From positions 1 through 64,000 of the forward strand of contig JAAMXY010000976.1 of NCBI GenBank assembly GCA_019677205.1: a stretch of 64,000 bases of DNA. The letters run 5' to 3'. The notes under the pieces were generated by a model that made no database searches, had not been told where the DNA came from, and saw nothing but the letters and a program-made list of their open reading frames with translations. The translations under genes were made by a program, and so were the position numbers. Below are positions 1-64,000 of the stretch, one piece after another. This DNA comes from Pinguiococcus pyrenoidosus. Taxonomy: Eukaryota; Sar; Pinguiophyceae; Pinguiochrysidales; Pinguiochrysidaceae. Within the stretch, counting starts at the first letter, position 1, and every line of letters starts with the position of its first letter.

Positions 1-51
1 CGGGAGCGGTGCCCACGATTGTGCAATCTGACAAAGAGTCGCGAGATATGA

Positions 52-900
52 GGGTGGGGCCGCAACCGCGACATCCCTCGAGAGGAGAGGGTGTATCTGA
101 AGAGATACAAACAAGCCAACGTTGGCAAGCCGTCACCTGAGGACGTCCGTGAATGGGCGCGAGCTTTGGGAACCAACAACGAGCTCACTTACAAGACTTT
201 GATGTGCACGACACAGTATGCGCAGCAAGAAGGCCATCAACAACTTCAGCGCCATATCAAGCCACGGTTTCCTTTTCTCAACGTCCGTCGTCTACGCTGT
301 GACGTGTACACGGACACCTTCTTTGCCAGTCAAAAGGGGATCCATGGATACACATGTGCTCAGATGTTCTACGGCTCGGATGGACACATAAGCGTCTATC
401 CGATGAAACGGAAGAATCAGTTCTACCAGGCCCTCCAACAGTTCATAAGTGACCACGGAGCACCAAGGAGGCTCATTTCTGATGGCGCGAAAGAGGTCCA
501 ACAGTCGGAGAGAGTTTCAGAACTATTGAGAACGTACGCGATCCAAAAAGGTGCCTCAGAGCCAGAGTCTCAGAATCAGAACAAAGCCGAACGAGCCATC
601 AAGTTTGTCAAGGCCAAATGCAAGTACATCATGCGTAAAGCGCCGCGGTTCCTATGGCCGTATGCTCTCCGGATGGCGGCAACGCTATGCAACCACCAGG
701 CAAGAAAGTGGTTGCAATGGAAGTGCCCAGAAGAAAGACGCAATGGCGTGACGCCGGATATCAGCCATCTTCGGTATGGGTTCTACACCCCAGCCCTTAG
801 GCCGTCGGCAAGATCCTTCGCGAGCATCGAACGAGTCTACTCGCATGCGTCTTCAAATCGCCACTATGCAGAAAGACTACTATGTCGCTTAGCTAGCTAG
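52..900 (+). mobile_element. Copia-type retroelement integrase fragment (decayed)
   Basis: An open frame from a GTG codon at 91 to the stop at 898-900 reads as the catalytic core of an LTR-retroelement integrase, the enzyme that joins element cDNA to host DNA. Numbered from that GTG, Asp71 or Asp75 (in CDVYTD), Asp131 (LISDG) and Glu167 (NKAERAI) form a DDE triad, with exactly 35 residues between the last two. The following RxLWPYALRMAATLCN stretch matches the post-core region of Ty1/Copia polyproteins. The frame is closed upstream by a TGA at 49-51 and downstream by TAG at 898-900. No gag, protease, reverse transcriptase or LTR is visible, so I read it as a fragment running in from beyond the left edge, not a functional element. 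The family call is firm; completeness outside the window is unknown. Confidence 0.75.
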
Positions 901-903
901 CAT

Positions 904-1419
904 TTGGCAGAAGCTCAACTGAGGAGCACAACGTGGGCAGCAGACCTTCAAGGACAACAAAGCCGAGGGACATGTACTCACCATCCTTCGGAGCAGCTCG
1001 TCACGAACCAGGGGCTACTCTTTCTTTGGAGGGAACGGATGGACTGGCAGCGACGAGCTCTGCCAGAACAGGACGTGCAACTGGCGGTGGTCCTGCAAAC
1101 CGACTACGACTTCCACGGAGAAGCTCTTCGCGAGCGCGTTTATCTTGTTCTCGACCGCGGATCTTGGCTGCCTGGACCTGTCGACGCAGAAAGGGATCCA
1201 AAGGGTAATTTGAATTCACGGAAAGCTCTGCGTGCCAAAAAGAAAACCCCTAAAGAGAATCGATTATTTGAAGCGGTGAATGCAGTCCAGCTCGTCGTCG
1301 GCGGATGTCAGCGCGCGACTCCAAGGTGGTGGGCTTTGGAATGGCTGCACCAGCCTTCTTGGATGACTGACGAGTTCTCATGCTGTCGATGCTGCACACC
1401 GGGCAAGGCTACAACGTGA
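904..1419 (+). other. Unassigned open frame after the integrase fragment
   Basis: This stretch continues in the same frame as the integrase fragment, directly after its stop, with no ATG at its head (it begins TTG). The 171-residue translation is rich in Arg, Trp and Gln and matches no retroelement domain I recognise. It may be decayed retroelement sequence or a chance open frame in GC-rich DNA. Nothing else in 901-1707 looks coding; the remainder is the upstream region of the gene at 1708. Confidence 0.2.
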
Positions 1420-1560
1420 GGAATGGTTCGTTCCTTCCTTTGAAAAGACAAGGCGGGAAACGCAGCTCCAGGTCGAACGATTTCCTCAACCGTTCGGAAA
1501 AATTATAGTTTTGATGTCGAGCATGCCTCAGAAAATGGCCCAATCCGCCTTTCCGAAAAA

Positions 1561-1588
1561 GGGCTCCGGGCTCCGGGCTCCGGGCTCC
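1561..1588. repeat. 7-bp tandem repeat GGGCTCC x4
   Basis: Four perfect head-to-tail copies of GGGCTCC follow a short A run and end about 120 nt before the ATG of the coiled-coil gene at 1708, so they lie in its putative 5' leader or promoter. Confidence 0.9.
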
Positions 1589-1707
1589 CGGGACCTCCAC
1601 GAGCTTTTTTTCAGACTCTCGCGCTCTTCTGCCGCAGAAGTCTGTAGTGTGGCACCTGAAGCCAAAGTGTTCCCGAGTCACTGCGCGACGCGTGTCATTC
1701 CTGTAGC

Positions 1708-4700
1708 ATGGCACAGACGGACCCCGTACCTCGTGCGGCAGCGGAGGATTCTGCGGCTGCAGATGCTGCCTGGAAGGCCGAGCTTTCCAGTCTCGAGGAA
1801 GTGCGGAAGCTCGTGCTGGAGCTTCAGGCTCAGGCTGCAAAGCGAGAGGCCGCCGCGAGCGCGAGAGCAGCGGCGTTGGAAGCGGAGGTGCTGCTGCTGC
1901 GGCAGGCTCTTCAAAGCCATGGCGGTGCCGCTGCCGAGGACAAGTCGGCCGATGCGCCGATCGGGGCTGACGTGACATGCACCGCATCACCCGCCGAGAA
2001 CACCCGCCGCCAGCGGAAAGAAGGAGAGGCGGTGCTGAGCTTGAGAGCGCAGCTCTCGAAGCTGCAGCTGACCCAGACCGGCTTGCTGCATCAGGTTGAT
2101 CTGTGTGTGCGGCGAGGCGAGATCCACGAAGTCCGCGAACACCTGCGAATCGAGGTGCTGGAGGCTGCGACATCGCAGCGAGCGGCGCACGACGTGAAGC
2201 TGGCCGGCGCGGTGGAGCGACTGCGCCACTGGACAGACACTCAGGAAGCGCTTCTGCGGGACCGCCTGCAGCTGCTGCAGCAGCGTCTGGAGTGCGCGGA
2301 GGAGCAGATGCAGGAGAGCGGCGAGGCGATCCGGCAGAGCGTCGTGGCGTTTCGGAAGGAGCTGAGGGACAAGTGTCAAGACACGGAACGAAGGCTCATG
2401 CTGCTGTGCGCGCCTCTTCTCACGAAGGCGCGAAAGAGGGCGATCCAGCTTCTGGGCACGCTGCTCAAGTCGCAGATGGGCCGCTCCCTGCGGGGCTTCT
2501 TCTCGTGGTGGGCGACCCAGGCGGGTCTGACACGCGCGCACGCTGCGGACCGACGCGGCGCGGTCTACGCACTGCACTGCGCGTTCCTCAAGCTCTTTCT
2601 GCGCATGGCTGCGGATCGGTGGCGACGCGCTTGCCAGGTGGTGCGGGAAGAGGATGCTCGACGAGATCGCGCACGGCGAAAGCTGCGGAAAGTGCTTGTG
2701 AAATGCCACGATCGGGCACTGGCTGCTGCTCAAGAAGCCTGGGATCGCTGGCTTGCCTTCAACTTCATGAGCTCAAGGCGAGTCTCGGCATCCAATAACC
2801 AGCTTGCCGAGCCCGTGGAAGACATGGCGCTCCATGTTTCCCACGCGATGCCTGATCGGGGCCTTGAGACGTTCCGGAGCATCGCCGAGCGCCTCTTCCA
2901 CCGACCGGGCGGGCTCGCACGAGTCCTCGCGATTGAGATGGGCCGCGTGGGCGACCTGGAGCTGGCGATGTCCTCGGCGGCGAAGGACATGCAGACGAAG
3001 AATCACGCGGCATTGGACGAGGTGCATCGCGGTCTCGAGTCCTTCAAGAACTCGCTCGTTGCGAAGACGGAGGCGAACAGGGAGGCAACGGAGAACCTGG
3101 AGAAGCTTCACGTGGACGCAACACGAGAGCTTGAGCACCTCCGGTCCGAGTCCGCTCTCCACACGGAGCAAAACAGAGAGGTGAAAAACTCGATTGAAGA
3201 ACTGCGACAGCTAGGCACGGACGTGCTGGCGAGCTCGGGCGCCTTCCACAAACGAACAGATGAGATCGACCGAAAGCTCTTTGATACACTCCACGAGACG
3301 GCGGGTTTGCGCGGAAGCCTCCAAGACCTCCGCAGCCGAGTGGACGGCAGCCAGGACGCGCTGGCAGCGCTTTCATCCCACGTCTCCGGTACCATCGACC
3401 CGAAGCTGCACACTCTACAGCAGAAGACCCATGCGCTTCGTACGAGCTTGGTCGACTTCCGAAGCGCGATCGACGGAAAAGTCGACGAAGCCACGTCTTC
3501 AGCGGCGAACGCGCTGGGCCTTGCTCAGGGCTTTGAAGAGGAGCTCGGTCGTGTCCAGGCGACGATTGCGGACTGCAGGCGAGATCTCCTGGCCGAGATC
3601 AAGGACCTGGCGCCGCGGAAGCCGGACATTGTCCCTGTCGCGACCGAGGCAGCCGCATACGAGAAGTCGTGCGCGACGCAAAACTACGCTCGAGCGCTTC
3701 CGCCCCCGGTGTCGCTCGTTCTGGCGAGATACGCCCAGAGGGCCGCTACCTACATCGCGGACACGGCCGACATCGAAGTCCTGCAGCACCACGCGTCGGG
3801 CTTGAATCCAGAGGACCTTGCGTATGCGAATGACGAAATGGGGCAGCGCCGACTTCAGATCCGTGACGAACTCGTCCTGCAGCTCGAGACCACCATGAAC
3901 CGCGTCGACGAGCTTTCCCTGCAACGGCAGCAGTCGCAGCGCAACAATCCCGTCCGGCAGGAAGCTCGGGCAAGGTTCTGCAAGAAGCTGGAGGAGGCGC
4001 TTGACATCGCATTGAGCAAGATTGATCAAGTGCTCATCCCGAACGCCACTCGGATTGGCCGCATCGCCCAACTGCCGGTGTGCGTCGCCTGCGACCGTCC
4101 CCTGCGTACGAAGATGAGTCGGAAGGAAGCCGAAGTGCGCGCCAGAGCGACGAGGCAGACCAATTCCTCTTCCCAGCGCCCTGACCAGCCGCAGGACCGG
4201 CGTCCGAGGTCCGCAGGATCCGTCGCCCAGCAAAGAGAGCTGAACGCCTCGCAGAGGATGAAGGAGAACGTCACAAGAGCCGCCACGGAGGCCCTCGAAG
4301 AGTTGCAGGCTCCCTCCAAACTGCAGAGCGGACGGCAATCGCATGCTGCTGCAAAGCAGACGTCGGATTGCAGACAAGGGGAAGCGGCACCCACCGCCTC
4401 GCAGCAAGGCCCTTCCCGTGGCAAATTCGAGAATGGCTCGGTCTTGCAGCCGCTGGCCCAAGCATCGGCCCAAGCAGCGGACGCCGGCATTGATGCAGAG
4501 AACCTCGGCAGGCTTTCGCAGTCTCTTCCACAGAATCCAATTGGCGGAGACGTGGAGACCACGCCGAATCGCTCCGCTTTGCACCTTCGGCAGGGCTCCC
4601 TCTCCCGAGGGCAGTTTCCGCAGGTTCGAGCAGCCGGCAATCGCGCACCGAGATCGTCGGAAACGAAGGACATGGTCGTGGTAGGAGAGCGGAGGGGCAA

Positions 4701-4749
4701 CAAGCTCATGCAATCCGAGTCCGAGCCCCTCCTGCTGAAGAAACTGTAG
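1708..4749 (+). CDS. Coiled-coil protein with SFI1-like segments and a CxxCDRP motif
   Basis: A single open frame of 1,013 residues starts at ATG 1708. Residues 20-230 are Ala/Glu/Leu-rich coiled coil. Residues 240-350 hold three spaced aromatic segments (RGFFSWW, LRMAADRWRRA, EAWDRWLAF) that resemble the Trp-containing helices of SFI1, the centrin-binding centrosome/basal-body protein. Residues 380-650 are a second heptad-rich coiled coil. A more globular region follows (about 675-800) ending in C-V-A-C-D-R-P at 792-798, then a Ser/Gln/Arg-rich disordered tail. From memory, a similar CxxCDRP motif ends the DUF4795 region of QRICH2-type flagellar proteins; that link is tentative. The likely role is structural, at a basal body, centrin fibre or axoneme. 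No intron is needed. The reading frame is secure; the function is inferred only from helix pattern and motif. Confidence 0.7.
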   Translation: MAQTDPVPRAAAEDSAAADAAWKAELSSLEEVRKLVLELQAQAAKREAAASARAAALEAEVLLLRQALQSHGGAAAEDKSADAPIGADVTCTASPAENTRRQRKEGEAVLSLRAQLSKLQLTQTGLLHQVDLCVRRGEIHEVREHLRIEVLEAATSQRAAHDVKLAGAVERLRHWTDTQEALLRDRLQLLQQRLECAEEQMQESGEAIRQSVVAFRKELRDKCQDTERRLMLLCAPLLTKARKRAIQLLGTLLKSQMGRSLRGFFSWWATQAGLTRAHAADRRGAVYALHCAFLKLFLRMAADRWRRACQVVREEDARRDRARRKLRKVLVKCHDRALAAAQEAWDRWLAFNFMSSRRVSASNNQLAEPVEDMALHVSHAMPDRGLETFRSIAERLFHRPGGLARVLAIEMGRVGDLELAMSSAAKDMQTKNHAALDEVHRGLESFKNSLVAKTEANREATENLEKLHVDATRELEHLRSESALHTEQNREVKNSIEELRQLGTDVLASSGAFHKRTDEIDRKLFDTLHETAGLRGSLQDLRSRVDGSQDALAALSSHVSGTIDPKLHTLQQKTHALRTSLVDFRSAIDGKVDEATSSAANALGLAQGFEEELGRVQATIADCRRDLLAEIKDLAPRKPDIVPVATEAAAYEKSCATQNYARALPPPVSLVLARYAQRAATYIADTADIEVLQHHASGLNPEDLAYANDEMGQRRLQIRDELVLQLETTMNRVDELSLQRQQSQRNNPVRQEARARFCKKLEEALDIALSKIDQVLIPNATRIGRIAQLPVCVACDRPLRTKMSRKEAEVRARATRQTNSSSQRPDQPQDRRPRSAGSVAQQRELNASQRMKENVTRAATEALEELQAPSKLQSGRQSHAAAKQTSDCRQGEAAPTASQQGPSRGKFENGSVLQPLAQASAQAADAGIDAENLGRLSQSLPQNPIGGDVETTPNRSALHLRQGSLSRGQFPQVRAAGNRAPRSSETKDMVVVGERRGNKLMQSESEPLLLKKL

Positions 4750-5011
4750 AAGCGGCTTTGGGAGCGAGACTGCCGTCGTCTCCTCCACCGGCTGAGCTAG
4801 CTAGGCCGTGCTGCCCGTACAAGATGGCGTCGATGGCGGGCCCGGATAGAAACGACCAAAGCCAAAGATGGAAGCCCAAGGTTTCGGGACACCGTCGCTT
4901 GGTGCCATGTCGCAGTGCGCACCACATGCTCAGAGCGCAAAGGCGGCCTTCAGCCTCTGTTGCGTTCCGCGGAGCCCGCGAGCTTCGGTCAGCAAAGCAG
5001 ATATGTGATGG

Positions 5012-6496
5012 TCAAGAGCGGAGAAGCTGTGGAGCGCTTACCTTGGCTGTCTCGGTCTCTCCGTCGGGCGCTTCTGCTGCAACGACAGCGTCTTGGCTAT
5101 TGGACCTTCTCTTGTTTCTTGCGTCCACAAGGTTCTCATCACCAACGCTCATCAGAATGTCTTGGGGAACGGAGCTTTGAAGGGCAGTCTGGGCGGCATT
5201 GGCTGCGGGAATCTGCAACCCGTCTGGCACCGCCGGAATGGAAGGTAGGTCGACTGGCGTGATCGACGCGAGGCTGCCCTGCGGAATGCTTTCCACGGAC
5301 ATCCACACGCCATCCTGCACGGGGCCCGGCGATGAAGACGGGTCCTCGACCTCGACCTCGACCTCGACCTCGACTGCGCGATTCGCAACGAGCCGCTCCA
5401 GGTCATCTTCCGTGTGGGTGCCTGCGAGGACGTCGGGTGTGATGCCCAGCCCATAGACTCCATTCCGGCGCGAGACACCGCCCCTGCAGAAAAGGTCCAT
5501 GGGCGCCACGCCGGAGGCATCTGCGGTGGTGTTGAGGAGAAGCTGGACGACGCGGCTGCCAAGGGACCATTTCTTGGAGTTCGTTCTCTCCTGCCAGGAG
5601 CGCAGGAGCGCCCGCACCCTCTCCGTGCTTGCAGCGATGGCCTTCTGCACGGCCTCCTTCCGGGGCCGGCCGCGGATGATCTTCGTGCCGCGGAGGCCGC
5701 GTTCCGTGGCCAGCTTCCCGAAGGCCGCGAGCACGGCTTCCACGCTGGGACCTTGAGCGCTGGTGTGATCCATCTGCAGGATCGTCGGCAGTGCAAAGTC
5801 CGCCACGGCGTCGAAGAGCGCGCTGGCGACGTCCTCGGCGGAGTTGCTGGCCAGGGGCCGCAGCAGCGTGAACTTGGACTGCTGATCCTGCACGTGGCAG
5901 AGCCACTTGTACTGTCCCTCCGGCTCCTGCTGCATGTGAAGGACGTCCAGCTGCCAGCGCTCATTGCAGTAGTTGCTCTTCTGCAGCAGCACCGCTCCCC
6001 TTGGGCCTTTGCGCTCCCGCTGGACAGCGCAGACAGGGCAGAGGGCGGTGTAGATGGCCACCGCGTCTCTCGCAACTCTGGCGTACTTGGCGCTCACGGC
6101 CGCGAAGACCTTGGCCACGCCCTTGTGGCCGCTCCGGTCGTGCTCCTCGCGGATGAGGTCGAACCAGTCCTCATACGGCGCCACGGTGCGCTTCACGTTC
6201 GCCTCGGCGTCCTTCTTCAGCACCAGGTCAAACGTCTCCCGACCCGACGTTTCCTCGCGCTCCACCAGCAGGCGGTACACTCGGTGCGCGTTGCGATGGT
6301 GATACGTGATCTTCGCCTCGGGAAAGGGGCTCATGCGGCCGAGGTGGCGCGCTTCGCGCGCGGCCATCTCTCGCAAGTGGCGGATGATGGTAGCCTTGCG
6401 CTGCCGCGTGAGCTGCGACCTGCCCACGGCGCCCAGTCGGCGGTAGAACTCGGCGCGCGTGCTGGCCAGGTCCACTGGCGTGAGTGGAGAGGCCAT
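5012..6496 (-). CDS. Integrase-derived protein (KRBA2/SCAND3-like), catalytic Glu displaced
   Basis: An intact 494-residue frame runs from ATG 6496 to a stop at 5012. It has an HHCC zinc-binding domain (His119, His124, Cys153, Cys156; spacing 4-28-2) and then a retroviral-type integrase core with Asp184 (WQLDVLH) and Asp243 (LQMDH). In active relatives the core ends GRPR-x5-GxVE, placing the catalytic Glu about 35 residues after the second Asp. Here GRPR (276-279) is followed by KEAVQKAIA, so the expected position is Ala; Glu281 and Glu292 are the nearest acids. The C-terminal 120 residues are Pro/Ser-rich and contain a Glu-Val run encoded by a GACCTC microsatellite. No protease, reverse transcriptase or flanking repeats are seen. 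An ATG-started, stop-free single gene with a disturbed active site suggests host co-option, but a recently inserted decaying element is also possible. Confidence 0.7.
   Translation of the reverse strand: MASPLTPVDLASTRAEFYRRLGAVGRSQLTRQRKATIIRHLREMAAREARHLGRMSPFPEAKITYHHRNAHRVYRLLVEREETSGRETFDLVLKKDAEANVKRTVAPYEDWFDLIREEHDRSGHKGVAKVFAAVSAKYARVARDAVAIYTALCPVCAVQRERKGPRGAVLLQKSNYCNERWQLDVLHMQQEPEGQYKWLCHVQDQQSKFTLLRPLASNSAEDVASALFDAVADFALPTILQMDHTSAQGPSVEAVLAAFGKLATERGLRGTKIIRGRPRKEAVQKAIAASTERVRALLRSWQERTNSKKWSLGSRVVQLLLNTTADASGVAPMDLFCRGGVSRRNGVYGLGITPDVLAGTHTEDDLERLVANRAVEVEVEVEVEDPSSSPGPVQDGVWMSVESIPQGSLASITPVDLPSIPAVPDGLQIPAANAAQTALQSSVPQDILMSVGDENLVDARNKRRSNSQDAVVAAEAPDGETETAKVSAPQLLRS
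5343..5374. repeat. CGACCT hexanucleotide microsatellite in the integrase-like gene
   Basis: About five CGACCT units in frame on the minus strand encode a Val-Glu alternation near residues 373-382 of the integrase-derived protein. Confidence 0.85.
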
Positions 6497-7547
6497 GGCG
6501 TGCCGCCTCGGCTATGGGGACTGCTGCTCCGAGGCGGCGCTGCGCTTCGACCTGGACTTCGGCGCTGAGAAGGGTTGCTGTCCTATCCTTTGGGCCTTGG
6601 CGCATCCTCTGTGATTTTTTCCTCCTTGAAATATAGTACATACATACAGTACCTGGTACTGTAGCTAGGTATATAGTTGAAACAGTTAAAACAGTTAAAA
6701 CAGTTGAAACAACGTCACAACGTCTCATCCGGCTGCGCGGCAACAAGAAACAGAGATATGTCTTCAAACCCTCGATACAATACCCACAGCCTACAGAGAG
6801 GGCTCGCGGAATTGGATTCGGATTCGGATTTGCGCGATTCGGAAGCCTCGCAGCAGCTCAACGGCACCCAACGCCATACCCCAATATTTCACAATGTCAG
6901 CTTCCCGGCGCACCCGATTGGGGAGTTGCCCCGGTGGCGTTGGGCGCTTTCCAGGTGCGCTCTCATGCGACCGCATCAGAAGCGTCGCATTGCTGGGGTG
7001 GGAACCCGTCATAGGCAACCGCGTTCAGATTCGGCCGACTCCACTCTTGACGGGTCGTGACGCCCTCTTAGCGACATTCCCAGTCGACTCCCAGTCGAAG
7101 TTCCCGAGCAGGTGGCCAGCTGTATGCCAAGCGCATCCCGCCAAGCGGCACGGGCCAATGAGCAGGGAGCCTTCAAAAAGCGGGTGTCAGCCATAATGTG
7201 AAACCCTAAGCACGGAATTATATGCCAATCCGCCGCTTCTCTGCCCCCATTGGCCACCGTGTCAGTCTGGACATATGCCGGCCCACCAGCTTTCGCGCAC
7301 GCCGCCTAGAAGGAATCCTCCAATCCCGCGCCTCTGAAGTAGGATTTCCTCCTTCTTACCTCCGCCGATATTCGAGCACATAAGAGCGTGTCCGGGCAAC
7401 CTCCGCCAATCCAGAAGCCTTGCGCGGCAAGCGCAACCTCCTCGTCCGGGCTCCGGCAGCGCAGTGCGTTAAGAGACTCCGGGGCCTTCGCCGCGTGAGC
7501 CGCCGTCCAGATCGTCGCGCCACTTCCTCGTCGGGAGACACAGCAAC
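6497..7547. other. Intergenic region between divergent integrase-like and hydrolase genes
   Basis: About 1 kb with no convincing gene. The part nearest the integrase-like gene (6612-6720) is unusually AT-rich for this window, carries the 17-nt palindrome at 6646 and an ACAGTTAAAA direct repeat (about 6680-6705), and is the best promoter candidate for that gene. A short GGATTC repeat lies near 6810-6830. The rest is GC-rich and leads to the hydrolase ATG at 7548. Short open frames here show no coding character. Confidence 0.6.
6646..6662. repeat. Perfect 17-nt palindrome
   Basis: ACAGTACC-T-GGTACTGT is a perfect inverted repeat with one central base. It lies about 150 nt upstream of the integrase-like start codon, inside the AT-rich block. 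It could be a dimeric factor site or a cruciform; no function is shown. Confidence 0.85.
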
Positions 7548-9078
7548 ATGGCGGTCGCCGCTCCCAAGGCGCTGCTCGATGGGGTGAGTGCGACGCGCGC
7601 GGAGCGCGCTCTGCGCTCTCCGAACACTCACAAAGTCTGCAGGAGCAGCAGGACCACGGCGGCGCGGCCTCCGTGCGCCTCAGTCGCGACCTCTTGCTCA
7701 GCGTGCCCAAAGGATCCCTAAGCTACGCGTCGGTGGACTCAGGTGCGTGTCCGATCTACACGCGCGCGCGCAAGATACAAGACAGCTCAGCGCTCCAAAT
7801 AACAACAACAACAACAACAACAACCACAACAACCAGTTCTCTGGTCCCTGTGGAACGAAGGAGAGAAGCCGGCCGAGCGCGTCAAGACGCTGCCCATCGT
7901 GCTGCTTCACGGATGGCTGGACTCCTGGCGCTCCTTCGCCAAGCTGGTGCCGCTGCTGAGCAAGCACCACCACACCGTGGCGTTGAGCTTCCGTGGATGG
8001 GGTGAGTTCTTTGCCCGACTTCGGAAAGAGAGAGAAAGAGAGAGAAAGAGAGAGACGGAGAGAGACTCCAAAGGCGCAGAACCTGACGCCGGGTGCGGGC
8101 AGGTGACTCGTCCAAGCTCGGGCCGTACACGATTGAATCTTATGCGGACGACGTCATCGCGGCCATGGACGAGCTGTCCTTCGACGAGTTCGTGCTCGTG
8201 GGGCACAACATGGGCGGCTTGGTGGCGACGCTCGTTGCCGCGAGGTGAGATCAACACGTGTCGAGAGAGAATCGCAGAGCGCGGGAGGCGGCGCTGCGCC
8301 CTGTGCACTGGTGCCGCGCAAGACCTGGCAACACCAACTGAAACCTTGGGACGGGATAGGCACCCGGCGCGTGTCAAGTCGCTCATTCTCATGGACAGCT
8401 GCTCGACGGTGCGGGCGGATATGCTGCTCTTGACGGAGGCGGAGAAAGGCGGTCCAGTGGTGAGTCCCAGGAACCTTCCCTTCGCACACACGCCCTCGTC
8501 GCTTCAGGCCGAGCGGTGGCCTTGCCGACTGGTCTTGGTAGCCTGGACTCTCATCTCTCTCTCGCGTCCAACAGTCCCTCGGAGACCTGAGAGGCATGCT
8601 GGAGTCGTGGGGAGAGGATCCGAACCGGGAGCTCCTCAGGGCGTTCCAGGTGGAGCACCTCAAGCACGGGCTGGAAAGGGGGGCGGTGGACGCAACCTTC
8701 CAGTACCAGGCTGTGCAGGAGACCTACAAGGCGGACCCCACTGTGTTCGCGCAGACGCTCAGTGACATGATAGAGGAGGACCACACCGACGAGCTGAAGA
8801 GAATCACCGCGCCGGTGCTGCTGGTAAGCAAGGGTATTGGCATTCGTGTACCACGTCCGTCGAACCCACCAACTAAAAACATAAACACCTGCCCACCGAA
8901 CAAGATGTATGGTGAGCACGACGAGCTCTTTCCGCAGGAGGAGCAGGATGCGTTCGAGGAGGCCTTGAGCGCTTCCACCTCCGTGGAGCGCATCACCCTG
9001 GACGGAGCGGGCACCGTGCCTCACTGGTCTCACTACATGGAATGTGCGGAGGCCATCTTGAAGTTCTTGGAGAACTGA
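7548..9078 (+). CDS. Alpha/beta-hydrolase-fold protein, probable pseudoenzyme
   Basis: Seven exons join in phase: 7548-7583, 7643-7742, 7837-8001, 8103-8244, 8360-8459, 8575-8823, 8905-9078. They encode 321 residues. All introns begin GT (GTGAGT, GTGCGT or GTAAGC) and end AG. The fold signature is complete: oxyanion loop LLHGWLDSW (His70-Gly71), RGWGDS loop, nucleophile elbow VGHNMGG (134-139) and acid GEHDELF (Asp270). Two of the three catalytic positions are changed. The elbow has Asn136 where hydrolases have Ser (or Asp/Cys). The final GAGHxPH loop reads GAGTVPH, so the usual catalytic His is Thr301; His304 remains. MenH and haloalkane-dehalogenase-type hydrolases are the closest in pattern. 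The product is probably a binding or regulatory protein of unknown ligand. No signal peptide is visible. Confidence 0.85.
7801..7835. repeat. AAC trinucleotide tract in hydrolase intron 2
   Basis: An AAC microsatellite occupies the 3' end of intron 2 (7743-7836) and runs into the acceptor CCAG, replacing the usual pyrimidine tract. Confidence 0.85.
8023..8064. repeat. GAGAGAAA purine microsatellite in hydrolase intron 3
   Basis: A purine-only GAGAGAAA/GAGA tract fills much of the 101-nt intron 3 (8002-8102). Confidence 0.85.
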
Positions 9079-9650
9079 GAGTTGCCTCCGAAGACTTGCG
9101 GGGACTTCTTCCCGCAGAGACGACACGTGTGCAAATCTGAATGAGCTGGAGTTTGATGGCGCACCTTCCGTTGAAGGTGCAGAGCGGTCGGTTGAGGGAC
9201 GAATGACCCCTTCCCGATTGCAGGCGTCGACGCCGAGAGCTGGACGTATTTTGTTTGGAGAATTGGATCCTTGATACGACAGTAGTATGCATTTTCGCAG
9301 CGTAGCCTCGGCATGTTGCGTGGAGCCCCATTCTGCGCCCCCTTTCCCCCCCTCTCCCTCAAAGGAGGCGCACGCGACAAAGGACACCCTTAGCGTCTGG
9401 TCCGTAGCCAAGACTGACTGAATGGGTGAATCACTGTATTTTTTAAGCAATAAGGAGTTTACATTTTGCCTTGCGTTCTGCCTTGCGTTCTGCCTTGCGT
9501 TCTGCCTTGCGTTCTGCCTTGCGCTTTGCCTGGCTTCGTGGCCTTCTTAAAACTGCTGGGCACGGTCGCAGAGGGACGAAAGGCCATGGCCGACGGGATG
9601 TAGGAAACGGAACACAATGGACAGCAACCGCGCACGGAGCCGGACGTGCA
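9079..9650. other. Spacer between convergent hydrolase and LRR genes
   Basis: A 572-nt shared 3' region with no supported gene. It contains the 12-bp tandem array at 9467-9526. Both flanking genes end into it, so it should hold their 3' UTRs and polyadenylation signals, which I cannot place. Confidence 0.6.
9467..9526. repeat. 12-bp tandem repeat TGCCTTGCGTTC x5
   Basis: Four perfect copies and one two-base variant of TGCCTTGCGTTC. On the minus strand the same array would read Lys-Ala-Glu-Arg repeats, but it lies beyond the stop of the LRR gene at 9651, so it is probably untranslated. Confidence 0.9.
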
Positions 9651-12600
9651 CTAATCGTCATCTGAAGGAGTCTCACCAGATGACCCAAGTGCCGTGCAAA
9701 GGCGCCGCAGTTCATTCACGGCCTTCTCGGCTTGCTCACGATTTACACAGACCTGCGCAGCGCAGCGATTCAGCGTCCCTGCGCGCGAACAGGCAAGTCA
9801 TGGGGAGCACGTACCAAGCGCCATTTCCGCTTGCGACCAAAGAAGGGCGTTCGCAACCTTATCGAGAAGCAGTGGGGCTCCGTGTCCGGTCTGCGAGAGG
9901 GGATCGAGAGGGGATGGAGAGGGAATGGAGACTTAGCGACGCCGCGCTATCGCGATGCGAAGGGCAGGCACATCGGAGGAGCTTACCGGACGTAGAGCAC
10001 ATCGGAGAAGGGAGCCGCCTCGACAAGCTTCAGGCGCACGCGCGCAGCATCGGATTCGACAGCCCTTGACGCGTCCCGTCGCGCCCACGGGTCGGACTCT
10101 ATGGAGGCTCGCGGCGTGCTGTTGGTGGGGCTGGCGTCCTCCGTGGAGAACATGAGGCGCATGGAGTGGAGGGCCGACTCGGCCGATCGTCGCTCCGACT
10201 CCAGGTGGGCGCTGGCCCAGGCCCTCGCGAAGTCCTCGTCGCAGAGCATCACCCCAGACTCGGTGACAATCAGCGTGCGCGGGCAGAGGATCCCCGCTCG
10301 GGTCTTCCACCTCTGGTAGACCATCATGTAGCAGAGCGGTGCGTGGGCGCTGTTCCGTCTTGCCACCTTCCGTGACGGCGGTGGCTGAGCTTCCGGGCCG
10401 GCCGCGAGCATCTCCGAGATCTGCTGCAGGACGATGGGATCCTCGTTCTCGTACACGACGTCGTCGTGACCATCGTAGAGGGCCTTGAACTTCAACTGCT
10501 GCCGCGCTGAGGACGCCATCTTCGGGACCTTCGTTGCGAGCGCGTGCGTGACAGATCGGCTGCGAGGGCACAAGACGTACTCCCTCTCTCTGTCCGCGGG
10601 CGTGTCCTCGCTCTGCTCGTTCCAAACGCCTGCGCAATCGTATGCGAGCGACGGTGCCGTCGACGCGGTTTCTGGACTCAAGCCAGGCCTGCCCAGCACG
10701 GCTGCGCGACTTCGGAACGCAAAGCTGACCCTCTGGAAGCCGAAGCCAATGCTCACGCGAGAGAGGCTTGCAAGACCATGCGCTGCTAGGATCCGAGGCC
10801 GCGGCGCGTCTCCGAAGCGACACGACTCGCCCTCTCTGGCGCTGCCCGCGGTGAGGATCGCCTCCACGGAATGCTGCAGGTGCTTCTGCCTCGACCACGA
10901 CGACGAGTCGACCTTGTCCCACAGGTCTTCCACCAGGTACAGCATCCTGTCCGTCACAAGCAGCACCGCGTAGTTCTCCAAGGCAAGGAGCGCCCGCTCG
11001 GACAGGTCGTTGCCGTCCTTGGGCGTCTCCCCACGTGCCGTCCGGTTGGGGACGATGTCCAGGGACCGGGCTGCCCCGCTGCCGGGAACTGGCTTGACCG
11101 GCAGCACAGGCACCCGGAAGAGTTCAAAGAGTTCCTCAGAGGCTTCCGCGCCGTCGCCGCTGGCGTCCAAGGTGTGATGCTGCTCGAAAAACTCGAGACC
11201 CCTGCAGGTCTCGCGAAGGGTGCCAGCCTTGCTCGTGAAAATGTTCTGCTTGAAATACAGCTTCAGGTTGTCCCGGACGTTCAGGTCACGATACTTGTCC
11301 TCCCCCACGTACGTGCCATACGGATGATCCTCCGTGGCCACCGAGATGAACCCAACCCGATCGCTCGAAAGGCCATCATCAGCAGAACCCGACGCTCGCA
11401 CTGGAGAATCCGACGCTCGCACTGGAGAACTGAACGGAGATTCTCTGGACGCGATCGACGCATCCAATGCTGGCTCAGAGGACGCCTCGGTCGACGGCAT
11501 CCGCCCGATACCGACGCCAGCTCGAGGCTTGTCCTGCGAAGCGTTGAGGATCGCTCTACCATAGCTTCTTACTTCCTCCGCTTCAGCGCTTTGCTCAGCA
11601 TCAAGCTCCGTCAGTTTCCCGTTGTCTTCAGCAGATCCTTCCAAGGGTCGCAAGACACTTCGACTCCCCTGCGAAGATCGCGCGGTGAGGGGATCCTCGC
11701 CACGAGAGGTTTCTCGCATCCGAGACGTGTGCCGCTGCCTTGAATCCCAACTCGAGGCCTCACGGACCCGAGCACCGAACCCGCCCCCCCGCCTTCCCCT
11801 ACTCGATGCTGCCTCCGAGTCCTTCTCCATCTCGCCTTTGCTATCCTCCTTTGACGAGCGCAACTCGACTTGCGCCCCACCTCTATCGTCTCTCACGGCG
11901 GGACCAGCGGACGCGGCGGCGTGCCCATCATTTATCTTCTCCCTTTCCGGCACACCAACTTTCGCGTCCGAAGGCTCGCTCCTAGCCTCGGCTCCGAACT
12001 TCTTCTTCATGTCTTCACCTACGAGGGCCAGCTTCGGTGACTCCTGCACCGCCATGTGGAAGTCCTCGATCATTGCCATCAACGCGTCCTTGCTGTTCTG
12101 CTCCGAGTCGTTGTCAGACTCCTGCATCTCCAAGGAGTGCAGGCTCTGGCCAAACTCGGAGCTGTCGCCGTCGTGAAAGGAGCTCAGCAACGGGGATCCG
12201 GTCTCAATCTCCTGCTCCTGAGACGAAGCACCGGCTTCGGTGAGCGAGAGAGCCGCCACCGCAGATGCCCCGGCGTCTTCTGTGAAGGAGTCGAAAACAT
12301 CCTCTCCCGGTGCCGGTAGGTCCATTCCCGCACCCACACCATTGTAGGGAGCCACACCAAACGAGGGCATCTCGGAAACGTTGATATCTTGATCGTCAGC
12401 AAAGGAACTAAACGGCGACGCTCGTCCCCCGCCATCCGCAAAGGTCTCGCTGTCTGCGGGCACCTTCCCAACCAGCAGAGTGCGGTCCTCATCAGACTGC
12501 GAAGACAGGTGGTCCCCGCCGCCAGCGCCGAGAGCCTCTCCGACGTCTATCTCTGAATCTCGAGGAGGGTGCGCGTCCGCGGTTGCAGCCATGAAGGGGG

Positions 12601-14800
12601 CCACCGCGAGAGCATCCGCCTCATCCTCCGCGGCCTCGCCATGCCCATTGGCCGGAGCGTCAAACCCGCCGACTGGATCCATTTCCTGCTCCGCGCGTGC
12701 CGAGACCGGCCTCTCGCCGATTCTCGCCTGGCGTGCACCGGCCCGGTGAAATTGCGGCACCTTCGTGCTCGTCGCGTGGACAGAAGGCCTGGTGGTTGTG
12801 CCGTCGCTGGCGTCCGTCGCGTCGGTGGCGTCTTTCGGCACGGAGCCTCGGGCCAGATTCCCTCGGCGCCACCCGACCTGGCCCGTGCGTTCGCTCAGGA
12901 TGTACAAGCTAGAGGAGGTCTTTCTCCACAGGACTTCGTCGGTTGCCTCTTTCAGAGGGCGCTCCGGGGTCGCCCCCTCACGCCCGTGTGTCGCTCGGTA
13001 GTGCTGATGTGCAAGCTGCGCGAGGCTCTCGCGCACCTCACTCAGCGAGGCTCCTGGTCTCAGGGTCCCATGGACTGCACCTCGCGTCTTGCCCTCCTCG
13101 TCTCCATCTGCCGTTCCTGCGAGGCCTTCCCGCCCAGCAGCAGGCTCTTGCCCGTCCGCGGGTACGGTCGTGGCCACGACGGCACCCTTCCCCAGCTTTG
13201 CCCTGCTATACGTGTAGAAGAACGGCGAAAAGCCGAGCAGCTCTTCGACTTCGGCTTCCGTGGGCGGCTCTGGAGGCTCGGCACTGGCTTGGCCCTGATC
13301 ATTCAGGAACACGATCGAGGAAGTCGTCACACCGGCCGAGAGGCCGGGAACACTCTGCGCTTCCGCGGCGGCCCGCCACTTCCTTGCCCGCCTTGCGATG
13401 CCGGCCAAAGCTGCGAGCTTCTCGCCCTCCGCGGGGCTGATGGGCTCTGCATCAAGGACCGGGAGCGACTCGGCGTCTTCAAACAGCTCAAAGGTATCCA
13501 TGAGGTGGATCACGGCTTCTTCGCGCTCTCGGCGGCCTTTGGGAGGGACCGACGTTGGGAGGACGTCGGCCCGGTCGCTCGCTACACGGCCGACGGGCGC
13601 CAACTGCCTGCGAAACGGCTGCAGCAGCGCCAGGACCCGGATGCGATACCTGCGACTGCTGCAGACAGGACACCCCCTGAGGTCGAGCGATCTCAGGAAC
13701 GGAAGGCTCGCCACGCGATTCACTTCAGCGAACTCCGAGATGCTGTTATCCCTGAGGTCGATTTCCTCGAGGGCCAGGAGCCGGTCGAGCCCAACGCAGC
13801 TGCGGAGGCAGCAGCGGCGCAGCTTGAGCACCCTGACGGCACCAATGCACTCCGGTGCCATTCCGAGCACGGGTCCCAGCCCAATGTTGCCACTCAGATC
13901 AAGGTGAACCAGGTCCGTGCAGAAGCTAAGCGACGCGGGGAGCGCACAGAGCGCATTCCGAGTGAGAAGCAGCGTCGACACATGCGGCGCCAAGCGAATG
14001 GACGCGTCGAGGGCCTGGAGGCCGCAGTCGGTGATCTCCAGCTCCCGCAGCGCCCTCCACTGCCATGTTATCGGCGGCGTCATGCTGGCCGGCATGCTGG
14101 ACAGCAGGGCGACGGACTCGCCTGGATCCGCGGCAGCCGCCAAGAGATCCTCCGTGGCCCTGCCGTTCTGACCCGCGCCCCGCACCTCTCCCGCGCCCCG
14201 CAAGAGCGCGTCTGCCAGGGACACGATCGGCGAACGGCGCAAGGAGATCCCCTTCAGCTGTGCTCGCAGCGGCAGCAGCTGGTCAACCCGATCGATGGGG
14301 ATTCCCTCGAGAACCAGGTGCTGCAGGGCCGGGAAGATGCTCAGAGAAAGCGGAGGCTGCTCTGCGCTGTCAGCGTCGGAGCGAGAAGGGCCTTGGCTCT
14401 CTCCGGAAGTGTCCTCGTGCCCGCTGCTGGAGAAAAACGACAGAGTCCGGGAGCCTCTGCCGGTGGAGCTGAACGAGCCCGTCGAGCGGCTCGAGCCTCG
14501 CCGCTTCTCCTCCAGACGCACGTGCGTCACGAACAGCAGCTGCCGCTGGACAGCCCGGACCAGGCCCGGATCCAACGCTGCCGCGTCGGTCTTCGCCTCC
14601 CTCTGGGCATCGCGAAGAGCCCCGCTGCAGAAGGCCGCCGTATCGGCAGAAAGTCGAAGACTCTTCTCCGCAGACATGCCCAGGGCGCTACCTTCGCGCT
14701 GCATCCACTTGAACATCTCCCCAAGCACCGCCTCGCCATCTCCAACAAACAGCGGCGGCTCCGCCGCTTCCGTGCTGCGGCGACGGAAGCGAGACAGCAT
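9651..14800 (-). CDS. Leucine-rich-repeat protein with C-terminal PH-like domains (nischarin/STK11IP-like)
   Basis: Three exons on the minus strand: 14800-9987, 9890-9815, 9752-9651, giving 1,663 residues. Residues 150-400 hold SDS22-type leucine-rich repeats (LRELEITDCGLQAL, LVHLDLSGN, LEEIDLRDN, LRSLDLRG) closed by a cap like that of STK11IP. Residues 400-1150 are acidic, Ser/Gly-rich and probably disordered. From about 1260 there are PH-like strands (YAVLLVTDRMLYLVEDL; YQRWKTRAGILCPRTLIVTESGVML). The two small last exons complete the second PH-like unit, with HCFSIRLRTPFFGRKRKWRL and then a helix AEKAVNELRRLCTAL. The long first exon alone would end at a stop right at the donor; splicing restores the domain, which confirms the model. 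The expected role is an endosome- or membrane-linked scaffold, inferred from family resemblance. A 21-nt duplication near 11384-11425 repeats SPVRAS. Confidence 0.8.
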
Positions 14801-15288
14801 GCTTTCGAGCGGGCGCTGCCGAGGCCCACTCCACCGGCTGCCTCACCAGCGGCTCTTCTCGCCTTGTTTGACTCCTCTACTCGGTGAGAGAAGCATACTC
14901 GCTGCACAGTGGCGCTCTGTGCTTCACCGTATCAACTTCGGCGCCGGAAATCGGCGGAGCGCAGCTTCGCGTTGGATTGCGGCGCCCAGACGCGTCTGAC
15001 CGCTCGTAGCGACAGCACCCTCCGTACAGAGATCCGCAGCGCAACTTTGGTGCGAGGGACTGCGTAATACTACGTGAATCTGCGCGGAAGAGGCGACTTT
15101 GGCGTCGGTGGGGGTGAAGGCGCCAAAATGGGGGCGTTTGAACAGGTGACAGCTGTTCCCCACGGCGCTAAGATCCGGCCGGTTCCCCTTCCGGTTCTAT
15201 CGGGAGCTGGGCTGGGATTTAAGGACAGACGGATAGAAATCGGGCGCTGCCGGCAAGCCCAGGATCTCCACGGATCTCGCCGCGGAAG
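14801..15288. other. Divergent spacer between LRR gene and small RD-tailed gene
   Basis: A 488-nt region with no coding signal, serving as upstream region for the LRR gene (-) and the gene at 15289 (+). I see no TATA element or strong repeat; a GGATTTAAGG stretch near 15217 is the only AT-leaning motif close to the plus-strand start. Confidence 0.5.
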
Positions 15289-15802
15289 ATGGCGCAGAGC
15301 GCGCGCGACCTCGCGGTCACGATGTTCGAGGTGCTGCAGCAGCGCGTGCAGATGAGCGGAGACGCCGGTCCGGACTATGGCGCCACGTCAGATGCGGGCG
15401 CCTACAGCATGGATCCGCAGGCGGCGGTCGCACTGGAAAAGGCGTCGAAGCGGGCCGAGTCCCCGCCAGAGCCGTCCGCAGATCTGGTGGAGAAAGCAAA
15501 CAGCGCCGCAGAGGATCTGCTGCGAAGCCCGGCGCTCTTCACGCTGGCGTTTGCCACCGCAGCTGCGTTGCGCAGTAGACAGCCTGCGTCCGAGATGCCG
15601 CGCAGTTTCGTGGCCGTGGACTCGCTGGAGCAGAAGCGCGAAGAGCTGCTGCTGCGGAGTTGGAAGCTGAGTGTCGAGGTGGAGAAGCTGCGTGGAGAGC
15701 GGCGGAAGCGCCGAAAAGCACCAGAGGAGGCTCGTCCACGGCCTCGCAAGCGCGATCGGGATCAGCGAGACCTCGATCGGGACCGGGATCGGGATAGGAC
15801 TC

Positions 15803-15842
<40 letters not shown>

Positions 15843-15873
15843 TCGACGCGACATCCGCGGACGCCGCAGGTGA
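15289..15873 (+). CDS. Small helical protein with an Arg-Asp dipeptide tail, unrecognised
   Basis: A 194-residue frame starts at ATG 15289. Residues 1-80 are Ala/Glu-rich. The middle contains a likely helical pair (SALLFTLAFATAAALRS-like, then SLEQKREELLLRSWKLSVEVEKLRGERRKRRK at about 110-142). The last 45 residues alternate Arg and Asp and come from a GACAGG-type microsatellite. RD/RS-like tails are typical of nuclear RNA-processing or transcription proteins. The Glu-Leu helix faintly recalls small Mediator subunits, but I cannot assign a family. It has no introns and is convergent with the mitochondrial-type gene at 16019. Confidence 0.6.
15771..15845. repeat. GACAGG/GATCGG hexanucleotide array coding for Arg-Asp repeats
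   Basis: An imperfect GATCGG part followed by perfect GGGACA units encodes the Arg-Asp tail of the 194-residue protein. The 6-nt period keeps the frame at any copy number. Confidence 0.9.
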
Positions 15874-16018
15874 TGTGCGGGAGAAAGCGTTGGCAGATGA
15901 GAGACACATCTTCTCTCTTCTCCTCTGCAAAATCAGAGGAGAAAACCAAGGAAGAACAAGCCAGTGTTGTTTCGATCTCAGCACTGGGTGGTGTGGGTAT
16001 GTGTTTTTGTTTTAGCCT

Positions 16019-16411
16019 TCATCCATGTCGTAGCTTCCCCTTCATGCGCTGCTTACGCTTCCACTTCCGCGCATGACTGGAGCAGGGTCTTGCTCCGTGA
16101 TTGGGCTTCTTCGCCCTCCGCGCGTTGCGATTCAGCGCCTCCAGCGGCGAGAGCTTCTGGACGAGCCCGACGAAACATGCCGCCAGCACTTGCTTCTCCA
16201 GCTCCTGAGTGGGCCTAGCTGGCGCCACCGTCGCTGCGAGCTGCCTCCGGCTGTGGAAAGCACTTCTCGGAGCCGCACTCCTAGGGGTGGGGGGCGAAGA
16301 GAATAAGCGTGAAGCGCCTCGGCACCTCCTCTCATCAGCAGAAACACGTGTAGCTCTCGCGCACCAGAGAGCCCGCGCCCTTCCAACCGCAAGCATGCGC
16401 CTTGCGTACAT
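16019..16411 (-). CDS. Small basic protein with a mitochondrial-type presequence
   Basis: A 130-residue frame starts at ATG 16411 and ends at TGA 16019-16021. Residues 1-40 (MYARRMLAVGRARALW..., later RLFSSP) are Arg/Ala/Ser-rich and nearly free of acids up to residue 25, with a LFSS-type site, typical of mitochondrial presequences. A short helix follows (QELEKQVLAACFVGLVQKL, 69-87). The very basic C-terminus contains K-K-P-N-H-G-A-R-P-C (101-110) and ends KWKRKQRMKGKLRHG. The NHGxRPC-plus-basic pattern looks like a conserved RNA-binding tail, as in small mitoribosomal proteins, but I cannot name the family. The composition and the presequence/mature-domain division make a chance ORF unlikely. 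An upstream TTG-started extension to 16459 exists but is not needed. Confidence 0.55.
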   Translation of the reverse strand: MYARRMLAVGRARALWCARATRVSADERRCRGASRLFSSPPTPRSAAPRSAFHSRRQLAATVAPARPTQELEKQVLAACFVGLVQKLSPLEALNRNARRAKKPNHGARPCSSHARKWKRKQRMKGKLRHG

Positions 16412-16960
16412 CCCTCGCTGTCCTCTATGGTCGAAGGCGCCAAAGCTGCCGACCTCCAATGCACTCTAGAGCGCGGGGCAGCGCTCCGCGGACCTCGCAT
16501 AGCGCGCCAGCTCGCAAGTGGGACAGACGGATGTCTTGTGAAGTATGATTTCTGATTTCTGTGGTTTCAGGTTTGGTTTGCGTTCGGCAATCTGACGGAA
16601 AATAAGCTTTCCTAAGGACGAGAAATAGCAAGCATAGTCGAGTAGATTCACTAAAGTGATGTAATACAGGATTTGCATGCTCGTTCGTTCGGAGCGCCTT
16701 TACGCTTCGAAGAATCTCTCTCGTTCAGTGGTGCGTCGTGGGCGTCGCAAGTTGACTTTACTCGTATTCGGCAGACGCTGATCTCGTGCTTGTAGCAGGA
16801 GAGCTTAGGGACGGCCGCTGACGCCGTTGAGGCCACACCTGTGGCGCTGCCGGACGACGGATCCTAGGGTCCCCTTCTTCGCTGGAGCACATAGCGCGCC
16901 AGTCGCGGCATTTTTGTGTCCACATATGATAGCCACGCACCACGCATAAGTATCGTGGCG
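16412..16960. other. Divergent spacer upstream of the PDZ/TULIP-like gene
   Basis: A 549-nt region between the small mitochondrial-type gene (-) and the gene starting at 16961 (+). It is more AT-rich between 16530 and 16680 (for example around AAATAGCAAGC and GTAATACAGG), the likely promoter zone. Open frames here are short and show no family resemblance. Confidence 0.5.
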
Positions 16961-19900
16961 ATGCAGGCAGGAGACCTGGTGCGAACAGCCTATGGCTTGG
17001 CAGCTGCGTCTGAAGATCCCAAGGTACGCTGGCCGTATCTGCTTTGTCAAGATCGCGGACTCGGCTCATGGCTCGTGGCGCATATCTTGCGCAGGATGGG
17101 CGGCTGTCGCTGTCGCTGGTGCAGTGGAGGCTCGCTGGCGACCGCGCCGCTCGAATGTCCGCCACGGTGGCCAACCTCCAGGGCCCGGCGCTTCGGCACA
17201 GACCAGCCGAGTGCGTGCTAACCCGATTTGGCCCCGGAATCATCGTCGGCGCCGACGCCTTCAACGGCTTCTATCGCGTCCTGCTGTGGGGAGGTGACAG
17301 CTTGGCTGGGAAGAAAGCGGAAGCGCTCGGCATCGGCGGCGCAGTGGCCTCCATCAGCCCGGAATCGGTACTCTTCCCGATCCCCGTGTCGCCGGGACTG
17401 CAGTGCAGCACGGCATATGGTGCTGCTCGTTGCATCTCAGTGAGGTGCAGTACCAGAGAGGTGGTGCTGGGGAACCTTGTCTTCGTTTGCCAGCTTCCCT
17501 ATGGGATGGCATACCTGCGCCACACCGCCATCGAGAGCGCTCCCGGAGCGCTGGCTGTCCCAGTGGTGTTTCACCTCCGCCAGCTGCTTCGCGCCAGCAC
17601 GCCCAAGTTTCGCAGCATGATCGAGAAGAAGATGAAGGCTGCGAAGGCTGCAGTATCCCCCAGTGAGACGAAGAGCAGCCTCAGAGATGAAGCCGAGGAA
17701 ATCCAGCTGCAGGATGCCCCTTCCGCCGAAGCCGAAGGCGACACCAAATGCACGGAGGACGCGCATGCAATTGGCAAGGCCGGCACTGGCCAGACAAGCT
17801 CCTCGCTTGAGGAAAGCTTTCGAAGAGCGATCCAAGACGCTAGCATCAAGGATCTACTGCGAAAAGGAGAGGAGCGCCTGCGGATGCTGCTTGCACGCGT
17901 GGAAGAAGAGGCATCTTCACCAGGCGCAGCGGGCGGGGACGAAGACGAAGACGAAGGCGAGGACGAGGACGAGGACGAGGACGAGGCCAACACGGGCGTC
18001 GACCGGCTAAAGAAGAAGTTTCAAGCGGGGAAGGCGTTGGCCATGGAAGAAGTGAGGAAAGCCCAGGAGAGCTTCTCGGCTTTCCTTGGCTCGCAAGCGC
18101 ACGCTGGGGAAGGTCAGCAGAACAGCAACCAGTCGCTAATGCAGCGCTGGAACGGATTGAAAAGGTTTGCCAACCAGGACGAGGATCTCCGCCGCATCTT
18201 GGCGCAGATCGAGGCCAAGTCCGAGGGTGTGCGCAAAGTCCTGGCAGACCTGAAGGCCACGAAGGCTGGCCGGACGCTGTCTGACGGCGCTGAGCAGATC
18301 AAGACGGAGGTCTTGGGGCTCATGAAGGACTCGAACGAGACCCTGACGCCCTTGGCGGACAGGTCTCGGCGATTCATGGCGAAGCTGGGAGAGGAGAAAA
18401 GCGTTCTGCGCGTCAAATCAGCCCAACTTTACGAGCGAATGACAGCAAAGCTCTCCCCACTTGCGCAGAAGGGCCGCCGCCCAGAGACGGTTGAGGAGGC
18501 GGCAGCGGCTCTTCGCGATGCAGGGGCAAGCGCGTGGGCGGACAAGATTGAGGAGATGTCCGAGAAAGCGAAGAAGGTCTTTGGCACTGCGGACTTTCGC
18601 CTGCAGGCCGATGGACCCCGCGTGCAGACCGTGCTTCGGCTCGCAGCCTTCATTGACAGCGCCATGCTGGAAGGCTGGGACGAGCGCCGCATCTTCCAAG
18701 AGCTTCTTTCCGCTGGACAAGAGCAGGTACGTCCCTTAGCGCCCACCCCCGCCTACGCGATGCTCTTCGCACGCAGCTCGCGTTCTAAGGGCGCTGCTAA
18801 ACCCCAGGCGGAGAGAACGCCGGCAAGTCCGACTGCCAGGGGCGCTTCGCCCACGCTGCGATCGCAGCTCAACCACCTGGGACGCGATTCCGTCTTCCAG
18901 CTGGTGTCGTTGTTTCTAACGTCACCCGGGTGGAAGGAAGAGGACTTTCCGGGTGGCGCCTGGGAGCGGCATTTCAAGATTGTTCAGCTCCTTCGCATCG
19001 GCTCGGGGGGCTCAAACAAGGGCCTCGCCCTGCTGCTGCGGCCTCTCGCGAAGAGCATCGCGGAGGAAGCCCAAAAATACTTGACGAACTTTGGACTTGA
19101 GACGCCACCAGCGCTCACGGCGTCCCTGCAGAGGCTCGTGGCGGGCGACTCGAAGGCCTTCTTGGACTCGCTGCTCACGCTGTCGGACGACGAGACGCTC
19201 AGCACGCGGATACAAAGCTTGACCAACACGGCGACCAAGCGAATACGGGAGCTGAGGACGTCCGTGGCCGAAAGCGCCCAGCTTCGCTCTATTCTCAATC
19301 ACTTGGGGGGATCCGGAGGGGATCGCATCGAGCATACGATCTTAAGTGGCTTGGAGGACTTGGATGTGGACGCCTTGATGAACGAGTTTGAAAGCGCATT
19401 CAATGACGCGAACCAGCGGCAGAAGCTGCTCGACAGGGCGAAGAATGTTGCGCTCAACTTCTTCTTAGACCTCCTTCCCGGCATCGATATTCCCGCGGTG
19501 GAGGGCGATTCAGACGGCATCGCCTACTCCGTCAAGAACCTCGACCTCACCGGTCTCACCCTGGATAAGGAAGACGTTGTGGCGTATATTCGGGGTGTGA
19601 ATGCTCAGGACAGAGCTCAGCCTCCAGGCGGTGATGCTTCGAAGCACCAAGGGGCCAGCGAAGGTGGAGCCGCCGTTGACGGCGAGGAGGAAGTCTTCAC
19701 GTTGATCGCTGCGAACCTTGGAGCGCGGCTGCTGGACCTCAAGTGGTCCTACACGCAGACGTACTTTCCCTTCCTCAGTGGAGCCGGGACGGCCGACGCG
19801 AGCATCATCAACGCGTACGTGCGGCTGGGCTTCAAATTCTACAAATATCGCGCTGAGGGCAACGGCGACGGCAACGGCAACGGCAACGGCGACGGCGACG

Positions 19901-21825
19901 TCGACGGCGACGGGTCAAGGTGGATTCCGATTCTGCTCTTGAGCTCTGCTGCCGTCGATGTTGAGGACATGGACTTTACGATCCAAGACGACAGCCTGAG
20001 CTGGCTGTACAACGCGCTTCTCCAATTCTTCCGCCAGGAAGTGAAGGAGTACCTGTGCACCGCAGTGGAGCTCGAGATGAGAGACAACCTGATGTACATC
20101 CTGACGTACCTGCACAAGATGTTCTCAAGCCATTGGCTGCATTTTCTGTCATTGACGGAACAGGTGTCCAAGCCCGAGTTTCAGGCGCAGGCCAAGCTCC
20201 CGGACATTTCTAGAATCGTCGACGCGCTTCCGGAGGTGCCACAGGAGACCGTGGGCACCGTCAGAGCGGTCCTGCGTGAGATCCGTGCTAAAAGTGATGC
20301 GCTCCCCGAGGTGCGGCTCAAGTTCACAGAGCAGAGCAAGCTCGGCCTGGCGCTCGATGGGAAGCGAGGTGAGCTTGAAAGAGGGGCGGAGGATCTCGGT
20401 GGGGAGGCCAAAGGCAAGAGCTGGGTTTCCAACGTCCGCTTGACGGGGATCAGCCCAAACAGTCAAGCTTCTCGAATCCTGCTAGAAGTCGCCCAGGGTG
20501 GTACCGCGGGAGGGGGTGGCTATGTCCTGTCCGAGAATCTTGAGCTCCTGCTTGCGAAGGCCATGGCCGGCGACAAGACTGCTGCGGAGCTGCGCAGGTC
20601 AACTAGTGGTGTCGGCGTGAGCGACGAGGCTCAGCAGCGCCTCGTGCTTCTCACCCGGGCGCTGCGGGGCGCCTTCCTGACCGAGATCAATGGCGAGGAT
20701 ATCAAAACCTCGTCCGGAGATGTGGTCATTCGGAAACTTGGGAATCCAACGCGCCCCTTGATCGTGACCCTTCAGCCTGTCGCGCGCAGCAGCGAGGATG
20801 CAGTTGACGAAGGGAGACAACGCCGGCGAAAGGCCCAGAGCGAGATGATTCAGAGAGAACGAGAGGCCCGGCGAGAAGAGCATCGCGCTCTGGTGAGGCA
20901 GCGGCTTAACACCCGCGTCGTCGTCTTTGGGGACGGTCCGTTGGGGCTCCGCCTTCGCGCACACCCGACGCTGAGCGGAATGGTCCACGTCAATGGCTTC
21001 CAGCGAGCAGCAGACGGCGCACCACTGCAAGGCGAGGCATCCGGGTTGGTCTTCGCGGGGGATCTGGTGCTTGCCGTGAATGAGCTACGGATTGGCGCGC
21101 GAGGGGACGGGACGACCGCTTTGGCGGCCACGGTCGAAGCCATCCGAAACTCCCCTCGGCCGCTGAAGCTGATTGTCTGCGCCCCTCCGGACTTTGAGAT
21201 TCTGGTCCTGCCAGGGACGGAGCCAAAGATCCCCCGCACGGTGGAGGCGCTGAGCGGTGAGTCGGTGGCAGCAATCGAACGCCACTACGCCCAATGCCGC
21301 CCTTCCGCGTCCAGCAAGAAGGAGGGGAAGGCGAGCAAGCAGGCAGGCGCGTTCATGCTGGGGGCCCTTCCTTGCTGCACGTTCGGACGACCCACTCGCC
21401 TGCGTCTTGAGGCGTTCGACACTCCGGAGACGCAGACTCAGTCGATCGATCCCATGGGACCGACACGGCGAGAGCGAACCAGCCAAGTGGTGATGAAGGG
21501 TTGGGATCTGACCAGCCTGCTTCGGGACAGGACTTTGCCGCGTGGGAGCACCGCGAGTCGAAAGGCGGCGCCGTCCGAGACGAGTGGGAGTCTATCCCGC
21601 CCATACCTGCTCATGGCTCTGAACGGGAAAAGCCTTGGGGCCATCCTTCGCGACCACGATCGCCGGGCGAGCGTCTCGGACCGAAAGTCCATATCAAGGG
21701 AAGCCAGCATCGGCAAGCGAAAGGCCATTGCCGCCGAGACGCTCTTGTTCACGTCCGAGCCACCTCTTGCGCTCATCGTTAGAGATCACGAGATGCATCA
21801 GGAGATGTTGAGAGCCTTCCTGTGA
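16961..21825 (+). CDS. Large PDZ protein with a TULIP/HAM1-like lipid-binding region
   Basis: Two exons, 16961-17023 and 17095-21825, give 1,597 residues. The first exon encodes MQAGDLVRTAYGL... and joins DGRLSLSLVQWRLAGD in frame, completing the first of about three small beta modules in residues 1-165. Residues 170-330 are acidic and disordered with an Asp-Glu run. Residues 330-800 are long amphipathic helices. Residues 800-1040 (FLDLLPGIDIPAVEGDSDG, NLDLTGLTL, LKWSYTQTYF..., SLSWLYNALLQFF) follow the pattern of HAM1/DUF4449-type TULIP lipid-binding proteins of fungi and protists. A PDZ domain covers about 1297-1387 (GLRLRAHP...FAGDLVLAVNELRI), with an interrupted PDZ-like segment at about 1120-1270. 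The likely role is a membrane- or lipid-contact scaffold, inferred from fold pattern. An in-frame 81-nt intron at 18727-18807 (GTACGT...CCCAG) is possible. Confidence 0.7.
17941..17985. repeat. GACGAG repeat coding for an Asp-Glu run
   Basis: Hexanucleotide-like GACGAG/GAAGAC units encode an acidic stretch in the disordered N-terminal third of the PDZ/TULIP-like protein. Confidence 0.85.
19859..19912. repeat. GGCAAC/GGCGAC repeat coding for a Gly-Asn/Gly-Asp loop
   Basis: The array inserts a Gly-Asn-Gly-Asp run between two predicted beta strands of the TULIP-like region (after FYKYRAE, before RWIPILLLS), where a variable surface loop is expected. Confidence 0.85.
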
Positions 21826-22039
21826 TGGAGGACGCAGGGGCGCATGCGGATGCGCGTGTCGCCGAACGAAAGACAGGCTGGGTTGGCCCGGGGTCGAAGC
21901 AGTCATTTTTCTTGTTCTATTCTCGCTCCGCGCGTCCTCCGTCTACGACCCAGGGCAGTGGAAAGATCAGACAGAAAATCGTAGGAAGGGAGACGCTCAA
22001 GCGGTGATGCTCTCATTGCTCACAAGCTTCGTTGTGCGC

Positions 22040-23575
22040 CTATTTCCTATTCACGTATCCCGCTTTGTTCGTGAAGATCGCGCCCATGACCGTTTGGAAC
22101 AGCCCTCTGGGGAGCTTCCGCAGGGCCGGGCTCTTGACGCTCTTCTGAATGGTCCGGTACGCTTCCTCTTCGTACGCGGGGAACTCTCTTTCAAGACCGA
22201 GGTCGCTGTACAGCTTCCTGACCGCTTGGACGGACGCTGGACTCATCACGCCGTAGTTCTGCTGCAGCAACCGCTTCTGGTCCATGCCCGCCTTCTGAAG
22301 GGCCTTGACCACCAGCCAGGTGCACTTGCTGGCGCAGATGTCCGCCCCGCTGCGCTTCGCGCTCTGGTTGGGGCCAAAGCAACTGGTGAAGTCCTCGTTC
22401 GCCTGTATGTACTCCCCCATTTGTGCGCTCACAAGCTCGAGCTGCTTGAAGGCAGCGGAATCCGTCACCATGTTGACGACCATGCCGATGGCGATGGGCA
22501 GATACACGCTGTACATCGCAATGCGGTACTTCGCGATGCTTCGCCATCGGTCCTCCGTGAAGCGACTGAGGTCCTTCGGACTGGTGCGGCTCTGGCGCGT
22601 GAGGTAAAGCAGCACGCCCAGGTGAGTCTGATAGCTCACGTCAATGAACAGCTCCTGAAGCCACGTGAAGTAGGGCTTGTCCCCGAAGTGGCGCTGCAGC
22701 ACGCGAAACACGAACGACTGGAGCAGGGCCGCATCGTTGACCGCGTTCTGCGCGACGTCGGGGCGCTTGTACCAGCAGGGCTGGTTCCGCCGCATGTTTG
22801 CCCCGATCATGACGTCGTCCGCGACGAAGAAGGACGCCTGCAGCATCTCCACGCACCACCCCAGAATGATCGCCTGACACCTGTCTTCGTGGCTGAGCGA
22901 CCGAAAGCTCCTCGCCTGCTCAAACTGCTCCAAACACTCGAGCACCATGATCCCGCGGTCCAGCTTGCCTCCCGGGACATTATACCGCAGCAGATCCTTC
23001 ACATACCCGTAGATATCCATCGGCAATCCAAAGAGCGGCTCGAACTCCTCCGTCACCGTGTCAAAGAGCACCTTGAGCATCTCCTTGAAGGCGTCTCTCC
23101 CCGCCTTGGGCAGCGTCCTGGGATACCTCCGCACCACCGCCCTCTTCTTCGGCGCCGCCGCCACCGGCCGCGCGCCCACGGTCGCGTCCGCCAGCAGGTA
23201 CAGCGTGGAGAACAGTATGAGCGAGATGGCCGTCTTCAAGGTGTCATCGACGTGCAGAACGTCGTCGGACAGCTGCGCCAGTACGGAGTTGCTGCTGAGC
23301 AGGCCGAGGCCCAGCGCGATGGCAGGCACGCACAGCAGGCGCCCAAGCGCCGGCCCAAGCCTCGGGCCGAGGCACAGTCTCAGGACGCCCATCAACGCGA
23401 CGCCCAACACAAATGGCGCCAAAAAGCCCTGAAACCTGCGAACGGTAGCCAGCCATTCCTCCCCCGCCCATTCGGCTCTGTCCGGCGGCGGCAGCGCCGC
23501 GGGTTCCGCGACTGCGTCCACGACCTCCACGACCTCCTCGATCGTGGCCGGCTCGGGCAGGCCTGGCTCTTCCAT
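22040..23575 (-). CDS. Membrane-anchored farnesyl-diphosphate-synthase-like protein, degenerate active site
   Basis: A 511-residue intronless frame starts at ATG 23575. Residues 160-511 align throughout with eukaryotic farnesyl diphosphate synthase (NVPGGKLDRG, GWCVEMLQASFFVADD, RRNQPCWYK, GEYIQ, SKCTWLVVKALQ), which condenses IPP with DMAPP and GPP. Key residues are lost. The first Asp-rich motif DDxxD reads DDVMI (Asp253, Asp254, Ile257). The second, DDYLD, reads EDFTS (394-398). KYKT is KYRI (Arg351, Ile352), and the TExGQ motif reads THLGV. The IPP-side GGKxxR (202-207) and RR (262-263) remain. An extra 150-residue N-terminus has three hydrophobic segments (about 49-69, 78-100, 112-135), absent from soluble FPPS of about 350 residues. 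It may be a pseudoenzyme, a terpene-synthase-like enzyme with altered chemistry, or a membrane regulator of prenyl synthesis. Family membership is certain; activity is doubtful. Confidence 0.88.
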   Translation of the reverse strand: MEEPGLPEPATIEEVVEVVDAVAEPAALPPPDRAEWAGEEWLATVRRFQGFLAPFVLGVALMGVLRLCLGPRLGPALGRLLCVPAIALGLGLLSSNSVLAQLSDDVLHVDDTLKTAISLILFSTLYLLADATVGARPVAAAPKKRAVVRRYPRTLPKAGRDAFKEMLKVLFDTVTEEFEPLFGLPMDIYGYVKDLLRYNVPGGKLDRGIMVLECLEQFEQARSFRSLSHEDRCQAIILGWCVEMLQASFFVADDVMIGANMRRNQPCWYKRPDVAQNAVNDAALLQSFVFRVLQRHFGDKPYFTWLQELFIDVSYQTHLGVLLYLTRQSRTSPKDLSRFTEDRWRSIAKYRIAMYSVYLPIAIGMVVNMVTDSAAFKQLELVSAQMGEYIQANEDFTSCFGPNQSAKRSGADICASKCTWLVVKALQKAGMDQKRLLQQNYGVMSPASVQAVRKLYSDLGLEREFPAYEEEAYRTIQKSVKSPALRKLPRGLFQTVMGAIFTNKAGYVNRK

Positions 23576-23955
23576 GTGCGCGTGGCGCTCGCGGACGGAA
23601 CCGGCGCGTCGCCGAGGCCGAATCCTTGACGGTTTTTGGAACTGCGTTTGCGGCGTTATTGCCCCGTAGCATTGCGGAGTAGACGCTGGAGGAAACGGCC
23701 TTTCTTCGATACTGCCGAAATCGGGAGGAGCAAGGATTCGTATCCGTTTCTATTTAGAATATATTAACCATTTTTACTAATATATATTATATAAAACTGA
23801 AATGTATCGATAGCTTTCATTGGTGCGTTCTGAGACGTCTCTCGAAAGAGACCGCGTGGAACTCCGTCTCTGTCTCCCCGCAGTTGTTGAAAAGCGCGCT
23901 TCGTCCGTCTCCGCCACATCTCTCGAGGCGCCTCATCTGCTCAAATAAAGCAAGG
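23576..23955. promoter_or_regulatory. Bidirectional AT-rich spacer between FPPS-like and Dim1 genes
   Basis: A 380-nt spacer with a strongly AT-rich core at 23755-23815 (TAATATATATTATATAAAAC), including a TATAAAA-like string at about 23790-23796. It lies about 165 nt before the Dim1 ATG and about 190-220 nt from the start of the divergent FPPS-like gene. Such AT islands are rare in this window and recur in the other divergent spacer at 60406-60786. The promoter role is inferred. Confidence 0.5.
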
Positions 23956-24384
23956 ATGGCGTACATGCTGCCGCACTTGGACAGTGGCTGGGCGGTGGAC
24001 CAGGCCATTCTGAACGAGGACGAGCGCGTGGTGGTGCTGCGCTTCGGGCACGATTGGGACCCGACCTGCATGGAGATGGACGAGGTGCTGTGGCAGATCA
24101 GCGAGCAGGTGCAGAACTTCGCGGTGGTGTATCTGGTGGACATCTCGCAAGTGCCCGACTTCAACACCATGTACGAGCTCTACGACCCCTGCACCGTCAT
24201 GTTCTTCTTCCGCAACAAGCACATCATGGTGGACCTGGGCACGGGCAACAACAACAAGATCAACTGGGCGCTCACCAACCACCAGGAGCTCATCGACATC
24301 ATAGAGACCGTGTACCGCGGCGCGCGCAAGGGCCGCGGCCTCGTGGTGTCGCCCAAGGACTACTCCACCAAGTACAGATACTAG
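23956..24384 (+). CDS. DIM1: Dim1/TXNL4A, U5 snRNP thioredoxin-like spliceosome protein
   Basis: An intronless gene of 142 residues, the same length as human TXNL4A. ATG 23956 is chosen because it gives the canonical N-terminus MAYMLPHLDSGW; in-frame upstream codons are not conserved. Nearly every family block is present: VVVLRFGHDWDPTCMEMDE, NFAVVYLVDISQVPDFN, MYELYDPCTVMFFFRNKHI, DLGTGNNNKINW and the C-terminal RGLVVSPKDYSTKYRY. The protein is a structural component of the U4/U6.U5 tri-snRNP needed for pre-mRNA splicing. It has a thioredoxin fold without the redox CxxC pair. It is divergent from the FPPS-like gene. Identification is essentially certain. Confidence 0.98.
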   Translation: MAYMLPHLDSGWAVDQAILNEDERVVVLRFGHDWDPTCMEMDEVLWQISEQVQNFAVVYLVDISQVPDFNTMYELYDPCTVMFFFRNKHIMVDLGTGNNNKINWALTNHQELIDIIETVYRGARKGRGLVVSPKDYSTKYRY

Positions 24385-25233
24385 TCGCGAGGGAGCGCCG
24401 TCGTCCAGGAAGCCTTGGGGTGTGCTGGGCGCGACGCGAGCGGTTTTGAACACGGTGGACCGGCGCGCTTTGCCAGCTGGAGGGCGTGCCGCCACCGCGC
24501 TGGACTCCTCGGCAGCCGTGGCGAACGGAAGACGGAGTAGGCTGCCGTGGAATGCCAAAACCAGCCCAGCGATTCTGTGGTCTTCCTGGCGATGCGGTGG
24601 TCTTCCGCACTGGCGCTCGCGTCCTGGCCGGTTTCCCCGCTGGCCTCCTCATAGAAGATGGAGGAAAGGTCTTTGACGCAAGTTCTGCTGCGGTCTCCGC
24701 AGCAGAGGTCCGAACAACACGACGACAGTCGTCTGACTTGTGGAGGTCGATAAGTTGAAGCATTGACGGCTGGGAAGGCGCGATGGCGTGAGGAGGGGCG
24801 CGGCACAGCTGAGTCCATTTGAACGCTCGCACGCCCGATTTTGGCATCAAGTACATTTCGACTCCTCGTCGCACTCTTTACGCTCTTTCCACGCAGTACT
24901 CGTCCATGGTCCGTCACCTCCACCGTCGACCAGCAGCGCCGCAGCTTCTCGCTCTCCGCTCTCCGCTCTCCGCTCTTTCTCTCCTCTCCATCCAAACCCT
25001 TCTTGATTCCATCACCATAAGGCTCACAACAACAACATTCGGCATTGGAGTTTTCAAGGAGTACTATATCGAAATTGCTGGAAAGACAACCGCAATGCGC
25101 GCGGATCCCATTTCGATCTGTACCTGGTATCGATTCTGTTGTGTGCATTTTGCATTTGATTTTTCCCGCCTTTTCCGCCGTCAAATCCATTCGCGTCTCC
25201 AAAGCGGAATCCGACGCTTCCGCCCCGGCCACC
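24385..25233. other. Spacer between Dim1 and RPA1
   Basis: An 849-nt region with no supported gene. It holds the Dim1 3' end, a short GCTCTCC repeat (24951-24971), and a pyrimidine-rich then AT-leaning stretch (24960-25200) leading to the RPA1 start. Open frames that cross it on the plus strand are upstream extensions of the RPA1 frame without conserved sequence. Confidence 0.55.
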
Positions 25234-27177
25234 ATGAATCTGGACCGCGGTATCCTCCGCCGCATCGACAATGGCGAGATGGACCTCAAGCCCGTGCTGC
25301 AGGTCATCCACATCCGCAAGATCTCCAACGCCAATGGCCCTTCTGAGCGCTTCCGAATCGTGCTGTCCGACGGCGAGAACTACAACACGGCCATGCTGGC
25401 CACGCAGCAGAACGGCGTGGTGAACAGCGGCGCGCTCAAGGTGCACTCGCTGGTGCGCCTGGGCTACTACATGGTGAACGAGGTGCAGGGAAAGCGCATC
25501 CTCATCCTCATCAACTTCGACGTGGTGGGAGAGGCGGAGCGCATCCTGGGCAAGCCGCAGGACCTGCACTCCGGCGCGTCCGCGGACAAGTTTGACAAGA
25601 ACGCCGCGGCGGGAGCACCGCCAGCGCGGCCGCAGCCGCAGCAGCAGCAGCCGCAGCAGCAGCCGCAGCAGCAGCAGGGAAGCCCGCTCAACAACGAGAA
25701 CAGCAACCGGAACTACCAGAACCGGAACAGCAACGCCATGCCTGGCGGCGGGGAGCCCGCGCGGACCGCGCCGAAGCCGGAGTATGGCACGTACAGTAGC
25801 AGCATGATGGGGAACAGTGCGCCGGTGGCGCGCGTGGAATCCGATGACCGCATCATGCCCATCGCGGCGCTGAACCTGTACAACAGCAAGTGGACCATCA
25901 AGGCGCGTGTCACGTCCAAGTCGGCCATTCGGCGCTGGAGCAATGCCCGCGGAGAGGGCCACCTCTTCAACGTGGACCTGCTCGACGGGCAAGGAGGCGA
26001 GATCCGCGCGACCTTCTTCAAGGATGCGTGCGATCGCTTCGAGCCGCTGCTGCAGGAAGGCCGGGTCTACACCTTCTCGGGAGGGCGGCTGAAGCTCGCC
26101 AAGAAGGAGTACACCAGCATCAAGAACGACTACGAGATCACCTTCGACCGCAACGCCGACATCCGCCCGTCCGACGACGAGGGGGGCATCAAGAGGATAA
26201 AGTACAACTTCACCAAGATTGGCGACATCGAGAAGGTGGCTCCCGGCGCCACCATTGACCTCGTGGCGGTCGTCAAGTCGTGCGGCGAGTGCAACTCGAT
26301 CATGTCGCAGAAGCTGAGCAAGGAGCTCTTCAAGCGGGACCTGGTGCTCGTGGACGACTCGAACACGGAGATCCAGATGACCCTCTGGGGAGATCGCGCT
26401 CGCGAAGACGGAGGGCAGTGGATGTCCAACCCCGTGATCGCGGTGAAGGGGGTGAAGGTCTCCGACTACAACGGGCGCTCCCTGAGCCTGCTCCAGTCCA
26501 GCAACTTCTCCACGGACACCACCGATTCTCCAGAAGCCGGCCGGCTCCGCCAGTGGTGGAGCGCCAATCAAGGAAACGTGCAAACCACGAGCATCAGCGC
26601 CAAGTCTGGCGGCGGCGGAGCCGCCGGCACGTCCGTGGCGCAGCGGCAGCCCCTGTCCACGATCAAGGATGAGGGGCTCGGGACCAAGGGCGAGACCGAG
26701 TACCTGGCCGTGAAGGGCACCGTGACCCTGCTGCAGACCAACGGCAACAACGATCCGTGGTACACCGCCGCGCCGGAGGAAGGAGTGCTGTTCAAGGTCA
26801 CGGAGACCACGGAGGGGCAATGGTTCTGTGAGAGGAACGGCAAGACGTACGACACCTGCAAGAGGCGCTTCGTTCTGAGCCTCGTCCTCACCGACTACTC
26901 CGGGAACACGTGGGTGACCGCCTTCAACGACCCGGCCGAGCTCCTCCTGGGCGGCAAGACCGCAGACGAGTGTTATGAGATGCGAGCCCGCGGCGACGAG
27001 CAGGGCTACAAGGAGTGCTTCAGCAAGGGCCAGTTCAAGCAGTGCATCTTCAAGCTCCGCGTCAAAACGGAGCAGCTCAACGACGAGCAGCGCGTCAAGA
27101 CCAGCATTGTGACCATCCGCGACGTGAACTACAAGGAGGAGTGCCGGCAACTGATCGAGGAGATCGCGAAGTTCTAG
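25234..27177 (+). CDS. RPA1: Replication protein A large subunit (RPA70), zinc ribbon degenerate
   Basis: An intronless gene of 647 residues, close to the family's usual 600-660. The start at 25234 sits in a good context (GCCACCATGA) and gives MNLDRGILRRID, right for the RPA70N domain. Domains in order: RPA70N (about 1-110), Gln/Pro-rich linker (about 128-160), DBD-A (about 205-310, IAALNLYNSKWTIKARV...), DBD-B (about 320-430), DBD-C (about 480-640). RPA binds single-stranded DNA in replication, repair and recombination. In DBD-C the usual four-cysteine zinc ribbon is missing: the region reads WYTAAPEEGVLF (509-520), then WFCERNGKTY (530-539). Only Cys532 matches; the partner positions are Ala513, Gly517/Val518 and Asn535. 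The surrounding fold is well conserved, so this is a real loss rather than misassembly. Confidence 0.97.
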   Translation: MNLDRGILRRIDNGEMDLKPVLQVIHIRKISNANGPSERFRIVLSDGENYNTAMLATQQNGVVNSGALKVHSLVRLGYYMVNEVQGKRILILINFDVVGEAERILGKPQDLHSGASADKFDKNAAAGAPPARPQPQQQQPQQQPQQQQGSPLNNENSNRNYQNRNSNAMPGGGEPARTAPKPEYGTYSSSMMGNSAPVARVESDDRIMPIAALNLYNSKWTIKARVTSKSAIRRWSNARGEGHLFNVDLLDGQGGEIRATFFKDACDRFEPLLQEGRVYTFSGGRLKLAKKEYTSIKNDYEITFDRNADIRPSDDEGGIKRIKYNFTKIGDIEKVAPGATIDLVAVVKSCGECNSIMSQKLSKELFKRDLVLVDDSNTEIQMTLWGDRAREDGGQWMSNPVIAVKGVKVSDYNGRSLSLLQSSNFSTDTTDSPEAGRLRQWWSANQGNVQTTSISAKSGGGGAAGTSVAQRQPLSTIKDEGLGTKGETEYLAVKGTVTLLQTNGNNDPWYTAAPEEGVLFKVTETTEGQWFCERNGKTYDTCKRRFVLSLVLTDYSGNTWVTAFNDPAELLLGGKTADECYEMRARGDEQGYKECFSKGQFKQCIFKLRVKTEQLNDEQRVKTSIVTIRDVNYKEECRQLIEEIAKF

Positions 27178-27295
27178 GTTTGCAAGGCTTGTCCGTGCCA
27201 GATGCGATGGTCCAGGAAGTTGACTAAATACTTATTGCTGCGTCGCCTGACTTCGCGTGGACATGAACGAATGGCTTCGTTGCGGCGCATGGGAA

Positions 27296-27343
27296 GCTGG
27301 CCGGCTACAGCATCTCTGCGCTGGCCAGCTACAGCGTCTCTGC
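27296..27343. repeat. 24-bp tandem duplication over the channel gene's stop codon
   Basis: Two 24-bp units (27296-27319 and 27320-27343), differing at two positions, span the last codons and TAG stop (27329-27331) of the channel gene and continue into its 3' region. The same stop and C-terminal codons are therefore repeated once downstream. Confidence 0.85.
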
Positions 27344-28670
27344 GCTGATCGAAGCCGTGGCCTTCTGAAGCTCCTCGATCTGCGTGGCAAGCGCGTCCAC
27401 TTTCTCCAGGAGCTGGTTCATTCTGTCTGCCGTCCTGCCCTGCTCCTCGGTTGTGGTCTCCGCGAGCGCGGTGAGCTCTCCGAGGATCTCGTCCTTGTCC
27501 GTCTTGTCTTCCTCCCGTCCAAGCTGAAGGGCGCGATTCACTGGGAAGTACTCCGTGCTCTGCTTGTCGATCAGATCCTTCAGGTACCTCTCCGTGCCGT
27601 TCAGGTCCGCTTCGTCGGTCTTGCGCAAGTACATCCGATAGTAGACGTACGCCCACGGGTCGTGATCCTTTTCGATGTGATCGTTGAAGTTGATGTGGTG
27701 GCGCTCGAACAGCTCCCTGGGAAGGTTGCAGATGAAGCAGCGATTCCTCTTGTCCTGCTCGACGAAGTTGCGCGCCTCGCGGATCTCGGCAAACTTGTCG
27801 ATGATGATACCGGTGACAATCGCGACCTACGAAGGAGAGGGGGTGAGCTCCGGTGCCAAATGCTACGCAAGTCCATGAGGCGACGACGCCCCTCCACTTA
27901 CCATGATGAGAATGATGGTGATATTGTAGGATATGTCAATGGCATACCGACCGAACGTCATTTCGAAGGCGTCCCCATTGTCTCCGAACACCGGCGGACC
28001 ACGGAGTCCGTAGTCCAAGTGGTGCAGGAAGCTCTCGGCGAGGGAATACCACCCGCCACCGCCGTCCCCGTAGCCGTAGCTGTTGAACCCGTACAGGTTG
28101 ACGCCGAGGACGGCGTAGATGTACGTCAGGAAGACTCCGAGAATGAGGGTGGCGATGACCTGGTCAATTGGCTCCACCACGGCTCGCAACACGCTGAGAA
28201 GGATCTTCACGCGCGTCGCGATGTCGAGGATGTGGAAGGCAAAGAAGGCTACGCTCTGGTAGACCCCGAGGAAGCTGAACACGAGGAAGATCAGGTAGTA
28301 GACGGACTGGAAGTCCAGCAGAATGTCGGACAGCGACCACAGCCAGTTCCTCAGAACTGTGAACGGGATCACTTCCATCACCTTGAAGAAGCTTCCGTAG
28401 GCCCCCTGCGGAGGAGGCAGGGTTCCGTTGCGGATGGACTCTCGCTGCGTCCGGCCATTGTTCAGCGTGATCTGCGCCGAGCCGATGATGTAGACCGTCA
28501 GCATCAAGGCCGCGAGGAAGAGATGAACGTAGCCGAGCATTCGGACCAGGTCGAAGATGTCGTCGTCGAGGAAAGCCTTGCGGTCGTCGTTCCCGTTCTG
28601 AGAGTTTAGCAGAAGCATCAGGTTGATCGTGACGGTCACGCCGAGGGTCAGAATCACCCAAAGGTCCTCG
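27329..28670 (-). other. Pore module and C-terminal zinc finger of the giant channel
   Basis: Residues 9043-9461. Hydrophobic segments lie at 9043-9061, 9081-9105, 9163-9188 and 9209-9233, with the last one at 9281-9308, plus an S4-S5-like helix TRVKILLSVLRAVVEP (9192-9207). The pore loop is GLRGPPVFGD at 9261-9270, where IP3R has GLRSGGGVGD and RyR GGGIGD. S6 ends in TGIIIDKFAEIRE as in RyR (GLIIDAFGELR). The finger is Cys9326, Cys9329, His9346, His9351, spacing C-x2-C-x16-H-x4-H, as in RyR. The tail ends in a short coiled coil (EILGELTALAETTTEE...LEKVDALATQIEEL) like the tetramer helix of IP3R. This module proves the family assignment. Confidence 0.93.
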
Positions 28671-31600
28671 CGGGTCGTGAGGAACTTGATCAACTTGCTC
28701 GACGAGCGTTGCGTGAGAAGCTCGTGCTGGTGCTGCATGACGTGCTCGATGGCAATCGAGCGATCTAGGAAGTCGTCGAGCTTGTCCTCGGGATTCTCTC
28801 GGTTCACGTTGTCCATGATCTCGGCTCGCTCTCTTTCGACCAGCGGGTTGTCCATCTGGGTCCGACAGGCGGTCGGGAGAGGGAAGTAGATCTTCTGGAG
28901 CTTGCCGTCCCTGTTGACGATCTCAATATCGCCGAAGTAGGTCTCCATCTTGTCCGCGAATCCCTCGGCGATCATGCAGTCCGGAGAAGACAACGTCCGC
29001 GTGCTCCAGTATCGCTCCCACTGGCGGTTCTTCTCGATCCGGTCCCTCGACATGACTTCTCGTATGCCGATGTTCGCGTATGCTGCGCAAATGGCCTTGA
29101 TGGTGATGTAGTACGGGAAAGCGACGCGCAGCGCTTGCTCGGCCGTGTCCTCCATCAGCAACGGGTAGTTGGCCGAGATGCAGTACCAGCGTGCTTCATG
29201 AGCTTCGGGGAACTGCTCAAGACGGCGCTTCCTCTCCTCCTCCTTCCGCACGTCCGATCCGTCGAGGGCCTCCTCTGCCACAACGGTGGAGGCGTCCTCC
29301 AGCTTGCTCGACGAAGTGAAGGCGCTTCTTGTCAGGGCCTGGAAGCTGTACTTGGGCGTCTCGATCTCGAAGTCGGAGGCTCGCTCGATCTTCAGGACCC
29401 GATCCCGCATGGTGGTGTCAAAGAGCAGCTCCTGCCAGAAGGTGCGGAAGCGCTTGATGAAGACGACCGGTGACATGAGCTCGGAGTCGAGGATCTCCTC
29501 CAGGCAGCGCAGGTTGCTCTTGCCAAGTCCCTCCAGCATGAAGTAGACCGCGAAGACGCAGGACTCCTCCACTGCGCGCAACTTGGTGTACTTCGCCCAG
29601 GTGTCGCTGTCGAGGAAGGTCTTGACGCGCGACGCGCTGAAGTCGATCTTCTTGGATCCACCTCCGGGCCACCCGGAAGCGTCGTCGAACGGGGCCGCTT
29701 CCCTGAGGCTATTGGTGGCGCGGGTCAGCAAGCTCATCCACTTGCCACACTCGGTGATTAGCCCGGCGCGGACCAGGGCCTCCTGGCTCTCCACCACAGG
29801 GCCCTGGACATAGTCCGCACAGGAGCTGAACACCTGCCCAACCAACTCGAGCGTCATGAGCTCATCGGTCGTGTCCGTGCCCCAGGCTTGCCGATTCTCG
29901 TAGTCGTCGTGAAGCATGGACAGAATCTGTACCGTCAGATTCAGAATCGACGTCCGTCCGGAGGGAACCTCCACCTCCACGGTGCGGAGGGCGTGCTGCG
30001 CATCGCTCATCTGCCCGTCCACCAGGCTGTGAAGGAACGAGAAGACCTGCTCAAGATCCTCTAGCGCGAGAAGGCGACGCTGGCCGCGAAGCGCGCGAGC
30101 CTCCTTCAGGAAGTCGAAGATCAGCCTCGCCACCGCATTCAGGACATTCGTGCCCACAACCACGGTGATGTTCTCCTTCCTCAGCCGCACCGCCACCTCC
30201 TCGGAATTGAGAAGGTGCTGGACAAACTTCCGCTGCCCGTTCTTGTTCAGGCTCCGCATCAGAAGAGACGCTAGTCGACAGCCCGCGATCTGCACGCGCC
30301 GTTTGCCAACCTGCTCAATCATGTGGCAGGACAGCGCAACGGCCTTCATGTTGGCGATGAGGATGTCTTGAGCGAGGCTCAGGCCGTACTTGTCGCGTTT
30401 CGTCTTGTAGCTATCCGGCCGCCTCTCCTCCGTCTTCTCGTACTGCTTGGCGAGCTTGATGAGGTCCTGGATGCCTTCAAGGCGAAGGCGCTCCACGTCG
30501 ACGCTCGTGGCAAGGCCGATGAGGGTGTTCGCAACCGTGATGCAGAACTCTGGGTGCTGCTCGACGCAGCCCGGCCGCAAGGCGCTCTCGACGTACCGCT
30601 CAAGATTTGCGTTGCTGACGTGGTGTTGCTCGGCGGAGCTTCGTTGCGCAATTGCCAGGAAACGCCCGTCGGCCTCGTCGCGGTTGCCGTGCCCGGCTCC
30701 TGCGCTAACAGATCGAGTGATCGCTTGGGTGCCCCTCGCGAAGCCTTCCTCTGCGTTCTGCCGCGTCCTGGAGAGGCCCTCGGTCGCTCCCTGCGCCAGA
30801 GCCCCCGCGAGGCCGCCGAGCGCGTCCGCAGCGCCTTCTGCGAGCGACTCGATGGCATGGGCAGCGTCGTCGACCAAGGCCGCCTCCTCATCCTCGTTCT
30901 GACTCACCCCGGTTTTCTCCCGGTGCCTTTCCATGACGTTCCTGTCAAAGGTCGGCTTCGTCCTCTGAATCAGCTCCGCCAGCGCCACGTCATACGCCTT
31001 CTGCGTCGGAGAAAGAGCGATGCCCTGCGCAGGGAGGCGCAGCCACGTCCTTCCGTCCTCTATCTCAAGCAACTGCTGCCGGGGGGCACCCGATGCCCCA
31101 CTTTCGAGAACGACCAGTGGCTCGGCTCGAGGCAGCTTCCCCGGCGGCGTCGAGCGCTCGTGATACCCGATACCGGCGTAGAAGAGCTGCCGGCTGGTTG
31201 CATCCTCCAGAAGGCGATCCATCGCCTGCCAGATGGTCGGCTGCAGCAGGGTAAGCGTCTCGGCGGTGCAGGCCTGGTTCGCCTTGCGGAGCTTTGCCAG
31301 CTCCAGGCCCCCGTCCTCGGGGCTGATCCTTCCGTCCACGTCGTCCGGAGCTTTGTGGGCAGACATGTAGACGAGAGCGGCTTCCCGGTCGCGCTTGAGG
31401 TAGGCCTTGACCTTCGGCGAGATGAGCTTGAAGCGATCGCCGGTGACGTCGAAGTACTTCCTCATCGCTTCGAGATACTTGAAGACGTACTCATCCTTGG
31501 CGTCTTCAAGGAGATCGTCGCTCGCGCGGATCTCGTCCCACGACTGCCAGACCTCATTGTACATGAGCAGCTTTCCCGTCCCCTTTTCGACGAAGGCGTC

Positions 31601-34600
31601 CAGGAAGCTGACAACCGTGCCGGAGGGCGTGTGCTTGAATTTCCCGTACTGCCCGATGTTGACGGAGACGTTCTGGCCGGGGGCCAGCGTGAACGCCGGG
31701 CAGAGTCCGCCGTCCCACGAATCCAGGCCATGGAACCTTCGCTTGAACGCCACCGGCTGGACTTCTTCGCCATTGTGAAAGTACGTGATCAGGTTGGCGT
31801 CGAAATCCACCAGGACGCCAACGGTGCTGCCGACATCTATGCGAAGGGAGTCCGCCCAGGGGACCGCCTTCCCGTCCCAGTGCGTCACGGCTTCTCCGTA
31901 GGCGCACGCGTCGACCGCCCAGCTCGTCTCTGTCGAGCCGATGGCAGTCACGCTTTTGCCAAAGTTGTCAAGTTCCTTGAGCGTTCCCTCGTCAGCTTGT
32001 ATCAATCCGATCATCACGCAGTTTTTCTCTTTGTGCGAGTCCTCTCGATCTTCCTGCTCCACCCGATCGATGGTCTGCTTCGTCCCGATATCGCACTCAA
32101 AGTAAACACGGCCCGTGTCGCACGGGAAGTCCAGCTTCACGGTCGCGTGCTTGTCCGTCTGGTTCGAGAAGAAGGGGAAGAGGTTGGCCTGCGCGTCGTC
32201 GCGGAGCTGAGCAGGCGCCTGTGGCAGCGAGCTTCTCGCCACAGCGTTCGCCTGGACGATATCCAAGTAGTACTCCCTGTCCATCACTGATCAACACAAC
32301 AACGGAGCAACGCAGGTTGGTGAGCAACGTCAAAGGAAGGAAGGAAGGAAGGAAGGAAGGAAGGAAGGAAGGAAGGAAGGAAGGAAGGAAGGAAGGAAGG
32401 AAGGAAGGAAGGAAGACGCAGGGAGGCGAAGGCCACGTACCTATGAACTTGTAGCCCCAATCGTTGTTGGAGCCGTCCGAGACGAAGCGAGTGTAGAACT
32501 TCCCGGATGGAATCAGTAGCAGGCCGTTGCCATCGGTTCCGGGGAAGTTGCGACTTCCTCCATCCCTGCCGCCACTGTACTTCTGAACGCTGTCGAAGAA
32601 GACGTGCTGCGACTCGTCGCCTCCGGACACATCTGGGTCGTCGCCACGGATCTGAACGTAGTCGTACGTGGCTTCCGTGCGCGTCTCCGGGGAGAACCAA
32701 AGCACCAGCTCCTCGGCGCCCTCGATGCTGACTTCTGTGTTCACGCTCAGATTGTCATCGTACGGGTGAGCCGACTCCATGATTTTGTACTTCGTCGGAT
32801 CCTCCAGGTACTCGCTGAACGACATCTTGTCAAACGGAATCTGGGCAGGACGAACGAGGAAATTGATGTCTCCCGAAGACCCCACGTTCCGGACGTAGAC
32901 GACCTTCATCTTGTGCCCTCGAATCTTCAGAAGGTCGCCGCAGTAGTACGAGCTCGAGACGTCGCCACTGACGACTCGAGAGACGTTGTTGTCGACGGTG
33001 TAGAATATCAGCTTGTCCTCCTTCTGAAGCGCGCTGTCTGGGCTGAAGCAGATCTCGTAGCCGTTCTCCTTCTTCTTGCGAATCTCGAACTCCTTCGTGA
33101 ACTCTTGCGGATGGGCGAGAGTAAAGGCGATCTCGCCAGACGGCGTTCGCTCCATGCACCAGAACGCCTCCGTACTCTTCTCCGTCCTCTCGTCGCCGCT
33201 CTCATCGTCCTCAATGATGATGTTGCTGCCAACGGCGATGCGGAGCCATGTCTTCCTCCCCACCAGCAGGGATTCCACCACCCTCACGACCTCTTCTGGC
33301 TTGGCAAAGTGACGCTCGGCCGCGCTGTCCACGTCGGGGGCTGAGTACAGCTGCACCTGCTCGACGCATCGATACGCCGAGGCATCCCCGAACGTATCCG
33401 ACGATTTCCTCTCCCCCGCCCCTTCCGCGCCGGTCTCGGGCGTCTCAAAGGCGTCCTCGGGCGCCCCGATCCGCATCCGCAGGGCCTTGCTTCGCAGGAA
33501 CTCCGAGTGCAAGCCCGGAATCGGCCGCACGGCAAACTTGAATCCGTGCTGCACCTCCGCGACGCCGGCCGCGAATAGGAAGAAGACGAAGGTGTTCCCT
33601 TGCACCTTGAGGGTCTCGTTTGCGCCGAGGCCTGGGAAGTTGCCCTCGGCGCCGTTCCCCGTGTACTTCACGTCGTTCAGCATCGCCTTACTGTCCGGCT
33701 GCGCGTCGTAGCGGAAGACCTGGTTGACTTCGTTGTCGTTGATCTCGAACGGAACCTCCCGCAACGCGCAGACATAGTCGTAGTCCTTCTGGATCGACGT
33801 CTCCTCCGCAAAGGCGACCTCGAGGCACTCGGCATTCGGGATGTGCACGATGACGTAGTCACGGGCACTGTCCGCGTACGGGTGGGCCCCTTCGATCACC
33901 ACCGCTCCGGGTGAGTCTGCGACCTCTGCGAATCTCGTGACCTCATCGGCAGACTCCTTCGTCTCGGACGCTCTCGCCCCCCCCTCCTCGGCGGAGGCGT
34001 CCAGATCGGGCGACTCGGGGTCGATCCTCTTGGCGTTGAACAGCCATCCCTGTGGGCAGAAGGGGCGTTACGCGGTTGCACGGTTGCACGGGAGCCATCG
34101 ACAGAAGACCGGGCATGTGCAAACTCACCCACTCCGTATTCGAGGAGTCCGTCGTGAAAGACAGGAAGAACTGCTCATCATCGATTTGCAGAGGGTTGCT
34201 CGCGTGAGGCCAGTCGTCGTAGTTGCGACCAGAAAACTTGTCCTTGTCGTTCCAGCGCCAGTGCTCCGTGTACTCCGCACCATCCTCACTGCACGGAACC
34301 ATCCAATCGGCGGGCTACAAGGGGGAGACAAACAGCGAGCGAAAAGCACGTGAGCTGCCAAACGATTGCCGTCTCCGCTCCCTGGATGACGGATGCCATA
34401 CCTTCCACTCGATCCAGTTCTCCCGGTACTCCGGAGGATCCAGGACCTTCATCCGGTAGCTGCCGTAGGCATCTGGGTCGCCCTTCGGAAGATACTCGAG
34501 CTGCTCGCCAACTGCACTTGCCCAAACCATCTCCGCGCTAACCAGGATGGTCGTATCGCCGGGGATGGTAGCCTTCTCGAGGTTGTTGACGGGGCCATCG

Positions 34601-37600
34601 TAGACCTTCATGCCCTGCTTGAGCTTAAACTTGTGGCATCGCGCGTCGTCCACCTCCAGAACTGGCGGCCACTTGCACACGTGCACGTAGTCGTAGCTTT
34701 CCTCCGTGCGCGTGCGCGGGTCAAAGGCGACGTGGATTCGCTTCGCTCCAGGGAGGCGAACAAACCACAGCGCGGAGGTGTTGTTCTGGTACTGCTCCAT
34801 GTCTGGCGACCCGCACCCCTGGCTGAAGCGAGCTACCCTAGACCTGAATGCCTCACCTTCCTCGTTGATCGACGCGCTGCTCCGCGCTACCGAGACGGCG
34901 GTGTTGTACCGCACCACGTCGTCGGCGAGGCGCTGATCGAACCGCAGCAGCTGCTGGTCCTCGGCGGAAAGCGATCGAATTCTAAGCCGCCGCTTGGGCT
35001 CCGCGGGCGAGATCATCGCCATCATCTGGACCCAGGGCATCATCTGCCTTGCGTAGGTGACGAATCCCGGCGTAGACTCCTGAATCCGGTTGGCACGGTC
35101 CATGATGTCGTTGAGCGAGAGGCTGCCCGCCTCCTTCACCTTCTCCGTGTTTCGCGGGTTCGAGCTGCAGGCTCGCGCAAGCAAGCTGACAAGCGCGACC
35201 TGCAAGTCCGTGTCCGCGTCCGAGTCTGGCTTCAGCGCGTACTCCACCAGGGATTCCTTCACCGCCCCGATCTGCACAGTCTTCACCAGCTCGTCCGCAA
35301 TCAGACTCTGCGTCTCGACCCGACGAGCGGAGTACTCAGCCATGGCCTCGGCACCTTTTTCACGCTCGGTCATCTTCGCATCCTCTTCCCGGGGAAGGAC
35401 GGAAGTCAAGAGATCGAGCAGACCTGCGTCGCCTTGCGCAACCCGGTCGATCACGGCAGACACGAGGGCCGGGCTGCAGAAGTACAGCGCCTGCGAGCTC
35501 TTGAAGAGGGAGCTGAGCGCGACCTCGCTGCCGAAGGTGCGCAGGTGCTCGCCCATGTATCTCGTGCTCTTCGACGACAGCATGTAGCACTGCAGGACCG
35601 CATTGTTCATGACGGCCTTCCCGATCACGGTGTACGTCAACCGAAGAATCTCCGTGGCATCCACGGAGAGCTCGGCCGTGAGCAAGGCCTCCTGCGCCCT
35701 GTCAACCAGTATCTCGATGAGCTCGAAGAGGCCCAGGGAGAAGGCAATGTTCTGCGCCTGCTTGTTCCCGCCGTACTCGTTCAGGGACAGGGCAACCTCA
35801 TACTTCCCGTCCTTCCCAAACGAGTACGTGTAGGTCGAATCGGAGAAGTGCCCGTCCGGCGTTTGCCAAGCCACGACGAGCTCCACTACCTCGCCCTCTT
35901 GCTTGATGACCTCGGCCACCCTGCCTCGGATTGCTGCACCGCTTCCATGGATGCCCGCCTCTTCGCTCCTCGACAGATCCCAGTGCGGGCCTGCCATTGC
36001 GCGAGCAACGCGGAAAGGAAGGAAAGGTTAGCCGTTCGAGCCCGTGCGTCTGGATACGAGCTGCTGCCGACGTACCTATGGTAACCTTCAGCCGCCGCTT
36101 CTCAACGAGGCGCGCACCGAGCGTACTGCCGTCCAAGATGAAGCCGATTTCGCGAAGAGCCTGCTTGATTCTCTCGCTCATTGCACTCGCCTCCCGGAAG
36201 AGAGCTTCCGAGCCTTCGATCGACTGCCGGAGGGATCGCACCAATCCGTCCAGCTTCTCGACCATCTCGGAGGAGTCCTCGTCTGTGAAGATCGTGCGTG
36301 CGATGGTTCTCGACACGGTTGCCAGTCCGTCCTGGCGGACCACGAGAAGCTGCCACGTCTCGGAGCTGAGCTGTGGCGGAGCAGCAGAAGCGAGCCGAAG
36401 CAGGCAGTTGTTCACGTTCTCGGACTTGAGAATCGACAAGCGGCCGTCGGTACCCGAGCTGCCATAGCTTTTCTCCTCGGTACCGAAGAGAAGCTTCAGC
36501 GCGGGGAAGCGATCGATTCGCAGCGCCCTGTCCGACAGAGGTACTTCGGCTGGAAGCGAGGCAGTCGCGGCGTCGGTGAGATCCTCGTCCCACGAGATCA
36601 GCAGTTTCCCGTTCGCGATCTGCGTCACGGTTCCCTTGTGAGCCGCGCGGCCCCGCCCGTGCAGCACCCTTTGACCCACTCGGGGGGACGTTATCTGCTG
36701 CGGCACCAGGTAGAGCTCGCGGATGATGGCGACGAGATGCTCGACGCTGGAAGCGGCCTTGATAGCCTCGTACTCCTCGGACGCAAGCGTGGCAAAATCA
36801 GCCCTCGCCAGCTGGTGGGTGACTTCCTGGAGCTGGTGTAGCGTGCGCACGACGTTCAAGAGGCACTGCACCATGGGGTTCCGCTCCGCGTCCAGCTGCG
36901 TCATGGTCGTGATGCTTCCCGTCGGCGGCGTTTTCATGAGCGCCGAGACCAAGGCCAGCTGTAGTTCCTGGCACTTCTGGAAGTCCGAGTACACGCCCGC
37001 CTTCACCAATGCAAGCATCATGCTTGTCAACGAGGCGGATATCTCGTGGCGCCTCCGCACGACCTCCGGCAGTGGACTGCCCGCTTGCGAGGTGTAGAGC
37101 TTCTGCATTTCCGACAACGACCTCTGCAGCTTGGTTCGCTCCCCTTGCTGGTACAGCGAGCGCGGAAGCCCTCGGCCGTAGCCCACAAACTCGTTGACTG
37201 TCCTCTCGACGAGCTCCATCTCCGCCGACGCGGCCCGCTCGGATCGCCAGGCCTGAACGAGGCTGCTCCCGCGGTCGACCTTCACCGTGACATTCGTTCC
37301 CAGGGGAACCTCATGCTCGCTGATGTACAAGCTTTCCAGGAGCTGGATGAACGGCGAGGACTTGTCCTGCAGGGTGCAGTCCCGTCGGACTTCCGAGTTC
37401 GGATAGTTCACGGGTGCCCGTTCCCTGAAGGGCCAGAGGGTGGCACGAATCAGCTGCCGCAGCGAGAGCTTGTCCCTCAGGAACGACGCGATCTCCGGAA
37501 GGCCTCCCTTCGCGATGGCAACCCAAAGCGCCAGGGTCGCAGCGAAGAACTTCCGCAGCTGAAGCCTCGGCTCGTAGAGGTAGAAGATCTCGACGGATCT

Positions 37601-40600
37601 CCACACCTTGGCTTCCTTTGGCCCCGTGGAGCTGAGTTCCATGTACTCCTCTTCGTTCTGCCTGAAGAAGAACTGGCCGTTCGTGCCCATGGATGCCAAG
37701 CGCTCAAAGACGAGCCGTTGGTTCGCCGGAATCGGCGTGCCGCGGAAGGAGCACAGCGCGGCCATGAACTCGAGGATGCTGTGCGTGTCAAACTCGTACA
37801 CCAGCTTCGGCGACGCAAACACGCTGGTGAGGGTCTCGAGGATCTTCTCTATCGTTGCACCCCTTTTGCCGCCGATCTTCGTCAGCCAAAGCGAGCTGTT
37901 TCGGACCACCTCCGTGAGGCGCGCCACGATGTTGTACGCCTTCTGCGTGAAGACGCCCTTCGTCACCCCCAGGTTCCTCGTCCACCAAAGAGCCTTGGCC
38001 GCCGCCGTGAGAATCTCGCCAGCTCTCGCCGCGATATTCATCGACTCGGTCTGGGTCGCAAATGCCAGGAGCGACGACACGAGCTTGTTAAACGTCTGCT
38101 GGGACAAAGGATTGAAGACGTTGTGCTCCCACACGCGGAACTTGTCCAGGCTCGGGCGCCCCTGCAGGACTCCGTGGGGGGCCAACACGCGACTCATTTC
38201 ATCCAGCACGGCCATCCAGGTCTCTTTCTGCTCGTGGATGAGGCTCACGACCAGCCGCGAGTCGTCGTCCTCCCTGGTCCGGAGCTCCACAAGCGCCAGC
38301 GAGACGAGGTGCAGGGCGTCCGCGCGGCTTGCCAGCAGGCTCGGCGGGAAGCGACGAAGCTCAACCTGAGAAGCGTTGAGCATCGCTGCGGCATCCGCAA
38401 ACGCGATGCGCAGCGCCTGAGCGAAGCGGGTCTCCGGGTCCAGGGCCCTTCGCAGTCCCGCGAAGCGATCCTTCCCCTGCGTCGACAGGGCCATCTTGCA
38501 GAGGACGCTGGTGGACCCGTCCTTCAGACTGTTGATGGCCACGTCCTCCGGAGCGGACGACATGCGGTCCGTCTCGGCAACCGCCGCCTGGATGAGGAAC
38601 TGGAGGCCGACCTTCAGGAGCTGCGCCCGATTGGCCTCGTTGTCGGCCAGAAGGAAGAGCGCAGCTGCCGCCTCGGCCTTGACTCTCTGATCGTTCGATT
38701 CGAGGCAGAGCATGAGAGGATCGAAGATCTTGCCTTCCGTCAGCTGGGCATGCGTCTCGGCGACGGCAGCGAGCTCGCGGAGGACGACCAGGGACGCACG
38801 GCAGGTGTCCTGCTGAACCAGGGATGCCGAGTTCGACATGCTGCTTGCGATGTCCCGGAGCGACTCCCACGTCCGATCGCTCATGATGTTCTCACGGACG
38901 AGCTCCTTCTTCATCAGCAGGAACTGGAGCAGGGAGATCGCACCGGCACGCTGGAGGCAGGAGTCTGCGCTCCGGATCAGAAGACTCGCCTGCTCCACGC
39001 CGTTGTAGCTAATGAGCGCCTCGCAGGCGGCCTTCTCACTGGCCGCATGCTTGTGAGGCTCGCGCTGGATGTTGAGCTCTGCCTCCGCCTTGTGCTGCAA
39101 GGCCAGGAGATGGAAGGCCATCGCCGCAAAGCGCGAGGTATCCCGGTCCTCCGCGTCACTATCGAGCAAGAGCGATCTCAGCGCGGGGAAGGACCTGTCA
39201 GCCTGCTTGATGAACTGCCTCGCATTGTCTGCAAAGGCCTCCTCGGAGACGTGGGCGTAGTTTGGGTACACGGTGAAGGTGAAGCCACCCTCTGCTGCGT
39301 CCTCGGCGGACTGCACCGTGAACTTCCAGAAGACCGAGTCCCCGTCAAGGACCAGGTGAGTTGGCCACCCGCCTCCCGTGAAGGCGCGTACGACCGTGGT
39401 GCAGGCCTCGTCCGCATACAGGACCAGCCGATCGCCCTGCCGCAGCGTGGAGGCGGCCTCGAAGTGGATGTCAAGACTCCTGGCGAAGGGGAAAGATATC
39501 CGCTGCGCATCGGGCACTGCGTCCAGCCTGGAGTACACCGCTTCGGGTCCCGACGGGACGGAGACCCGCTCCTCGACGAAGGGCCGCACAGCCATCGCTT
39601 CCAGCAGGAAGCCCTTCTTGCCGCTCTCTCGAATGTACTTCTCGTAGCTCTTGGCCTCCACCTCTTCATAGATCTCAATGAATTCGTTCGGCATCAATGG
39701 ATCCCGCGTGCGGCAGCGTTCCAAGGAGAAGAGCTTGCGGCGCTGTTCAAGGTTCGGCGTCTTCTCGCAGACCTGCTGCAGCCTGGTGGCGATGAAGCTG
39801 TCGTAGTCCGAGTCGTCAATCCACTGATGCGACAGGAAGGAGCAGAACACCTCGCTGCCGGGCAAGGTGAACGGCGGCAGGCCCTTCGAGTCCTGGATGA
39901 CGGCCTGGCGAATGTCGTTGATCACGCTGCGCCGCATGGCATCCTTGTAGATCACGATGCGGTCGGGGTATGCCTTGTCGTCGTTCAGCTCCGACCCAGG
40001 GAGCAGCCGGAGACTGATGCCTCGGGCGCCTTCGAACACGAAGTCAAACGACAGAGGGACCCCCTTCAGCCGCTTGGAGTACGGCTGTCGCCCGTACTCG
40101 TCGTGCGACGCCTTGGCCTTGACGGAGATGGGCGACGGCGCATGCACGTGGTTCAGGAGGCGGAACCACGTGTATGCGCACCACCTCCTGATTTCCTTGT
40201 CCTGCGAGAGGTTCTTCGGCATCTTGTCCAGCAGCTCGATGAACTGGTCCACGGTCTTCACGAGCTCGGTCATGACGCTCAGAGCGGCCCGCGCCACGTC
40301 GATGGCCTCCGACGTGCCCAGGCGAATCATGGCCTTGAGGCCCTCGGACCGAATCAGCCGCAGCCGGTAGCTCAGACCGGATTCCGCTCGAGATCCCAGC
40401 TTGCCGATGGCATGCAGCGCCGCCTTCTGCGTCTCCGGATCGTCGCCTTCCATGAGCTTGAGCAGCTCCTCGAATGCCAGGTGGTCATACGTCCAGTTCG
40501 TGAAGGCTTTCGCCTTCTCCGAGTACCTTGGCACCACGTGGAAGGCAAGCCTCGACGGCTGGCTCCGCTCCGTGGGGGGCGAGAACTGGAGCGAGACGTT

Positions 40601-43600
40601 GTTGGACAGCTGGTGCATCTCCGCCTCGGGGGGGATCATGTGCGACTCAAAGCTCGAGCTCGGATTCTTCGACGACACGGGCTTGTTCGGACGCGCTCGG
40701 TCGAAGACGAGGAGCTGGCAGCCCTCTCCGGAGAGGCTGCATCGCGCGGGCTCGTACACGACGCCCGAGTTCCTCGCGGGGAAGGTCACGAACCTCCCAT
40801 GCTGGTCCATCAGGACGACCACCTCCTTCCTCCGGTGGCTGAAGATGCTCTTGAGCTTCAGCGGCTCATCGGGGTCGTCTGCGTTTGCCCACTCCACAGA
40901 CAGCACATAGTCCCTCGAGCCTCGCTTCTCCACGTCCACGATGGTTCCCATCTCATCTTCGGAGACGTCCTCCCCGTGCGTCCACTCGGGGCCTCGGATC
41001 ACGGTCATGCCAGCTTCGGGCTTCCCGTTGAAGACGGGCAGCCGAACCGTGCAGCCCTGCGCCGCTGGCAGTTCCTCCAGCGTCGCCGAGTTCACCACCG
41101 TCATGTCCTCGTCGTTGGGAACATTGAGGGTCACCGTCAAGGCGGAGCAAGCGCGGAGCCAGGCGTCCCCGTCATCTGCAAAGCGAAGCAGCGCCTGCGC
41201 CGCCGTGCGCTGGCAGTGTGAGTCCTCGAGCCGTGCCATGCGAAGCACGACGCTCATCCTCGCCGTGTCGATCAACCGGTTGAGGTTGGCCCTGTCCTTG
41301 CAGAGCAGGGCGAGGAGCTTCAAGTCGTTCTCCGCCATGTCGCTCACGCACACGTCCTCGGGCTCCGTCGTGATCCAGCAGTCGCGTAGCTCATCCGGGT
41401 GCTGAATGCGGCACCGGAAGAAGCCGTCGGAGCTGGTGTGGTTCCAGTCGGGGAGCTTGTCCGAGTTCTTGTACCACACCCGCCTGTCGATGGTGAGGAT
41501 GTCGCCCTTCTTCGCTCGCTTGCCGGTCTTCGGCGAGTCCGGATGGTCCGACTCGGAGACGGGAAGGCCCTCCGCCTTGACGACCTGGATGCGGTGCTCC
41601 GGCAGCTGGCGAAGCAGCGGGTCAACGTCGATCACGCTCCTCGCAGCCTGCAGGGTGCTCATCAGCGCCAGGGCCTGCGACGCGGGTTCCTGGAGCCGCG
41701 GATTCTCCAGGTGATTGGCGAAGTACAGCAGGGGAATGGTCCCCTTCGCATCCACGAGCTCCTGCTTCAGCGCCTGGTCCAGCGAGATGTTCAGGCGATC
41801 CGCCGTCCCCGATATCGTCGCCTTGAAGCCCCAGAAGACGTTCGACCCATCCGAATGCCAGGCCCAGCGGAGCTTGTTGCTGGGGATGCGCAGCGGACTC
41901 CACACCTCCTGCTGACTGCCGCAAAACTTCTGGTCCGTTCTCTCGGGCGCCTCCACGGACGTCCACTTCCCGCTCTCTTCGTACTCGAGCTTCAGGTAGT
42001 CGTATCCGTCTTCCGTATGGCAGCTCTCATCGAACTTGACAGCGAGGTAGTCCGCCCCCGCGATCTCGACCACTCCACCGTAGTCTTCGTTGTTGTCGTA
42101 CGGGTGGCCCTGGGTCTCGATGACTTCCGTCCCCACCGAGTTCGACCGCTTGTTGTCCCCGGCGATGATGGAGTACATGTCAATGCACCAACGGACCAGC
42201 AGCATGTCCGACTCCTCGGGCAAGGCGGTGATATCATCAATGCTTCGGCCCTCCTTGAGGACCGTGGCCACGGATCTGCTGATCTCCACGAACGTGTCCA
42301 GGTCATGCGTCATGGGGAAGAGGCCGACGGGCACCTTGTTCCACAGCGCCGTGTACTCTTCCTGGCTTGGAAACGGGACGATGCCCGGCTTCCGGAAGAA
42401 CGCCTTTGCGTTGTCCTTCGTGGGCTGCCCGACGTCGGCTCCGCCAGGGATGCAAAGGTTCGCCATGGAGATCTCGTTCCAGAACCGGAGCTCGTCGGTC
42501 GTGGAGAGCGCGATCAGCGCCCGCATGCCATCCTTCCTGGCCAGCTCGAGACAGAAGCTCGTCGACGCCGTCAGCATGCTGATGGCCTTGGCAGCCGGCA
42601 GCGCGCTCGTGTCGTCGGTAGCGGACACCGTCGTCAGGATCCTCGCAAGGTTCACGACAACCTTCTCCAAGACGTCCTTGGGCACGGCGCTCAGAATCGC
42701 GTCAGCGCACGGGGGCTGGGAGGCCATGTTGATGAGCACGTCGAGCGCCGCGTCATTCGAGGGGTTGTCATCCTCCGAGGCGAGCGCGACGATCTTGCTG
42801 CGTACGGCAGGCTGCAGCGAATTGACGAGGACCTCGAGAATGCGAATGTGCTGCGGCTTCAGCTGCTGCAGCTGGTACGAGTCCTGGATCTCCTCAGCGG
42901 GAATCGCGTCGGTCTCATACCAGCGGAAGTTCTCCAGCCACAGAGACGACTGCATCGCAGCGCGGAAGCTGGCGGGATGCTTCCCCACGCCGATGCCGAA
43001 GTCGTTTCCGGCCACGCTCTCGGCGTACAGCTCGGTGATGGCAAGCTCGTGCTCGGTGTCGAGCTCCCCATTGATGTAGATGTCGATGCTGTCCTCGTCA
43101 GCTCGGACGGCGACACACGTCCACCGATAGGGGATGATCGCCGCCCTGGACGTGAACTTCCTCCTCGAGATCATCCCACCTTCCCCCTTGACGCCGCATT
43201 CGAGGCAAAGCCGCAGGGTGGGGCCCACGTAAGCAAAGAAGGCATCCATCAGGTTCCGCTCGTCCTCGGCCATGACCAGGCCGTCCTCTCCCATGGGAGC
43301 AGGGATCCACCTCTTGTCCTCATCCTTCGCCTCGGCGTCCAGCAGCTCCATCTCCGGGGCGGCTCGGAGGCCGGCGTTCTCCATGACGCTCGGATAGTTG
43401 TCAGGCTGGTGCGCGAAGGGCTCATGGCCAAAGTTCAGCCTGCAGCCGTCGTCTTCGCAGCAGGATATCGCGGGGAAGAAGCCCTCCATCCAGTCCGCCC
43501 CCGCCACTCCGTCCTTGAGCCCGCTACGGTCCGGCGGCTTGCTGCCGTGGTCGTGCGCATTGAAGGCTTCCTCCAGGACGTCGCCGTTGATGCTGAAGAG

Positions 43601-46600
43601 CATCCGGCCTCGAACTAGGTCCAGCAACACTCCGATGACGTCGCCCTTCGACGCCTTCCGGTTCCACGCGCTTTGCGCCTGCACAGCGGCCTCGCGGGCT
43701 CCCCAGATCGTGTGTCCCGGCGCCTCGGCGAAAGTCACGGCGTAGCCGCGGCTGTCGCGCTCGAAGTTGCCCTGCCCCTCGCCCGTGAAGAACTGGTTCA
43801 CCCATCCGAAGCACACATTGGCCTGCGACGACGAGATGTGAACTTCGTAGTACGCCCTGCCGCCTTTGACTTTCACGGGAGCTCGGAGGACCTTGTCCCC
43901 GCTGTGCATCTGGTTCCGAATGTTGTAGTTGGGCGGTGCCTTGTAGAAGACGGGACTTCCGTCCTCGGTCGGCTGACCCTCAAGCTTCAGCCACGACGTG
44001 AAGGCGAACTGCAGCTCGTTCTTCCGGACGCCAGTGTCCTCAGCTTCCTTGTCTCGATCCATGAGCCTCGCCTCCTCGCGGAGTCGCCGCCGCTTCTCTT
44101 TCTTGTCTTCCCTCCTCCCCGAGCCCGTCTCCTTCAGCAAGACCGTGAACGCCGGAGCGCGCCTATCCAATCGCGCGGCTTTTGCAATCTGCGTGTACTG
44201 GTACCTCGAGGGCAACACGGCACTCTCCAAGGCGTCGGGGGCCTTCTTCATGGCGACCTCCCGGGCGAGTCGCAGTCCGCACTCCTCGCTCTTTGGATCA
44301 TCGTCCCCGAGCAGCTCGTCAATCTTCTTGATTCCATCGCACGCCGCAAACACCAAAACCGCTTGCTCCGTCTGAAGCAGGCTGGTCAGCGCCCCCGTCG
44401 CACTGCCGCGAACGGTGACGTCGGGGTCGTCCAGTAGCGCCGTGATGGTCTCAATCCCGCGGAGCCCAAACACCACTCCGCGCTGGTAGGCATCCCCTCG
44501 GCACATCGTGGCGACCTGGTCCAAGGCAGCCGCCCTCACCCGCTCGTTGCCGTCGTCCAGACAGGCGAGGAGCACTTCCGCTGCTTCGTCCGACTCGATC
44601 TTGAAGCAGGCCTTCAGAACCGCTTGCGCCTTCTCCCGCAGCCCCCGGGACTTCTCGGTCATCAGCGAGACGAAGGTCTCGACCAAGTTGTTCTCGAGAA
44701 TGACCTGATGCGCTCCGCGAGCCACCGGGTCCCCGCCTCCGCCGAGCAGGGCGTTCATGGCCGCTATCTGCACCTCTCGGAACCTCGAGCGAAGCAGCGA
44801 GGTGACCCACCCCGGGCCATAGCTTCCGATGATGGTCTTGGCCCGGGACGAGTCGGTCAAGATGTTCGCCAGGCAGAGACCAGAGAACTTGGCCATCTTC
44901 AGAGTATCCGCGCTCTCGTGCCATTTGAGAATGATGTCGAAGATGGTCGTCGTGGTGCTGCGGCTTCCGCGAGTACGCGGGGGGGCAGTCGGCAGGACGC
45001 CATCGAAGAAGCTCTTCTGCTTCCTGCTCAGGAAGTCCCCGAGGCTTGGGTACTCCGGCGTGAGGAACAGCGTGACGCCGTAGAACTGATCGCTCGTGTC
45101 GCTTCGGAAGTGCCAGCGCATGTGCGCCGGTTCCTCGGTCGTGAGGATGGTGAAGCTGGGCCACGCAGTGCCGGTTTCCACGTTCCGGCCGAGCGTGGAG
45201 TACTCGTCTCCAGCCGTGTCCTCGTTGAGAACCATGGCCTTCTCGCCGTTGCCAGACAGCCGAGCGCGCACGCGGAAGCCGTCCGGGATCGTCTCTCCGG
45301 AGATGCCCATCTGATTGTTGAGCCGGAAGGGCATCAGGTCGCTGTCCTCCAGCCCGTCGTCCGACTTGTAGATCGAGAACCAGTCATGCGAATACTCCGT
45401 GTGAGTCTCACGCGCAAAGGCCCCCGTGATCCGGCGTGCGCCCGGAAACGTCACCGTGTCCTGCGCGCGGGTGTTCTTCGGATAGCGGCCATGCACCCTG
45501 GGCGTGTCCACGCGGAGGGTGGCGGGGCTCTCCCTCTGCTTGCCGTCCATCGTCAGGTAGAAGAGCGCGGACACGAGGAACTCGCGAACCCGGGTCTTCA
45601 GCTCTCTCTCTTTCTCCATCTCTTGGTACTGGGCAAACGGGTTCTTGACGTTGAGGCTCGCAATCTCCTCGGGAGCAAGATCGGACACGCGGAATCCGGC
45701 TCGCCAGCCCCAGTCCGTGTACGACGCATCCGTGACGAACTTCAAGTAGAGCTTGTTCACGCCGAGCACCCGCAGCGGCTCCGCGACCGTTGGGAAGTTC
45801 TTGGACGATCCGTCGCGGCCGCCGGATAGGCGCCCCGTGTGCACACAATCGCGAAGCCTCTCGTCGCGGAAGATCTCGACGTAGTCGCAGTTTGCTTCCG
45901 TGCTCGTCTTCCCGTCGAAGGCCACTTCGATGGCCTTCTCCCTCGCCTCCCATATCTCGAAGTCAATCACGATCACTTCGTTGGTGTTATCGGCGTACGG
46001 ATGCTCGCTTTCGCGAATCACCCAGGTGGCATCCTCCTTCGCGCTCGCTCCCTCGCCGCACCATTCCTTGAGATCGTCCCGAGGCGGCGGCGGGCGGGCG
46101 CAGGGTAGCGCGATCAGCTCGAAGCCATTACTCTGCACGTCCGAGGCCTTGAAGTGGATCACGAACTCGTTTGTCAAGAGGATCAGGGGCTTCTCGACGG
46201 TCGGGAAGGAGGTGCCCGACATGCTGACATTGGCATCGCTTTTCACGTCGTCGCTGAGATTGTCACCCACGTCGGCATCCTCAATGGCCTTCCAGGCCGA
46301 GGCCAAGTCTGCGCCTTCCTCGCTGCCCGTGGGAAGCTCCGGAGCCTTGAGCTTTACAGCATCGCTGCTTCCAACGGCGCTCTCGGGGCTGAAGAACATC
46401 TTCACCGCTTCGGCGCCGTCGAACTTTAGGTACTCATACATGCAATGGTTCTCCGGACACGGCTGAGGAGAAGCGACCAGCACCCCACCGCTGGCCAGCG
46501 CCTCCTCCTTGGTGTCCCAATAGCTGGGCAGCAGGTCCGACTCGATCACGACGAATCGGTAGCCCCAGTCCGTATTGCTTGCGTCCGAGGTGAAGCTCAG

Positions 46601-49600
46601 CACAAACTGGTGCGAGTTGATGTGCAGCCCATCCTCCTCGGTGGTGGGGAAGTTCTTCGTGCTCGACTGGTACCCGCCGGAGAACGCGCTGTCATCCCAG
46701 AAGCCGGCGTCGATGCTCCTCAGGTCTGCCGGCACCGTTTCCACGCCGTTCTTGCTGGGCACCTTGAGGAAGCGGACTTGGTCGTAGTTGGCCTCCGTCG
46801 AGGTCTTCGGATCAAAGATGACCTTGCAGCCTTTCCCAGGCGTCATCTGAATGAGCTCCTTCACGTTCGCGTTGTTCTCGTAGGGGTGGGCAGACTCGTA
46901 CACACGCCCCCCACGCTCGACGAAAGCTCCGAGCGGGTCCTCGGGAGGAGCCGTAGGAACGACGACGAGGCGGAAGCCCGTAGCGCCGTCCTCCGCGTCG
47001 TATCGGATCCACAGCGAGCTGCGTGGTACGCGCAGCGCGTCTTTGCCGAACAGGCCCGGAAGCGTACTCCCCACCGCATCTCCTCCGATGTAGGTCATTC
47101 CGATCTGCTCGGCCTCGGAGTCGCGCGGATCCGCCTCGAAGAACGACACCTTATCATTCTCCGAGGTCTCCACGCTTCCGTCAAACGCGATCAGGATGTG
47201 GTCCTCTCCGGGCAGGTTGACTTCGTAGAAGCCTCCCTCCTCCACAAGCTCCTCCGAGGTGATGAGCAGGGAGCCTTCCGCCCCCGAATGCGCCTCGAAG
47301 GGCGTGGGGTCTGGCTGCACCGATCTCGCGATGAGCCGCCAGCCCCAGGAGACGTTGGAGCCGTCCGAGACGAAGAGGACGGTGAAGTGATCGGTCGGGA
47401 TCTTCAACGGATGCTCCATGGACGGGAACCGGTTGAGGTTGTCCAAATTCGGGTCAACCAGGCCGTAAGTGTACTTCGTCACCCCCTCGGGCAGCCACGT
47501 GTTCTCTTCGTTGAAGTTCTCGTCGTCCGGACGGCCCTTGAGGAGCTTCACGTAGTCGTGGCCGTCTTCTGTGCTGGTGTTGGGGTCGAAGAAGACTTCG
47601 AGCGACTCCGCACCGGGGATCTCAACCACGGTCAGCTCGTGAGCATTGTCTTCGTACGGGTGCTTTCCCTCCACCATGACCTGATCCTTGAGCTCCTCCA
47701 CTGCACTTTCCGTGGTCAGGTAGGCTTGGGCGACGCGGAAGAAACTGTCCGTGTTCGCGGCGATGGCCTTGACAACGTCTTCGAAGAGCACAATGCCCCC
47801 CCCTTCCAGCGGTGCGCCCTCGACGATCGCCTTCATGGCTGTCTTGCTCTCCGCGATGGCCTCGAACGTGGACGAGTCCTGCTTCATGCCGCGGAGGAGG
47901 GCCTTGATCGCCCAGCGCTTGGTGTCCGGGTCGTAGCTCGTTGCCAGGTCGATGGCAATGGCCAGAAGCTCCGGGGTCAAGAAGATGAAGTCACTGGTCA
48001 GAGCGCGGGCGAGAGAGCGCATGATGTTGCACCGGTTGCGACGGAAGTCGATCTCCAGCTCAGACCTCGCGACCAGGAGGGCCTGCTCACGATTGCCGCT
48101 GTCCAGCGCCTGCCAGGACCCGTCGGAGCTGAACATGTCCCACACGACATTCGTTCGCGTCACCAGGTCCTCGGCATCCGGCGACGGCTCGCCGAGCAGA
48201 GCGGTGAAGATGTCAAGGAACGTGCTCTCGGGGAAGGGACCGGAGAACTTCACCATGCCCGCCGCCCCGGCGGAGAAGGACAAGGCGGGGACCACCCCAT
48301 TCTCCCAGTTCAGCCCGGCCTCCTCGTTCTCCCCCTCGGTGCCGTTCGTCGTGCTGGGAGCCGGAAGCTGCTGCACGTGAACGCAGCGCCCATTCACGTA
48401 GAAGCGAAGCTCGCCGGCGCTGAGGTCCAGTGACGTGCCGACGCTGTCCCCTTCGCTGGGGGCAGACAGATCCTTCAGCTTGGTCTTCTCTCCTGCGTGA
48501 TAGACGCTGGTGCCGTCGAAGCCGTAGCCGCTGCTGTCGTCCCCGAGGCCAATGGCGGGCTGGTCGTCCTCGCGCATGCGAAGACCGTCTGCCTTTGCAT
48601 CGAGCCACCCGATCACCAGCTTCCCCTGGGACCGAAGGACCGTCTCGTAGTAGACGGGCGCGCCGGCGTTGCCTCCCTTCTTCAGGGATGGATGGTCGAG
48701 AGCGCCAACCTTGGCCAGCCGAACTGTCTTGTACTCGTTGGCCGAGCCGCCGTGCTCGAAGGACACCTGCTGGAGCTTCTTGTCAAAGCGCTCCCGATAC
48801 AGCGTCCCGAAGAGCTGCAGCGACTCCTCCAGCTGAGCTCGGGGGAATTCCCTCGACAGCATGAAGTTGGCGAGCGTGCGGGACGCCATGCGCTGCGTGT
48901 CAGCGTCACCGGTGAGCAGCGCCGCCCGAGTGATTTCGTAGCCCTGGGCCAGCAGGATGTCCCCGATGAAGCGAAGCCCATTGAACGCGGTCTCCCCCCA
49001 CGAGGGCTTGATGAAGATGCGGTAGCCGAAGGCGTCCTCGGTCCGTACTTCCCCGTGAAACTCGACGTAAATCCGGCTGCTGTTGCATTCGAATCCGCGG
49101 AAATCGGCGGGCTTTCCCGAGAACTTCAGGCCCCCGCTGCCCAGGCCACGACCTTTGATGGTCAGCTCGTCGGATCGCCCGCTGCCCTTGTACGTCTGGC
49201 TCTCCTCGTCGAACGTGATGATGAGCTTTCGTGCGCCGAAAACGGTGAACTCGCGCTTGTAATTCTGCTCCGAGAGCGTGTACGGATGGGGGCTCTCGTC
49301 GAGGGTGAAGCTTTCGTCGACCCAGTCCTGCTCGCTGCTCAGAATGGCCAGCATGCTCAGTCCCCACCGCCGAATCCGAATGCTCTCGCTGGACGAGATG
49401 GCAGCGATGATATGCTTGAGCATCTTGGGGTTCGAGGCCAGCGAGTACAGGGCGTCGTAGATGTTCTGCAGCACATCAACATCCCCCCCAAAGGACGTCT
49501 CTTCAAGCGACCGGCCGGTGTCGAAGAGGTGGATCAGCAGGCGAAGCCCGAAGGCACTCTGGCCATCAACTTGCTCTCGCAGGAGCGCCAGGGAGAACTG

Positions 49601-52600
49601 CTCCTGGCTGAGCCTCGTGCTGCCCAGAACAGCGAAGACCCTCGTGACCGAGTCCAAGAACTTCACACTGGGCGGTAGCTCCGGTTCGGCCTCGCGATTG
49701 TACACGGAGTTGCATGCCACGAGCTTGAACCCATAGGCCTCGGTGCTGCTGTCGGTCACGAAGTGGACCCAGATCTTGTTCTGCTGGACGACCAAAGGGT
49801 TGTCCACGGTCGGGAAGTTCCTCTCGGTGCCAGCCACCCCGCCGCTGTACTTGGCCTCTCCGACCTGCGTCACCCGGTTCTCGTCGAGGAACAAGGTGAC
49901 GTTGTCGTAGTCCTTCTCCATTTCCGACTCCGCCGTGAAGAAGACGTGGATCTCGTCGGCCCCTTCCACCTCCACCGGCCACGTCCGGTCCTCGTCTGGC
50001 TTGTAGGGGTGGTCCGACTCGATGACCACGGTGCCGGGGCAGTCCACCAGGTTCTGGACCTTGTCTTCGACGGGCGCGTACAGGATCTCGAAGCCCCAGT
50101 CCACGTTGCTGCCGTCCGTGTGGAAGAACACCCAGCAGGTGTCAGCCGGCACAATCAGGGGGCTCTCTTCCGTCGGAAAGTTGTTCGATCCTCTCGGGCC
50201 GGAGTACTTCTCGGCGCCGAAGTATGCCTCCTGATTTCCCTGCTCTTTGCAGATGCGGACGTAGTCGTAGCTCGCTTCCGTCGAGCTGCGCGGATCAAAC
50301 CAAAGCTTGATGACGTTCCCGGATTGGACGGAGATCTTCCATTCCTTGTCGTTGTGGCCCCAGGCGTCCATGTTGTTCTGCGCGAGGCAAACGAAAAGAA
50401 ACGCAAAGAGAAAAAACAAGAGCATTGGCGAGAGCTCCGTCGGCTTGCGAGGCTCCAGTGGCTTCTTTGTCGGCTAGCCTTCATCCTTACCTCATACGGG
50501 TGCGGAGACACCGGTCCGGCCAGAGCGACCGTGGCGGTGCTTCTGTACTTCTCGACCTCAGCTTGCACCTCGACCGACGCCTTGTTCAGCCTGTCCAGGA
50601 GCCGCGACATCGGTTCGCCCGCAATGGCCTTGGCAATGGATCCGTCCCGGCAGAGGATCGCGATGGTGTCAAGGATGGCTGGGGAAGGGCTCTCGCCGAC
50701 ATACTCGTCGATCAGCTCGTCGAGAAGGGACAGGGCGGACGGGAAGACCGTCGACTGGCACGCGAGCTGGATGGGGAGGCTTTCGGCATTGGCAGCCACC
50801 TCCGCTTTGCTCAGTGCCTTGGCGTACGCGCGAAAGTCCTCCACGAAGAACGGAGCCACTTCTCTCGGCACGCCGTCCTGGGAGATCCGCATTGCCTCTG
50901 GGACTTGTCCGATGTACAGGGTAGGCTCTGAGTCGCTTGCTGCGAACGAGGCCAAATCCAGCTCGGCATCCTCAAACTCCTCTTCGAAGACGGCCTCGGT
51001 GTCGAAATAGACGATCAGCCCCGTCGGCTTCAGCACGAGAGTGCAAAGCGTCCACTCCTTCAGCTTGAGGGGCCTGTCTATGGTGAAGCTTAGCTGATCT
51101 TTGCCGTCGGGCCTGGAGGAGCTGCTCAGAACCGGAAGGCGGATCCCGAGCTCCATGTCAGCCTTGGCGGAGAGGCGGAGATGCTTGTAGCGGAGACTGC
51201 CCACGTGGAAGATCTTGGGGCCGTAGTTCTTCCTGGTCGTGTTGGGCTGCGGCGCGCTGTCCGGGTACAACCACATCGAGAAGGAGATTCCCGCGGTGGA
51301 CGCGAGCACGTCGCTGTGCAGGTACGAGGCAATCGAGCGGCTGTCGGTGAGCTTCGTGCTCCAGCGCAGCAGCTGCTGGTAGCCTTCGGCGCCAACGCGT
51401 TGCGGATCACGACGCCCGTCCACCAGCGGACGAGCCCAACTTGGAGCGGGCAGATGGCTCAGATCCTCTTCCGACTTTCCCGAGTCTTGGACGTAGTGCC
51501 GATCGAGCACTTCCAGCTCCATCGCGCTGGACTGGGACGTCGAGTTCTTGCTGGAGATCAGGTCCAGGAGGTTCTTCGCGTTCACTCGCAGCTCTGGCTC
51601 GGGGCTGGTCAGCATGCTGAAGAGGCGGCCGAGGCCCTCCATCGGCTCGGAGTTCTCCCCGACCACGAGCAGCGGAAGGTTGTCCTCGTTCCTCCCGAGC
51701 TTGGTGATGGTGTCCAGGACGAGCTTCTTCACGCCGACATACGTCGTGTCAAGGAGGCCGAGCACCTTCGAGAGGCCGTACTCCATCACGGCCTGCTGCA
51801 GAGACTTGCTCCGGATGTCGTGGGAGGTCGCTTCCAGCGCATTTGCGCAGGCGTTCAGAAGCACGAGGTTGTCCTCGTTGTCAACTCGCTTGTTGGCGTT
51901 CATGATCTCCACGAGCGGGATGAAGGGGCACGAAAGGTACGAAGCTTGGATCTCCTGGTTCAGCGGCAGGCCCACGTATACGGCCAAGGCCTTCGAGATG
52001 TTGTCAATGGTGCCCTCCTCGAGGTCCGACCCCGAGCTCACGATCTCGATCATGTTGACGATGACGCCGTTCTGCGAGAGCTTCGTCCTGCAAGTGGGCA
52101 TCAGGTTGCGCACGAGCGTCGTGGCGACGAGCTTGGTCCACTTCGAGCCTTCCGCAAGGAAGGAGTTGATGCGATTGAGCACGAAGTCGTTGCTGAGGAT
52201 GTCGTGGTTCTCTTCCTCTCGGCTCAGATTTGCCACGACGCTCGCGGCGTAGCTGGTCGTCTCGTCGTCGGAGGCGGCGGAAAGCTCCATCAGGTGGCGG
52301 ACGCTTTCTTCGCTGAGGTACTCCTGCGGAACCACGGTGCCGACTACGGATCCGATCGTCTTCCTGCTCTTGGTCTCCTCAATCTTCTCGTGCGGATCTT
52401 CCGGAAGAGCCATGTCTGCGTCATAGACGAGCAGTTCAATCCCCCAGTCGACGTTGCTGGAATCGGAGCGGAAGCTGCCGTACACGACGCAGCCCGCGAC
52501 TTCCAGTGGCTCGTGGATGGTGGGCCAGCCGGAGTCGCCCGTGAACTTCGCCTGTCCGTCCGCTCGGTTGATCGGCGTCTGGCGCTCTTCGTCCGAGTAC

Positions 52601-55600
52601 AGCAAGAGGTAGTCGTGGGTCTCCTCGGTCTTCGTCTGGCTTGAGAAGGCGATGGCGATCGCGCTGGCCCCTTCCACCTCCAGCTTGAAGTCGATGCTCT
52701 CATCGTCCTCGTACGGATGCTGGGTCTCGAAGCAGGCCACGCCGTCGGTCTCTTTCAGAGCGCTGAACTGGTTGAAGGCCGGGAACACCACGAACTTGCA
52801 GCCGTGGTCGTTGTTGCTCCCGTCCGAGACGAAGCGGTACCAGACGTCGCTGCAGGGCGCAATCCACGGGTCCTTTCCTTCCAAGCCGGGAAAGTTCTTC
52901 GCGCTGCCGTCGCGGCCGCCGGAGTACTTTCCGGTGAGAGGCTTGTCGCACGCCTCGTCGGCGTAGAACTGGACCCAGTCGTACTGCGGCTCCGTGGACG
53001 TCTCCGGATGAAAGGCGATGCCCGCGCAAGCCGACTCGTCGACGCTCAGCTTCCTCTTGATGTCGCTGTTGTCCGCATACGGGTGGGGCGTCTCAACCAC
53101 GAAGGCGCCATCCCTGTTGAGGTACTCCGCGAAGATCTCCGCCGGGTCCGGGGGCAGCACCGCGTCGTCGACCCCCTGATAGTACAGCCGGAAGCCGAAC
53201 GCGACGCCGGAACCATCGGTGATGAAGTTGGCGAAGATCGTGGACGAGGGGACATAGAAGGGATTCTGCTCCGTGGGCAGGTTCTTCCCCGGAGTGCCCG
53301 TGAACTTGGCGCCGAAGCGCTCGCTGTCGCGGCTCTGGTCTGCGTAGAACATGAGGTAGTCGTAGTTCTCCTCCATCTCGGACTCGGGGTCAAACCAGAG
53401 CTTCAAGTACGGCTTGGAGGTGGTGAGCTCGTACCAAGCGTCCTCGTTGTTGCGGTACGGATGGTCGCACTCGACCGACAGCACCGGCTCCACGGCCTTC
53501 TCTGGCGCGGACTCGGCGAGGAGGTCGTCGGAGACGGCACCATAGATGGCTCGAATGGTGAGCTGGTAGCCCCACGCGCTACCCTTGCTGGCCTGGCTCA
53601 TGTTGACCCCGACCACCACGCCGTCCGCGGCGATGACGTAGGTCTGCCTCTTCGAGCCATCGCGGATGCGCAGGGGCTCTCCGAAGTCCTTCTCGTTGAG
53701 CCTGCCCTGCACGGACAGGAAGTCTCCCCCGAACGCCAGAAAGAGCGTCCGCGGATCGACGGAAATCAGGAACGCGCTGGCCCCGGGCCGAGAGATCGAG
53801 ATCCTCTTCGCGTCGGAAGCGGTGTAGGGGTGCCCCGACTCGAGCATGATCGGAGCGGTGAACAAATTCTCGCTCTCCGGGATGGACGAAACGAAGAGCA
53901 CCCAGGAGACCACCCTCGAGCGGACGATGCTGTCATCCACCTTGGAGGGGATCATCAGCTGCGTGACATAGTCTTCCGACTGAAGCGGCCGCAGCTCGAA
54001 TCGCTTCGCCCCGCCTTCCGCTGCGACCTCCTCGGAAAGGAGGAACTCCGCGTCGTCGAACGCACCAGGGTGCAGCAAGCCGGCCACCTCAGCATACGTC
54101 TTGATTGGCTCCGCCGCGGACCGGAAGCTCAAGCCGAGAAACTCGGTTCGGCGCTTATCGGCAACCTGCTCGAGCACGGTCATGTCTTCGTCGTCACTTC
54201 CCAGGAAGACGCTGAGCGCTTGGCTCGGAAGCAGGTACACGAAGAACGCGAAGCCCTCTTCGTCATCCTCCTCCGGCAGGAGGGAGGGGAACTCCAGCTG
54301 CTTCACAACGAACGTCGCGTCGCCCTTCCGAGAAGTCTGCGGGACGCAGTAGTGGACCTCGGGGTCCGCTCCCTTCTCCAGAGCCGACCTTCCGTAGAGC
54401 ATGACGCCCATCTGGGAGCCCTCGGGGAGGTATCCCACCAGCCCGGCGACAGTCTGCCCAAGCTCGGTCATGTTGAAGGCGTTCAACTCCTTCGCGATCG
54501 ACTTGCGCCCGAAGAACACCATGGGGGAGCAGCCCCGATTCCCGATGTTCACCTGCACCATCAGTCGGCCCTGGAACCCCGCGGGAATCGTGGGGCTCAC
54601 GCAGAGGAGGCGCGGATCTCCCGAGCGGTTGTTGAGGTCCAGCGCATCCTCGCGGATGGCCTTCCTCCAGAAGGATCCCTCCACTTCCCTCGCGGCGGTG
54701 CTGTCGGAGATGCTGAGGAGCATCGCGCGGTCCTCGGTGAGATTCCCCAGCGCCTCGTACGCCATCTTGACCGTGCCTTGATGGCTCTCCTCACGGCACT
54801 TCAGGTACAGCGTCTCCAGAACGCCCGCACTGTTCAGCAGCTTCTTCCGCAGCGAGCGTGGCTTCGAGCAGAGCATCAGGCACTTCACGGCTAGCTTTCG
54901 CGTTTCCTCGTCGTAGCGCCGAGCCATCCGGAGCACGTTGAGGAGGAAGGGCTCACAGAAGTCTTCCATGACCTTAACTTGGTTGTGCTCGTCCTCACAG
55001 AGCTCGCTCAGGCACAGCGCAGCCGTGCGCTGGCTGATCATGTCCTTCCGGAAGTCAAAGAAGAAATCGAAGCTCGTGCCGCCGTCCACCAGAAGAGCCT
55101 TGCAGTCTTCACTCATGCAGATGTTGGCCAAGCAGAACGACGCGAACCTCGGCACGGCCTTGTCCGGATGGCCGATCATCTCGCGGATCAGCTGCACGCC
55201 CTCTGCGTTCTGCCCGAACTTGACGATCTTCACTCGATTCTCGTTGGCCACCTTGTGGCGGGCCATCGTCGTGCCGTCGAAGGAGAACTCGGCGCGAATG
55301 AAGACCTTGTACCCGAAGAGCTCCATGCTGTAGTCCGCCTTGAAGAAGACCCAGACGTCGGAGCCTTCGATGGTCAAGATCGGCTCGTGGCCGAGGTCCG
55401 GGCCGGAGAACTTCTCCACCAGGTGCGCATCCTGCATCTCCTCATTGGTGTAGAACGCAAGCTCATCCAGGTTCTCCTCGGTCGAGCACCGGGGGTCGAA
55501 CTCGATGAAGAGCTTCTCGGCCCCCTGCACCTGGTAGTGCCGGGAGATCGTCGTGTTCGGCGCGTAGGGATGCTTCGATTCGTCCTGGAAGATGACGTGA

Positions 55601-56307
55601 TCCCGGCTCTCGTCCTTGGGGCTCACGGTCGCCTTGTACAGGGAAACCGCGAGCCAGCGGAGCACCTCCGCATCCGCCAAGAGGTTCTCCTTCCCGAAGC
55701 TTAGAGCATTCGTCAAAAGCTCGTCCACGTCCGCCGTGAGGATGTCGAGGGCCTTGTTGGCGAAGCGCTTCGTGTCCTTGTCATTGAAGGACGCGCACCA
55801 GAGGATGCGGTGCAGGATGTTGCGGCTCTCGACGTCAAGAAGCTTGCGCCGCGTGGAGGGCTTGAGGCAGGCAATGCTCATGGCCTCGACGAAGATCCGC
55901 TGCGTGGGAAGCGACCCCGAATAGGCGAGGAGCTGCAATTTCTGCAGCGCCAGGCTCTTCGTGCCGCCGTCTGCTCCGGCAACGTCCTCAAAGATATCCG
56001 GCATACTCTCCACGTCTGCGTCGGCGGCCGTCGCCTTTGAGAGCCCCAGCTCCTTGAGGATCTGGTTTCTCTCCGCCGAGATGTCCATCTTGTCCGAGAC
56101 ATTGCGGAGGCGATTGGCCTTGTTGCTCAGCTCGGTGATGATGTTATCAAAGCGCTTGAAGTCCGGGTTGTCCCAGGGCAGACCCGCCTGGTGGGTGGTC
56201 AAGGACATCTCCTGAGCCATGGGCATCGTCCTGCCGCCGGCGCCCGCGCCCGAGCCCTTGCCGGAGCCCTTGCCGGCGCCCTTGCCGGAGCCGCCGCCCT
56301 TTCCCAT
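27329..56307 (-). CDS. Giant RyR/IP3R-superfamily calcium-release channel with CUB, SPRY, LamG and ARM modules
   Basis: Seven exons join in phase: 56307-50491, 50377-36076, 35990-34402, 34314-34129, 34049-32441, 32286-27902, 27826-27329. The protein has 9,461 residues, almost twice RyR. The start (accATGG) gives a Gly/Lys-rich N-terminus. Armadillo-like helices alternate with CUB-like modules from residue 230 to 7830. LamG/concanavalin-like modules lie at about 1660-1835 and 4300-4440, SPRY-like at 2500-2660, 4110-4260 and 7870-8050, and a MIB/HERC2-like module near 5060. The RIH-associated region (about 8545-8690, with DYVQGPVVESQEALV) leads to the pore and cytosolic C-terminus. Family members release calcium from internal stores. 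I see no MIR domains or clear IP3-binding core. Introns are 75-154 nt; each restores a broken module, e.g. PHPYE joined to NNMDAW. The ligand and the membrane it sits in are unknown. Confidence 0.92.
32333..32415. repeat. AAGG tetranucleotide microsatellite in a channel-gene intron
   Basis: About twenty uninterrupted AAGG units fill more than half of the 154-nt intron 32287-32440 of the giant channel gene. On the sense strand they form a CCTT pyrimidine tract upstream of the acceptor GATCAG. Confidence 0.95.
32450..55600 (-). other. CUB-like module array in the giant channel (14 His-Pro-Tyr copies)
   Basis: Fourteen modules of about 110 residues begin with a His-Pro-Tyr motif, whose His lies at residues 246, 826, 949, 1075, 1197, 1936, 2062, 2303, 2845, 3103, 3398, 4697, 7354 and 7726. 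The common pattern is HPYxDN, then a hydrophobic strand with PGA, FDPxTSTExxYDYV, KYSGGxDGSxxNFP, PLxI and FxSDxSNxDWGYxF. At least five further modules lack HPY but keep the rest. The pattern matches CUB-type beta-sandwiches, most closely (from memory) the intracellular one of ZZEF1 rather than disulfide-bonded secreted CUBs; paired cysteines are absent here. They sit between armadillo helices, mostly in the cytosolic portion expected for this channel family. Confidence 0.8.
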
Positions 56308-58344
56308 GGTCTCCGAAGTGCGCGCCGGGCCTCAAGAGCCGCGAAGGAAGTCTTTCTCAACCGTCCGGGACACCCTAGGCTCTCCGCGTCGGATGGGGTG
56401 CGTCGCCCTGCCGGTTTGCGCCTGCAGCGACCAGCCTATCGCCTTTGCGCTCGACTCGAACGACGCCTGGAGCGCTCGTTGGAACTGAGGGGACGAAACG
56501 GGGAAAGCAGGGACGCCATTAGTCCGTTACTCGGAATCTGGCCTGCGCATGAATCACCCCGCGCGCGACCATCTCATCAACCCGGACGCTCACACCACTG
56601 TTCGGAACCTGAAGAGACCTGGCACCCTGAGGCACACGGAGTGGACGCGGAGACAAGCTGCCTCGGATGGCTGCGCTTTTGATGCTTTAGGTCAAGGTGT
56701 CTGCTCAAGCATCTGCGAGGTGATCCACGCGCCTCCCCAACGAGCTTCCGAGCGCAGTCAAGGGCTGCAGCGCACCTTCCGAGAGACTCCCAGATCCACG
56801 CTAGGCTGCGAATCCACCGTGAGGCATTTTAGAGCTGTGGATGGCCCAAATGCGCCTCGAGTGCACTTGCGCCCGGCGTCGGCGCCTCGAGACCTGGCAA
56901 TTGGAATCCAATCTTTCGGGATTCAAATTGGCATTGTGCAACGGCCTTACACGGTCATGATATAAGGTGGACAGGGCGGCGCAATGCAGCTTGATATCTT
57001 TCTCAATCGCGCCATCTAATGCGCTCAAGCGCTGCTACTGGCGGAGCCAAATTCTCTTCTTAATCTTGGTGAGGCAACCTACGGGCCGGGTCCTTTGGCA
57101 ATGCTCGCGAGGTGCGATGTACGGGACACGCTGGACCGCAATCATGTTCCGAAAGGAACCCGATTGGTCTTCGGCGCTGTGACCTCATTTGTCCGCGCCA
57201 TCCATTGGATCCTCACTGGTAACGACCCTCATAGCACAAATCAGCTGAGCCCTATCAGCAGCGGACAAATGATCCTTCTCGATCGTTCGTTCTCGCTTCC
57301 GATTCGCGGAAAATTCCTGTGGCGGACGCTGGCGCAGACTGTAGAATGCCTCGCCGCTCATTCAGGCTACCATACTACGCCTCAGCATCGAAACCTCTCG
57401 AGTCTCGGGTCTTTCCAGGCAAGCTGAGCAAACCTGAAACCTGGCCACCTGTCAGGGGGAACAGGGGTGTCCTCGGCAGTCATGGTTTCACGCCGCCCAC
57501 CTTCCGCACTTTGCCCACCTTATGCACGCACTTTGCACCTAAGCAATGGCCTTACGCTGTGACGAGGCCCCCCTGGGAGGCTGTAGGCTCTTGCCGAGCC
57601 GAGCATCGCGCATGCATGAGCAGTAAATAACACAACTACGTTGCGGTGCTGTCCATGCGTGAGGATCGCGTGCCGAGCGGTGGGGGCCACGAAGACGTCA
57701 AGAACGAAGCACACCCCAGCCGCCGTGATTGACAGGCTTCCAAAACAGAGATGGACGAGAAATCACGGCCACAACCAGAACCAAGACCGACACCCGCAGC
57801 ACTTTCAACGGTCTTTCCCGGCGTGCTGTACCAGGCTTCTTTACGCCCGGTGCATCGCGTCCATCACACCGTGCGCGTGAATTGGTGGCTTCTGATCTTG
57901 TCAGCGCTTCAGCGTAAACCTTCCAATCCGTAGCGAACGCACCTCGATTGGGCCTTCCCGTGGTTGAGCCATTGTGCTCAGTGTGTAGTGCTCTGTGTCT
58001 GCGCCGCGCGAGTCGGTCGAGAAAGGAAGGAGCAAACAGCATCTTCGTCTTTGTAGCCTACGCCTTCGGGGCTCAAGAAAAGACCTCAAGAAAAGACCTC
58101 GACAAAAGACCTCGACAAAAGACCTCAAGAAACGACCTCAAGAAACGACCTCAAGAAAAGACCAACCTCGCTTAAGGTGGGCTGGCCTTCGCAGTCTCTT
58201 CAAGGGCACCCGAACCCCATCGTGACGCTGCTGCCTCGACCTGTTGTGCGGCGTCGCCCTGCTAGAGGGCAACGACCCTAGCCGAAAGTGCGTTGCTAAG
58301 GACATCAGACCCTTTCCTTGTCCAGGCTTTTGTGGAAGCGACGT
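56308..58344. other. 2-kb gene-free region upstream of the giant channel gene
   Basis: I find no protein family, tRNA-like fold or long conserved frame on either strand. The first few hundred bases are the upstream region of the channel gene. The stretch 56900-57200 is more AT-rich. A 13-bp minisatellite lies at 58072-58162. Short open frames here have unbiased composition and no recognisable motif. A rapidly evolving noncoding RNA cannot be excluded. Confidence 0.55.
58072..58162. repeat. 13-bp minisatellite CTCAAGAAAAGAC x7
   Basis: Seven contiguous 13-bp units, three perfect and two pairs of variants (CTCGACAAAAGAC, CTCAAGAAACGAC). The pairing of variants indicates stepwise duplication. 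It lies about 180 nt beyond the stop of the Erv1-like gene. Confidence 0.95.
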
Positions 58345-59088
58345 TCAAGTGTCATCTTGTCCCAAGGTCTCCTCTGGCGTGAGCTCGTCGCCCCTCTCGA
58401 GCTTTCGCTGGCAGGCCGCAGACCCCGTGCGCCACATCTCCTGCAGCTTCGCGAACGTGCATGGTATCGCTGCCTTCCCGAGCTTTTCGTTCACCGTGTT
58501 GTGCTGCTCGCAAGCCCAAAGCGAGAACTGTTCACGGGATTCCACCCTGAAAGGGCGAAGCAAATCCTCTTGAACGGCTCGGCCCCTCCAGGCTTGATTG
58601 GGCTCGAGTCGCCACGCACCTGGGCGGATTCTGTCGCACCGCCTCTCTAAAATCCTCCGCACAGTGCGAGCACGGATACAAAGCTGCAAATCCCTCGATG
58701 AAACGCTGCCGAGGAAAGGACGGGATGCGTCTCTGTGAGGTTCCCAGCCTCGGGGCAAACATCCTCCATGCTGCAGAAGGAGACCATCGGCGCACCTTCG
58801 CCGCCTGCATGTCTTTCTTGCACGGTCGCTCCGGGTAGTACGCCGCCGTGGTGTGCAGCTGCGAAGGCCCGAGTGAGTGCGCACGCGTTCCTATTCGGCG
58901 AGGAGCTGCAGCCTCACCAGCGTCCAGCTACTTCGCCCGAGCTCCTCCCGGTCGGGAGGGCAGCGGGCGTCCTCTAGCGGCGCTCCTTGCTGCACCGGCA
59001 TTGCAAGCTTTCGGAAGGCGCCAATCTTGCTGCTGCAGGCGATCTCTTCGCAGTCCAGAGCCGCCTCCGCGGTGTTTCTCGCGCTCAT
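58345..59088 (-). CDS. ERV1: Erv1/ALR-type FAD-linked sulfhydryl oxidase
   Basis: Four exons on the minus strand: 59088-58918, 58858-58796, 58705-58620, 58546-58345, giving 173 residues. Joining them yields REELGRSSWTL, LHTTAAYYPERP, RFIEGFAALYPCSHCAEDF, FSLWACEQHNTVNEKLGK and IPC, the full Erv/ALR fold. Cys90 and Cys93 are the active CxxC beside FAD. Trp117, His122, Asn123 and Asn126 belong to the FAD-binding HNxVN helix. Cys119 and Cys136 form the structural C-x16-C pair. An N-terminal pair, Cys13 and Cys18, could be the shuttle disulfide. In mitochondria this enzyme reoxidises Mia40 in the intermembrane space; no cleavable presequence is visible, as usual for Erv1. Introns are 45-90 nt with GT...AG ends. 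Confidence 0.93.
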
Positions 59089-59322
59089 CCTGCCGTAGAT
59101 CGCCTCTCACGCGCGCCTCGGACGGGCTAAGAAGCGACCCGGACGCACGGCCTGGATGCCTCCGGCAGTGGAAGCGCGCTGATGGCCCCCAGACGGCGGA
59201 ACAAGCTGCTCAAGCGAAGGCCTTCAGCGTCTGGCCAGGCGCTCCGAACCTCGACGACGCCGTCCGAACGCGGATTCCGTCCGTCACGAAGATCTCAAGA
59301 GCTCGGGATTGGATTGATTGCA

Positions 59323-60405
59323 TCATTCGCTCGTGCCTCCTTCGTTCACGCTCTTCTCGTTCTCATCCGGTTCCCTCGCTTGCTTTGCCTCCGCACCTGG
59401 CTTCCTGCGCTTCTGAGAAGGTGCGTCGCTGTCTCTTTGCCTGCTCTTGCTCTTGCTCTTGCGCTTCGTGAAGGAGCCCCTCTGCAGCGCCAGGCTGGAG
59501 AGGTTCATATCCGTGATCCAGATGTTCATGCCGAACTTTCGCAGGTTACGGGACACGGGACAAGCCCTGTGCAGCATTCTGTCATCCGGCTCGCCCGAGG
59601 CGTGCAGATTCGGCCACAGCACTGCGCAGCCCTACGCACGTAGTCATCGTCAGCGAAGGCCAGCTTCTCCTCCGCGTGGCGCCACGGAGCTTCTCGGCGT
59701 CTCTACCTTCTCAGGTCGGATGGAGAGGTCCAGCCTGGGGAACTCGGTGTGGCCTTGGCCCTCCGGCAGAGTGTTCAAGTACACAAAGATGGTCGCAATG
59801 CGCCGCGGGCGCGTGCAACCCTCGATCGTCTCAGTCTCCTCGTTCCACGTGCCCGCGTCGTGGTGAATGTCGAAGTGCTGCCCTTCTGTGTACGACACGA
59901 TCTGCAGCGGCTCCACATACTCTGCAGAGAGGCCCAGCATCTCCGCGGCCCTTGCCTCAATCGCTCTGCACTTGTCATCCTGAAGGGGCGTCGGTGCACA
60001 AGGTCAAACAAGCGGTGGCATTGCTCGTCTGCGCAGGCGGCACGAGGATACCTGACTCTTTCCGAACCAGAAGAACGTCGATGTCCGCTGCTCGTTGACG
60101 AATCTCTGGCCGTCGTCTCCGTCGGTGTAGGAGCGCTTGAACACCGCGCTTTTGGCGAGACGAAGCAGGTGCCGGATCTCTCCAGCCGTGAGGAACTCCC
60201 GCACAAGGTACACAGAAGGGTCATGGCGGATGCAGAGCGCGTCTCTGCCTGCGAAGCGAAAGCTGCGCTGCATTCGGAGCTCTTCCTCTTCCTCCACGTC
60301 TGCTGGGGCCTCTGTCTGACGACTGAACAGGACATTTTGCATCCGAAAGCTCTGCGGCAGGGAGGGGACGCTCTGGCAAAGGCGTCGGCTGCGCCGCTGG
60401 CTCAT
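59323..60405 (-). CDS. Prolyl-4-hydroxylase-like Fe(II)/2-oxoglutarate dioxygenase
   Basis: Three exons: 60405-60052, 59979-59707, 59631-59323, giving 311 residues from ATG 60405; the frame stays open upstream to 60582, so a longer N-terminus is possible. The P4H fold is complete: REFLTAGEIRHLLRLA, FKRSYTDGDD, VSYTEGQHFDIHHDAG, TIFVYLNTLPEGQGHTEFPRL, GCAVLWPNL, MLHRACPV and KFGMNIWI. Iron ligands are His157, Asp159 and His230; Lys241 is placed to bind 2-oxoglutarate. The enzyme hydroxylates prolines in target proteins. No signal peptide is visible and the C-terminal 45 residues are Lys/Arg/Ser-rich with nuclear-signal-like clusters, so a cytosolic or nuclear substrate is more likely than collagen-like ER targets. 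Divergent from UAP1 across an AT-rich spacer. Confidence 0.92.
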
Positions 60406-60786
60406 GGTTCCGACTGCGTACGCGCTTGAGCGTGGGATGGAAAGCGAGGAGAAGCTATGGAAAACACTCTTGATCCGCGGAATCGCGGAAATGACTGTTC
60501 TGCGGATTTGATCGATCTTTGAATAAAGTTTGCGCGGGAAAAGATGAAAAGCCCATCTATTTCCGAATGATACACCTTTCATAAGAAAGTCGATTCAAAG
60601 GGCCAATCATGACTTGTGAATCACTCGAATCTTTGTTTTAATATAATTTCAAAACTGAAGAATACACCCTCGTATTTTCATTACTCAAAGCTCCAATTAG
60701 CGTTCCACACGCAATCCAAAAAGACTTGGAATGTTTCTTGACTTCGGCGCTCCATTCCATTCCATTCCGCGCCGCTCTCCCGCCTA
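60406..60786. promoter_or_regulatory. Bidirectional AT-rich spacer between P4H-like and UAP1 genes
   Basis: A 381-nt spacer, strongly AT-rich between 60500 and 60700 (TTTTAATATAATTTCAAAAC near 60635), separating the starts of two divergent genes. Composition and position suggest a shared promoter. No exact TATA box can be assigned. Confidence 0.45.
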
Positions 60787-62897
60787 ATGTTCAGCTCTGA
60801 CAAGTCTCCGCCCAGGCGCCCTGCCCAGCGGCCCAGTTGGAAGAGGAATGCGCATTCCCCCACCAATGGCCCTGCGGGCGCGGTCCCGTCAGAGCTGCGG
60901 CTTCTCTTGGCGGAGCTAGAACAAAGCCATCTTCTGGACTTCGTCGACGAAGGAACGGCGCCTGTAGCAGAGGCGCAGGCTCTCGTGGCTCAGCTGAGCC
61001 GTCTGAACCTCAGAAATGCCCTGGACATATATCGCGCCACCACCCAGGGGAGGCAGTCGACTTCAACCTTTCAGCGCTTCACGAGCATGTTTTCCTCGGT
61101 GCGACACTGCTGAAGCTCTGCCGAAGGAGCGGGCGTTTGACGGTTTTAAATGGGCTTTCGTAGGCGCAGGAGAAGCTAGAGCCTCTTGACGCAGTGGCGC
61201 ATTTGACAGACGCGACAACTGAGGAGACAGAGATGTGGGAACGCGCGGGTCTCGAGGCGATCCGGGCGGGAAAGGTCCGCGCCAGGAGGGCTTCAAGTTG
61301 CCTGGTGAAGTTGGATGATGACTCCTCGTGCTTTTGTAGGTCGCCGCGGTGGTTCTCGGTGGAGGACAGGGTACAAGGCTGGGGTTCTCTGGCCCAAAGG
61401 TGGGCTGCGATCCAGCTTGCTACGGGCTTGTCTGGTCGGTTTGCTGAGAACGACGCGGATCTTCGAACCTCAGGGGATGTACGACATCGGAATGCCGTCG
61501 GGCAAGACGCTCTTCCAGCTCATGGCTGAGCGGATTCTCCGCCTCAAGTACCTTTGCAAAAAGCGATTCGAGGATGAAGACCTGCCGCGCCTTCCGTTCC
61601 TCGTCATGACCAGCCCGCTGAATCACAGCACGACGGAGCAGTTCTTCCAGGAGAACGAGTTCTTTGGCCTCCCGGAGGAAGACGTGAGATTCTTCGCCCA
61701 AGGGACGCTGCCGTGTTTCACAAATGATGGCAAGGTACCTCTGCTTCTTTGAGTTCCGAGGAGTGCTGGCAGCAGCCTGCTGAGCACGCCGTCCCGTCCG
61801 CGGCAGATCATCCTGGAATCCAAAGCATCCATCGCGACGGCACCGAATGGCAACGGGGGCTTCTATCCGGCCCTGCAGGACTCTGGTCTCGTCGTGGTAC
61901 GTAGCGCGGCTCCCGCCAAGGCTACAGCGTCGTCTGTGTGACGATGTCTGGTTGGGCGGTCTTTTTTTTGTTGTCTTTTTCTGTCCGTGCCTCGCAGGAG
62001 CTGGACGCGCGGGGCGTCGAACACCTTCATGTCTTCAGTGTCGACAATGCGCTTGTGAAGCCTGCGGACCCCAAGTTCATCGGCTTCTGCATTTCTCGGA
62101 ATGCAGACTGTGGAAACGAGGTGGTGTGGAAGCGCGATGCGGATGAGAAGGTATCGTTTTTGCGGCTGAGCGTGGAGCGCATGCCAGGCCGCGACTGACG
62201 TCGCGAGACCCGTAGGTGGGAGTGGTGGCATCTCGTGGCGGGAAGCCCTGCATCGTCGAGTACAGCGAGATCAGCGACACAGACCGCCAGAAGGTGGGAG
62301 AGGACGGGAAGCTCGTTTACGGAGCTGGGAACATCTGCAACCATTTCTTCTCCCTCGAGTTCATCAAGGACGAGGTCTTGCCGAACCTGGAGAACATGTA
62401 TCACGTGGCCACGAAGAAGATTCCCGCGTACGACGTGGCGAGCGACGCCACCGTCACGCCAGCGGAGCCCAACGGCATCAAGCTGGAGTCCTTCATCTTC
62501 GACTGCTTTCCGCGCTCCAGAAGCATGGCGATTCTCGGGGTCGAGCGCGACGGCTACTTCTCCCCCGTGAAGAATGCACCGGGCTCGGCGAGGGACTCTC
62601 CGGATTCGGCGCGCCTCGCCCTCTCTGAGCAAGCGAAGGCCTGGGTCCGCGGCGTAAGTCAGCCACGCGTCCGGCTTCTGCCTGCAGGTTGGGCTGACCA
62701 CGCATGTTTGTCTTCGTCCCTCGCAGGCTGGGCTGGAGGTGACCGAGGGAGACGGAGTCTGCGAGATCTCTCCCCTCATTTCCTACGACGGAGAGGGCAT
62801 CCTCGACTTCGCGCCTGCCGGTCTGAAGGTCGAGGTGCCGTTCAATTGGGAGGTCGATGCGACGCAGAAGAGTCGGAAGAGCTGCTTGGTCATGTAG
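60787..62897 (+). CDS. UAP1: UDP-N-acetylglucosamine pyrophosphorylase with C-terminal CaaX box
   Basis: Eight exons: 60787-61098, 61164-61274, 61340-61399, 61474-61734, 61807-61896, 61998-62150, 62216-62653, 62727-62897, all phase 0, giving 531 residues (acceptor of exon 2 could be six bases later). The enzyme makes UDP-GlcNAc from GlcNAc-1-phosphate and UTP for N-glycans, GPI anchors and chitin. The nucleotide-binding signature GGGQGTRLGFSGPKG is formed by exons 3 and 4; PLNHSTTEQFF, GTLPCFTNDGK, NGNGGFYPAL, VDNALVKPADP and the ISPLISYDGEG end match UAP1. NGNGG favours UAP over UGP. The last residues are QKSRKSCLVM: a classic Cys-aliphatic-aliphatic-Met prenylation signal preceded by basic residues, which I do not know from other UAP1 proteins. 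The first-exon boundary is the least certain part. Confidence 0.93.
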
Positions 62898-63146
62898 GAG
62901 AGCGCAGGACAAGGCAGGAAACTGTGTACAAAGTGCGGCCGCCGTCGCGGCGGCCGAGGATGCTGCGGTGGTTGTGGGACAGCCCGGCAACGCCCCCCCT
63001 TCCGAAACAAGTGGAAATCGCTGTTGAAAGCTCTTACACGCGTGTCCTCGATCTCATCGCAGTCCTCAGCCATCGCCGCGAGCAACCCGAGCTGCTCGCC
63101 TCCGCCCTGGTCATAGGTGGGCGCTTCGTGGGGCGTCCGCCGCGAC

Positions 63147-63897
63147 CTACTCCTCCACGATGGTGATCTTCTCCATGACGACGGGCGTGATGGGCCTGTC
63201 ACTTCGGGAGGGCACGGACACGATGTCCTGGATGAGCTTGAGGTCCGCCTCGGAGCGCACCTTGCCGAAGACCGGGTGCTTGCTGGGCGTGGAGTCGTCG
63301 AACCAGTCCAGGAAGCTGTTGTGCACCACGTTGATGAAGAACTGCGAGCCGCCCGAGTTGGGCTGGCCCGTGTTGGCCATGGACACCGTGCCGGGCTCGT
63401 TGCTGATCTCCGCGGTGAGCTCATCGGGGATGTTCCCGCCGCGGTCGCGGTTCACGGTGCTGCCGTCGCCGAGGTTGGTGTACGAGGTGTTGCCGTCCGG
63501 CCCACCCGTGCCCGCGCGGCGAGAGGTGGGGTCCTTGGAGTACGGGCAGCCGAACTGCGCCATGAAGTTGGGGATGACGCGGTGGAAGGTCAGGCCGTCG
63601 TAGAAGCCGTTGTTCGCCAGGTCGATGAAGTTGGACGCGGTGATGGGCATCTGGGGACGCGGAGAGTTTGGTTTGGTTTTTCGCACGTCAGACCCCCCTT
63701 GCTTCTCCGCAGGATTCGCATGTGTGGACCCCTGACGCGCACCTCATCGACGAAGAGCTCCAGCTCGAAGGTTCCCAAGGTTCTACGGCGCGAAGCGGAG
63801 AAGAATCGATGAGAGATCGAGAGCGCTGTGCGTTACATCGCGTCTGTCGGGCCAGATTGGCGTCCACTCACGTTTGGCACTGCGCGATGTACACCAT
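63147..63897 (-). CDS. Cyclophilin-type peptidyl-prolyl cis-trans isomerase
   Basis: Three exons: 63897-63872, 63782-63743, 63650-63147, giving 189 residues. The spliced start [34 protein letters not shown] is the usual beta1-alpha1 unit. Catalytic residues are present: Arg of FHRVIP, Phe/Met/Gln of NFMAQFG, Gln and Phe of SGGSQFFIN, the Trp of FLDWFDD, and His of KHPVFGKV. An insertion [18 protein letters not shown] after the first active-site block is typical of single-domain cyclophilins from algae and bacteria-like PPIases. It catalyses proline isomerisation in protein folding; without a targeting signal it is probably cytosolic. Introns are 89 and 92 nt, GT...AG. The gene is convergent with UAP1; only about 100 nt of its upstream region is in the window. 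Confidence 0.96.
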
Positions 63898-64000
63898 GGT
63901 GCTCTTCTGCGTCGCGGGGGACTGGTGGGGAGGCGAGAGGGGAGGATCTGGCGGCGCGGCGCGCGAGGACAACCGAAAAGCGTCGCTGGCCGCAGAAACC

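Follow-up and report, generated by a model that had tools for sequence, protein, structure and literature searches.

The window analysed here, 64,000 nucleotides of a Pinguiococcus pyrenoidosus contig (JAAMXY010000976.1, positions 1 to 64,000), contains a 29-kb locus for which a sequence-only reading had proposed a single gene encoding a giant calcium-release channel of the RyR/IP3R superfamily. This locus raises three linked questions: whether such a length of DNA is one gene, whether its product ends in a channel of this superfamily and how far the protein departs from channels already described.

Recomputation of the gene model returned the values given in that reading: one gene on the minus strand (27329..56307), with seven exons joined in phase over 28,386 coding bases and a product of 9,461 residues, for which a predicted size of about 1 MDa was borne out by a computed mass of 1,054 kDa (~1.05 MDa). 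The longest single open frame extends over 4,891 residues from stop to stop, compared with at most 418 when the bases of the window were shuffled 20 times, and the codon score for the true frame was positive in 19 of 19 scoring windows (0.32–0.57 bits per codon; other frames ≤0.11). All six introns (113, 85, 87, 79, 154 and 75 bp) are bounded by GT-AG; five lie inside conserved modules or at their margins, and a relative, P0004, spans the other one. Alternative acceptors for intron 1 (giving 9,483 or 9,480 residues) were rejected as poorer than the pyrimidine-rich CGCGCAG acceptor, which yields 9,461. Rfam produced no matches in the window at gathering score and NCBIfam listed nothing for exons 1, 2, 3 and 6, the four exons compared.

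Exon 1 (50491..56307, minus strand, as are all features below; aa 1–1939) starts with an ATG at 56307 and a Gly/Lys/Ser-rich N-terminus without a hydrophobic segment, and encodes Arm-like repeats, a LamG-like module, five CUB repeats and the beginning of a sixth. Exon 2 (36076..50377; aa 1940–6707) contributes eleven CUB repeats, two SPRY stretches, a LamG-like module, Arm/HEAT repeats and a weak MIB_HERC2-like stretch. Exon 3 (34402..35990; aa 6707–7236) has an in-frame ATG (35997) just ahead of its acceptor, while exon 4 (34129..34314; aa 7237–7298) encodes a portion of one CUB repeat and exon 5 (32441..34049; aa 7299–7835) further CUB repeats. Exon 6 (27902..32286; aa 7835–9296) carries the end of the last CUB repeat, a SPRY module, the core-solenoid/RIH_assoc region and S1 to the first half of S6; exon 7 (27329..27826; aa 9297–9461) completes S6 and encodes a C-terminal domain and the stop. 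Transmembrane-like peaks are confined to aa 9043–9308, so that some 9,000 residues precede the first hydrophobic segment.

The last ~500 residues are of RyR/IP3R type, as the sequence-only reading had held: the channel exon matched solved sequences of RyR (E 4.5e-13) and IP3R3 (E 1.7e-11), and in a three-protein comparison the channel matched the same-genome paralog C410 at 142 bits (E 1e-35). A four-row channel profile reached IP3R2 at 6e-95, a score much of which may be supplied by the canonical paralogs. The RIH_assoc/core-solenoid region (29753..30055), which could be aligned to RyR, scored 29.8 bits in a six-frame search (cut-off 28.5) and 24.6 in the exon scan; S1 to the first half of S6 (27902..28663) was placed by alignment with three paralogs and by hydrophobic peaks; and the C-terminal domain is of C2H2 type, with a zinc site CFIC...H..H. 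At the level of sequence, then, a RyR/IP3R-type core solenoid, S1–S6 and C2H2 domain follow ~9,000 residues of CUB and other modules.

Several channel details are non-canonical. In a gap-free alignment, the selectivity-filter region (aa 9261–9270; 27980..28009) reads GLRGPPVFGD where RyR has GVRAGGGIGD, so that the canonical GGG(V/I)GD is replaced by PPVFGD; because three glycines are lost, conduction is not assured. At the Ca2+-site columns E3893, H3895, E3967, Q3970 and T5001 of RyR1, the last of them placed where we take it to fall, the giant protein has D, Q, D, Q and N and P0004 has E, Q, E, Q and T; since P0004 keeps the canonical Glu, Glu and Thr, loss of the site is not a family trait. 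The columns of E3893 and E3967, both within the RIH_assoc region, agree with primers quoted in PMC8609856, which reports that neither E3893D nor E3967D RyR1 is activated by 10 µM Ca2+. The Thr position is also altered in two of the three paralogs (C410 and C635) and the filter in C5 (DAGVAD), so these changes are not unique to the giant and P0004. The longest run conserved between those two is S6 itself (YN..IILIMVAI.TGIIID).

The N-terminal ligand module of these receptors, Ins145-MIR-RIH, was undetectable in the giant both by Pfam exon scan, in which no hit to Ion_trans, MIR, Ins145 or RIH appeared at E ≤ 0.1, and by a dedicated profile with held-out positive controls. That profile gave 3.3 bits (E 0.0078) for the giant and −2.2 for P0004, compared with 29.0 for the held-out paralog C5 and >900 for two held-out RyRs. 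This genome has three IP3R/RyR-like loci (C5, C410, C635), which served as same-genome Pfam controls: C410 and C635 carry Ins145, MIR and RIH over cut-offs, and C5 has MIR, with Ins145 below cut-off and RIH not listed. Because the IP3-binding module is undetectable, IP3 is an unlikely ligand for the giant. The earlier label of calcium-release channel must thus stay conditional, because the ligand module is undetectable, the filter is non-canonical and the Ca2+-activation residues are altered.

Of the other modules that had been named, CUB, SPRY, Arm, HEAT and HEAT_2 each exceeded the Pfam cut-off in at least one exon, while Laminin_G_3 and MIB_HERC2 fell short. The two LamG-like modules (50794..51321 and 42953..43189) are represented by exon-scan scores of 26.5 and 24.5 bits against a Laminin_G_3 cut-off of 27.6, and the MIB_HERC2-like stretch (40880..41011) reached 21.5 bits against 33.5. 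There are three SPRY domains, as in RyR, with different spacing: the SPRY-like module at aa 2549–2660 (48215..48550) matches fish RyR2 711–808 at E 2e-5; aa 4113–4213 (43556..43858), the highest-scoring stretch of an exon that reaches 66.7 bits, matches RyR2 1091–1236; and aa 7919–8047 (31649..32035) scored 33.6 bits. The first two lie in exon 2, in which the Pfam exon scan counts two SPRY stretches. RyR repeat domains (PF02026) and EF-hands were not listed for the giant at E ≤ 0.1, although they were for the RyRs P0005–P0007.

The long part ahead of the channel is built of about nineteen CUB repeats, interspersed with SPRY, LamG-like and Arm/HEAT modules. A repeat profile placed single repeats at aa 242–363 (55219..55584) and aa 823–943 (53479..53841), followed by three in tandem at aa 945–1319 (52351..53475; Pfam CUB 41.9 bits for exon 1) and two in tandem at aa 1934–2179 (49658..50508; 58.5 bits for exon 2), the first of them cut by intron 1. 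Beyond a repeat at aa 2299–2423 (48926..49300) lies a block of six at aa 2841–3719 (45038..47674), three of them weak (9–19 bits), then one at aa 4694–4821 (41732..42115) and a weak CUB-like repeat at aa 5566–5653 (39236..39499; 8.9 bits). The last are a repeat in two halves at aa 7102–7320 (33984..34806), crossed by introns 3 and 4, one at aa 7350–7483 (33495..33896) and one at aa 7722–7850 (32240..32780), with intron 5 at its end.

A profile of eleven giant repeats matched the solved CUB domains of C1r, MASP and PCPE (best E 1.6e-7). CUB domains that bind Ca2+ (cbCUBs) are described as making many weak contacts and as having a Tyr-Glu-Asp-Asp motif (PMC10850435). All four residues of this set are present in 12 of the giant’s 20 hits, or in 13 of 19 repeats once the split one is joined, and in most repeats Tyr and both Asp are in register with it. 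By-eye reading of the aligned rows places Glu four residues ahead of Asp, compared with eight in C1r, and because of this displacement by four residues a Ca2+ site remains unproved. Asp also occupies both Asp columns in most of the 19 hits in cubilin, an extracellular protein. Elsewhere in this genome, on C218, repeats of the giant’s CUB subtype adjoin a HECT domain.

Relatives were sought in three protein searches, all of which see only proteins sharing five-residue words. Among 3,559 candidates of ~4,320–13,760 residues, P0004 (6,719 aa, JGI source, listed only as ‘hypothetical protein’) was found at E 3.9e-14, ahead of nine RyR-type proteins (P0005–P0013; best 1.2e-8), and has the same layout as the giant. 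In the tail, 185 of 546 aligned residues are identical (34% in the channel), and colinear non-CUB anchors gave z values of 16.8, 10.5 and 5.1; six comparisons of the stretches between shared anchors gave no significant matches. In a phylogenetic tree, a branch supported at 99/98 has the giant and P0004 together on one side; this tree, in which the long branches of C5, C410, C635 and the giant were flagged, does not decide whether they lie nearer to RyR or to IP3R, because it was built without IP3R rows. A channel-exon search (~800–2,560 aa) passed none of the best 7,999 candidates by common words, a CUB/SPRY-exon search, scored over its 1,277 best candidates, recovered only the HECT protein P0001 and one resembling cubilin, and viral contigs and prokaryote genomes yielded no relatives. 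The claim that no described channel has this architecture holds for the collections and open-access papers compared, with the qualification that the unannotated P0004 shares the layout.

We regard it as highly probable that the giant is a single-gene member of the superfamily. Neighbouring genes for a CUB/SPRY/Arm scaffold (exons 1–2) and a channel of ~2,750 residues (exons 3–7, from the ATG at 35997) could account for that ATG right before the exon 3 acceptor, for a channel part that alone would be IP3R-sized and for the absence of a significant P0004 match to aa 6254–7074, the stretch flanking intron 2 (z of −0.9, 0.3 and 0.7 in three tests). We nevertheless consider such a pair improbable, since P0004 has counterparts of exon 2 (giant aa 5238–5445 and 6106–6253) and of exons 3–7 in the same order and in one frame, which makes a split near 36 kb unlikely; moreover, the ends of intron 2 are GT-AG, with the donor TAG|GTACGT, and the first frame, if unspliced, would continue as far as 35798, past the ATG of the second gene, so that the two genes would overlap. 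An independent start near 50 kb is likewise unlikely, because intron 1 interrupts one CUB repeat at HPYE|NN. Equally, the membership of the channel in the superfamily and the presence of three IP3R/RyR-like loci in this genome might suggest an ordinary IP3- or ryanodine-gated receptor with an N-terminal module diverged past detection, and the giant’s score for that module is not strictly zero; however, the same profile recovers held-out C5 and scores P0004 below zero, and the giant’s match spans 29 profile positions at aa 6138–6166, in mid-protein and not at the N-terminus, which leaves this reading very improbable.

More weight attaches to a pore-dead relative, in which the pore fold would fix a giant cytosolic scaffold to the membrane without passing ions, although we judge this unlikely too. 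Replacement of the filter glycines in both proteins and the altered Ca2+-activation residues of the giant speak for it, as do the Paramecium CRC-VI channels, for which hardly any similarity is reported at the filter, the permeation of most Paramecium channels being described as an open question (PMC3213138); against it, conservation of S6 suggests a gate under constraint, and the giant retains the filter-final Asp. A fusion between a channel and a CUB protein whose array lies outside the cytosol, in a lumen or in the extracellular space, would suit the nearest solved CUB domains, which are extracellular, but is highly improbable given that hydrophobic segments are absent before aa 9043, that cysteine is not enriched in the repeats (28 in the 2,503 residues of 20 CUB stretches; 118 in all 9,461) and that the same subtype accompanies a HECT domain, that of a cytosolic enzyme, within P0001 and on C218.

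The giant is, by its sequence, neither an ordinary RyR nor an ordinary IP3R. We think it probable that one gene encodes a ~1.05-MDa cation channel subunit of this superfamily, with gating by a CUB/SPRY sensor as the most likely mechanism. Four such subunits would assemble into a pore in a store membrane, that of the ER or of another store, and the bulky N-terminal part would face the cytosol, where the CUB array and SPRY modules would act as sensor. Repeats with conserved Tyr-Glu-Asp-Asp sets may bind Ca2+, or partners via Ca2+, by many weak contacts, and the array could then gate the pore through a pull on the core solenoid; such CUB-dependent gating is itself a tentative proposal. The altered filter predicts conductance or selectivity unlike that of animal RyR/IP3R, and Asp-for-Glu at the canonical site would make direct Ca2+ activation weak there, so that Ca2+ sensing would fall to other modules. 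A little more speculatively, the giant and P0004 may represent an unrecognised protist branch that dropped the N-terminal module and glycine filter and placed Ca2+ or partner sensing in a cytosolic CUB array, conceivably of up to about nineteen repeats per subunit and some seventy-six per tetramer, most with the Ca2+-binding signature.

The split of RyR from IP3R is commonly placed at the base of filozoans (PMC7016017, citing Alzayady 2015), while algal IP3Rs were until recently reported from green algae only and then from brown algae too; diatoms are described as lacking IP3Rs, and a novel channel is suspected behind their Ca2+ waves (PMC11085791). This picture would change with an alga, seemingly of chlorophyll a/c type, that has three IP3R/RyR-like loci and a SPRY-bearing CUB-array channel with a RyR-like S6, and a channel of the proposed branch could, if real, count among the unidentified channels that underlie Ca2+ waves in algae. 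As to pigment type, the genome has 29 places that match the chlorophyll a/b-binding family, in a smaller number of genes because exons were counted separately. One light-harvesting protein matched 406 solved sequences; among the 60 listed, many are named ACPI, CAC, FCP or VCP or similarly, which we read as chlorophyll a/c type, although long ‘LHCI’ chains of 9vfj head the list. CUB, described as acting outside cells in the literature drawn on, would here be part of an apparent cytosolic sensor, and the two filters offer natural variants for testing which residues set conduction.

Among known systems, P0004 comes closest, sharing the CUB subtype (nine hits, counted as seven repeats), RIH_assoc, a RyR/IP3R pore, the GLRGP filter start, the colinear anchors and the absence of listed Ins145/MIR. 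It differs from the giant in being shorter (much of giant aa 1–4600 has no clear counterpart), in its filter (PVAWEN), in its canonical Ca2+ site and in Cys-rich inserts in two CUB repeats. RyRs (solved, and P0005–P0013) share the core solenoid, S1–S6, C2H2 C-terminal domain and three SPRY modules, and the giant’s S6 is by eye RyR-like (AI..G..ID); unlike them, the giant is without detected Ins145/MIR/RIH or listed RyR repeat domains and EF-hands, has GGGIGD replaced, carries a CUB array and comprises 9,461 rather than ~5,000 residues. IP3 receptors, C5, C410 and C635 have the channel region, RIH_assoc and C2H2 domain in common with it, whereas the paralog filters read SGGIGD (C410), GGGLGE (C635) and DAGVAD (C5), and no CUB hits occur in the frames of these three. 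C218 and P0001 (5,908 aa) share the giant’s CUB subtype, and where the giant matches C218 frames at E ≤ 1e-4 it does so in CUB repeats; P0001 also has SPRY and MIB_HERC2. Unlike the giant, P0001 holds and C218 adjoins a HECT ubiquitin-ligase domain, with no channel listed in either. Oomycete PKDRR channels, as described in PMC7399828, likewise mix RyR-type domains with another architecture in a protist channel, but their pores are of polycystin/TRP type and only their R domains are RyR-like, whereas in the giant the pore itself is of RyR/IP3R type.

The giant—a predicted RyR/IP3R-superfamily protein of 9,461 residues—lies on the minus strand (56307-27329) of a 64-kb stretch of contig C359, in a searched genome of 23.7 Mb and 768 contigs. 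According to the junction sequence, a splice-chain script and the joined CDS, its coding sequence comprises seven exons and 28,386 bases with a single terminal stop; the introns are GT-AG throughout and span 75–154 bp, and the predicted mass is 1,054 kDa. Among the exons, a six-frame listing gave stop-free frames of 2,058, 4,891 and 1,475 aa; when the bases of the window were shuffled 20 times, the longest such run was 418 aa. Codon usage was trained on frames from C5 and C410 (two IP3R/RyR-like loci of the same genome) and on the neighbouring RPA1 frame; the true frame scored 0.32–0.57 bits per codon in 19/19 windows and other frames all scored ≤0.11. Very long open frames are not unique to this gene: HECT domains occur within frames of 4,843 and 6,125 aa on contigs C452 and C313. 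Intron 5 carries a tandem run of ~21 perfect AAGG tetranucleotides at 32333-32415, read as CCTT on the gene strand.

The observation made in the sequence-only reading is real, and a single gene very probably encodes the whole protein. Intron 1 interrupts a CUB repeat (HPYE|NN). Introns 3 and 4 both belong to a single CUB repeat, the former between its halves and the latter within its SSNTEW|GW motif. Intron 5 lies where a CUB repeat ends, and intron 6 interrupts the S6 helix (IILIM|VAIVTGIIID), which is unbroken in P0004, a 6,719-aa JGI ‘hypothetical protein’. The sole junction outside a recognised module is intron 2, where an in-frame ATG (35997) directly precedes the exon 3 acceptor; the unspliced first frame extends to 35798, so this ATG falls within it. 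P0004 matches both flanks of intron 2 in the same order and in one reading frame. Giant residues 5238-5445 align with P0004 1333-1567 (z 16.8), 6106-6253 with 2306-2453 (z 10.5), 8499-8593 with 5551-5646 (z 5.1), 8884-9228 with 6042-6432 and 9249-9459 with 6511-6714, alongside a CUB anchor (7075-7475 with 3931-4276). Because CUB repeats also pair off the diagonal, the non-CUB anchors carry the single-gene argument. No significant match emerged from six comparisons of inter-anchor stretches (z −0.9 to 2.7), of which three lay around intron 2, or from the three controls taken off the diagonal, with z between −1.1 and 1.5.

The channel region placed the protein in the superfamily. Exon 6 matched solved RyRs at E 4.5e-13 and IP3R3 at 1.7e-11, and comparison of the channel with three proteins gave E-values of 1e-35 (C410), 3e-31 (C5) and 3e-20 (fish RyR2). 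A profile of the giant tail plus three paralogs reached IP3R2 at 6e-95, a score to which the paralogs may contribute much. No second genomic copy was seen, since the exon 6 search of the genome returned the giant, C410 and C5. Hydrophobic segments were confined to aa 9043-9308 (19-residue Kyte-Doolittle windows) and the C-terminal CFIC...H..H site is kept. In a gap-free alignment, the selectivity filter reads GLRGPPVFGD in the giant versus GVRAGGGIGD in RyR, and GLRGPVAWEN in P0004. The three IP3R/RyR-like loci of the genome carry SGGIGD (C410), GGGLGE (C635) and DAGVAD (C5), and C410 has a long C-terminal extension beyond the zinc domain.

The residues at the positions of the RyR1 Ca2+ site are D, Q, D, Q, N in the giant and E, Q, E, Q, T in P0004; the placement of the T5001 column is tentative. 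Both Glu are conserved in C410 and C635, whose residues at the Thr position are Asp and Asn, respectively; C5 was unaligned at the two Glu. The RyR1 site comprises E3893, H3895, E3967, Q3970 and T5001, and Glu-to-Asp at either Glu abolished activation of RyR1 at 10 uM Ca2+ (PMC8609856).

Pfam listed no Ins145, MIR or RIH in the giant at E ≤ 0.1. A profile of five RyR N-termini plus C410 gave the giant only 3.3 bits (E 0.0078; a 29-position match at aa 6138-6166) and P0004 −2.2 bits; held-out controls scored 29.0 bits (C5) and 940 and 1,157 (two RyRs). Elsewhere in the genome, at E ≤ 0.1, Ins145 occurs in three places (that of C5 under its cut-off), MIR in three, two of them at IP3R/RyR-like loci (the Pfam scan adds C410), and RIH in four, spread over two contigs. 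RIH_assoc occurs in four places at E ≤ 0.001, the giant included.

A CUB profile built from the giant's own 14 HPY-motif repeats, which makes the repeat count partly circular, gave 20 matches in this protein, counted as 19 repeats because one is split; a further 0.9-bit stretch was left out. The same profile matched P0004 nine times, P0001 (a 5,908-aa CUB/HECT protein) twice and a cubilin-like protein 19 times, the last weakly; it matched neither the frames of C5 and C410, nor the last frame of C635, nor any of nine RyR-type proteins. An 11-repeat profile matched 16 solved sequences, namely C1r, MASP, PCPE-1, cubilin and C1s CUBs (E 1.6e-7 to 0.005). Tyr-Glu-Asp-Asp is the cbCUB signature (PMC10850435); the full set is present in 12/20 giant matches, 4/9 in P0004 and 2/2 in P0001 or, with split repeats joined, in 13/19 for the giant and 6/7 for P0004. 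The Glu sits four residues ahead of the Asp here and eight in C1r, which makes metal binding by these repeats putative. Within two CUB repeats of P0004 (~972-1009 and 4002-4084) there are Cys-rich inserts with CxxC pairs, ZZ-finger-like by eye.

Flanking the giant, an RPA1-type single-strand DNA-binding protein gene (25021-27177, plus strand) is convergent with it, followed by a polyprenyl synthetase gene (22040-23749, minus strand). The minus-strand interval 5012-6511 is probably a retroelement fragment: it matches the Integrase core profile at 33.1 bits (cut-off 32.6) and, less strongly, the H2C2 zinc-binding profile. A chlorophyll-binding antenna family has 29 matching places in the genome; one antenna protein matches solved ACPI, CAC, FCP and others, ranked under long ‘LHCI’ chains, and the names of these matches suggest a chlorophyll a/c-type alga as host.

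P0004, from a 37.5-kb contig, was the sole relative with the giant's layout in protein searches; it came from the search covering long proteins, where it led (E 3.9e-14) nine RyR-type matches (best 1.2e-8). The two channel tails share 185/546 aligned residues and join at 99/98 in a ten-row tree drawn without IP3R rows and with long branches flagged. Among the matches listed from the open-access literature, judged by title and abstract start, we found no description of a CUB-bearing RyR/IP3R channel. On the plus strand of contig C218 (42000-55289) of the same genome, nine CUB-profile matches are followed by a HECT domain on the same strand, an arrangement like that of P0001; at E ≤ 1e-4, the C218 frames match the giant in CUB repeats. 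The C218 region probably encodes a giant CUB-HECT ubiquitin ligase. The giant's CUB subtype is therefore shared by two or more types of very large protein, one being a channel and another probably a ubiquitin ligase. The giant would most likely be a cation channel, which we infer to be steered by its cytosolic CUB array, and its lineage is possibly a third branch of the superfamily. By its predicted pore it is a member of the RyR/IP3R superfamily, yet by defining features it is neither a RyR nor an IP3R.
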